64,000 bases of DNA from the NCBI RefSeq assembly GCF_000003815.2, contig NC_049993.1, forward strand, positions 13,948,178 through 14,012,177, read 5' to 3'. Below are positions 1 to 64,000 of this stretch, in pieces. Each line of letters begins with the position of its first letter. The stretch's first letter is position 1. Under the pieces are notes generated by a model. It was not told where the DNA came from and searched no databases. It saw only the letters and a list, made by a program, of their open reading frames with translations. Made by a program: the position numbers and the translations under genes. The stretch comes from Branchiostoma floridae. Lineage: Eukaryota; Chordata; Leptocardii; Amphioxiformes; Branchiostomatidae.

Positions 1-19
1 GCTTCCTAAAGGGGGCTTT

Positions 20-211
20 AAGCCCCGTTTACAAATCAAGAATTTAGCTCGGCCGAGTTGTCAGCGAGCTCTAAATTACGAGGAGGTATGACCCTGATGC
101 CGACGAAGAAACTCTGCCATTTGTTCGCAGGCATCAGGTTCATGCCTCCTTGTAAGTTAGAGCTAGCTGACAACTCGGCCGAGCTAAATTCTTGATTTGT
201 AAATGGGGCTT
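20..211. repeat. Foldback (MITE-like) element with about 82-bp inverted arms
   Basis: The left arm (20-101) and right arm (130-211) are near-perfect reverse complements, with only scattered mismatches, around a 28-nt spacer. Both arms carry the segment AGCTCGGCCGAG. There is no coding sequence inside. This is typical of a non-autonomous foldback DNA element; the family is not recognised. Confidence 0.85.
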
Positions 212-991
212 AATGACGTTAACTTCCACTCTTGTTAAGTACTATTGACGATCTGTTGAATCTAAAATAGGCCGACCTAGGTATCAACAAATACTGCCGA
301 AGCTGGTTGGCTGCGTAGCGATGGTACAGTATTACATACTGCAGGAGTAACATCCCTTGAAAATACAGTAGTCGCTACTAAAGTTTACATCTAAACCATA
401 GCTCAGGATTCGACATTATGGCGCTTACATGGCAAGGCCAGAAATAAGCATCAGAATTCGACACCTGATTGTGTAACCCAAACGCAGGACTTTCAGACCG
501 GGGTATCTTCACCATGACTTACCAAGAGACGGCGTCCGAGGAAACTCAGAAGTCGTTTCTGACGCGGTCACCTTCACTTGGAGCAGCTCACCTGGTCTGA
601 CACACCTTAATTAGTCTGAAGTGCGTTTGTCATGGCTCTGGGACCCGATAGGGCAAACACTTCAGGTGTAATCAAGAATGGTATCTGCATATATTCAAGA
701 CTTCTTATGTAATAGACCCTGATTCAAGTGGTTGCACGTGGTTAAGATGAAAGGTATACCATGTATGCAAACCATTGTTTTAAAGTTGTTTGAAAACCCT
801 TACCACATAACGGCACATCATAAATTGATGTTGTTGACCCCGTTAGGATATAAAGTTCGGCAGGTCAAGGCCAGAACGGAACATTCAAATTAGTGAAGGG
901 GATTCCAACAAGTTTTTCACGTGTGATTGATAATGTGGATGACATCCTCTGAGAACCCAAAACTGATGCGAGCGTGCAACTATTGACAGCT
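212..991. other. Intergenic sequence without recognised genes
   Basis: I see no coding exon. A short inverted repeat near 616-672 (CTGAAGTG / CACTTCAG with matching flanks) is the only structure noticed. The lectin-gene duplication unit becomes recognisable only after the following gap. Confidence 0.5.
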
Positions 992-1091
992 NNNNNNNNN
1001 NNNNNNNNNNNNNNNNNNNNNNNNNNNNNNNNNNNNNNNNNNNNNNNNNNNNNNNNNNNNNNNNNNNNNNNNNNNNNNNNNNNNNNNNNNN
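992..1091. other. Assembly gap, 100 N
   Basis: A run of exactly 100 N, the conventional size for a gap of unknown length. Open frames across it are artefacts. Confidence 0.99.
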
Positions 1092-1844
1092 TACCCAAAC
1101 TGTACCTAGCGGCCTCTAGCGATGGACATAAAAACTGCAGTGCAAACTTGACAATTGTAGCCGCGTCACTGGCGTTCTTTGGTATTAATTACCACTATAA
1201 ACAAGCGACGGCCACATCTTTTTCCTATATGACTGTAATGCCAATAACTGAAGGTTTTCGGCGTAAATGTTGAACGTTCCTAAAACCGTGATATTTCTAA
1301 CACAATAGCCAAAAATATGAGTCTGAACTGTTTCATCAAACCACCATTTATTCATTTTCATATTTCTCGCACATGATGTTTCTGGTGACTCCACATTGGA
1401 TGTTAAGATACGTAGATTAGCCACTCGATGTTTGTTTCAGTTTTGTTCTCATAAATACACATATACACAAGTTCTGATCATCACATTAAAAACAACTGTA
1501 TCATCCATGGTCGGCTATCATTAAAAACGACAAATGATAGAATTGTTTGTTAATTACAAAAGAGTTTTAAAAGTTCTTGTGATATTGCGACTGTCAAATA
1601 AAAACCTGACGAACCTATGAAGTAAGAAAGTGATCTTGAACTAATCTGTGTAACCCAAACTCTGATGTCCAGGGTTGTTGCTATAAGCGAGATTTAATCA
1701 AGCTAATCTCGAACCAGTTTAGATCAAATGAACTCTAGCTTCAACTGGTGGTGAAAAAGACGACAGACGCTATATGTACAGTATTTACAGGTTTATCGTA
1801 ACGGGGAAATTCCTTTTGACAAGCACAATGAACAGTAGATCATG

Positions 1845-2005
1845 GTTTAACGTCCCGTTCTTAGGGCTGCAAACATTTCCAGTAGCGTACATGTCGGGTG
1901 AGTGACAACAGCCGGGTTTCAAACTCACAACTACTTGGTCTAGAGGCAGGGTTAGTTAACATTGGACAATGCACTCTTCCTTTGTACACTGCACATTAGA
2001 CAACT
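1845..2005 (-). repeat. tRNA-derived SINE, copy in unit 1
   Basis: On the minus strand the sequence contains a degenerate RNA polymerase III B-box (GTTTGAAACCC-like) downstream of an A-box-like stretch. The same element lies at the corresponding place in all four units, so it inserted before the array was amplified. It does not fold as an intact tRNA gene. Confidence 0.6.
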
Positions 2006-2245
2006 ATGCCTATAGAAATGTCATTCTGTCAAAGTATGTAATACATGTAAATGTACACAACTCTACAAGTCTCAGATTTCTCACGTAATGATTACACATT
2101 GACTTCACATACATATTGAACATCGTTACTTAACATCCGTACATACCTTTGCACTCATGACAATGATAGTTGTTTGTTTACTAGGAATCTCTATTAGCAA
2201 CCCAAATTTTTAGCCTTCAGAATAAATACTTATGACTATTGATAC

Positions 2246-2465
2246 CTCTCATTGCAAATATTGTTGTCGATGATATGATGTTATATACTCCATTTTAGAT
2301 GATATGTAAGTTATCCTACACCATGTACATACAAATGTTCTTTTTTTAAATTTGTATTGTTTATGTGTTTGTCAGCAGGGCTAGCCCTTTGTAATAGCCA
2401 TAGGCTAGTTGGGCAGCACTGGCTGTGTGTTCGGTGCAGCCAAACCAATAAATAAATAAATAAAA
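2246..2465 (+). mobile_element. Retroposon 3'-end insertion present only in unit 1
   Basis: The insert of about 220 bp ends in an AATA-repeat tail and is flanked by the 5-bp duplication GATAC (2241-2245 and 2466-2470). The empty site is visible in unit 2, where ATTGATAC joins directly to TAAGGAG near 10943-10957. The tail and target-site duplication indicate a short, 5'-truncated non-LTR retroposon. Its absence elsewhere dates the insertion after the units separated. Confidence 0.8.
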
Positions 2466-3548
2466 GATACTAAGGAGTATTGATCCTGACCGTGGTCATT
2501 AAAAATTTGATCCGTATATACCTTAATGTTGGAAGAAAGTTTAGCATTGTACTATGATTACTACCAACACAGATGAGCTTCTATGATAACTTTGTCTATT
2601 GAAATATCATTCTTTCAAAGTATGTAAGATGTGCGATTATACATTGCAATACATCTAATGTAGCGATTATACATTGTAAATTCCATATACATGTGTACAT
2701 ATTGAATATCGTTAATTAACATTGTACATATATTGGCACTAATGGCAATGGTATTTGTTTAATCATTAGAAATCTCTATTAGTAATACAAAAGGTGCCTA
2801 CTATCCTTATTTCATCATAAACAAAATTGCAGTCATTGAAAATTACAATAAATCGTATAACAAATAACAAGTACAATTGAATAAGGCACTTGTACAAACT
2901 ACTTGCTGAAATATATGGTAATGGAACTAACAATGAAAACTGGCATTAAATAGAATGTAACAGAGATTTTGGTATTTTTGCCACCATGTGTCTACATGAG
3001 ATCCAGTGTGCTTGTATTCAATGTGCACGATCAAGGGTTTCATAACCATCGTGAATTGAATAGTTTCAAAACAAGTAAATTTTATGACATCAGTACAATT
3101 ATCAATTTTCGCCTGATTTTGAAAACAGAAACAAGATTTTTTTCCTCTCCGTGGTGGAGGTGACAAGAAAGCACCAGAATGAGAAAATATATCGTGTGGT
3201 AGATTTGATTGTACTTTTAGAAGTGACACTAGTGAGGTACATGTAGCCTAGTTGAAAAGTAAAATTGGCCCCAATGTGATGCCATAACTGTAGTTGCCAA
3301 CTTGGTAAGCGATACCAGTCTACCAAACTAGGTCACGTGGTGCACCTCTTGAATACAGAAATGAAAGACTTCTTGGTGTGATAGCATGTGGCTTTAATTC
3401 TTGTTAAAACATTTATGGTGTAAATTCTAGGATTTTAGCCATCTTACGTCTAGCCGTTATTTTTAGCCAATTTTTTTCGCCCCTTTGAATTAGACTTTGA
3501 GTCTTTGCATTGAATTTGGAGAATGCTTTCAGGAAATAACACATAATG

Positions 3549-6500
3549 TTACACAAAGTTACCCGGTTCAACTTGGCATATGAAGTGTCTGTATTCGTCG
3601 CAAACAGCGTCTGACCAATAACTGTGTCTGACCCATAACCTGTATAAAGGAACACAATCAGCCTTGTCACTCCGTGGTAACTTCCTCGGGTATCCCACAT
3701 GCCAGTTGTTGTACTTACCAAGTGGAGTACCATCTATCCACTCAAACTTTCCCTCTTCGCGTCGGTCGTGCAAGCCAATCCACGTACTAAACTTACTAAC
3801 CTTTTTTGGTTTGAAGGATACTAAGAATTCGTTAGTCTGGGCGTCTCGGGGCATGGCGAGGGTACCGCCGTCTTCACGACAGGTCGCGGCCGCTTGGCTG
3901 AAGGTTTTGGGTATTTCAAACAACTTGTAGCAGATCCCACGCCATTCCGTATGACCTCCTGGACAAAACACTGTGGAAAAAAACCTCAATGAAAAGCTGG
4001 CCGACTTGAGCTTCGCATGAATAAACAAAAACAAACAAACAAACAAACAAGACATACGATTACTACAGATTTCATCGACCTGATCCAAATTATAACATTA
4101 ATTTCACGTTAATAAAATTGTGTGCTTGACTTTTCATTTCATGATGTATATATGTGTGTTTTAGAGTAGACGTATCGGTATATAAAGAACGACAAAAATT
4201 GCCTTAAGATAGACCTATGTCTATTACATATGAATACCACTATAAGTAGGGGGCAATGTAATGTAAGGAGAAGGTACAGGCATTACGCTGTTTAACGTGT
4301 AACAGGGTAAGGAGGTACTTCTGATCACAGAGTAAAGGTAGCCTTACCTTTATCCGGCTTGCCCCGAATGGATGTTTGGGGACGTCCAGGGGGTCCGGCA
4401 GGTTTGGGACAAGTTTCCCTTCCTGGTAGTCCAGGCGGCCCAACTGGCCCTGGCAATCCTGGAGACCCCACAGGACCTCTGCTCCCCGGGGGTCCAGGTG
4501 GTCCAGCCGTGCCCGTCGGTCCCATGGGTCCAGCCAGTCCCATGGTCCCCTTTTCTCCTGGGGGTCCAGGGGGCCCAGGGACACCCGCCTTGCCAGCTTG
4601 ACCCATGGATCCAACCGGTCCCATGGGTCCCTTTTCTCCCGGAGGCCCAAGAGGCCCAGGAACCCCGGCCTTGCCATCCTGTCCCATGGGTCCAGCCGGT
4701 CCCGTGGGTCCAGCCGGTCCCGAGGGTCCAGCCGGTCCCATGGGACCCTTTTCTCCCGGGAGTCCAGGAGGCCCAGCAGACCCAGGGACTCCTGGCTGGC
4801 CAGCCGTGCCCATGGGCCCCTGCCCAGTCATGTTGGAAAGATTAAGTCCCATAGGTCTCCCCTTACATGTACCTGGAGATACAGAAGACACACACATGTC
4901 TGAAACTTCACGAACAGTATGTAAATTCAACAACGTGCAAAGAGTTCACGAATTATAAAAGCATTAATCAAAATTCAATTTAATTCATGTGAAATCTATA
5001 TGAATATGAAGAGTGTAATTTGTATCAGTGTGCGTTATAAGCCTGGTGCCTTGTGATTTTAGAAGATAAAACGTACGTTCCAACTCGGTCATTCGCAGTT
5101 CAGTCATCCCGTGTTGTTCTTCCATCTTCTCAGCAAGAGTGATCACCTTAACTGTGTCAAGATTTAAAAAAAAATATCACGTTCTGCGATCATGCTGTGA
5201 AATTCTGTAGAACTGGGTTTGTTATTGGAAACAAGTATAACTTACACATTATCCAGGGCATGGGGCCAAAGCACCCTTGTTTCATCTTTAAACAAAAATG
5301 GTAATAAAGACATTATTAAAATGGCGACGATTGTCTCTTACAAGCTTACTGGAGGTGAACAAAAGACAAACCAAGCCTGAGAAAGAATTGACTGGGTGTT
5401 AAGTTATTTAGTTTAGCAGCATTTGTGCTGACTTTTTTTGCCTTTTTGCCGTCGCATATTAGTTTTGGGGTCTACAGAGGATGTCATCCATAGAATTAAG
5501 TCTACGTGGCCTAACAAACATCGATTCATTTCGTCAGATTACCTCGCCAAGATTAGGATTTAAAAAACAAACAAAACAGCCTTTCCAGAATCAAGTTGTC
5601 AATTCGTTTATAGTCGTTCAAACATTACAATCATCTTTCTGCAATACATGTACAATAAAAACACATCAAACCTGCAAAGTATGGAAAGAGTACGGCAATG
5701 ACCACAGCGATCACAGTGGCTGTGGCTTGCCCGAACTTCTTGCAAAGGCGGAACCATTTGGTCTTCTTGTCCATCTCCGTGCCATAAACATCTGTTTAGG
5801 TAAGCAAAGACACTCGGTAACCCACCAGATACTTATATTAACATGATAGTACACTGGTAAGGTTTCGTATAGTCTGACGTCCATGATTCACCTAAAATGT
5901 GCCAAAAAGCAGATACTCAAGCAACTGTATGTGGTTTTGGAAACGGTCAGACATTTCAAACACCTTCTGGTGTCCTTAGTCAGTGACATGTAATAACAGA
6001 TGAAATTTCTTCAAACTAATAATCATTTATTGGATAGTCCCTCACGTGCATTAATGATATTTCCAATTCGTTGACCGAGCCTTTTCAATATCTACATCCG
6101 TAAAATGTGAAGGCATTGCTATCAGTCTCTGTGTTTATTTGTCCTGATGTGTGTTCTCAGCTCCACAATCGATATTTGAAGTCTAAGCACATTCTGGACA
6201 CTAACAGGAAGTTAGGTCAAAGGTGCTAAAATGTGAAGGAAATCGATCGAGTCTTTCCAACGCGCATGTCAGAATTGGCTTTGGGCAAGAAGAGCCCGAC
6301 ATTGAGTTTCTCGCTTTTACGTATGACAATGAAAACAGTAACTCTAGATAGTGCACGTGTGAAGACGTGTCCATTCGGCGCCTGTCACTGCAAATTACTC
6401 AACAGGCAGTAATTAGATGGAAGACTACTCTTAGTGAGACGTTCAGTGAGAATTTGAGGTAAGATGACTCGGGTGAGCTAACTGTTGCAAGATTTAACTT

Positions 6501-7575
6501 AAATACATTCCATCAATCAATCTTTACATACAGAAACGTTCCTTACGATAGAAATTAAGAGGAATTCTCAGGACGAAAGACGCATTATCTGTAGCTACTC
6601 CATATTATGCATTTTCCTCCTAAGGATTTGTGTTTGTCAGACAATCCCGTATGTACACGCAAATGATAAAAAATTCTAATTCCAACCCAAAGAAACAGCG
6701 AAAACAACATATCTATGCATTGTAGCTTGTTTTGTATCAACTAATGTAATTTGTCTCGCCTGTCTATAAGTGTTTTGATGATTCTTTAAAGCAAACATGA
6801 AAGATTATATTGCTGGCTTTTACTTAACAAGCAGAGGTTAGGCTCCGACTGTTTTTTAAAACGTTTTTAGTCATTTTTATCGGGCTTTCTATTTTGTATT
6901 GTATCTTGTATGTTATGTTGTGACAATACAAGATACAATACAAAATAGAAAGACTGATAAAAACGACTAAAAACGTTTAAAAAACAGACAGAGCCTAACC
7001 TCTGTTTGCAGAGTAGCTGGCTTGAAGAAACAATGGATGAGACGATGTCTTACCAGCTCTGGAGACGTACATGGTGTTTGGTATGTTCGCAGCAGCGTCC
7101 GCCACTGCCTTCCAATCAGTCGGAGCCTGCTGTGTGGGTGTGGTTCCTGGAGAAAATTTCAGAAAAGAGCATGAAGCCTAGAAATCTGTATAGTATGCTC
7201 AAAAGCTTATCATCAACATGTAATAATATTTTACGTAGGAATAATCTAACGACTCTATTTCATGGTACTAATGCTATGATGGGGCCTAACCAATATAGCC
7301 ATATGGAATTAAATGCAGACCGCATTCAATAAAGTCAAAATAAAGTAGAGAGAAAAGAGAGTAAAGAGAAAATCAAACATTAATTTTTGACATTATTTAA
7401 AAAAAAGGTTTATAGATATTCTCTACGAGCTGAGTCAGGGAAGATAAACAAATATCTACTTTACTACTTTTCTTGTCAAGGATGTAATCTTACTGAGCCG
7501 CCCAAAAATCCTACGGATCGAAATTGATTTACCTCCACTGTCCCCAGTCTGGGACTGCTGCTGCCCTCCCTGCAT
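3549..7575 (-). CDS. Membrane collectin-like receptor 1 (TM, coiled coil, collagen, CTLD)
   Basis: Six exons on the minus strand: 7575-7533, 7146-7054, 5791-5672, 5151-5077, 4872-4348 and 3970-3549. They total 1278 nt (425 aa), with every junction in phase 1 and GT-AG borders. Residues 1-45 are cytoplasmic ([11 protein letters not shown], then a 31-residue module with NTMYVSRAG). A basic stretch ([13 protein letters not shown]) precedes a transmembrane helix at about 66-84, which suggests type II topology. Residues 86-110 form a heptad-like stalk, 111-285 are Gly-X-Y collagen with a lone Cys in RETCPKPAG, and 286-425 a CTLD. The CTLD has long-form N-terminal cysteines, WIGLHD and WSD, but YPR where sugar-binding CTLDs have EPN. 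An alternative acceptor for the collagen exon at 4899 would add nine in-frame residues. The layout matches collectin-12-type receptors; the ligand is unknown. Confidence 0.85.
5914..6012 (+). repeat. Dispersed repeat ending in GTCAGTGAC
   Basis: A segment of about 90 bp (TACTCAAGCAACTG, GATTTTGG-like, GTCAGAC, CTTTCGTCAGTGAC in fuller copies). It occurs in an intron of each minus gene (also about 14150, 23600 and 32750), upstream of each first exon (about 8232, 17295, 26455 and 35875), at 44085 and, inverted, inside KRI1 near 59345-59430. It is non-coding and probably an old mobile element. Confidence 0.65.
6831..7006. repeat. Long intronic hairpin beside exon 2 of receptor 1
   Basis: Two arms of about 80 bp (about 6831-6913 and 6923-7006) are reverse complements with few mismatches, around a loop of about 10 nt. 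The ends read AGAGGTTAGGCTC / GAGCCTAACCTCTG. The hairpin lies in the intron, 47 nt beyond the exon-2 splice donor (transcript sense), and the same structure is at the same place in the other three minus genes. A diverged relative lies at 51115-51245, so it is probably a foldback DNA element. Transcribed, it would form a very stable stem next to a splice site. Confidence 0.85.
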
Positions 7576-9751
7576 GGTGCCACTTGTACAGGTTTCCGGA
7601 CGCGACAGAAAAATAACACGTCCTACACTTGGGAAGGACTGACTGGTCTAGATGTAGGCCCTGACTCAATCTAACCTTTGCCTCTTCGTTGAATATGTTA
7701 CATCAAATAAGTTTTGGAAAGTCGAGACAAATTACATCAGTTGATACAAAACAAGCTAAAATGCATAGATGTTGTTGCTCTTTGTTTAGATATTAAATGT
7801 TTCAATATTGTTTACATCTAAGCATGGTTGTGTTTCACAAAGAAAAAAACAATTATCAGAAAAATATGCAAGTTATGAATAGTACATTCAGGCAGCAATA
7901 CGTGTTTTCCCCCGGAGAATTGTACTGTTTTGTTAGAGGGTAAGAGGGCACGTTTCCATGCAGTATGGTCAGTGAGAGATCTGATTTTATTTTAATAAAA
8001 TTGAAACGTTGATAATTAACAGACATATATTTCACATGTGCCGCGACTTAAAAACGTCAATAGATTTCAACAGTCTCATGGAACCAAGATGGCTGACAGG
8101 GTCACGTGATAGCTCGTGACGTAATCACTTTTGGGCCAAACTAGCTATAACATTTAGGTTGCGAACGGTGATGCTATCCAAAACTAGAAACCTTTAGGTC
8201 ACTAAAAGGTGTACATACGACTGCGCCAGGGAGTAGTTACTGGCATCTGGATATGATTTTAGAAAAGGCCTCACTTATTGTTGTCTTTCGTCAGTGACGA
8301 GTAAGATCGATTGAAGAGCAGGTTTATTACAATTAACGTTAACTATGAATTGATATGTAAGTTAGATATGATAACAAGAAAGCTATGCCATGCTTTACTT
8401 ATGTCTATAGTTTACATGCTTCTACTCTCTTCTTAAAACATGTTTTTAAACGAACGTATAGAAATTTAACATTATATCGTAGTTAGATGATGAAATTAGA
8501 TATAAGAACATGATGAAAATAATATAAAACAGTAAATCATTTTCCTTTGGTCTTTTATCAGATGGTAGACTGTGTCGTATGGGAGGAAGGGTGCTTCTTG
8601 CATCCAAGGCCATAGTTCACGCTTAGTAATTCACACAGTTTACATCATCGAGAATCGGAAATAAGGTCTAGCTACAGACAAACTGACAAATACACCAGTG
8701 CATCCGTTCAACTTTCTTGCATCACAAAATAGAACTGAAACTGAAAGCACAGGCCTTCAGAACGTGAAAATCTACCGTAAATTCTACACTTACCCGCCTC
8801 TATTGGTAAAATGCGAAGGAAATATATCATTTTGGGCCTCAAATCCCATTGTTCTGTTTGTGGAATGTCTTGAATATCATCATTCTCGGTGTTGAATGGT
8901 CACAGTTTCAAAAATGAAGCCATGCAAGTCTTAAAAACTTAAACCCCTTGCGAGCCTTTCGCAATTTCCCCATTCCTGAAAACACCGAAATTTGGCAATT
9001 TGACGGTCGTTTTAGTGACTTACAGGAGACGGCCGGGAGCGGTACTGCTATATATTACCCACTTGTAAAAATGTGAAAATAAACAAGACTTTAGGCTTTA
9101 AGGTAGTGAACACTTCACCAAACAAGTCAAGACGTCTTTATGCAAATTCAGAATGACCTGTATTTTTTCAGAAACACGAGTTGACACAAAAATGATGGAT
9201 TTCTAGGCGTCGCGGGAGTAGCGCGTGTGACACCGTGACCGCTCGTCAAAGCGCCAGCTACATTCTTGTACACGTCGTTTTTTTAAATGTAAAAAGCATG
9301 TTCATGGGGTTATGACTATAAGAAATAAGAACTTTGGCCTTTCATTAACAATAGTCATCCGCGAATACACAGACACAAACCATAAAAGGGCGTAACTGCA
9401 AACTACAGACTGTTATAATTTGCTATGGGTTGCTGAAAATGCTGTATTGTGTTAACGTTATATGCCAAACTCTTTCATGTTGACTAAGATCACTTGTTTG
9501 TAATAGAGGCAAGGAGATAAATCTACAATTCAATAATAAATAAAAACAACTGTTTGTGAAATACAACATACTGTGGCGGAACTTGTTTTGTTACTTTTAT
9601 TCTTGTTGCAACATTAACGGTATGAATTTTAGCTATCTTTTTTTTCTCCCCTTGACCTGAGATTTGGAGCCTGCAAAGGATGTCATCAATTTGATTTACT
9701 TGCTGTGGCCCAATGATTCTTGATGTGAAGGCGAGCGAAATGGAAGTGTAT
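7576..9751. other. 5' flank of receptor 1 and spacer to unit 2
   Basis: The bases just upstream of the ATG (7576-7680) are shared with all other family members and must hold the 5' untranslated region and promoter. The rest is non-coding sequence shared with 16638-18765 and 25809-27844. No exon is recognised. Unit-specific differences, such as a missing ATTAGGCTCTCATG-type segment near 9050, are small indels. Confidence 0.6.
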
Positions 9752-10544
9752 TTATACCAAGACCGTAGTAAAGCGGCCTTTAGCGATTAAAAAAAAACTG
9801 CAGTGCAAACTTGACCATTAGTAGCCCTGCGTCATTGGTGTTCCTTAGTATTCATCAGTACTAAAAACTGGAGACGGCTACATATACATGTCTATCTACT
9901 GATTGTAACACCAAATAACTGCAGTTTTTTGGCGTAAATGTTGAACGTTTCTGAAACCGTGATATTTCTACAACAGAAGCCAATAAAGTTGAGTCTGAAC
10001 TGTTTCATCAAACCACCATTTATTCATTTTCATATTTCTTGCACATGATGTATCTGGCGACTCCACATTGGATGTTAAGATATGTAGATTAGCCACTTGG
10101 AGTTCGATTCAGTTTTGTTCTAATAAATACACATATACACAAGTTCTGATTATCACATTAAAAACAACTGTATCATCCATGGTCGGCCATCACTAAAAAC
10201 GACAAACGATAGGATTGTGTATTCAGTACACAAGAGTTCTAAAAGTTCTTGTTATATTTCGACTGTCAAATAAATACCTGATGAACCTATGAACTTAGAA
10301 AGTGATCTCGAACTAGCCTGATGTCAAGGGTTGTAACCGGCTAGGAGGCCAGTTTGGTGGGCTGCTATAAGCAAGATCTAATCAGGCTAATCCCGAACCA
10401 GTTTAGATCAAATGAACTCGATGACCTTAGCTTCCACTAGTCGTGACAAAGACGACAGACGCTATGTACAGTATTTACACGTTCATTGACATTGTAACGG
10501 GTAAATTCCCCTAGCTCCTTTTGACAATACACCGAACAGTGTAT

Positions 10545-10705
10545 CACAGCTTAACGCCCCGTACTTGGGACTGCAAACATTTCCAGTGGTGTGCATGTTG
10601 AGAGATCGACAACAACGGGGATCCAAACTCACAACTACTTGGTCTAGAAGCAGGGTTACGAGCCAATGGACTATACAATCTACTTTTGTACACTGCACAT
10701 TAGGC
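10545..10705 (-). repeat. tRNA-derived SINE, copy in unit 2
   Basis: Orthologous to the SINE at 1845-2005. The minus strand has a B-box-like GTTTGGATCCC and an A-box-like segment near the upstream end. It is not an intact tRNA. Confidence 0.6.
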
Positions 10706-11927
10706 AACTGTGCTTATAGAAATGTCATTCTGTCAAAGTATGTAATACATGTAAATGTACAAAACTCTACAAGTCTCAGATTTCTCACGTAATGATTACA
10801 CATTGACTTCACATACATATTGAATATCGTTAATTAAGATTTGTATATTACTTTGCACTCGTGACAATGATAGTTGTTTGTTTACTAGGAATCTCTATTA
10901 GCAACCCAAATTTTTAGCCTTCAGAATAAATACTTATGAGTATTGATACTAAGGAGTATTGATCCTGACAGTAGTCATTAAAAATTTGATCCGTATATAC
11001 CTTTATGTTGGAAGAAAGTTTAGCATTGTACTATGATTACTACCAACACAGATGAGCTTCCATGATAACTTTGTCTATTGAAATATCATTCTTTCAAAGT
11101 ATGTTAGATGTGCGATTATACATTGCAATACATCTAATGTAGCGATTTTACATTGTAAATTCCATATACATATTGAATATTGTTAATTAACATTGTACAT
11201 ATATTGGCACTAATGGCAATGGTATTTTTTAATTATTAGAAATCTCTATTAGTAATATAAAATGTACCTACTAGTACTATCCTTATTTCATCATAAACAA
11301 AAATACAGAAAGTTACAATAAATCGTTACAGATAAGTTACAAATAACAATTAAATAAGGCACTTGTACAAACTACTTGATAACATATATAGTAATAGAAA
11401 CTGACAATGAAATCCAACATCAAATAAAACGTAGAAGACATTTTTGTATTTATGCTATTATGTCTCTAGACGAGATCGAATGTGCTTGTGTGACTGGCTA
11501 GTCAATGTGCACAATCAAATGAAAAGAGTTTAATTACCACAGTGAATAGTTTCGTATTGCTACTTAGGCCAAAGCAAATAAATTTCATGACATCAGCGTG
11601 CTCATCAATTTTTGCCGGATATTGAAAACAAAAACAAGAATTTCATGTAGTTGTAGAAGTGAATCTAGTTCGAGAGTAATGGCGATAAAAGTGGCACCGA
11701 TGTGGTAGCCATGGCTGTAGTGGTCAAATAGGTGAACCAGTCTGCCACACTAATTTCACTCGGTGCACCTCTTGAATACAGAAACGAAAGACTTGCTGGC
11801 CGTGATACCACGTTTTGTGGCTTCAATTCATTACGGTGTAAATTTTAGCCATCTCGTCTTTTTAGCCATCTTGTTTTCTTCGCCCCTTCGCATTAAATTT
11901 GGAGAGTGATTTCAAGAATCAGCATGA

Positions 11928-14900
11928 TTACGTAAAGTTACCAGGTTCAACCTGGCATCTGAAGACGTGTTCAATATCGTCGCAAACAGTATCTCTCCAA
12001 CAGTAATTGAATTTCTGGTAAAGAACACAATCAGTCTTGTCACCCTCAGGTAACTTCATTGGGTGTCCCGGATGCCAGTTGTTGTACTTACCAAGTGGAG
12101 TACCATCCATCCACTCAAACTTTCCCTCTACGCGTTGATCGTGCAAGCCAATCCACATGTACATGTATACCACTGGCCCTTTCAATTTGAAGACTTTGAA
12201 CAAGTCGTTAGTCTGGGCGTCTCGAGGCATGGCGAGGGTACCGCCGTCTTCACGACAGGTCGCGGCCGCTTGGCTGAAGGTTTTGGGTATTTCAAACATC
12301 TTGTAGCAGATCCCACGCCATTCCTCATAACCTCCTGGACAAGACACTGTGGAAAATTCATGACCAAGACATAGGGTTAGCACAGATGTCATCGACCTGA
12401 TCCACTGATTCCAAAAACATTACTTTCACGTTGATAAAATTGTGTGCTTGACTTTTCATTTCATGATGTATATATGTGTGTTTTAGAGTAGACGTATCGG
12501 TATATAAAGAATGACAAAAATCGTCTTAAGATAGACCTATGTCTATTACATATGAAAATACCACTATAAGTAGGGGACAATGTAATGTAAGGAGAAGGTA
12601 CAGGCATTACGCTGTTAAACGTGTAACAGGGTAAGGAGGTACTTCTGATCACAGAGTAAAGGTAGCCTTACCTTTATCCGGCTTGCCCCGAATGGATGTT
12701 TGGGGACGTCCAGGGGGTCCGGCAGGTTTGGGACAAGTTTCCCTTCCTGGTAGTCCAGGCGGCCCAACTGGCCCTTGCAATCCTGGAGACCCCACAGGAC
12801 CTCTGCTCCCCGGGGGTCCTGGTGGTCCAGCCTTGCCCGTCGGTCCCATGGGTCCAGCCAGTCCCATGGTCCCCTTTTCTCCCGGAGGTCCAAGAGGCCC
12901 AGGAACCCCTGCCTTGCCATCCTGTCCCATGGGTCCAGCCGGTCCCGAGGGTCCAGCCGGTCCCGAGGGTCCAGCCGGTCCCATGGGACCCTTTTCTCCC
13001 GGGAGTCCAGGAGGCCCAGCAGACCCAGGGACTCCTGGCTGGCCAGCCGTGCCCATGGGCCCCTGCCCAGTCATGTTGGAAAGATTATGTCCCATAGGTC
13101 TCTCCTTACATGTACCTGGAGATACAAAAGACACGCACATGTCTGAAACTTCACGAATAGTATGCAAATTCAACAACGTGTAAACGTTGATAAAATCTAA
13201 AAGCATAATCTAAATGATCAAGAACATGTGAAATTTTACAAATGTTACAAAATAGACATTTGTATCAGTGTGTGGTATAATCCTGGTGCCTTGTGATTTT
13301 AGGAGATAAAACGTACGTTCCAACTCGGTTACTCGCAGCTCAGTCATCCCGTGTTGTTCTTCCATCTTCTCGGCAAGAGTGATCACCTTAACTGTGTCAA
13401 GATTAAAAAAAAAATACCACGTTCTGCAATCATGCTGTGAAATTCTGTAGAAATGGGTATGTTATTGGAAACAAATATAACTTACACATTATCCAGGGCA
13501 TGGGGCCATAGCGCCCTTGTTTCCTCTTTAAACAAAAATGGCAATAAAGACATTATTGAAATGGCGACGATTGTCTCTTACAAGCTTACTGGAGGTGAAC
13601 AAAAGACAAACCAAGCCTGGGAAAGAATTGACTGGATGTTTAGTTATTTAGTTTAGCAGCATTTGTGCTGACTTTCTTTGCCCTTTTGCCGTCGAATATT
13701 AGTTTTGGGGTCTACAGAGGATGTCATCCATAGAATTAAGTCTATGTGGCCTAACAAACATCAATTCATTTCGTCAGATTACCTCGCCAAGATTAGGATT
13801 TAAAAAACAAACAAAACAGCCTTTCCAGAATCAAGTTGTCAATTCGTTTATAGTCGTTCAAACATTACAATCATCCTTCTGCAATACATGTACAATAAAA
13901 ACATCTAACCTGCAAAGTATGGAAAGAGTACGGCAATGACCACAGCGATCACAGTGGCTGTGGCTTGCCCGAACTTCTTGCAAAGGCGGAACCATTTGGT
14001 CTTCTTGTCCATCTCCGTGCCATAAACATCTGTTTAGGTAAGCAAAGACACTCGGCAACCCACCAGATACTTATATTAACATGATAGTACACTAGTAAGG
14101 TTTCGCATAGTCTGACGTCCAAGATTCACCTAAAATGTGCCAAAAAGCAGATACTCAAGCAACTGTATGTGGTTTTGGAAACGGTCAGACATTTCACCTT
14201 CTGGTGTCCTTAGTCAGTGACATGTAATAACAGATGAAATTTCATCAAACTAATAATCATTTATTGGATAGTCCCTCACGTGCATTAATGATATTTCCAA
14301 TCCGTTGACCGAGCCTTTTCAATATCTACATCCGTAAAATATGAAGGTATTGCTATCAGTTTCTGTGTTTGTTTGTCCTGATGTGTGTTCTCAGCTCCAC
14401 AATCGATATTTGAAGTCTAAGCACATTCTGGACACTAACAGGAAGTTAGGTCAAAGGTGCTAAAATGTGAAGGAAATCGATCGAGTCTTTCCAACGCGCA
14501 AGAAGAAGGTAACAGTATCCCTGACCTACCCGACATTGAGTTTCTCGCTTTTCCGTATGACAATGAAAACAGTAACTCTAGATGGTGTGAAGACGTGTAC
14601 CATTCGGCGCCTGTCACTGCAAATTACTCAACAGGCAGTAATTAGATGGAAGACTACTCTTAGTGAGACGTTCAGTGAGAATTTGAGGTAACATGACTCG
14701 GGTGACCTAACTGTTGCAAGATTTAACTTAAATACATTCCACCAATCAATCATTACATACAGAAACGTTCCTTTCGACAGAAATTAAGAGGAAATCTCAG
14801 GACGAAAGCAGTAGCTACTCCATATTATGCATTATCCTCGAGCCTCCTAAGGATTTGTGTTTGTCAGACAATCCCGTATGTACACGTAAATGATAAAAAA

Positions 14901-16637
14901 TTCTAATTCCAACCCAAAGAAACAGCGAAAACAACATATCTATGCATTGTAGCTTGTTTTGTATCAACTAATGTAATTTGTCTCGCCTGTCTATAAGTGT
15001 TTTGATGATTCTTTAAAGCAAACATGAAAGATTAAAGCTCGCTGGCTTCTACTCAACAAGCAGAGGTTAGGCTCCGACTGTTTTTTAAAACGTTTTTAGT
15101 CGTTTTTATCGGGGTTTCTATTTTGTATTGTATCTTGTATGTTATGTTGTGACAATACAAGATACAATACAAAATAGAAAGACTGATAAAACCGACTAAA
15201 AACGTTTAAAAAACAGACAGAGCCTAACCTCTGTTTGCAGAGTAGCTGGCTTGAAGAAACAATGGATGAGACGATGTCTTACCCGCTCTGGAGACGTACA
15301 TGGTGTTTGGTATGGTCGCAGCAGCGTCCGCCACTGCCTTCCAATCAGTCGGAGCCTGCTGTGTGGGTGTGGTGCCTGGAGAAAAATTCAGAAAAGAGCA
15401 TGAAGCCTAGAAATCTGTATAGTATGCTCAAAAGCTTATCATCGATATGTAATTTAATTTTAAGTAGGAAAAATCTAACGACTCTATTTCATGGTACTAA
15501 TGCTATGATGGGGCCTAACCAATATAGCCATATGGAATTAAATGCAGACCGCATTCAATAAAGTCTATACGGAAGTGATACCTAAAATAAGTCTCTAGGT
15601 CGCAGCATATAACTCTGTGGATGACATCCCTACAGACTCGGAGAGCGCGAAAAAACACACACAACAAATTTAAAAATAGGCAAAAAAACAAGATGCACAA
15701 ACTTTCAAAATACAAACCATGAACGTTGTAATACAGTAATAAAAGCCTACAGGTTTTTCAAAAAGTGCCGAAAGTTACACTAGTGTGGTAGCTTAGTATA
15801 GCTGCAATTTTACACATGCTGCCTTGTTGATTTTTGGTATTTTCATGTGATGTGTTACAAAGATTTTTTTTTTAAATCATGCAGGCGAATTTGAAAATCA
15901 ATGCACGTACGCGTGTTATCCATACAACTAACTTTATGACCATACCGTTGTATCAAAACTTTGATGTCGGCTCTTGGACAATTTGAAGAGAAAATCAAAC
16001 ATATTTTTGACATTATTAAAAAAAAAAGGTTTATAGATATTATCTACGAGCTGAGTCAGGGAAGATAAACATATATCTACTTTACTACTTTTCTTGTCAA
16101 GGATGTAATCTTACTGAGCCGCCCAAAAATCCTACGGATCGAAACATAGAAAATATCACTGTATGGTCATATAACTACCGAGTCGTTGATAACACACCAG
16201 AGTGCAACTTTCTTGGAAGAAAATATAAAAGAGAAAGTAAAGAGTAAAGAGAATTTTTTTCACAAAGAAAATTTTTCATGAGAACTATAACCAGTGCAAT
16301 GGCCGCGTGTTTGCCTTGCATTCGGTAGGTCGGGAGTTCGATCCCTCCCCGGCCGAGTAATACTAAAGACTTTATCAATGGAACTTTGTGCTTTCTCTGC
16401 TTAGCACTCAGCATTTGGGAAAGAGTATGGAAGTTGAACACATGCACCACTACCAGTGGACTAGCCCCCTGCTGTAGTGATTGCACAAAGTTGTGTGGCC
16501 CAGGGCTACTGAAACGGAGATGGGTGCCGCCCCATGCGCCATCACAACAGGCCTTAGAGGAAGGAACTTAGACTTGACATGAGAATTGATTTACCTCCAC
16601 TGTCCCCAGTCTGGGACTGCTGCTGCCCTCCCTGCAT
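11928..16637 (-). CDS. Membrane collectin-like receptor 2 (TM, coiled coil, collagen, CTLD)
   Basis: Exons on the minus strand: 16637-16595, 15375-15283, 14029-13910, 13391-13317, 13115-12672 and 12346-11928. They total 1194 nt (397 aa), all phase 1. The cytoplasmic, TM and stalk exons match gene 1 in length. The collagen exon (residues 111-258) is 27 residues, nine Gly-X-Y triplets, shorter than in gene 1, and keeps the Cys in RETCPKPAG. The CTLD (259-397) has [13 protein letters not shown], a distinctive loop ([18 protein letters not shown]), HPM at the EPN position, and WRD in place of WND. It ends GNFT where its sisters end GNFV. It is the most diverged CTLD of the minus group. The 5' flank and first exon are intact, so it looks functional. 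It is probably a type II surface receptor like its neighbours. Confidence 0.83.
15060..15234. repeat. Long intronic hairpin beside exon 2 of receptor 2
   Basis: Same foldback as at 6831-7006, with arms of about 80 bp ending AGAGGTTAGGCTC / GAGCCTAACCTCTG. It ends 49 nt from the exon-2 donor at 15283. The stem is conserved although its sequence has small differences from the other units. Confidence 0.85.
16285..16575 (+). mobile_element. tRNA-derived SINE in intron 1 of receptor 2
   Basis: The head carries pol III-like boxes (ATGGCCGCGTGTTTGC as A-box region, GGGAGTTCGATCCCTCCC as B-box), followed by a non-tRNA body to about 16575. Units 2 and 4 have it (also 34890-35180), while unit 3 does not. 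In unit 1 the whole region is deleted. The head is not a functional tRNA because no acceptor stem can be paired around it. Confidence 0.75.
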
Positions 16638-18765
16638 GGTGACTTGTACAGGTTTCCGGACGCGACAGAAAAATAACACGTCCTACACCTGGTAAGGACT
16701 GACTGGTCTAGATCAAGCCCCAGACTCAATCTAACCTTTACCTCTACGTTGAATGTGTTACATCAAATAAGTTTTAGAAAGTCGAGACAAATTACATCAG
16801 TTGATACAAAACAAGCTAAAATGCATAGATGTTGTTGCTCTTTGTTTAGGTATTAGATATTTCATTGTTGTTTACATCTAAGCATGGTTGTGTTTCAGAA
16901 ACTTGAAAAACAATTATCAGAAAAATATGCAAGTTATGAATAGTACATTCAGGCAGCAATACGTGTTTCTTGCCCGGAGAATTGTACTGTTTTGTTAGAA
17001 GGTAAGAGGGCACGTTTCCATGCAGTATGGTCAGTGAGACATCTGATTTTATTTTAATAAAATTGAGACGTTGATAATTAACAGCCATATATATCATATG
17101 TGCCACGAATCAAAGATGGCAATAGATCGCAACATTCTCATGGAACCAAAATGGCTGACAGGGTCACGTGATAAACCGTGACGTAATCACTTGTGGATTA
17201 AACTAGCTATAACATTTAGGTTGCGAACGGTGATGCTATCCAAAACTAGAAACCTTTAGGTCACTAAAAGGTGTACATACGACTGCGCCAGGGAGTAGTT
17301 ACTCAAGCAGCTGGATATGATTTTAGAAAAGGCCTCACTTATTGTTGTATTTCGTCAGTGACGAGTAAGATCGATTGAAGAGCAGGTTTATAACCATTAA
17401 CTATGAATTGATATGTAAGTTAGATAAGATAAAAAGAAAGCTATGCCATGGTTTACTTATGTCTAAAGTTAACATTGCTTTTTCTCTCTTCTTAAAACAT
17501 GTTTTTAAACGAAGGTATAGAAATTTAACATTATATCGTAGTTAGATGATGAAATTAGATATAAGAACATGATGAAAATAGTATAAAACAGTAAATCATT
17601 TTCCTTTGGTCTTTTATCAGATGGTAGACTGTCTCGTATGCGAGGAAGGGTGCTTCTAGCATCCAAGGTCATAGTTCACGCTTAGTAATTCACACAGTTT
17701 ACATCATCGAGAATTGGAAATTAGGTCTAGCTACAGACAAACTGACAGAATGAACTGAAACTGAAAGCACAGCCCTTCAGAACGTGAAAACCTACCATAC
17801 ATTCTACAGTTGCCAGTTTCTGGTAAAATGCGAAGGAAATATATCATTTTGGGCCTCAAATCCCATCGTTCTGTTTGTGGAATGTCTTGAATATCATCAT
17901 TCTCGGTGTTAGATTTTCGAAAATGAAGCCTTCGAGACTTAAAAACTTAAACCCCTTTGCGAGCCTTTTGCAATTTCCCCGTTCCTGAAAACACCGAAAT
18001 TTGGCAATTTGACGGTCGTTTTAGGGACTTACAGGGGACGGCCGGGAGCGGTACTGCAGATTAGGCTCTCATGGGGTATATATTACCCACTTGTAAAAAT
18101 GTGAAAATAAACAAGACTTTAGGCTTTAAGGTTGTGAAAACTTCACCAAACAGTTCAAGACATCTTTATGAAAATTCAGAATAACCTGTAGTTTTTTTAG
18201 AAAAACAAGTTGACACAAAAATGATGGATTTTTAGGCGTTGCGCGAGTAGGGTATGTGACACCTTAGCTGCCCGTCGAAGCGCCACCTACATTTATGTAC
18301 ACATAGCTTTTTGTATGTAAAGATCATGTTCATGGTTTTATGACAATAAGAAAGAAGAACTTTGGCCTTTCATCAAAAAATAGTCATCAGCTAATACACA
18401 GACACAGACCATAAAATGAGGTAAAGTGGCTTAACTGCAAAATACAGACTGCACTGGGTTGCTGAAAATGCTGTACATTGTTAATGTGCCAAACTCTACA
18501 ATAGGATCTACAATACAAGACTGAATAAAGACAACTGTTATTGTGAAATACAACATACTGTGGCGCAACTTGTTTTATGGCTTCAATTCTTGTTGCAACA
18601 TTTACGGTGAATTTTAGCCATCTTGTTTTTTGCCAATCTGTTTTTTTTTCGCCCAGTATAGCATAAGATTTGGAGCCTGCAAGGGTTCCCATCCATATGA
18701 TTTACTTGTTGTGGCCTAATGATTCTTGAGGTTGCTGAAGGCGAGCGAAAGAAGGGGCACTCTTA
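16638..18765. other. 5' flank of receptor 2 and spacer to unit 3
   Basis: Non-coding, shared with the flanks of receptors 1 and 3. The bases next to the ATG hold the conserved 5' untranslated region. No independent gene is seen. Confidence 0.6.
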
Positions 18766-19544
18766 CTAAGACCGTACTGTGCCGGCCTCTAGCGATTTAA
18801 ATAAAAACTGCAGTGCAAACTTGACAATTAGTAGCCCTGCGTCATTGGCGTTCTTTAGTATTCATCAGTACTAAAACTGGTGATGACCACATAAAGATGT
18901 CTTTCTACTGACTTTAACACCAAATAACGGCAGTTTTTCGGAGTGTATGTTTAACGTTTCTAAAACCGTGATATTCTAAAACAGTAGCCAATAAAGTTGA
19001 GTCTGAACTGTTTCATCAAACCACCATTTATTCATTTCCATATTTCTCGCACATGATGTATCTGGCGACTCAACATTGGATGTTAAGATATGTAGATTGG
19101 CCACTTGGAGTTCGATTCAGTTTTGTTCTAATGAATACACATATACACAAGTCCTGATCATCACATTAAAACAACTGCATCATCCATGGTCAGCTATCAC
19201 TAAAAACGACAAACGATAGGATTTTGTATTCATTACACAAGAGTTCTAAAAGTTCTTGTTATATTTCGACTGTCAAATAAATACATGATGAACCTATGAA
19301 CTTAGAAAGTGGTCTCGAACTAGCCTGATGTCCAGGGTTGTAACCGGCTAGGAGGCCAGTTTGGTGGGCTGCTATAAGCAAGATCTAATCAGGCTAATCC
19401 CGAACCAGTTTAGATCAAATGAACTCGATGACCTTAGCTTCCACTGGTCGTGACAAAGACGACAGACGCTATGTACAGTATTTACACGTTCATTGTACCG
19501 GGGGAATTCCCTTAGCTCTTTTCGACTAGTACATCGAACAGTGT

Positions 19545-19705
19545 ATCACAGCTTAACGTCCCCTTCTTGGGACTGCAAACATTTCCAGTAGCGTGCATGT
19601 TGAGAGATCGACAACAGTCGGGATTCGAACTCACAACTACTTGGCCCAGAGGTAGGGTCTGGACTACCCACTCTACCTTTGTACACTGCACATTATACAA
19701 CTTTG
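19545..19705 (-). repeat. tRNA-derived SINE, copy in unit 3
   Basis: Best-preserved B-box of the four orthologous copies: minus strand GAGTTCGAATCCCGACTG. The A-box-like region is GTAGAGTGGGTAGTCCAG. It is not an intact tRNA gene. Confidence 0.7.
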
Positions 19706-19795
19706 TCTATTGAAATGTCATTCTGTCAAAGTATGTAATACATGTAAATGCATGTTTTGTATGCACAAAACTCTACAAGTGTCAGATTTCTCACG

Positions 19796-20104
19796 TTTGT
19801 TTGTTTGTTTATGTTCAAACGCCTGGGTGGCCTATTCAGTTTCGATAAACTGGTTCTCAATAGGGCCCAGTTTCACATATACATAAAGTTTCACATATAC
19901 ATACAAGGAGATAAAAACAATTACAATTACAGAGAAAATAAGTAGAGATACACATCGGAACATATAAGTACAACTGAAACAAAATCAAAATGTAAATCAC
20001 TAACAGTGATGAAGAGAGACCTAAACAGTCCCCAGGCTTCCTCCACACAGGTGGACTGGAGGACACTGTCCCAGTTTAGTGTTCTAAGATGGGTCAGGAA
20101 ATTG
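19796..20104 (-). mobile_element. LINE-derived fragment in unit 3
   Basis: A 309-bp insert between TCACG and TAATGATTAC; the uninterrupted site is visible in units 1 (near 2080) and 2 (near 10785). On the minus strand it encodes a short piece resembling LINE ORF2 linker sequence (HLRTLNWDSVLQS, EEAWGLFRSLF) and ends in an AAAC-repeat tail. No clear target duplication is seen. The same insert is at 28847-29149 in unit 4, so it entered before units 3 and 4 separated. Confidence 0.7.
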
Positions 20105-21331
20105 TAATGATTACACATTGACTTCACATACATATTGAATATCGTTAATCTACATTTGCACATACCTTTGCACTCATGACAATGATAGTTGTTTGTTTAC
20201 TAGGAATCTCTATTAGCAACCCAAGAAATACTCATGAGTATTGATACGGAAGTGTATTGATCCTGAAGAAGACGACAGTGATCATCGAAAACTTGATCCG
20301 TATATACCTTTATGTTGGAAGAAACTTAAACATTATGGTGTGATTACTACAACACAGATGAGCTTTTATGATAGCGTTGTCTATTGAAATATCATTCTTT
20401 CAAAAGTATGTAAAAATCATGTAACAATTGTATGCCTAAAATTCCAACACTCACTTATTTCCAATGTAGCGATTATACATAGTAAATTCCATATACATAT
20501 CATTAATTAACATTGTACATATCTTGGCACTAATGGCAATGATATTTGTTTAATCATATCTCTATTAGCAATACAAAAGGTGCCTACTATCCTTATTTCA
20601 TCATAAACAAAAATGCAGTCATTGAAAATCACAATAAATCGTATAACAAATAACAATTACAATTGAATAAGGCACTTGTACAAACTACTTGCTAAAATAT
20701 ATGGTAATGGAACTAACAATGAAAACTGGCATTAAATAGAATGTAACAGATTTTGGTATTTTTGCCACCATGTGTCTACATGAGATCCAGTGTGCTTGTA
20801 TTCAATGTGCACGATCAAGGGTTTCATAACCATCGTGAATTGAATAGTTTCAAAACAAGTAAATTGTATGACATCAGTGCAATTATTAATTTTCGCTTAA
20901 TTTTGAAAACAGAAACAAGATTTTTTTCCTCTCCGTGGTGGAGGTGACAAGAAAGCACCAGAATGGGAAAATATATCGTGTTGTAGATTTGATTGTACTT
21001 TTAGAAGTGACACTAGTGAGGTACATGTAGCCTAGTTGAAAAGTAAAATTGGCCCCAATGTGATGCCATAACTGTAGTTGCCAACTTGGTAAGTGACACC
21101 AGTCTACCACACTAGGTCACGTGGTGCACCTCTTGAATACAGAAATGAAAGACTTCTTGGTGTGATAGCATGTGGCTTTAATTCTTGTTAAAACATTTAT
21201 GGTGTAAATTCTAGGATTTTAGCCATCTTACGCCTAGTCGTTATTTTTAGCCAATTTTTTCGCCCCTTTGAATTAGACTTTGAGCCTGTGCATTGAATTT
21301 GGAGAATGCTTTCAGGAAATAACACATAATG

Positions 21332-24300
21332 TTACACAAAGTTACCCGGTTCAACTTGGCATATGAAGTGTCTGCGTTCGTCGCAAACAGTGTCTGACCA
21401 ATAAGTGTGTCTGACGTCCCATAACTTGCATAAAAAAACACAATCAGACTTGTCACCTCCAGGTAACTTCATTGGGAACTTGTTGTACTTCCCAAGTGGA
21501 GTACCATCTATCCACTCAAACATTCCCTCTTCGCGTCGGTCGTGCAAGCCAATCCACGTAGTTTTTGCTCCGAAGGATGCTAAGAACTCGTTAGTCTGGG
21601 CGTCTCGGGGCATGGCGAGGGTACCGCCGTCTTCAAGACAGGTCGCGGCCGCTTGGCTGAAGGTTTTGCGTATTAGAAACAACTTGTAGCAGATCCCACG
21701 CCATTCCGTATAACCTCCTGGACAAGGCACTGTGGAAAATTCATGAACAAGACATAGGGTTAGCACAGATGTCATCGACCTGATCCAAATTATAACATTA
21801 ATTTCACGTTGATAAAATTGTGTGCTTGACTTTTCATTTCATGATGTATATATGTGTTTATTAGAGTAGACGTATCGGTATATAAAGAACGACAAAAATT
21901 GTCTTAAGGTAGACCTATGCATATGACATATGAATATCTATATATGTAGGGAACAGTGGGAGGAGAAGGTACAGGCATTAATCCGTTAAACGTGTAACAG
22001 GGTAAGGAGGTACTTCTGATCACCGAGTAAAGGTAGCCTTACCTTTATCCGGCTTGCCCTGAATGGATGTTTGGGGACGTCCAGGTGGTCCGGCAGGTTT
22101 GGGACCAGTTTCCCTTCCTGGTAGTCCAGGCGGCCCAACTGGCCCTGGCAATCCTGGAGACCCCACAGGACCTCTGCTCCCCGGGGGTCCTGGTGGTCCA
22201 GCCTTGCCCGTCGGTCCCATGGGTCCAGCCAGTCCCATGGTCCCCTTTTCTCCTGGGGGTCCAGGGGGCCCAGGGACACCAGCCTTGCCAGCTTGACCCA
22301 TGGATCCAACCGGTCCCATGGGTCCCTTTTCTCCCGGAGGTCCAAGAGGCCCAGGAACCCCGGCCTTGCCATCCTGTCCCATGGGTCCAGCCGGTCCCGT
22401 GGGTCCAGCCGGTCCCGAGGGTCCAGCCGGTCCCGAGGGTCCAGCCGGTCCCATGGGACCCTTTTCTCCCGGGAGTCCAGGAGGACCAGCAGACCCAGGG
22501 ACTCCTGGCTGGCCAGCCGTGCCCATGGGCCCCTGCCCAGTCATGTTGAAAAGATTCTGTCCCATAGGTCTCCCCTTACATGTACCTGGAGATATCAAAG
22601 ACACGCACATGTCTGAAACTTCAACGAACAGTATGCAAATTCAACAACGTGTAAAGAGTTCACGAATTATAAAAGCATTAATCAAAATTCAATTTAATTC
22701 ATGTGAAATCTTTATGAATATGAAGAATGTAATTTGTATCAGTGTGCGTTATAAGCTTGGTGTCTTGTGATTCAAGGAGATAAAACGTACGTTCCAACTC
22801 GGTTACTCGCAGCTCAGTCTCGGCAAGAGTGATCACCTTAACTGTGTCAAGATTTGAAAAAAAATACCACGTTCTGCAATCATGCTGTGGAATTCTGTAG
22901 AACTGTGTATGTTATTGGCGACAAATACCTTACACATTATCCAGGACATGGGGCCACAGCGCCCTTGTTTCCTCTTTAAACAAGAATAGTAATAAAGACA
23001 TTATTGAAATGGCGACGATTGTCTCTTAACAAGCTTACTGGAGGTGAACAAAAGACAAACCAAGCCTGAGAAAGAATTAACTGGATGTTTAGTCCTTTGG
23101 TTTAGCAGCATTTTTGCTGGCTTTTTTTTTCTTTTTGCCGTCGCATATTAGTTTTGGGGTCTCCAGAGGATGTCATCCATGGAATTAAGTCTGTGTGGCC
23201 TAACAAACATCAATTCATTTCGTCAAATTACCTTGCCAAGATTAGGATTTTCCAAAAAAAAAAGCCTTTCCAGAATCAAGTTGTCAATTCGTTTATAGTC
23301 GTTCAAACATTACAATCATCTTTCTGCAATACATGTACAATAAAAACACATCAAACCTGCAAAGTATGGAAAGAGTACGGCAATGACCACAACGAACACA
23401 GTGGCTGTGGCTTGCCCAAACTTCTTGCAAAGGCGGAACCATTTGGTCTTCTTGTCCATCTCCGTGCCATAAACATCTGTTTAGGTAAGCAAAGATACTC
23501 GTTAACCCACCAGATACTTATATTAACATGATAGTACACTGGTAAGGTTTCGTATAGTCTGAAGTCCAAGATTAACCTATAATGTGCCTAAAAGCAGCTA
23601 CTCAAGCAACTGTATGTGGTTTTGGAAACGGTCAGACATTTCAAACACCTTCTGGTGTCCTTAGTCAGTGACATGTAATAACAGATGAAATTTCTTCAAA
23701 CTAATAATCATTTATTGGATAGTCCCTCACGTGCATTAATGATATTTCCAATCCGTTGACCGAGCCTTTTCAATATCTACATCCGTAAAATATGAAGGCA
23801 TTGCTATCAGTCTCTGTGTTTGTTTGTCCTGAGGTGTGTTCTCAGCTCCACAATCGATATTTGAAGTCTTAGCACATTCTGGACACTAACAGGAAGTTAG
23901 GTCAAAGGTGCTAAAATATGAAGGAAATCGATCGAGTCTTTCCAACGCGCATGTCAGAATTGGCTTTGGGCAAGAAGGAAGTAACAGTATCCCTGACCTA
24001 CCCGACATTGAGTTTCTCGCTTTTACGTATGACAATGAAAACAGTAACTCTAGATAGTGTGAAGAAGTGTACCATTCGGCGCCTGTAACTGCAAATTACT
24101 CACTGACAGGCAGTAATTAGAGGGAAGACTACTCTTAGTGAGACGTTCAGTGAGAATTTGAGGTAAGATGACTCGGGTGAGCTAACTGTTGCAAGATTTA
24201 ACTTAAATACATTCCACCAATCAATCTTTACATACAGAAACGTTCCTTACGACAGAAATTAAGAGGAAATCTCAGGACGAAAGACGCATTATCTGTAGCT

Positions 24301-25808
24301 ACTCCATATTATGCATTATTCCCCTAAGGATTTGTGTTTGTCAGACAATCCCGTATGTACACGTAAATGATAAAAAATTCTAATTCCAACCCAAAGAAAC
24401 GGCGAAAACAACATATCTATGCATTGTAGCTTGTTTTGTATCAACTAATGTAATTTGTCTCGCCTGTCTATAAGTGTTTTGATGATTCTTTAAAGCAAAC
24501 ATGAAAGATTATATCGCTGGCTTCTACTTAACAAGCAGAGGTTAGGCTCCGACTGTTTTTAAAAGTTTTTAGTCGTTTTTATCGGGCTTTCTATTTTGTA
24601 TTGTATCTTGTATGTTATGTTGTGACAATACAAGATACAATACAAAATAGAAAGACTGATAAAAACGACTAAAAACGTTTAAAAAACAGACAGAGCCTAA
24701 CCTCTGTTTGCAGAGTAGCTGGCTTGAAGAAACAATGGATGAGACGATGTCTTACCCGCTCTGGAGACGTACATGGTGTTTGGTATGTTCGCAGCAGCGT
24801 CCGCCACTGCCTTCCAATCAGTCGGAGCCTGCTGTGTGGGTGTGGTGCCTGGAGAAAAATTCAGAAAAGAGCATGAAGCCTAGAAATCTGTATAGTATGC
24901 TCAAAAGCTTATCATCAATATGTAATAATATTTTAAGTAGGAAAAATCTAACGACTTTATTTCATCGTACTAATGCCATGATGGGCCTAACCAATATAGC
25001 CATATGGAATTAAATGCAGACCGCATTCAATAAAGGCTATACGGAAGTGATACCTAAAATAAGTCTCTAGGCCGCAGCATATAACTTTGTGGATGACATC
25101 CCTACAGACTCGGAGAGCGCGAAAAAACACACACAACAAAAAAATAAATGGGAAAAAAAAGAAGATGCACAAACTTTCAAAATACAAACCATGAACGCTG
25201 TAATACGAATTGAAACGACAAACCATGGTATCAAAGCCAACAGGTCTTTCAAAAAGTGCCGAAAGTTACACTAGTGTCACAGTGGTAGCTTAGTATAGCT
25301 GCAATTTTACACATGCTGCCTTGTTGATTTCTGGTATTTTCATGTGACGTGCTACGAAGAGCTTTCGTTTTTTTGTGTGAAAACATTTAGACGAATTTGA
25401 AAGCAATGCACGTGCGCGTGTTATCCATAAAACTTACTTTATTACCATACCGTTATATCAAAACTTTGACGTCGGCTCTTGGACTATTTGAAGAGAAAAT
25501 CAAACATTTTTGACATCATTTAAAAGAAAAGTTTATAGACATCATTTACAAGCTGAGTCAGAGAAGATAAACAAATACTTTTCTTGTCAAGGATGTAAGC
25601 TGACTGAATTTTAGAAGGAGCCGCCCAAATATCCTACGGATCGAAACATAGAAAATGTCACTGTATGGTCATATAACTACCGAGTCGTTGATAACACCAG
25701 AGTGAAATTTTTTTGGGGAAAAGGAGTTAATTGTTTACAAGTTACTAGTATGACGATTCATTTACCTCTATTGTCCCCAGTCTGGGACTGCTGCTGCTCT
25801 CTCGGCAT
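21332..25808 (-). CDS. Membrane collectin-like receptor 3 (TM, shortened stalk, collagen, CTLD)
   Basis: Exons on the minus strand: 25808-25766, 24848-24756, 23476-23357, 22841-22791, 22585-22043 and 21729-21332. They total 1248 nt (415 aa), all phase 1. The first exon reads [14 protein letters not shown], unlike MQGGQQQ in its sisters. The stalk exon is 51 nt rather than 75 because of a 24-nt in-frame deletion that removes eight residues around EEQHG. The collagen exon is the longest of the minus group (residues 103-283), and the usual Cys near its end is Gly (RETGPKPAG). The CTLD (284-415) keeps the N-terminal cysteines, WIGLHD and WSD. It has a shortened loop before WIGL ([10 protein letters not shown]) and lacks the W-x-x-G segment before the EPN position ([10 protein letters not shown]). 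It is probably still expressed, but trimer cross-linking and sugar binding may differ. Confidence 0.82.
24535..24707. repeat. Long intronic hairpin beside exon 2 of receptor 3
   Basis: Same foldback as at 6831-7006, ending 49 nt from the exon-2 donor at 24756. The left arm has a small deletion relative to its sisters (GTTTTTAAAAGTTTTTAG) while the right arm is unchanged. Confidence 0.85.
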
Positions 25809-27844
25809 GGTGCTACTTGTACAAGTTTCCAGACGGACAAAAACACGTCCCACACCTGGTAAGGACTGACTGGTATAGATTCCCAGACTCAATCTAACCT
25901 TTACATTTATGTTGAATATGTTACATCAAATGAGCTTTAGAAAGTCGAGACAGATTACATCAGCTGATACAAAACAAACTAAAATTCATAGATGTTATTG
26001 CTCTTTGTTTAGATATTAAATGTTTCAATATTGTTTACATCTAAGCATGGTTGTGTTTCAGAAAAAAAAACAATTATCAGAAGAATATGCAAGTTATGAA
26101 TAGTACATTCAGGCAGCAATACGTGTTTTTTGCCCGGAGAATTGTACTGTTTTGTTAGAGGGTATGTAAGAGGGCACGTTTCCATGCAGTACAGTCAGTG
26201 AGACATCTGATTTTATTTTAATAAAATTGAGACGTTGATAATTAACAGCCATATATATCATATGTGCCGCGACTTAAAGACGACAACAGATTTCAACAGT
26301 CTCATGGAACCAAGATGGCTGACAGGGTCACGTGATTACTCGCGACGTAATCACTTTTGGACCAAACTTGCTATAACATTTAGGTTGCGAACGGTGATGC
26401 TATCCAAAACTAGAAACCTTTAGGTCACTAAAAGGTGTACATACGACTGCGCCAGGGAGTAGTTACTCAAGCAGCTGGATATGATTTTAGAAAAGGCCAC
26501 ACTTATTGTTGTCTTTCGTCAGTGACGAGTAAGATCGATTGAAGAGCAGGTCTATAACCATTAACTATGAATTGATATGTAAGTTAGATATGATAACAAG
26601 AAAGCTATGCCATGCTTTACTTATGTCTAAAGTTAACATCGCTTTTTCTCTCTTCGAATCGTAAACATGTTTTTAGACGAACGTGCAGAAATTTTACATT
26701 ATATCGTAGTTAGATAATAAAATTAGATATCAGAACATGATGAAAATAGTATAAAACAGTAGATCATTTTCCTTTGGTCTTTATCAGATGGTAGACTGTC
26801 TCGTATGGGAGGAAGGGTGCTTCTTGCATCCAAGGTCATAGTTCACGCTTAGTAATTCACACAGTTTACATCATCGAGAATTGGAAATTAGGTCTAGCTA
26901 CAGACAAACTGACAGAATGAACTGAAACTGAAAGCACAGCTCTTCAGAACGTGAAAACCTACCGTAAATTCTACAGTTGCCCGCTTCTATTGGTAAAATG
27001 CGAAAGAAACATATCATTTTGGGCTCAAATCCCATCGTTCTGTTTGTGAAATGTCTTGAATATCATCATTCGTTTTAGGGACTTACAGGAGACGGCCAGG
27101 AGCGGTACTGCAGATTGGGCTCTCATGGGGTATATATTACCCACGAAAATAAACAAGACTTTAGGCTTTAAGGTTGTGAAAAATTCACCAAAAAGTTCAA
27201 GGCAGTTATGAAAATTCAGAATGACCTGTAGTTTTTTTTAGAAACACAAGTTGACACAAAAATGATATATTTTTAGGCGTCGCGCGAGTAGGCTATGTGA
27301 CACCGTAGCTGCCCGTCGAAGCGCCACCTACATTTATGTACACATAGCTTTTTGTATGTCAAGATCATGTTCATGGTTGTATGACCATAAGAAATAAAAA
27401 CTTTGACCTTTCATTAAAAATAGTCATCAGCTAATACACAGACACAGACCATAAAATGAGGTAAAGTGGCCTAACTGCAAAATACAGACTGTACTGGGTT
27501 GCTGAAAATGTTGTACATTGTTAATGTTATATGCCAAACTCTTTCATGTTGACTTGAATCACTTCTGTGTAATAGAAGCAAGGATCTACAATACAAGACT
27601 GAATATATCAGCTGTTAATGTGAAATACAACATATTGTGGCGCAACTTGTTTTATGGCTTCAATTCTTGTTACAACATTTACGGTGAATTTTAGCCATCT
27701 TGTTTTTTGCCAATCTTTTTTTTTTGCCCCGTAGTATTAGATTTAGCCTGCAAAGGTTCCCATCCATATGATTAACTTGTTGTGGCCTAATGATTCTTGA
27801 GGTTGCTGAAGGCGAGCGAAAGGAGGGACACTTTTAATATTAAT
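25809..27844. other. 5' flank of receptor 3 and spacer to unit 4
   Basis: Non-coding, homologous to the flanks of receptors 1 and 2, with a deletion of roughly 100 bp near 27070 relative to 17905-18035. No exon is recognised. Confidence 0.6.
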
Positions 27845-28599
27845 ACTAAGACCGTACTGTGGCGGCCTCTAGCGATTCAAATAAAAACTGCAGTGCAAAC
27901 TAGCCCTGCGTCATTGGCGTTCCTTAGTATTCATCAGTACTAAAAACTGGTGACGACCACATCTACATCTCTTTCTACTGACTGTAACACCAAATAACTG
28001 CAGTTTTCGGCGTAAATGTTGAACGTTTCTAAAACCGTGATGTTTCTAAAGCAGTAGCCAATAAAGTTGAGTCTGAACTGTTTCATCAAACCACCATTTA
28101 TTCATTTCCATATTTCTTGCACATGATGTATCTGGCGACTCCACATTGGATGTTAAGATATGTAGATTAGCCACTTGGAGTTCGATTCAGTTTTGTTCTA
28201 ATAAATACACATATACACAAGTCCTGATCATCACATTAAAACAACTGTATCATCCATGGTCGGCTATCACTAAAAACGACAAACGATAGGATTGTGTATT
28301 CATTACACAAGAGTTCTAAAAGTTCTTGTTATATTTCGACTGTCAAATAAATACATGATGAACCTATGAACTTAGAAAGTGATCTCGAACTAGCCTGATG
28401 TCGAGGGTTGTAACCGGCTAGGAGGCCAGTTGGGTGGGCTGCTATAAGCAAGATCTAATCAGGCTAATCCCGAACCAGTTTAGATCAAATGAACTCGATG
28501 ACCTTAGCTTCGACAGACGCTATGTACAGTATTTACACGTTCATTGTACCGGGGGAATTCCCCTAGCTCTTTTCGACAAGTACACCGAACAGTGTATCA

Positions 28600-28755
28600 C
28601 AGATTAACGTCCCCTTCTTGTGACTGCAAACATTTCCAGTGGCGTTCATGTTGAGAGATCGACAACAGTCTGGATTCGAACTCACAACTACTTGGCCCAG
28701 AGGTAGGGTCTGGACTACCCACTCTACCTTTGTACACTGCACATTATACAACTTT
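28600..28755 (-). repeat. tRNA-derived SINE, copy in unit 4
   Basis: Orthologous to the SINE at 19545-19705, with B-box-like GAGTTCGAATCCAGACTG on the minus strand. Confidence 0.65.
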
Positions 28756-28846
28756 GTCTATTGAAATGTCATTCTGTCAACGTATGTAATACATGTAAAT
28801 GCATGTTTTGTATGCACAAAAGTCTACAAGTGTCAGATTTCTCACG

Positions 28847-29149
28847 TTTGTTTGTTTGTTTATTTTCAAACGCCTGGGTGGCCTATTCAGTTTCGATAAA
28901 CTGGTTCTCAATAGGGCCCAGTTTCACATATACATAAAGTTTCACATATACATACAAGGAGATAAAAACAATTACAGAGAAAATAAGTAGAGATACACAT
29001 CGGAACATATAAGTACAACTGAAACAAAATCAAAATGTAAATCACTAACAGTGATGAAGAGAGACCTAAACAGTCCCCAGGCTTCCTCCACACAGGTGGA
29101 CTGGAGGACACTGTCCCAGTTTAGTGTTCTAAGATGGGGCAGGAAATTG
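28847..29149 (-). mobile_element. LINE-derived fragment in unit 4
   Basis: Same insertion, same junctions and same AAAC-repeat tail as at 19796-20104, six bases shorter within an AC/AT-rich run. It is the orthologous copy carried along when units 3 and 4 duplicated. Confidence 0.7.
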
Positions 29150-30379
29150 TAATGATTACATATGACTTCACATACATATTGAATATCGTTAATTTACATT
29201 TGTACATACTTTTGCACTCATGACAATGATAGTTGTTTGTTTACTAGGAATCTCTATTAGCAACCCAAGAAATACTCATGAGTATTGATACAGAAGTGTA
29301 TTGATCCTGAAGAAGACGACAGTGATCATCGAAAACTTGATCCGTATATACCTTTATGTTGGAAGAAACTTAGGCATTATGGTGTGATTACTACAACACA
29401 GATGAGCTTTTATGATAGCGTTGTCTATTGAAATATCATTCTTTCAAAAGTATGTAAAAAGCATGTAAGAATTGTATGCTTAAAATTCCAACACTCACTT
29501 ATTTCCAATGTAGCGATTATACATAGTAAATTCCATATACATATCGTTAATTAACATTGTACATATCTTGGCACTAATGGCAATGATATTTGTTTAATCA
29601 TATCTCTATTAGCAATACAAAATGTGCCTACTATCCTTATTTCATCATAAACAAAAATGCAGTCATTGAAAATTACAATAAATCGTATGACAAATAACAA
29701 TTACAATTGAATAAGGCACTTGTACAAACTATTTGCTAAAATATATGGTAATGGAACTAACAATGAAAACTGGCATTAAATAGAATGTAACAGAGATTTT
29801 GGCATTTTTGCCACCATGTGTCTACATGAGATCCAGTGTGCTTGTATTCAATGTGCACGATCAAGGGTTTCATAACCATCGTGAATTGAATAGTTTCAAA
29901 ACAAGTAAATTTTATGACATCAGTGCACTTATTAATTTTCGCCTGATTTTGAAAACAGAAACAAGATTTTTTTTCCTCTCCGTGGTGGAGGTGACAAGAA
30001 AGCACCAGAATGAGAAAATATATCGTGTAGTAGATTTGATTGTACTTTTAGAAGTGACACTAGTGAGGTACATGTAGCCTAGTTGAAAAGTAAAATTGGC
30101 CCCAATGTGATGCCATAACTGTAGTTGCCAACTTGGTAAGCGATACCAGTCTACCACACTAGGTCACGTGGTGCACCTCTTGAATACAGAAATGAAAGAC
30201 TTCTTGGTGTGATAGCATGTGGCTTTAATTCTTGTTAAAACATTTATGGTGTAAATTCTAGGATTTTAGCCATCTTACGTCTAGCCGTTATTTTTAGCCG
30301 ATTTTTTTCGCCCCTTTGAATTAGACTTTGAGTCTTTGCATTGAATTTGGAGAATGCTTTCAGGAAATAACACATAATG

Positions 30380-33300
30380 TTACACAAAGTTACCCGGTTC
30401 AACTTGGCATATGAAGTGTCTGTATTCGTCGCAAACAGCGTCTGACCAATAACTGTGTCTGACCCATAACCTGTATAAAGGAACACAATCAGCCTTGTCA
30501 CCCCGTGGTAACTTCCTTGGGTGTCCCTGAAGCCAGTTGTTGTACTTACCAAGTGGAGTACCATCTATCCACTCAAACTTTCCCTCTTCGCGTTGATCGT
30601 GCAAGCCAATCCACGTACTAAACTTACTAACCTTTTTTGGTTTGAAGGATACTAAGAATTCGTTAGTCTGGGCGTCTCGGGGCATGGCGAGGGTACCGCC
30701 GTCTTCACGACAGGTCGCGGCCGCTTGGCTGAAGGTTTTGGGTATTTCAAACAACTTGTAGCAGATCCCACGCCATTCCGTATGACCTCCTGGACAAAAC
30801 ACTGTGGAAAAAAACCTCAATGAAAAGCTGGCCGATTTGAGCTTCGCATGAATAAACAAAAACAAACAAACAAACAAACAAGACATACGATTACTACAGA
30901 TTTCATCGACCTGATCCAAATTATAACATTAATTTCACGTTAATAAAATTGTGTGCTTGACTTTTCATTTCATGATGTATATATGTGTGTTTTAGAGTAG
31001 ACGTATCGGTATATAAAGAACGACAAAAATTGCCTTAAGATAGACCTATGTCTATTACATATGAATACCACTATAAGTAGGGGGCAATGTAATGTAAGGA
31101 GAAGGTACAGGCATTACGCTGTTTAACGTGTAACAGGGTAAGGAGGTACTTCTGATCACAGAGTAAAGGTAGCCTTACCTTTATCCGGCTTGCCCCGAAT
31201 GGATGTTTGGGGACGTCCAGGGGGTCCGGCAGGTTTGGGACAAGTTTCCCTTCCTGGTAGTCCAGGCGGCCCAACTGGCCCTGGCAATCCTGGAGACCCC
31301 ACAGGACCTCTGCTCCCCGGGGGTCCAGGTGGTCCAGCCTTGCCCGTCGGTCCCATGGGTCCAGCCAGTCCCATGGTCCCCTTTTCTCCTGGGGGTCCAG
31401 GGGGCCCAGGGACACCCGCCTTGCCAGCTTGACCCATGGATCCAACCGGTCCCATGGGTCCCTTTTCTCCCGGAGGTCCAAGAGGCCCAGGAACCCCGGC
31501 CTTGCCATCCTGTCCCATGGGTCCAGCCGGTCCCGTGGGTCCAGCCGGTCCCGAGGGTCCAGCCGGTCCCATGGGACCCTTTTCTCCCGGGAGTCCAGGA
31601 GGCCCAGCAGACCCAGGGACTCCTGGCTGGCCAGCCGTGCCCATGGGCCCCTGCCCAGTCATGTTGGAAAGATTAAGTCCCATAGGTCTCCCCTTACATG
31701 TACCTGGAGATACAGAAGACACACACATGTCTGAAACTTCACGAACAGTATGTAAATTCAACAACGTGCAAAGAGTTCACGAATTATAAAAGCATTAATC
31801 AAAATTCAATTTAATTCATGTGAAATCTATATGAATATGAAGAGTGTAATTTGTATCAGTGTGCGTTATAAGCCTGGTGCCTTGTGATTTTAGAAGATAA
31901 AACGTACGTTCCAACTCGGTCATTCGCAGTTCAGTCATCCCGTGTTGTTCTTCCATCTTCTCAGCAAGAGTGATCACCTTAACTGTGTCAAGATTTTTAA
32001 AAAAATATCACGTTCTGCGATCATGCTGTGAAATTCTGTAGAACTGGGTTTGTTATTGGAAACAAATATAACTTACACATTATCCAGGGCATGGGGCCAC
32101 AGCGCCCTTGTTTCCTCTTTAAACAAAAAATGGTAATAAAGACATTATTAAAATGGCGACGATTGTCTCTTACAAGCTTACTGGAGGTGAACAAAAGACA
32201 AACCAAGCCTGAGAAAGAATTGACTGGGTGTTAAGTTATTTAGTTTAGCAGCATTTGTGCTGACTTTTTTTGCCTTTTTGCCGTCGCATATTAGTTTTGG
32301 GGTCTACAGAGGATGTCATCCATAGAATTAAGTCTATGTGGCCTAACAAACATCGATTCATTTCGTCAGATTACCTCGCCAAGATTAGGATTTAAAAAAC
32401 AAACAAAACAGCCTTTCCAGAATCAAGTTGTCAATTCGTTTATAGTCGTTCAAACATTACAATCATCTTTCTGCAATACATGTACAATAAAAACACATCA
32501 AACCTGCAAAGTATGGAAATAGTACGGCAATGACCACAGCGATCACAGTGGCTGTGGCTTGCCCGAACTTCTTGCAAAGGCGGAACCATTTGGTCTTCTT
32601 GTCCATCTCCGTGCCATAAACATCTGTTTAGGTAAGCAAAGACACTCGCTAACCCACCAGATACTTATATTAACATGATAGTACACTGGTAAGGTTTCGT
32701 ATAGTCTGACGTCCATGATTCACCTAAAATGTGCCAAAAAGCAGCTACTGAAGCAACTGTATGTGGTTTTGGAAACGGTCAGACATTTCAAACACCTTCT
32801 GGTGTCCTTAGTCAGTGACATGTAATAACAGATGAAATTTCTTCAAACTAATAATCATTTATTGGATAGTCCCTCACGTGCATTAATGATATTTCCAATT
32901 CGTTGACCGAGCCTTTTCAATATCTACATCCGTAAAATGTGAAGGCATTGCTATCAGTCTCTGTGTTTATTTGTCCTGATGTGTGTTCTCAGCTCCACAA
33001 TCGATATTTGAAGTCTAAGCACATTCTGGACACTAACAGGAAGTTAGGTCAAAGGTGCTAAAATGTGAAGGAAATCGATCGAGTCTTTCCAACGCGCATG
33101 TCAGAATTGGCTTTGGGCAAGAAGAGCCCGACATTGAGTTTCTCGCTTTTACGTATGACAATGAAAACAGTAACTCTAGATAGTGCACGTGTGAAGACGT
33201 GTCCATTCGGCGCCTGTCACTGCAAATTACTCAACAGGCAGTAATTAGATGGAATACTACTCTTAGTGAGACGTTCAGTGAGAATTTGAGGTAAGATGAC

Positions 33301-35252
33301 TCGGGTGAGCTAACTGTTGCAAGATTTAACTTAAATACATTCCATCAATCAATCTTTACATAGAGAAACGTTCCTTACGATAGAAATTAAGAGGAATTCT
33401 CAGGACGAAAGACGCATTATCTGTAGCTACTCCATATTATGCATTTTCCTCCTAAGGATTTGTGTTTGTCAGACAATCCCGTATGTACACGCAAATGATA
33501 AAAAATTCTAATTCCAACCCAAAGAAACAGCGAAAACAACATATCTATGCATTGTAGCTTGTTTTGTATCAACTAATGTAATTTGTCTCGCCTGTCTATA
33601 AGTGTTTTGATGATTCTTTAAAGCAAACATGAAAGATTATATTGCTGGCTTCTACTTAACAAGCAGAGGTTAGGCTCCGACTGTTTTTTAAAACGTTTTT
33701 AGTCATTTTTATCGGGCTTTCTATTTTGTATTGTATCTTGTATGTTATGTTGTGACGATACAAGATACAATACAAAATAGAAAGACTGATAAAAACGACT
33801 AAAAGCGTTTAAAAAACAGACAGAGCCTAACCTCTGCTTGCAGAGTAGCTGGCTTGAAGAAACAATGGATGAGACGATGTCTTACCAGCTCTGGAGACGT
33901 ACATGGTGTTTGGTATGTTCGCAGCAGCGTCCGCCACTGCCTTCCAATCAGTCGGAGCCTGCTGTGTGGGTGTGGTGCCTGGAGAAAAATTCAGAAAAGA
34001 GCATGAAGCCTAGAAATCTGTATAGTATGCTCAAAAGCTTATCATCAATATGTAATAATATTTTAAGTAGGAAAAATCTAACGACTCTATTTCATGGTAC
34101 TAATGCTATGATGGGGCCTAACCAATATAGCCATATGGAATTAGATGCAGACCGCATTCAATGAAGGCTATACGGAAGTGATACCTAAAATAAGTCTCTA
34201 GGTCGCAGCATATAACTCTGTGGATGACATCCCTACAGACTCGAAGAGCGCGAAAAAACACACACAACAAATTTAAAAATAGGCAAAAAAACAAGATGCA
34301 CAAACTTTCAAAATACAAACCATGAACGTTGTAATACAGTAATAAAAGCCTACAGGTTTTTCAAAAAGTGCCGAAAGTTACAGTAGTGTGGTAACTTAGT
34401 ATAGCTGCAATTTTACACATGCTGCCTTGTTGATTTTTGGTATTTTCATGTGATGTGTTACAAAGATTTTTTTTTAAATCATGCAGGCTAATTTGAAAAT
34501 CAATGCACGTGCGCGTGTTATCCATAAAACTTACTTTATGACCATACCGTTGTATCAAAACTTTGACGTCGGCTCTTGGACAATTTGAAGAGAAAATCAA
34601 ACATTTTTGACATTATTTAAAAAAAAAGGTTTATAGATATTATTTACGAGCTGAGTCAGGGAAGATAAACATATATCTACTTTACTACTTTTCTTGTCAA
34701 GGATGTAATCTTACTGAGCCGCCCAAAAATCCTACGGATCGAAACATAGAAAATATCACTGTATGGTCATATAACTACCGAGTCGTTGATAACACACCAG
34801 AGTGCAACTTTCTTGGAAAAAAAAAGAGAAAACAGAAAGTAAAGAGTAACGTTAAAGAGAATTTTTTTCACAAAGAAAATTTTTCATGAGAATTATAACC
34901 GGTGGAATGGCCGAGTGTTCGCCTTGCATTCGGTAGGTCGGGAGTTCGATCCCTCCCCGGCCGAGTCATACTAAAGACTTTATCAATGGAACGTGGTGCT
35001 TTCTCTGCTTAGCACTCAGCATTTGGGAAAGAGTTACATGGAAGTTGAACACATGCACCACTACCAGTGGACTAGCTAGCCCCCTGCTGTAGTGATTGCA
35101 CAAAGTCGTGTGGCCCAGGGCTGCTGAAACGGAGATGGGTGCCGCCCCATGCGCCATCACAACAGGCGTTAGAGGAAGGAACTTAGACTTGACATGAGAA
35201 TTGATTTACCTCCACTGTCCCCAGTCTGGGACTGCTGCTGCCCTCCCTGCAT
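30380..35252 (-). CDS. Membrane collectin-like receptor 4 (TM, coiled coil, collagen, CTLD)
   Basis: Exons on the minus strand: 35252-35210, 33978-33886, 32623-32504, 31982-31908, 31703-31179 and 30801-30380. They total 1278 nt (425 aa), all phase 1. Domain positions are those of receptor 1. The collagen and CTLD exons differ from receptor 1 by only a few residues ([10 protein letters not shown] against [15 protein letters not shown] against TAGPP), and even the introns and 3' flank are nearly identical. The CTLD has [19 protein letters not shown] and WSD but HPR at the EPN position. Its first exon is 1455 bp from that of the plus-strand member 5, head-to-head, so the two may share control sequence. 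The near identity with a copy 27 kb away suggests recent duplication or gene conversion. Confidence 0.85.
33663..33838. repeat. Long intronic hairpin beside exon 2 of receptor 4
   Basis: Same foldback as at 6831-7006; it ends 47 nt from the exon-2 donor at 33886. The arms keep nearly full complementarity. Confidence 0.85.
34890..35180 (+). mobile_element. tRNA-derived SINE in intron 1 of receptor 4
   Basis: The pol III-like head (ATGGCCGAGTGTTCGC, then GGGAGTTCGATCCCTCCC) and a body of about 200 bp match 16285-16575. It is the better preserved of the two copies. It is read as a SINE rather than a tRNA gene because a long non-tRNA body follows the B-box and the acceptor ends do not pair. Confidence 0.75.
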
Positions 35253-36707
35253 GGTGCCACTTGTACAGGTTTCCAGACAGAAGAATAACACGTCCTACAC
35301 CTGGTAAGGACTGACTGGTCTAGATGTAGCCCCAGACTCAATCTAACCGTTACCTCTACGTTGAATATGTTACATCAAATAAGTTTTAGAAAGTCGAGAC
35401 AAATTACATCAGTTGATACAAAACAAGCAAAATGCATAGATGTTTTTGCTGATTGTTTAGGTATTAAATGTTTCATTATTGTTTACATCTAAGTATGGTT
35501 GTGTTTCAGAAAAAAAATTATCAGAAAAAAATATGCCTGTGCATGATATAGATAGTATATTTTTTTGCTCGGAGGATTGTACTTGTTTGTTAGAGGGAAC
35601 GTTTCTAGTCGTTATGGTCAGTGAGTTAATTTTAATGAAATTGTAACATAAATAGTTGACATCCATGTACATATCACGTGTGCCACGACTCAAAGACGAC
35701 AACAGATCGCAATATTCTCATAGAACCAAAATGGCTGACAGGGTCACGTGATAACCAGTGACGTAATCACTGGTGGACTAAACTTGCTATAACATTTAGA
35801 TGCCGAACGGTGATGCTATCCAAAACTAGAAACCTTTAGATGGCTTAGGTGTACATAAGACTGTGCCAGATAGTAGTTATTCAAGAAGCTGGATATGATT
35901 TTGGAAACGGCCAGACGTATCGTTATCTGCTGTCTTTCGTCAGTGACAATGAGCCAGACCTGTTGAAGAGCAGTTTTATAACCATAAACTATGAACTGAT
36001 ATGATATTGTAAATTCTCTCACATTTGTAATTCTCTGTAACTACATACGACTATAGCTACTCTCCAAGCAGAGGTTGGTGGGAAAGAGTGTGATCTTCTC
36101 ATATGCCTACTCTATTGTACTATATCAAATAATTATTTTAGCCCTTATTGTTAACTAGGGTTATTCTATACCTCTATTTTGTACTTTGCGTAATAATTGA
36201 TTGTACCGTTAAAATTCTCATGCAGTAAAGTTCTTATCTTATGTCTGGTAGCTACTAATCATAATATGCACATTTTCTAAGAATTGTTTTTCTCAAACAA
36301 TCCCATACATACATGAAAATAATGATAAAATATTTAATGTTACCCCCAAGAAACAGAGAATATGCATTGAGGCTTGTTTTGTATCAACTAATGTAATTTG
36401 TCTCTAAAAGTCTTTTGATCATATGATGTAATCTCTTTAAAGTAGAACGAAGGAAGGACATTACATGCATATAGTGTGAGAGGGGGCAGTGAAGCTTGTT
36501 TTGTATTAACTAATGTAATTTTTCTCGACTCTTCAAGTCTTTTGATATAATCCCTTGAAAGTAGAGTGAAGAAGGACATTATAAAGTGTCCTTGGGTAAA
36601 TGTGAGAGGGTGCCCAGATCGAGTCTGGGTCTGCGCTCAGACCAGCCAGTGTTGACCAGGTGTAGGACGTGTCATTTTTCTGTCCGGAAACCTGTACAAG
36701 TGGCACC
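35253..36707. promoter_or_regulatory. Divergent intergenic region between receptors 4 and 5
   Basis: These 1455 bp separate two start codons that point away from each other. The minus side carries the 5' untranslated sequence common to receptors 1-4. The plus side (about 36050-36707) carries the block found before every plus-strand exon 1, starting TCTCCAAGCAGAGGTTGG and including a TATA-like ATTATAAAG at 36579-36587, about 125 bp before the ATG. Promoter function is inferred from position and conservation. No other gene lies here. Confidence 0.5.
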
Positions 36708-37197
36708 ATGCCGGGAGGGCAGCAGCAGTCCCAGACCGGAGACACAGAAGGTAAGGCCACAGCAAGTAGATTTTATGGATTGCATCCGCACCCTTGATAA
36801 TTTTCATCTCATTTCAGAAAAAAAAATTTTTTTCTTCTTCGGAGATGGTCAACATGACGATAAAGTCCCAGAATTGGAAACATGTTGTGTTGCAGCCTAA
36901 TGATTGTAATTGTAGAATTGACCCTAGTGGCACCTTCTTAAATACAGACGCGTTGGGCAAACCTATATCCTTCATAAACAGAGAAGTATATATATATATA
37001 TATTTGTCTTTCACATTGTTCAGATAAGATTTAAACAACGATAGTTACACTATTTAGTCACACCGTTTTCCGTTATTTTGAATGTACGTTGAAAAGAAAG
37101 TACAATGAAACTTAACGTAAAACAAAGGCAGAATCTGTAAGGAATTAGGTCTAAGATATTTCATGCCAATTGTATTTTATCTGTAGATTGTCGAAAA

Positions 37198-37450
37198 GTT
37201 TACGTCGCGTGGCGTGATGGTAAGGTGTTTGGTCTAGAACCCAAAAGTCCCGGTCTCGAATGCCATAATTCTGATGTTGTGCCCATAGGGAAGGCTATGT
37301 ACACGAATTTCCTTACTTCTCTCAGGTGGAAAGTAGTCTTCGGTTACGGACGCCAGCGGATAGAATGTTAAATGTAGGTCCCATGTTTGAGGAGCACCTC
37401 AAGCAAGAAAAACAATCAACTTCACCTAGGCCTATTCCAAAAAAAGTAGG
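37198..37450 (+). mobile_element. tRNA-derived SINE in intron 1 of gene 5
   Basis: The head has an A-box-like TGGCGTGATGG and B-box-like GGTCTCGAATGCC. It is followed by TTGTGCCCATAGGGAAGG and CACTTCTCTCAGGTG-like body segments typical of deuterostome SINE cores. It has no equivalent in gene 6, so it inserted after the two genes separated. Confidence 0.65.
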
Positions 37451-37779
37451 GGTCCTTCCCAATATGACTGGATGAAAGTCCAATACAAGCCTGGTGTGTT
37501 ACGCCTTGAGGTGGTTTACCTGTTATACAATACAAACAAACAAACAAACAAACAAACAATCAAAAATATGTATCATGTCAGTTCATTATCTGCTGAATAT
37601 GTGAGTGGTTTACGTTTTCATATCCCCTGGATCTTAATTTGGCCACATCATAGCATTGGAACCAGGACATAGACCCGTTAGAACTGTTTTCATGCTGATA
37701 GTTCATGTCAACTTTTGAGTTTCTTGCTGCAGCATATGACAAATACTTCATGATTTTTCCAATTTTCCTCTTGGTCTAG

Positions 37780-39863
37780 GCACCACATCCACACAGCAGG
37801 CACCGACTGATTGGAAGTCCCTCGCGGACGCCGCTGCGAACATACCCAACAACATGTACGTCTCCAGCGCGGGTAAGACATTGTGCACTTATATTTTCCA
37901 CATGCTATCTGTTGATAACCGGTGCAGAAAATCCAGGTACAGGTACTGTCCAGGTCCACAGGATTAGGTCCAGTTGTATGTGAATGGGCAAAGCGCAACA
38001 CAATGGAATCTGTTTTATGGTGTATCCGATTCCCACTGTTGTTTCAAAATCTCAAATGATTCATATTGATTTCTTAATTTTCACAATTGTTATGTAGGTT
38101 CAGGAACCACACCCACACAGCAGGCACCGACTGATTGGAAGTCCCTCGCGGACGCCGCTGCGAACATACCCAACAACATGTACGTCTCCAGCGCGGGTAA
38201 GACATTGTGCACTTATATTTACCTTTGCCAGAATGGCTAAGGTTATGTTTTGGGCTTGTGAGTCTGTGTGTGTGTCTGTGTGTCTGTCTGTCTGTCTGAT
38301 AACAGCATAACTCAAGAAGTCTTGGATGGATCCCGATAATATTTGGTAGGTGGGTAGGGGTCTGGAAAACGAAGGTCAAGTTCGATAATGGGCCCCCTAG
38401 CGGCTTGCTAAGGTACTGCAGCAGAACCTCAATTTTTGATATCTCGTGTTCTGGACATGCTGTGATCATGATTTTTAAGTGGTAGATAGCCCTCAAGGCA
38501 GAGAGTAAGTGCTGTGAGTTTGGGCCCCCTAGCGGCTTTTTTGGAACTGCAGGCGCCGGTTTCCTTTCAAACTTTGGATGAGAATAACTCTACAACGTGT
38601 TGACGGATCGTCATGATTTTTGGTATGTAGATAGAATGAGTGATGACTTACATAATGGTATACTAAATATGCAAATCAGCAGCTAATTTGCATAATTAAT
38701 GAGGAAAAATTATAAATCCACAACATTCCATGATAGGACTTTCAAACTTGTCACATATGTAGCTGGGAAGGAGAGAAATGTCGACAGATATCAATTATGC
38801 AAATGATGACCTCATTTGCATAATTAATGAGAAAATATGAACATGTAGACGGATCATCATGTTTTTTGTATGTAGGTAGCGTAAGTGAAGACCTACATAA
38901 TGAGATAACAATTATGCAAATCAACAGCTAATTTGCATAATTAATGAGGATGTTTCATAAATTCACTACATTCCATGATAGGGCTTTAAAACTTGTCACA
39001 TATGTAGCTGAGAAAGAGAGAAATGTCAATACATATTTATCATGCAAATGATGATCTCATTTGCATAATTAATTAGAAATTATTAACGTGTTGACGGATC
39101 GTCATGATTTTCGGCATGTAGATAGCCTAAATGAAGACTTATGTAATGTGATACTTATTATGCAAGTTAACAGCTAATTTGCATAATTGATTAGGAAAAG
39201 TTCATAAATCCACTGCATTCCATTATAGTACTTTCATCAAAGTTGTCACATATGTAACTGAGAAAGAGGGAAGAGAGTAAGAGGTGTATTTAAAGACTTT
39301 GAAAGAGAATAAGTCAAGAATGGATCAAAGGATCATCATGATTTTTGGTATGCTGATAGCTTAAGTAATGCTTGATACAATTTGATATCAATTAATTATA
39401 AATTGGGATCTAATTTGCATAATAAATGCCGAAATTTTATAAACCAACTCCAAGCATTTAATTATAAAGAAAATGAAATGAGTAACGCATTTGTCTACAG
39501 ACATCATTCTACATAACAAACCTGGTTTATTTGGCAAAGGTATGTGTTCGTGGAACTCTAGTTTCCACATGCTATCTGTTGATAACCGGTGCAGAAAATC
39601 CAGGTACAGGTACTGTCCAGGTCCACAGGATTAGGTCCAGTTGTATGTGAATGGGCAAAGCGCAACACAATGGAATCTGTTTTATGGAGTATCCGATTCC
39701 CACTGTTGTTTCAAAATCTCAAATGATTCATATTGATTTCTTGATTTTCACAATTTTCCTGTAGGTCCAGGAACCACACCCACACAGCAGGCACCGACTG
39801 ATTGGAAGTCAGTGGCGGATGCCGCTGCGAACATACCCAACAACATGTACGTCTCCCGAGCAG
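37780..39863 (+). repeat. Triplicated 93-bp cytoplasmic-module exon of gene 5
   Basis: Three exons of exactly 93 nt (37780, 38104 and 39771) encode near-identical 31-residue modules ([20 protein letters not shown]). Exon plus following intron forms a repeated block of about 324 bp. The second intron is the same as the first except for an insertion of about 1.34 kb at 38221-39563. Each module has one Tyr; no canonical ITAM or ITIM spacing is present. Confidence 0.85.
38221..39563. mobile_element. Composite insertion with short inverted ends and about 245-bp internal tandem repeats
   Basis: The uninterrupted intron (ACTTATATTTTCCACATGC near 37887) shows where the insert lies. It begins ACCTTTGCCA and has TGGCAAAGGT at 39532-39541, an inverted pair typical of non-autonomous elements. 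A GT/CTGT microsatellite is near 38262. From about 38640 a unit of about 245 bp (GCTAATTTGCATAATTAATG ... GTCACATATGTAGCTG) is repeated about three times. A diverged fragment of the same family is at about 53765-53870 in a KRI1 intron. Confidence 0.75.
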
Positions 39864-41718
39864 GTTAGATCCTTACATCGAGTAAATAGAACAAGTTGAC
39901 ACGTTTATTTGGAACAGCATCTGTCAGTACCAATACCTATACGGTAGTGTAAAGTGAACAACTGCTTAGAAGAAGGTTACAGGCTGTCGATCACCAAGGT
40001 TGAATAAAACACTTGGTTGTGTACAAAGAATCTTGTTCTTCAGTGACTTACCAAACTGATAAAACAATTCACTTAAAACTATTTAATAGAAAAGTATCTT
40101 TTCTTGATCAAACAGATGCTTATGGCACGGACAAGAAGACCAAATGGTTCCGCCTGTGCAAGAGGTTTATGCAAGCCACAGCCGCTGTGGTCGTTGTGGT
40201 CATCGCCGTACTACTGCCATACTTTGCAGGTTAGAGGTTTGTTTTCTTGTCTTGCAGAAAGACAATTGTAATATTCTAGACAAAACATTATAACGGATGA
40301 CAGGTCAATTATTGACAAGATGTTTCATGCCGGAAAATCGCGTTGTTGTGAAAAATAAAATCTAGATAAATGAATGTAACTATCACATCAACTATCAATG
40401 ACGTGTACCTAACTCATCATTACAAACTGTTGTATAGTTAGCGTCGGTAATTTTTGATTTTAAGTAAAATTATTAGTATATCTTAAGTATGTTTTAAAAA
40501 TTGTAATAACTTTTTAAACAATGTTTAATAACGAAGTTTGTAGACGCCAACACAATTCAGGCTAAAATGCCTGCAAAGTGGTGGTTTGATAAAGTTCAAA
40601 GTATTGCAGAAAGTGGCAATTGTCGGTTGTTGTTGCTTTTTGCCTTTTTCAGTTAAGGTGACCATTCTTGCTGAGATGGTGAGTGAGATGAAGGAACAAC
40701 ACGGGTTGACAGATCTAGAGCTGCTAGTTACCAAGTTGGAACGTACGTAAGATGTCTATGTGTCACACTGCATCAGTTTTTTTTTAATACAATTCGTAGA
40801 CCGATACAAAATTCAGGACTTTTGAGATGTTTAAGATGTTGAATTTTGCAATATTTCATGAAGTTTCAGACATGTTTGTGTCACATGTCTGTCCAGGAAA
40901 GGGGATACCTATGGGGCAGACCCCTCCGTACAAGGCTGGCCCCGCCGGGCCTGTTGGACCTCCGGGCCCACCTGGTCCTCCTAGCTGTTCTGGAGAGAAG
41001 GGCCCCATGGGACCAGCTGGGCCCATGGGACAGACTGGCAAGAATGGACTTCCTGGGCCCCCTGGACCTCCGGGAGAAAGGGGGCCCATGGGCACGGATG
41101 GCCAGCCAGGAGTCCCTGGGCCTCCTGGACTCCCAGGAGAAAAGGGGTCCATGGGACCGGCTGGATCCATGGGACCGGCTGGATCCATGGGGCCGGCTGG
41201 ACCCATGGGACCTACTGGTAAGGCTGGAGTCCCTGGGCCTCCTGGACTCTCAGGAGAAAAGGGGTCCAAGGGACCGGCTGGACCCAGGGGACCGGCTGGA
41301 TCCAGGGGACCGGCTGGACCCATTGGACGTACTGGTAAGGCTGGAGTCCCTGGGCCTCCTGGACATCCGGGGCAAAATGGGCCTATGGGACCGGCCGGAC
41401 CCATGGGACCAACTGGACACAGGGGAGTACGTGGCAAGGCTGGAGTCCCTGGGCCTCCAGGACATCCGGGACAAAAGGGGCCCATGGGACCGGCCGGACC
41501 CATGGGACCAACTAGACACAGGGGACAACGTGGCAAGGCTAGAGTCCCTGGACGTCCAGGACCCCCGGGGAGCAGAGGGTCCGTGGGGTCTCCAGGATTA
41601 CCGGGACCCAAACCTGCCGGACCACCCGGACGTCCCGACACCGTTCGGGGTAAGCAAGAAGACGTAGTGATTATCAATAATAATGTGCTCCAATATTTCC
41701 AGATGTGATCTGGCTTAC

Positions 41719-41914
41719 GTAATAGCCTCCGTTGCAGTCTTCGAACGAGCTGTTTTTTTTTGCGTGTGTGTGTGTGTGGGGGGGGGGGGGGTATTTTCAA
41801 CGTTGGCAGTTCTCTTGTGCCGGCTAATTCCCTTTCCTAACGTTGAAAATCGCGAACGAACGCTCCCCCCCCAAAAAAAACAGCCCCGTTCGAAGACTGC
41901 AATGGAGGCTACTT
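41719..41914. repeat. Foldback element between collagen and CTLD exons of gene 5
   Basis: Terminal inverted repeats of about 40 bp (TAGCCTCCGTTGCAGTCTTC ... GAAGACTGCAATGGAGGCTA) with TG, G and C homopolymer runs inside, and an inner inverted pair around AACGTT. The orthologous element is at 47737-47910 in gene 6, so it predates their duplication. It is absent from the minus-strand genes. Confidence 0.8.
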
Positions 41915-42386
41915 AAGTAAGTAGTTTGCTCGCATAATGATTAATATGTAATTCTATTTTCATCTTGACTATTGTCGATAAATTTTCAACAGAGGTCGCT
42001 TGGGATGTCCTCAAGTTGATACAAGGTTAAACCTTCATCGAAGCTACTGCGACCTGTGATGAAGACGGTGGTACCCTAGCCATGCCCCGAGACGCGCGGA
42101 CCAACTCTCTCGTCGTCTCAATGATAAAGTCAAAGATGAACAATTCAGTATTGATTGGCTTACATGATAAACGAGGAAGGGGAAAGTTTGAGTGGGTGGA
42201 TGGTACTCCACTTGGGAAGTAAAACGCGTGGGCTCCCGGATTCCCAAACATGTTGTCAAAGAGGACTATGTTTGCAGTCTGCGTTCTTTATTGGCGTATA
42301 TCTGAAATTGACGCTATTACACGGATTGCGGAATTCATCTCTATTTTATGTGTCAAGTCGTCCTTAATCATTCCAAGGTTTCCTGA

Positions 42387-43395
42387 AGTTTTAAGTTAAT
42401 TCACGTTATCATGGCAAACAAAAACAATGCAATAACATACTAGTTTAACTCGTTCCACTTTAGATGGTGATCGACGAGCGGCTGGACAGTGATGAAAATT
42501 GGATTCGTGTGACCCTTGGTTTCATAACCGAAAGAAATGAGAATTGTCAGTGGTTTCAAACTGGACTATTTTAAAAATGGCGATTTAACAAACCGTCCGT
42601 CGACTTGATATTCCTAAATATGCCTTTTAAAGAACAACGGATGTATGTTACCCTGTGGATAAAGGTGAACACAATTACGATATTATCTGTATTATAATCT
42701 TTCAAACGTAATGTTAGCAGATATTGTCAAAATGAGTAGACAACAGACTCCTACTACAGGCCTTATATTTTAAGAATCAGGAATAAGCCCAACATAGCAA
42801 CCAATCAAGCAAGACAGGAAGTGAACATTACCGAATTAATATGTTTTCAACATAGAAATTAAAGAGAATCAAAATCACAATCAACTGTAAGTATTTAAGA
42901 ATTAAATATCAACAAACTTCAAAGAAGAAATGATTTATATCTTAAGTGTACAAACTTCAAAGAACAATGTACTTTATTGGATTTGGTACTGCATTAATTC
43001 TTCTATAGTAAAAAAACTGCAGTTAATTGTATATAGTGCAGTTTTAACTTTTATTTCTTATATAATAAGTATGCGTGATGATGATGATGATTATGATATA
43101 ATAAGGAATAAATGTTGGCACAAAAAGAACAGAACGTGATTTTAAAAGGATAAAATTTTATCAGAAAGGCTGATGAATATAAGTTTGCAACTACATGCTT
43201 CAGTCAGCCCCAAACAATTGTATCCCAACCACGAGGATTGATAGTCTTCTTTATTTAGTATTTGGATTTTCCTGAATATCTAAAGACAATAAATCTCAAG
43301 TATGGAAAAGCTCGACACGTGAGCGTCCTTTTCTGTTGGTTGAGGGTGAGATTGTACATTATCTGATATAAATTTATATTGCCGCTCTAACTCTC
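42387..43395. other. 3' flank of gene 5
   Basis: AT-rich, non-coding, homologous to 48421-49430 and, more weakly, to 51000-51850. It contains a GATGAT microsatellite near 43076-43095. No exon is recognised. Confidence 0.6.
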
Positions 43396-43825
43396 CCTTA
43401 CTAGATACGACTACTCTCTAAGCAGAGGTTGGTGGGGAAGAGTGTGATCTTCTCATGAGTCCCTTAGATACTATTCATAATATGCACATAATTGTTTTCT
43501 TGGGCAATCCCATTCATAAATGTAAATAATGATAAAATGTTTGATCTTATTGAAAAGAAACAGCGAATATGCATTAAAGCTTGTTTTGTATCAACTAATG
43601 TAATTTGTCTCGACTCTAAACGTCCTTTCATATAATCTCTTTCAAGTAAATCAAGGACATTATGTAGTGGCCTTGAGTAGATGTGAGAGGGTGCCCAGTG
43701 TCTGGGGCTGCGCTCAGACCGGCCAGTGTTCACCAGGTGTAAGACGTGTCATTTTTCTGTCCGGAAACCTGTACAAGTGGCACCATGCCGGGAGGGCAGC
43801 AGCATGGATGAAGTCAACAAAATTA
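43396..43825 (+). pseudogene. Orphan promoter/exon-1 block fused to KRI1 flank sequence (copy a)
   Basis: The 5' block typical of plus-strand genes leads to an ATG at 43785 and the start of exon 1 (MPGGQQH). It then changes, without a splice donor, into sequence like the KRI1 3' flank (GTCAACAAAATTAGTACAC; compare 52080). The frame stops after eight codons. It is a chimeric duplication remnant; the real first exon of gene 6 is 1 kb further on. Confidence 0.75.
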
Positions 43826-43904
43826 GTACACAAAGTTGGGAGACAGATTTCGTCATTTTTTACACTCTCTGTCTGTGACTCTGATTACGTACGGGCTCAT
43901 TTGT

Positions 43905-44040
43905 TTTTTTTTTGGTTCTGAAGAATGTACTTATAGTTCTTAGGATTAAAACCATACACTTTGATTCTCTCTTGCCTACATCTTAGGTGGCTGTTTGCCC
44001 ATGTACCCTGGTGACAACCTTCTGTTTCTTCTTCTTCTAT
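43905..44040 (-). pseudogene. KRI1: Fragment of the KRI1 terminal exon (copy a)
   Basis: The minus strand resembles the KRI1 C-terminal coding sequence at 52165-52295 (ERIKVYGFNPKNYKYILQN against ERIKAYGFNPKKFKYILQN). It has an in-frame TAG and a frameshift just upstream. It shares derived changes with the fragment at 50473-50610, so the two come from one duplicated copy. Confidence 0.75.
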
Positions 44041-44395
44041 TTACATCTACAGACGACCTTGCATGCCAGATAATATTTATTCAAGCAACCTAATATGATT
44101 CTGGAAATGGTCAAATCTTTTAAATAGCATTCGTTGTCTTTCGTCAATGATACTGAATAAAATCTGTTGATCTTCAGGTTTATGACCAAAACTGCGAATT
44201 GATATGTTAATGACGTGAAGACAGATTTCACATTGTCCAATAGAAAGAAAAAGTAAGACGAGGTTGATGTTGATTACTAGTAGCTCCTGTTGTTTGAGTA
44301 CAGGAGATGATGTTGTCTCTCAGGCGTGGGAGGGTTAAATCCTATGGTCCGGAAAGTTCAACACCTCCTTTCCTGTTGGTGGTGGGTGAGAGGGT
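44041..44395. other. Non-coding spacer upstream of gene 6 promoter block
   Basis: Contains one copy of the dispersed repeat ending GTCAATGAT (44085-44165), related to 35875-35950. No gene is seen. Confidence 0.5.
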
Positions 44396-44828
44396 AAATT
44401 CTCTCACATATGATATTTGTGATTCTTTCTAACTACATAGCTACTCTCCAAGCAGAGGTGGGTGGGGAAGACTATGATGTTCTCATTTGTAGCGTAGCTA
44501 CTAATCATAATATGCACATTTTCTAAGAATTGTTTTCCTTTCAAACAATCCCATACATATGTGTAATTTATGATAAATATATCATTTTACCCCAAAGAAA
44601 CAGTGAATATGCATTTTAGCTTGTTTTGTATCAACTAATGTAATTTGTCTCGACTTAAAAAATTCGTTTGATATCATCTCTTTCAAGTGAATCAAGGACA
44701 TTATACAGTGTCCTTGAGTAAATGATGTAAGAGAGTGCTCAGTGTCTGAGGCTTCGCTCAGACCAGCCAGTGTTGACCAGGTGTAGGACGTGCCATTTTT
44801 CTGTCCGGAAACCTGTACAAGTGGCACC
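44396..44828 (+). promoter_or_regulatory. Putative promoter and 5' UTR of gene 6
   Basis: Same block as before gene 5: TCTCCAAGCAGAGGTGGG, a TATA-like ACATTATACAG near 44698 about 130 bp before the ATG, then conserved untranslated sequence ending TGGCACC. Function is inferred from conservation and position. Confidence 0.45.
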
Positions 44829-47785
44829 ATGCCGGGAGGGCAGCAGCAGTCCCAGACCGGAGACACAGAAGGTAAGGCCACAGCAAGTAGATTTTATGAA
44901 TCACATCCGCGCGCTCATTTATCTTTGTATCATTGATAATATTTTGTGCTTCTAACTGCAGCATATTATAGATATTTTTTTGTTTCTCATGTTGTAATCT
45001 CCCAAATTTCCTTTAGGTCCAGACACTACACCAAGACAGCAGGCTCCGACTGATTGGAAGTCCCTCGCGGACGCCACTGCGAACATACCCAACAACATGT
45101 ACGTCTCCAGCGCGGGTAAGACGTGCATTTTCCCCATGCTATGTGTTGATAACCAGTGATAACCTACAGCATTCCATAACATAGCTTTGTCATGGAATGC
45201 TTTAGATATAATATCTTACACAATAAATTATTCACATTCCTGTGTATTGATATTGCAGATTTTAAGATACCAAAAATAGATTTGACTATGTTTTAGATAG
45301 ATTTGACAGCTCTCATAATGCTAAGATAGGCAAATACATAAAATATTTCAATTTGATTGCATTGTAGTTAGAAAACATAATGGAACTCCCGTTTAGCCCC
45401 ACCTGATTGTATAAAGGTTTTTGTTATTTTATATTCTTGATTCAGTTGAATTTTAGAATTAACTATGTATCCCTATTTTGTAATTTATAATTGATTATAC
45501 GAAAGTCACCGTACTTTTTGCCGTATCAATAAATCTTACTGTATTGATTGTCACAATTTTTCTGTACTGGTCCAGGCACCACACCCACCCAGCAAGCTCA
45601 AGCTGATTGGACGTCAGTGGCGGACGCCGCTGCGAACATACCCAACACCATGTATGTCTCCCGAGCAGGTTAGACAATCTTTCATCCCCGTTTTTTTCTG
45701 TTTTGCTTTTGGACAGACGAGGACAATATGGCACTACACTCAAGCTAGTAACTTATATTAACATACACAGTACTGATACAAAGCAAAGGTAGACTCTTTT
45801 ACCTCCCCGACATTTTTACACCTGGATGGAGTGTTAGTGTGTAAAGTGCCTTTTCCAAGGGCTCAACGTCGGAGGCACGGCGAGTATCGAACTCGGGATC
45901 TCTAGTCTAGATTCCGAACCGAACGCTCTACCAGTTACGCCACACACGACGACACCGATGAACAATAAATAATTTTTAAAAGTCTTGAATGGAAGGTTTT
46001 GTCTCTTTCCAATCTTGGATTTCACAGCGTCTTACTATTTTGTCTCCTTACATCGAGTTAATTGCTCATGAGTTGTAGGTTTAGGACTGCATCTGTTAGC
46101 AGCGACACCAATGCAAAGTGAACCAGCGAGAATTGCTTTGAAGGACGCGACAGACTGTCGTTCACCGAACAAAAGACTTCGTTCTGTACACATAATCTTG
46201 TTATGTAGTGACTTACCAATCTGATAAAACTATTCACGTAAAACTATTTGATATAAAATCATCTTTTTTTGATCAAACAGATGCTTATGGCACGAAGATG
46301 GACAAGAAGACCAAATGGTTACGCCTGTGCAAGAAGTTTATGCAAGCCACAGCCGCTGTGGTCGTTGTGGTCATCGCCGTACTATTGCCATACTTTGCAG
46401 GTTAGACGTTTGTTTTCTTGTCTTGCAGAAAGATTATTGTAATATTTTAGATAAAACGTTGTAACGGATGGCAGGTCAATTATTAACAAAAAGTTTCATG
46501 CCAGAAAATCACGTTGTTGTGAAAAATAAAATCTAGATAAATGAATGTAACTATGACATCAACTATCAATGACGTGTACCTAACTCATCATTACAACTGT
46601 TGTATAGTTAATGTCGGTATTTTTTGATTTTAAGTAAAATTATTCATCATCATCATCATCGCGGGCTGCTTGCCCGGACCAATTAAAAATTATTAGTCAA
46701 TTTTAAGTAGACTTTTAATAAGTTTTAAAACTTGTTATAAGTTTTTAAACAATGTTCAATAACGAAGTTTGTACACACCAACACAAACCAGGCTAAAATG
46801 CCTGCAAAGTGGTGATTTGATAAAGTTCAAAGTATTGCAGAAAGTGGCAATTGTCGGTTGTTGTTGCTTTTTGCCGTTGTCAGTTAAGGTGACCACTCTT
46901 GCTGATATGGTGTCTGAGTTGCAGAAACAACACGGGTTGACAGATCTAAAGCTGCGAGTAACCGAGTTGGAACGTACGTAAGATGTCTATGTGTCACACT
47001 GCACCAGTTTGTTATATGCAATTCGTAGACTGATACAAAATTCACGACTTTTGATATGTTTAAGATGTTGAATTTTGTAATATTTCATGAAGTTTCAGAC
47101 ATGCGTGTGTCACATGTCTGTCCAGGAAAGGGGATACCTATGGGACAGACCCCTTCGTACAAAGCTGGCCCCACCGGGCCTGTTGGACCTCCGGGCCCAC
47201 CTGGTCCTCCTAGCCGTTCTGGAGAGAAGGGGCCCATGGGACCAGCTGGACCCATGGGACAGGCTGACAAGAATGGAATTCCTGGCCCCCCTGGACCTCC
47301 GGGAGAAAAGGGGCCCATGGGCACGGATGGCCAGCCAGGAGTCCCTGGGCCTCCTGGACTCCCAGGAGAAAAGGGGTCAATGGGACCGACTGGACCCATG
47401 GGACCGGCTGGACTCATGGGACCGGCTGGACCCATGGGACCTACTGGTAAGGCTGGTGTCCCTGGGCCTCCAGGACATCCGGGACAAAAGGGGCCCATGG
47501 GACCGACCGGAACCATGGGACCGGCTGGACCCAAGGGACTACGTGGCAAGGCTGGAGTCCCTGGACGTCCAGGACATCCGGGACAAAAGGGGCCCATGGG
47601 GCCTCCAGGATTACCGGGGCCCAAACCTGCCGGACTACCTAGACGTCCCGAAACATACATTCTGGGTAAGCAAGAAGAGGCAGTGACTATCAATGATAAT
47701 GTGCTCCAATATTTCCAGATGTGATCCGGCTTAAGTAATAGCCTCCGTCGCAGTCTTCGAACGGGGCTGTTTTTATTATGCGTGT

Positions 47786-47816
<31 letters not shown>

Positions 47817-48420
47817 GTCAACGTTGGCTAAGTTCTCTTGTGCCGGCTAACTCCCTTTCCTAACGTTGAAAAAAACAGCCCCGTTCGGAGACTGCAACGG
47901 AGGTTACTTAGTAAGACTGTAAGTGGTTTCCTCGTATAATGATTAATATGTAATTCTTTTTTCATCTTAACTATTGTCAATTAATTTTCCACAGAGGCGG
48001 CTTTGGATGTTTGCAAAAAGGTCTTACAAGGTTAAACACCTTCCAGCACTCAAAACCTTCATCGAAGCTACTGCGACTTGTGATGAAGACAGTGGTACCC
48101 TCTTCATGCCCCGAGACGCCCAGAACAACTCTCCCGTCGTCTCAGTGATAGGGTCAAAGATGATTAATTCAGTATGGATTGGCTTACATGATAAACGAGG
48201 AAGGGGAAAGTTTGAGTGGGTGGATGGTACTCCGCTTGGAAAGTACAACGCGTGGGCTCCCGGATTCCCAAACATGTTGTCAAAAAGGCCTAGGTTTGCA
48301 GCCTGCGTTTTTTATTGGCGTATATCTGAAACTAACACTATTATGTGGCATGACACGGATTGCGGAATCCATCTCCATTTAATTTGCCAAGTGGTCCTTG
48401 ATCATTCAAAGGTTACCTGA
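44829..48420 (+). CDS. Membrane collectin-like gene 6 with two cytoplasmic modules and a truncated CTLD
   Basis: Exons on the plus strand: 44829-44871, modules 45023-45115 and 45576-45668, TM exon 46281-46400, stalk 46884-46973, collagen 47126-47665, then the CTLD. From the acceptor equivalent to that of the minus genes (47995), the phase-1 frame meets TAA at 48033. An internal acceptor (CTTCCAG, exon 48047-48420) restores the frame and gives 450 aa. This CTLD would lack the N-terminal CPGG / GICY hairpin but keep the four core cysteines (ATCDED, AACVF, TDCG, LICQ), WIGLHD, FPN at the EPN position and WHD. The cytoplasmic tail has two 31-residue modules (MYVSSAG, MYVSRAG), followed by a basic segment and a TM helix. 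It may be a remodelled functional gene or a decaying one; transcripts would decide. Confidence 0.6.
45795..45965 (-). mobile_element. tRNA-derived SINE in an intron of gene 6
   Basis: The minus strand shows A-box-like TGGCGTAACTGGTAGAGC and B-box-like GAGTTCGATACTCGCC, then a SINE-core-like TTGAGCCCTTGGAAAAGGCA. Gene 5 has no copy at this place, so the insertion is specific to gene 6. Confidence 0.75.
46645..46685. mobile_element. 41-bp insertion with 9-bp target duplication in gene 6
   Basis: The insert, a CAT repeat followed by GCGGGCTGCTTGCCCGG, is flanked by AAAATTATT at 46636-46644 and 46686-46694. The empty site is in gene 5 near 40470 (AAAATTATTAGT). It looks like a severely truncated retroposon end. 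Confidence 0.75.
47737..47910. repeat. Foldback element between collagen and CTLD exons of gene 6
   Basis: Ortholog of 41719-41914, with terminal inverted repeats TAGCCTCCGTCGCAGTC / GACTGCAACGGAGGTTA and a TG-then-G run inside. It sits in the intron just before the altered CTLD acceptor. Confidence 0.8.
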
Positions 48421-49430
48421 AGTTTTAAGTAACTTCACGTTATCATGGCAAACAAAAACCATTCAATAACATACTAGTTTAACTCGTTCCACTTTAGATG
48501 GCGATCGTCTAGTGTCTGGACAGTGATGAAAATTGGATTTGTGTGACTCTTAGTTTCATAACCGAAAGAAATGTCAACAGACGGTGGTTTCAAACTGGAA
48601 TATATTTAAAAAATGGCGATTTAACAAACCGTCCGTCGACTTGATATCCCTAAATATGCCTTTTAAAGAACAACGGATGTATGTCACCCTGTGGATAAAG
48701 GTGAACACAATTACGATATTATCTGTATTATAATCTTTCAAACGTAATGTTAGCAGATGTTGTCAAATTGACTAGACAATAGATTCCTTCTACAGGTCTT
48801 ATATTCTAAGTATCAGGAATAAGCCCAACATTGCAACAAATCAAGCAAGACAGGAAGTGAACATTACTGAATTCAATTAAGATGTTTTCAACATAGAAAT
48901 TAAAGAGAAACAAACTCACATTCAACTGTAGGTATTTAATAATTACATATATCAACAAACTTCAAAGAAGAAATGATTTATATTCTAATTGTACAAACTT
49001 CAAAGAACAATGTACTTTAATTGCATTTGGTACTGCGTTAATTCTTCTATAGTCAAAAACTGCAGTTAATTGTATATAGTGCAGTTTTAACTTTTATTTC
49101 TTATGTAATAAGGATGCGTGATGATGATGATGATTATGATATGATAAGGTATAAATGTTGGCACAAAAAGAACAGAACATGATTCTAAAAGGATATACTT
49201 TTATCAGAAAAGCTGATGAATGTAAGTTTGTAACTATATGCTTCAGTCAGCCCCAAACAATTGTATACCAACCACGAGGATTGATAGTCTTCTTTATCTA
49301 GTATTTGGATTTTCCTGACAATAAGACAATAAATCTCAAGTATGGAAAAGTTGGACACGTGAGCGTCCTTTTCTGTCGGTTGAGATTGTACATTATCTGA
49401 TATGAATTTATGTTGCCGCTCTAACTCTCC
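48421..49430. other. 3' flank of gene 6
   Basis: Non-coding and AT-rich; matches the 3' flank of gene 5 (42387-43395), including the GATGAT run near 49118. No gene is recognised. Confidence 0.6.
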
Positions 49431-49870
49431 CTAAATACATACGACTACTCTCCAAGCAGAGGGTTGTGGGGAAGAGTGTGATCTTCATATGTGTCCCGTA
49501 GATACTATTCATAATATGAACATTTTCAAGTAATTGTTTTTTCTAAAACCATACCTTACACATATAAAATGTAAATAATGATAAAATGAAAAGAAACAGC
49601 GAATATGCATTAAAGCTTGTTTTGTATCAAATAATGTAATTTGTCTCGACTTTAAAAGTCCTTTCATGTAATCTCTTTAAAGTAAATCAAGGACATTACA
49701 TAGTGTCCTTGAGTAAATGTGAGAGGGTGCCCAGTGTCTGGGGCTGCGCTCAGACCAGCCAGTGTTGACCAGGTGTAGGACGTGCCATTTTTCTGTCTGG
49801 AAACCTGTACAAGTGGCACCATCTTGAAAGGGCAGGAGCATGGAAGTCAACAAAATTAGTACACAAACTT
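49431..49870 (+). pseudogene. Orphan promoter/exon-1 block (copy b)
   Basis: Same block as 43396-43825, but the start codon is lost (ACCATCTTGAAAGGGCAGG). It joins the KRI1-flank-like sequence GTCAACAAAATTAGTACAC directly. There is no splice donor. It cannot start a lectin gene. Confidence 0.7.
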
Positions 49871-49949
49871 GGGAGACAGATTTTGTCATTTTTTACACTC
49901 TCTGATTACATACCGACTCGTTTATTTCTTCTTCTTCTTTCCTACTGCC

Positions 49950-50478
49950 TAGCCTCAATTTTTTGAGATTATTGGCAGACTACGCATGGTTTAATTACAA
50001 TACAAGTGACCAGAACAAATAGACATGGGAAAAATGAAGGAAAATGCTGAGGGAAATAAAAACAAACTGATTTTCTGTGTGCAAAAAGACAGGACATGTG
50101 AATTAAGTGGGTTAATAGGACACTTATTTACATATATACAAGACGTGTGGGGGGTGGCTCAATGCAGCAGGGTCCTCCCCAGCTCAGTTTTGAACTGGGA
50201 GAGAGACCCCGCCTCCGCCACACCAGGCTCAAGTCCATTCCACTCTCTGATGGTACGAGGGAAGAACGAGAGCCTGTAGTAGTTGTTCCTGCACGCGATG
50301 GCCTGCAATGTTTGTGAGTGATTGGTGCGGCGGGAGCATCGGGACAAGCATGGTCGTGTGAGGTACGTACATGATGTTGTTGATGATTTTGTACAAGGTG
50401 ACCTGGCGGGCAATCTTCCTTCTAAGTTCGAGGGACTGCCAGCCAAGATTGTGAAGCATGGAGGTAACTGAGGTATTT
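49950..50478 (-). mobile_element. LINE 3' fragment, frameshifted
   Basis: Two overlapping minus frames encode the C-terminal end of a CR1-type LINE ORF2: SVTSMLHNLGWQSLELRRK in one and SFFPRTIREWNGL, AGSLSQFKTEL in the next. A frameshift lies between them, near 50370-50410. The fragment interrupts a KRI1 terminal-exon copy, whose remainder follows at 50473. It may be the same family as the LINE at 60209-63021, whose matching part falls in a gap. Confidence 0.8.
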
Positions 50479-50610
50479 TTTCTTCTGGTTCTGAAGAATG
50501 TACTTATAGTTCTTAGGATTAAAACCATACACTTTGATTCTCTCTTGCCTACATCTTAGGTGGCTGTTTGCTCTTGTACCATGGTGACAACCTTCTTCTT
50601 CTTCGAGTTG
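50473..50610 (-). pseudogene. KRI1: Fragment of the KRI1 terminal exon (copy b)
   Basis: Resembles 52165-52295 and is closest to the copy at 43905-44040, sharing the changes GTATGGTTTTAATCC and the extra base before GAGAGAATC. It contains in-frame stops and is a dead duplication fragment. Confidence 0.75.
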
Positions 50611-50935
50611 TTTTGTTTTAAAGCAATCCTATACGTACATGTAGATAAGGAAAAAATATTCAATTTTACCTCAAAGAAACAGCGAATATGCATTGAAACG
50701 TTTGTATCATCTAATGTAGTTTGTCTCTAAGATGTTTTGATCATGATGCAATATCTTTAAAGTAGGGTGAATCAAGACATTATATAGTGTCCTTGAGTAA
50801 ATGTGAGAGAGTGCCCAGTTTCTGGGGCTGCGCTCAGACCAGCCAGTGTTGACCAGATACCTGTACAAGTGGCACCATCTTGAAAGGGCAGCAGCATGGG
50901 TGGTTGAAGTCAACAAAATCTGTACACAAACTGGG
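50611..50935 (+). pseudogene. Orphan promoter/exon-1 block (copy c)
   Basis: The third displaced block. The untranslated part is shortened (GACCAGATACCTGTACAAG) and the start codon is lost (ACCATCTTGAAAGGGC). It again joins GTCAACAAAATCTGTACAC of KRI1-flank type. Confidence 0.7.
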
Positions 50936-50999
50936 GAGACAGATTTCTTCAGTTCTTACACTCTCTGATTACATACCGACTCTTTTGTTGTTTCTTCTG

Positions 51000-51860
51000 G
51001 TTTTGTGGAGGTAGCAAGTGTCAATGTCAACAAACGGTGGTTTCAAACTAATATTTTACAAATTGTGATTTGAAACCACCGCCTGTCTACTCGATATGCC
51101 TACATATACTGTCAAAGCAGACGTTAGGCTCCGGCTGTTTTTAAAAAACTTTTAAGGCCTCGAGACACCAAGAAAAATGTACAAAATAGAATGCCTGAAA
51201 ATGCCTAAAACGTCCAAAAACCACCGGAGCCTAACCTCTGCTTGGAGAATATGGTACATATGCACTTTTTAAGACCAACGAATATAAGTTACCCTGTGGG
51301 TAATGTTAACACAACAATTACAGTAATTGTCTGCATTATAATATTTCGAATCTATGTTTATTGTCAAATTGACTAAACAACCGACTCCTACTATAGGCCT
51401 TATGTTTAGAGACACTGCAATAAGCACAAAGCAGAGAAAACACAAGAAAATGACATTTGTGAATTAACATGATTTCAACATAAAAATTGAAGGGACACTC
51501 TCAGCAAAGCCACATTCAATTATAAGTATTAAATAATTACATATTAACAAACTTCAAAGAAGAAATTATGTATATCTTAAGTTTACAAACTTCAAAGAGC
51601 AATGTACTTTCAACTGGATTTGGTACTGCATAAATTCTGCTAGTCAAAAAACTGTTAATTGTAAATACATGTAGTGCAGTTTTCATTTCTTATATAATAA
51701 GGTATAAATGTTGGCACAAAAAATTGAACATGATTCTAAAAGGATAAAATTGTATCATAAAGTCTGACAAATGTAACTACATGTATATGCTTCAGTCAGC
51801 CCCAAACAATTGTATACCTATTATGAGGACTGATAGTCTTCTTTATTTAGACACATAGTA
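51000..51860. repeat. Remnant of a third plus-strand duplication unit (3' flank only)
   Basis: Sequence such as GACTCCTACTATAGGCCTTA, ACAAACTTCAAAGAAGAAAT and CTTCAGTCAGCCCCAAACAA matches the 3' flanks of genes 5 (42740-43250) and 6 (48780-49290). No exon 2-6 sequence precedes it. A unit therefore once existed here, or was copied without its exons. Low-complexity spacer without genes follows to 52141. Confidence 0.7.
51115..51245. repeat. Foldback element related to the intronic hairpins
   Basis: Ends AAGCAGACGTTAGGCTCCGG and CCGGAGCCTAACCTCTGCTT are inverted, and share the core GTTAGGCTCCG with the hairpins at 6831, 15060, 24535 and 33663. Finding it outside the receptor introns shows the family is a dispersed element. 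Confidence 0.75.
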
Positions 51861-52141
51861 GCTGAATATTCAAGCCCAATCTAGCCTAACCCACTGATTG
51901 GCTCCTGTCTTTGGCACATTGAAGCTGGTGACCAATCAGTAGGTTTTGCCTGATTTTCCTGCATATCTTAGCACAAGTCCATTCAGTAGGCTTGATTACT
52001 TTCAACCTCAACAATCGTATGCCATATTTTCAATAATTGTACATTAGCAGTTTTCTTGTAAAATAGCAACCATGAATAAAGTCAACAAAAACAGTACACA
52101 AAAAATTAGACAGACATATTTCGCTTTTTTCCACTCTGTGC

Positions 52142-60208
<8,067 letters not shown>

Positions 60209-63021
60209 GATCTTGATCTTGATCTTGATTGGGTACTGGACAACGCCCCTCAGTTGGGGCAAAGCGTCCAGNNNNNNNNNNNNNNNNNNNNNNNNNNNNN
60301 NNNNNNNNNNNNNNNNNNNNNNNNNNNNNNNNNNNNNNNNNNNNNNNNNNNNNNNNNNNNNNNNNNNNNNNNNNNNNNNNNNNNNNNNNNNNNNNNNNNN
60401 NNNNNNNNNNNNNNNNNNNNNNNNNNNNNNNNNNNNNNNNNNNNNNNNNNNNNNNNNNNNNNNNNNNNNNNNNNNNNNNNNNNNNNNNNNNNNNNNNNNN
60501 NNNNNNNNNNNNNNNNNNNNNNNNNNNNNNNNNNNNNNNNNNNNNNNNNNNNNNNNNNNNNNNNNNNNNNNNNNNNNNNNNNNNNNNNNNNNNNNNNNNN
60601 NNNNNNNNNNNNNNNNNNNNNNNNNNNNNNNNNNNNNNNNNNNNNNNNNNNNNNNNNNNNNNNNNNNNNNNNNNNNNNNNNNNNNNNNNNNNNNNNNNNN
60701 NNNNNNNNNNNNNNNNNNNNNNNNNNNNNNNNNNNNNNNNNNNNNNNNNNNNNNNNNNNNNNNNNNNNNNNNNNNNNNNAGATTGCGTCTCACAAAGCCT
60801 AACGTCTTGTTAGCCTTGGAAGCACTGTACTGTATGTGTTGTGACCAAGAGAGCTGGTTGTTGAGCGTGACTCCTAAGTATTTGTGGTTGTTAGTCTCGG
60901 CTAGAACATGACTTCCTAGTTTGTAGTCGTAGAGTTTAGGTTTACGTTTGTGGGTATAATGCATAACAAAACATTTGTCCGGGTGTAATTTCATCTGCCA
61001 TGTGTTTTGCCATGTATCTAATGTATTGATGTCCTCTTGTAAGAGGGTGTGATCTCTGTCACTGTTTATCTCCCTGTAAATGACCTAGTCATCCGCAAAG
61101 AGACGGATGTTAGAGTTGAGGTTGTCGGCTAAGTCATTAATGTACACTAAGAACAGTAGTGGTCCGAGCACGGTACCCTGGGGCACTCCAGAGACTACCT
61201 CTGCCCACTCTGAGTGCTCTCCCCCAACTACCACTCTTTGTTTACGATTTTTGAGAAAATTAGAGATCCAGTGAAGTACCTTACCCCTAATACCATAATT
61301 TTGGAGTTTTAGGAGTAAGCGATCATGAGGTACTTTGTCAAAAGCTTTTGCGAAGTCGGTTATAATCATATCTGTTTGCGACCTGGTATCTAAAGAATGG
61401 GCTAAGTCAGTTGTAGTTAAAATAAGTTGGGTTTCACATGAACGCTTTTTCCTAAACCCATGCTGCTTGTCAGATAATATAGAGTATTTGTCAAAATGAT
61501 CCATCATCTGTGATTGCACTATGTGCTCCATAACCTTACTACAAACACATGTGAGAGAAACAGGACGGTAATTTGCAGGATCAGTCCTGTCCCCCTTTTT
61601 AAAGATGGGAGAGATATTGGCATGTAGCCATGGGGAAGGGATTTGACCAGTTTCGAGTGATTTCTGACAAATAATAGTCAGAGCAGGGGCTAACTCAGCA
61701 GCTGCTAGTTTGAGGATCCTTGTTGGTAGGCCGTCTGGTCCACTTGCTTTGTGTGGATTCAGATCTTTCAGGAGTTTGGTGACTCCGTTTACATTGATGG
61801 AAAAGTCAGGCATAGTGGGGATAGAACTACGGGGGAGGTGGGGCATGTGTTCATCCTCTCGTGTAAAGACAGAGCTGAATTGGTTGTTAAGGATGTTGGC
61901 TTTGTTTCTGTTATCTGTTTCTAGCTTACCTTTCTGCTTAAGACTGGGGATCCCAGTTGTATCCTGTTTTAAGTGTTTGATGTGCGACCAAAACTTCTTG
62001 GGGGAATCAGAACATATAGAATTTACATATTTACGGTAGTTTTGTCTGGTAGTCTTTTTTGCTCGTTTGCGAATAGTGCGGAATTTAGTCAAGTTCTCGG
62101 TTGTTGGGTTTTTACGATAAGAGTTGTAGGCTCGCTGTTTTTTCTTATGTATTTTCCTAACCTTGTTGTTAATCCAAGGTGAAAAATTATTATTGTTTAC
62201 AGTTTTGGATGGGACATATTTATCCATTACTATCTTGATTTTGTCCACAAATTCATTATAAAGCTCTTCTGTTGTGCAGTTGTCAATGTTCCGTTTAGCT
62301 AAATTATTACTGTATTCCTGTAGCTCAGTTCTTATGGCGGTTTCATCAGCTTTTTTCCAAAGTGAAACACGCCTGGGGCTTTGTTTGATTTTCTTAGGTT
62401 TAACATTAACAGTAATAACTGGGATGCCATCATGGTCCCCTATACCTGGGATCAGAGAACAAGTTTCAACAAGTGATGAATTATTAGTTAAGAAAAGATC
62501 AAGGGTGTTATTGAGACGGGTTGGTTGATCCACAACCTGTTCGAGCCCAAAGTCATGTGTTAACTCTAAAAAATGCTTAGAAAGTGCACTATAGGGAGCG
62601 CTTGGGCTCACACATAAGTTGTTCCAGTCTATACCAGGGAAATTAAGATCCCCCCCTAGCCATACTTGGCCACCTTGTGGTTTAATCTTGTTTAATGAGG
62701 CTCTCAGTTTATCTACAAAGTCAATGTCTTTTGCGTAAGTATGAGATCTGTAACAAGAACCAATTGTAATCGGTTTGGCTCCTTGGATCTCCAAGGTTGC
62801 CCATACCGTTTCACACTCAGTATCTAGATCTAATCTATGTGTAACTATCAAGTCGTTCTTGTAGGCAAGGAGAACACCCCCTCCCTTTCTCCCCAGTTCT
62901 CTGTCTTTCCTTATGACGGTATAGTCTGGGGGGAAAAGTTCACTACTGCCAACTGAGTCATTTAGATGTGTTTCTGAGCCTAGTATAATATCTGGAGAAT
63001 GCTGGTCTAAGCATGCTGCTA
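60209..63021 (-). mobile_element. CR1/L2-group LINE, interrupted by gaps and a nonsense codon
   Basis: The minus strand encodes an apurinic-type endonuclease followed by a reverse transcriptase. The endonuclease frame is open from the gap edge at 63021 (SETHLND, then GDLNFPGIDW and GIGDHDGIPV). RT motifs, numbered from a leucine (TTG) codon at 62851, include HKASGPDGLPT, FKKGDRTDPANYRPVSLT, TDFAKAFDKVPH (about residue 498), SGVPQGTVLGP (about 554) and LFADD (584-588). TAG at 61085-61087 directly follows FADD. The frame then continues open (VIYREINSDRD ... KLHPDKCFVMHY, HKYLGVTLN) to a 508-nt gap. The 3' end has a tail of three to four ATCAAG repeats at about 60209-60230. The 5' part continues into the gap at 63022-63953. 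It inserted in the KRI1 locus, opposite to the plus-strand genes. Confidence 0.93.
60272..60779. other. Assembly gap, 508 N, within the LINE
   Basis: Hides the C-terminal part of the LINE ORF. Open frames that cross it are artefacts. Confidence 0.99.
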
Positions 63022-63953
63022 NNNNNNNNNNNNNNNNNNNNNNNNNNNNNNNNNNNNNNNNNNNNNNNNNNNNNNNNNNNNNNNNNNNNNNNNNNNNNNN
63101 NNNNNNNNNNNNNNNNNNNNNNNNNNNNNNNNNNNNNNNNNNNNNNNNNNNNNNNNNNNNNNNNNNNNNNNNNNNNNNNNNNNNNNNNNNNNNNNNNNNN
63201 NNNNNNNNNNNNNNNNNNNNNNNNNNNNNNNNNNNNNNNNNNNNNNNNNNNNNNNNNNNNNNNNNNNNNNNNNNNNNNNNNNNNNNNNNNNNNNNNNNNN
63301 NNNNNNNNNNNNNNNNNNNNNNNNNNNNNNNNNNNNNNNNNNNNNNNNNNNNNNNNNNNNNNNNNNNNNNNNNNNNNNNNNNNNNNNNNNNNNNNNNNNN
63401 NNNNNNNNNNNNNNNNNNNNNNNNNNNNNNNNNNNNNNNNNNNNNNNNNNNNNNNNNNNNNNNNNNNNNNNNNNNNNNNNNNNNNNNNNNNNNNNNNNNN
63501 NNNNNNNNNNNNNNNNNNNNNNNNNNNNNNNNNNNNNNNNNNNNNNNNNNNNNNNNNNNNNNNNNNNNNNNNNNNNNNNNNNNNNNNNNNNNNNNNNNNN
63601 NNNNNNNNNNNNNNNNNNNNNNNNNNNNNNNNNNNNNNNNNNNNNNNNNNNNNNNNNNNNNNNNNNNNNNNNNNNNNNNNNNNNNNNNNNNNNNNNNNNN
63701 NNNNNNNNNNNNNNNNNNNNNNNNNNNNNNNNNNNNNNNNNNNNNNNNNNNNNNNNNNNNNNNNNNNNNNNNNNNNNNNNNNNNNNNNNNNNNNNNNNNN
63801 NNNNNNNNNNNNNNNNNNNNNNNNNNNNNNNNNNNNNNNNNNNNNNNNNNNNNNNNNNNNNNNNNNNNNNNNNNNNNNNNNNNNNNNNNNNNNNNNNNNN
63901 NNNNNNNNNNNNNNNNNNNNNNNNNNNNNNNNNNNNNNNNNNNNNNNNNNNNN
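63022..63953. other. Assembly gap, 932 N
   Basis: Hides the 5' end of the LINE. The last 47 bases of the window (63954-64000) are too short to assign. Confidence 0.99.
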
Positions 63954-64000
63954 ACTAATTCTACAATTCAATTTTGTCCCTACCGGTCTACCGCTGCAGT

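What the first reader, a model, noticed from the sequence alone, without database searches (positions are those of the whole stretch)
3549..48420. Clustered family of type II membrane collectin-like receptors in two opposed arrays
Six genes or gene remnants share exon 1, cytoplasmic module, basic segment plus TM, coiled coil, Gly-X-Y rod and CTLD. Four lie on the minus strand in direct 9-kb repeats and two on the plus strand, head-to-head. This architecture is known from single-copy vertebrate collectin-12. A tandem, diversifying array suggests an expanded innate-recognition family.
Basis: partly seen in the sequence, partly recalled or inferred. Interest (0 to 1): 0.75.

Follow-up and report, generated by a model that had tools for sequence, protein, structure and literature searches.

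The report
Amphioxus membrane lectin receptor array
A cluster of four apparently intact and two damaged genes predicts cell-surface receptors with a collagen stalk and a lectin-like head, and they share their inner tail with a very large family of receptors, scattered over the same genome, that can carry other kinds of head.

Summary
Four minus-strand copies (exon 1 at 7575, 16637, 25808, 35252) give unbroken frames of 434, 406, 424 and 434 aa: exon 1, 31-aa cytoplasmic cassette, basic segment plus TM, coil, 36-47 uninterrupted Gly-X-Y triplets, CTLD; every intron GT-AG, phase 1. Two plus-strand copies are open to the end of the rod but have broken CTLDs. The genome (513 Mb) fits Branchiostoma floridae by recall.

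"Collectin-12-like" fits the layout, not the kinship. The CTLDs group with a gene on another contig of the same genome, not with CL-P1, and four of five calcium/sugar-site residues are replaced. Amino-acid change is concentrated in the CTLD.

The larger finding lies outside the window. The cassette exon recurs at 150 scored places (359 candidates) on 19 contigs. In 20 loci inspected, the parts behind it are CTLDs with or without collagen, a kringle, or LDLR class B repeats; one kringle chain is complete and in frame. The array is one branch of a shuffled family of predicted membrane receptors. No expression data were available and no mechanism was tested.

The parts
3549..7575 (-). gene m1, open: ex1 7575-7533, cassette 7146-7054, TM 5791-5672, coil 5151-5077, collagen 4899-4348, CTLD 3970-3549; 434 aa
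   Evidence: splice borders, phase, open frame; Pfam
11928..16637 (-). gene m2, open: ex1 16637-16595, cassette 15375-15283, TM 14029-13910, coil 13391-13317, collagen 13142-12672, CTLD 12346-11928; 406 aa; CTLD and 3' flank are 15-19% from the other copies, up to 29% in 200-column windows
21332..25808 (-). gene m3, open: ex1 25808-25766, cassette 24848-24756, TM 23476-23357, coil 22841-22791 (24 nt shorter, in frame), collagen 22612-22043, CTLD 21729-21332; 424 aa
30380..35252 (-). gene m4, open: ex1 35252-35210, cassette 33978-33886, TM 32623-32504, coil 31982-31908, collagen 31730-31179, CTLD 30801-30380; 434 aa; 21 differences in 3176 positions from m1 between cassette and CTLD
36708..42386 (+). 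copy pA: ex1 36708-36750, three cassettes 37780-37872, 38104-38196, 39771-39863, TM 40116-40229, coil 40653-40742, collagen 40870-41649 (open), CTLD 41993-42386 broken (two stops, frame loss)
   Evidence: constraint on the open part
44829..48420 (+). copy pB: ex1 44829-44871, two cassettes 45023-45115 and 45576-45668, TM 46281-46400, coil 46884-46973, collagen 47099-47665 (open), CTLD 47995-48420 out of frame with the rod
   Evidence: Pfam Lectin_C on the CTLD frame alone
43700..43804 (+). remnant of promoter and start of exon 1
49736..50896 (+). two further remnants of promoter/exon 1 (49736-49840 and 50856-50896); a piece like the 3' flank of pA follows at 51255-51705

Best explanation
The locus is an expanded array of type II membrane receptors in an amphioxus. 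The N-terminal tail (exon 1 plus one to three copies of a 31-aa tyrosine cassette) is predicted to lie in the cytoplasm, followed by a basic segment, one membrane helix, a short coil, a collagen rod and a CTLD. All introns are phase 1, so cassettes, stalks and heads can be added or swapped without breaking the frame. The array is one branch of a genome-wide family built on the same exon 1 plus cassette. Most likely working (inferred): rod and coil make trimers that hold three CTLDs out from the cell. The CTLDs bind a ligand by a surface that no longer uses the standard calcium/sugar site, and this domain is diversifying. Binding clusters the tails, whose repeated tyrosine motif (NPxY in many relatives, NTMY/NNMY here) recruits adaptor proteins for uptake or signalling. 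Copy number is driven by tandem duplication, gene conversion and local decay. Shown: anatomy, frames, constraint, CTLD excess of amino-acid change, loss of the sugar-site residues, genome-wide reuse of the cassette. Inferred: topology, trimers, ligand, signalling, immune role.
For: Frames and phases. Coding constraint. CTLD-specific non-synonymous excess: m1-m4 p 0.0075, m3-m4 p 2.4e-5, m2-m4 p 2.7e-16; synonymous rates do not differ for the first two pairs and are raised for m2-m4 (p 0.0015). TM helix mean hydropathy 2.4, preceded by [15 protein letters not shown], no hydrophobic window near the N terminus. Uninterrupted triplets 45, 36, 47, 45 in m1-m4. Cassette genome-wide: 150 scored of 359 candidates, 9 of the 150 in the window, all 150 without a stop. 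43 of 44 distinct cassettes with readable borders in the loci (9 of the 44 are the window's own) are multiples of 3 with AG/GT; 6 further hits had no clear border. Cassette exon identity between contigs 0.85 against 0.62-0.64 for flanks and 0.58-0.59 for shuffled flanks (17 representatives); pN/pS 0.52 over 87 pairs of 14 cassettes. 18 of 37 scored cassettes on C1-C9 have a CTLD signature within 10 kb downstream on the same strand, random placement 0.07. Mosaic identity, as by conversion.
Against: No transcripts, so no exon junction is proven. The tyrosine motif of the window copies is not a textbook NPxY, ITIM or ITAM. The N-terminal part of m2-m3 has 1 synonymous and 8 non-synonymous changes, against the general picture. 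Concentration of amino-acid changes in the long loop is seen only for m1-m4 (5 of 38 codons v 0 of 102, p 0.0012), not in the other five pairs (p 0.28-0.67). For m1-m4 the CTLD does not differ from its 3' flank in overall divergence (p 0.81). CTLD dN/dS of 0.76-1.50 may be relaxed constraint. Only one genome was available. Structure prediction was never obtained.
Confidence: 0.62

Rival explanations
1. These are amphioxus orthologues of vertebrate collectin-12 that multiplied locally and bind sugars and modified lipoproteins in the same way.
For: Same order of parts: tail, TM, coil, collagen, CTLD. PMC6701420 (passages read) describes coil, collagen-like and carbohydrate recognition domains in a membrane-bound CL-12.
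Against: CTLD tree joins window CTLDs with C16 of the same genome (97/92), p-AU 0.037 against a clade with CL-P1, long branches present. CL-P1 keeps QPD, E and WND while all four window CTLDs lose four of the five residues. The coil is 17-25 aa in m1-m4. The tail cassette is shared with amphioxus receptors that show no collagen.
Confidence: 0.07
2. The collagen-CTLD pairing is shared by descent with soluble collectins (CL-11, SP-D type), and membrane anchoring by the cassette exons came later.
For: CL-11 is the best single-CTLD match of the m4 CTLD, 60.4 bits, E 1.9e-15. CL-11 plus SP-D lie with the amphioxus rows on one side of the tree (58/91, weak).
Against: The nearest relatives of the window CTLDs in the tree are amphioxus cassette CTLDs, most of them without collagen. 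A QPN-type sister CTLD scores codakine 74.6, aggrecan 72.1, SP-D 70.1, CL-11 65.1 and CL-P1 54.5 bits, so the affinity is to CTLDs in general. C17 collagen genes form a separate pair (100/99).
Confidence: 0.1
3. The array is mostly decaying duplicates; the fast CTLD change is relaxed constraint rather than adaptation.
For: Both plus copies have broken CTLDs, a relative on C15:5.67 Mb has a truncated CTLD match, and promoter remnants exist.
Against: All four minus copies are open from start to stop, with 36-47 perfect Gly-X-Y triplets. N-terminal part and rod stay constrained in most comparisons of the same genes. CTLD framework residues (cysteines, WIGL) are kept in all four.
Confidence: 0.2
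4. The cassette is part of a dispersed repeat element that happens to lie in introns, not a receptor exon.
For: At least 150 dispersed copies; lancelets have high transposon diversity (PMC4284660, abstract and passages).
Against: Similarity drops at the splice sites, 43 of 44 lengths are multiples of 3, copies precede a CTLD on the same strand far above chance, and a complete in-frame chain exists for a kringle gene.
Confidence: 0.03
5. Receptors that bind a microbial or self protein through the CTLD and act as an inhibitory/activating set like vertebrate NK-complex lectins.
For: Type II layout, loss of the calcium site, tandem diversifying copies.
Against: No ITIM or ITAM in the tail; collagen rods are not found in NK-complex receptors (recalled); no expression data.
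Confidence: 0.2

Closest known systems
Collectin-12 (COLEC12, CL-P1, SRCL)
   Same: Membrane-anchored, coil, collagen-like domain, C-terminal CTLD
   Different: Sugar/calcium site kept in CL-P1 and lost here; separate in the CTLD tree; much shorter coil (length of the CL-P1 coil recalled); cassette-built tail; multi-copy array
Soluble collectins (SP-D, CL-11)
   Same: Collagen rod plus CTLD; CL-11 is the best single-CTLD match in the structure database
   Different: No TM or tyrosine tail in soluble forms (recalled); EPN site intact there
Amphioxus cassette receptors on other contigs (L029, L031-L034, L038, L040-L045, L048, L050)
   Same: 31-aa cassette, phase-1 borders, exon 1 of the type [14 protein letters not shown] where it was found, a [14 protein letters not shown] CTLD in many
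   Different: Several with a heptad stalk instead of collagen; several keep EPN/QPD; L042 and L043 carry LDLR class B repeats, and C181 (L035-L036) a kringle, instead of a CTLD
NK-complex type II C-type lectin receptors
   Same: Type II CTLD receptors in tandem clusters with loss of the calcium site (recalled)
   Different: No collagen rod there; ITIM/ITAM-type motifs there, not here
Lancelet exon shuffling with 1-1 phase bias (PMC4284660, section 14 and passages read)
   Same: General process that explains the modular exons
   Different: The words transmembrane and cytoplasmic do not occur in its main text; supplements not seen

Membership tests
Collectin-12 orthologue | CTLD groups with CL-P1 CTLDs | tested here: not met
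   window joins C16 gene 97/92; forced clade p-AU 0.037 (single test, long branches present)
Collectin-12 orthologue | type II membrane layout with coil, collagen and CTLD | tested here: met
   (topology predicted only)
Collectin-12 orthologue | sugar/calcium site QPD...E...WND | tested here: not met
   YPR, HPM, -PM, HPR; A/T/S/A; WSD, WRD, WSD, WSD in m1-m4
Collectins in the wide sense | Pfam Collagen and Lectin_C in one chain | tested here: met
   one transcript not shown
Collectins in the wide sense | CTLD shares descent with collectin CTLDs | tested here: inconclusive
   CL-11 best single-CTLD match; weak placement, support 58/91
Amphioxus cassette receptor family (defined here) | exon 1 plus phase 1-1 31-aa cassette with conserved tyrosine | tested here: met
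ITIM/ITAM immune receptors | YxxL/I/V motifs in the tail | tested here: not met
   window cassettes read [24 protein letters not shown]
NPxY endocytic receptors | NPxY in the tail | tested here: inconclusive
   NPMY in 20 of 44 distinct cassettes, none of the nine in the window
Functional lectin | calcium-dependent sugar binding | not testable with these tools
   residue loss suggests not; binding assay needed

The most novel reading that the evidence does not exclude
Amphioxus runs a genome-wide plug-in receptor system: one signalling front end (exon 1 plus one to eight tyrosine cassettes) is coupled by phase-1 exon shuffling to interchangeable stalks (heptad coil or collagen) and heads (CTLD with or without sugar site, kringle, LDLR class B), giving a large diversifying set of type II recognition receptors. 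The window array is the branch that traded sugar binding for another ligand.
Probability: 0.5. Interest if true: 0.78.

Novelty: new variant of a known kind. Interest (0 to 1): 0.62.

Why it matters
Expansion of C-type lectins and exon shuffling in lancelets are known in general. A single conserved tail cassette behind different heads would make that repertoire one testable system: a common adaptor, a common readout, and a natural set of ectodomain swaps in the sister group of the other chordates. It also shows that a collectin-12-like layout can arise apart from collectin-12 and with a lost sugar site.

Tried and rejected
Collectin-12 orthology was tested by tree, database score and site residues. 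The tree and the residues speak against it; the database score does not decide (CL-11 is the best single-CTLD match and CL-P1 scores like other collectins; the higher totals of mannose-receptor-type chains are sums over several domains, whose best single stretches score 32.6 and 38.7 bits in the two shown). A small extra exon between TM and coil (window m4 about 32116-32079) was considered and dropped because I found by eye no border that keeps the frame. The 'repeat element' reading of the cassette was tested and not upheld. Long-loop concentration of changes was tested in all six pairs and holds for m1-m4 only. False duplication of haplotypes was considered: m1-m4 identity falls to about 82-86% on the 5' side of the tract, which does not fit two haplotypes of one block, but long reads would settle it. 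Rfam gave no hit. The first CTLD tree held one mis-framed row (out_L001); it is not used, and one search replaces it. One search leaves out that row and six others (C5_shortcoll, C10_b, C7b, C2c, L005, L006) and takes in seven vertebrate chains. In one search the lengths of C3 and C6 for the random control were rough guesses; the 37 cassettes and 74 sites were copied by hand, whose listings hold 150 of 359 candidates and 100 of 227 sites. The output was cut in the middle; its loci L042-L045 were looked at again. Loci outside the window were picked as search hits, some because no CTLD was near, so the 20-locus tally is not a rate; L048 and L050 were judged free of collagen from the open-frame listing only. 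A genome count of the second TM type did not complete, nor structure prediction. Huang et al. 2008 (Genome Research) is recalled and not held.
Full report
What is there. The window is contig C15, 13948178-14012177, of a 513,431,437-base genome in 431 contigs. I read it as Branchiostoma floridae from assembly size and gene style; that name is recalled and no call confirms it. Self-comparison shows four minus-strand repeats about 9 kb apart and two plus-strand copies, head to head across about 1.5 kb between exon 1 of m4 and of pA.

Exon chains. In every minus copy the chain exon 1 (43 nt), cassette (93), TM (120), coil (75, or 51 in m3), collagen (552, 471, 570, 552) and CTLD has AG/GT borders and only phase-1 introns, and reads 434, 406, 424 and 434 aa without a stop. 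The m3 coil is shortened by 24 nt and stays in frame. Plus copies pA and pB hold three and two cassettes and are open through the rod. Their CTLD exons are broken. The rods of m1-m4 hold 45, 36, 47 and 45 uninterrupted Gly-X-Y triplets; those of pA and pB are interrupted. Pfam supports Lectin_C in m1-m4 and pB and Collagen in m1, pA and pB, the ones tested. A single strong hydrophobic segment follows a basic stretch, with no N-terminal signal-like window, so the predicted topology is type II.

Selection. Nei-Gojobori counts give low dN/dS for the N-terminal part and rod in most comparisons (0.15-0.61, and 0 for the N-terminal part of m1-m4), with one contrary case (m2-m3 N-terminal part, 2.46, on 1 synonymous and 8 non-synonymous changes). 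CTLD values are 0.76-1.50. Against the rest of the same gene pair, CTLD non-synonymous change is raised for m1-m4 (p 0.0075), m3-m4 (2.4e-5) and m2-m4 (2.7e-16), the three pairs tested, while synonymous change does not differ for the first two and is also raised for m2-m4 (0.0015). The m2 CTLD and 3' flank are 15-19% from the other copies overall and up to 29% in 200-column windows, whereas m1 and m4 differ at 21 of 3176 positions from cassette to CTLD although two copies lie between them. This fits gene conversion. In m1-m4 all five changed residues lie in the long loop (5 of 38 codons v 0 of 102, p 0.0012); the other five pairs show no such bias. For pA v pB the open part still shows some constraint (N-terminal part p 0.07, rod p 0.051, together p 0.0077), so a lectin-less membrane collagen cannot be excluded.

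Sugar site. Aligned to SP-D, the five side chains of calcium site 2 (positions recalled; E and N of EPN, E of SEDC, N and D of WND) are Y/H/gap/H, R/M/M/R, A/T/S/A, S/R/S/S and D in m1-m4. C16 has N, R, A, R, D. The four vertebrate collectin chains keep EPN or QPD, E and WND, and three amphioxus CTLDs of the tree (C13, C10_L007, C14_L003) keep all five, others part of them. The reading EPN mannose-type, QPD galactose-type is recalled.

Kinship. With solved CTLDs of CL-P1 (two), CL-11, SP-D, MRC1, PLA2R and IgY receptor in the tree, window CTLDs form a clade (96/95) joined by the C16 gene (97/92). Holding them with CL-P1 costs 18.2 log units, p-AU 0.037; the program warns of long branches. CL-11 and SP-D (93/93) lie on the amphioxus side of a weak branch (58/91). 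In the structure database CL-11 is the best single-CTLD match of m4 (60.4 bits; CL-P1 50.3), so kinship with soluble collectins in the wide sense is open. The two C17 collagen genes form a separate pair (100/99). Collagen stalks therefore occur with more than one CTLD lineage.

The cassette outside the window. As DNA it has 40 scored matches of 87 candidates. As protein it has 150 scored of 359 candidates on 19 contigs, each of the 150 with E 5e-5 or better and no stop, 9 in the window. Exact codon matches to [10 protein letters not shown] number 227, with 0 for the reversed control. Of 37 scored cassettes on C1-C9, 18 have such a site within 10 kb downstream on the same strand; 6 have one upstream (tandem arrays), 1 on the opposite strand, and random placement gives 0.07. 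In the fetched loci and window, 44 distinct cassettes had readable borders (9 of them the window's own) and 43 are 87-96 nt and multiples of 3; the other is a misread 79-nt piece of L047, and six further hits had no clear border by the script's rule. Their tyrosine reads NPMY in 20, NTMY in 10, NALY in 7, NNMY in 6, none in 1. Identity between contigs is 0.85 in the exon and 0.62-0.64 in flanks, single flank pairs reaching 0.81-0.87.

Parts behind the cassette. I looked at 20 loci outside the window. Nine have a CTLD with no collagen seen (L031, L032, L033, L038, L041, L044, L045, L048, L050). Four have collagen plus CTLD (L029, L034, L040 with a short rod, L052 with a truncated CTLD match). 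Two have collagen and no CTLD in the fetched span (L039 with L047, L049). Two have LDLR class B repeats (L042, L043; six exons tested, E 1.1e-8 to 0.045, three over the Pfam cut-off). One has a kringle (L035 with L036, E 1.3e-24). Two are undetermined (L037 with L046, L051). They were chosen as hits, some because no CTLD was near, so this is not a rate. The kringle gene reads in frame from exon 1 through two cassettes, TM and heptad stalk to the stop. For the other loci one-gene continuity rests on strand, order and distance only. L050 carries eight tandem cassettes.

Literature. PMC4284660 (section 14 and passages) reports extreme exon shuffling with 1-1 phase bias in lancelets and fast turnover of CTL genes. 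PMC10140915 (passages) gives 300 CTLD-containing genes for B. floridae. The word collectin does not occur in the main text of PMC11312191 or PMC5752451, of which I saw passages. None of ten searches, read as listings plus these passages, showed a paper on this tail cassette or on a collagen-CTLD array in amphioxus. The library is open-licence PMC only, so this does not show that none exists.

Mechanism. Shown: anatomy, frames, constraint, CTLD-specific amino-acid change, site loss, genome-wide reuse of the cassette. Inferred: type II topology, trimerisation by rod and coil, a calcium-independent ligand, clustering of tyrosine tails that recruit adaptors for uptake or signalling, an immune role.

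Noticed in passing
L035-L036 (C181:1-20000): Membrane kringle gene on the same tail chassis, complete in frame; a second kringle with its own stalk, TM and cassette lies convergent on the opposite strand.
   Followed up: yes
L042 (C9:25.08 Mb) and L043 (C11:15.91 Mb): LDLR class B repeats behind the cassette, TM and heptad stalk.
   Followed up: partly
L050 (C2:142500-149300): Eight tandem cytoplasmic cassettes, seven with NPMY and one with NPMF, before one CTLD.
   Followed up: partly
window 60782-63010: Non-LTR retroelement remnant on the minus strand: endonuclease and reverse transcriptase matches, next to N stretches.
   Followed up: partly
window 38594-39272: Tandem array of a 245-base unit, 2.7 copies, in the intron between cassettes 2 and 3 of pA.
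   Followed up: no
window 41650-41708 and 47666-47724: If the rod donor is not used, pA and pB read on into similar short C-terminal tails ending NVLQYFQM; a possible lectin-less form.
   Followed up: no
L049 (C5:4.01 Mb) and L039 (C15:17.92 Mb): Cassette plus TM plus collagen with no CTLD in reach; the head is unknown.
   Followed up: partly
L051:2-907: Long minus-strand open frame that looks like beta-propeller (NHL-like) repeats by eye, about 5 kb from a cassette; probably a separate gene.
   Followed up: no
window 992-1091, 52431-52530, 60272-60779, 63022-63953: Stretches of N.
   Followed up: no
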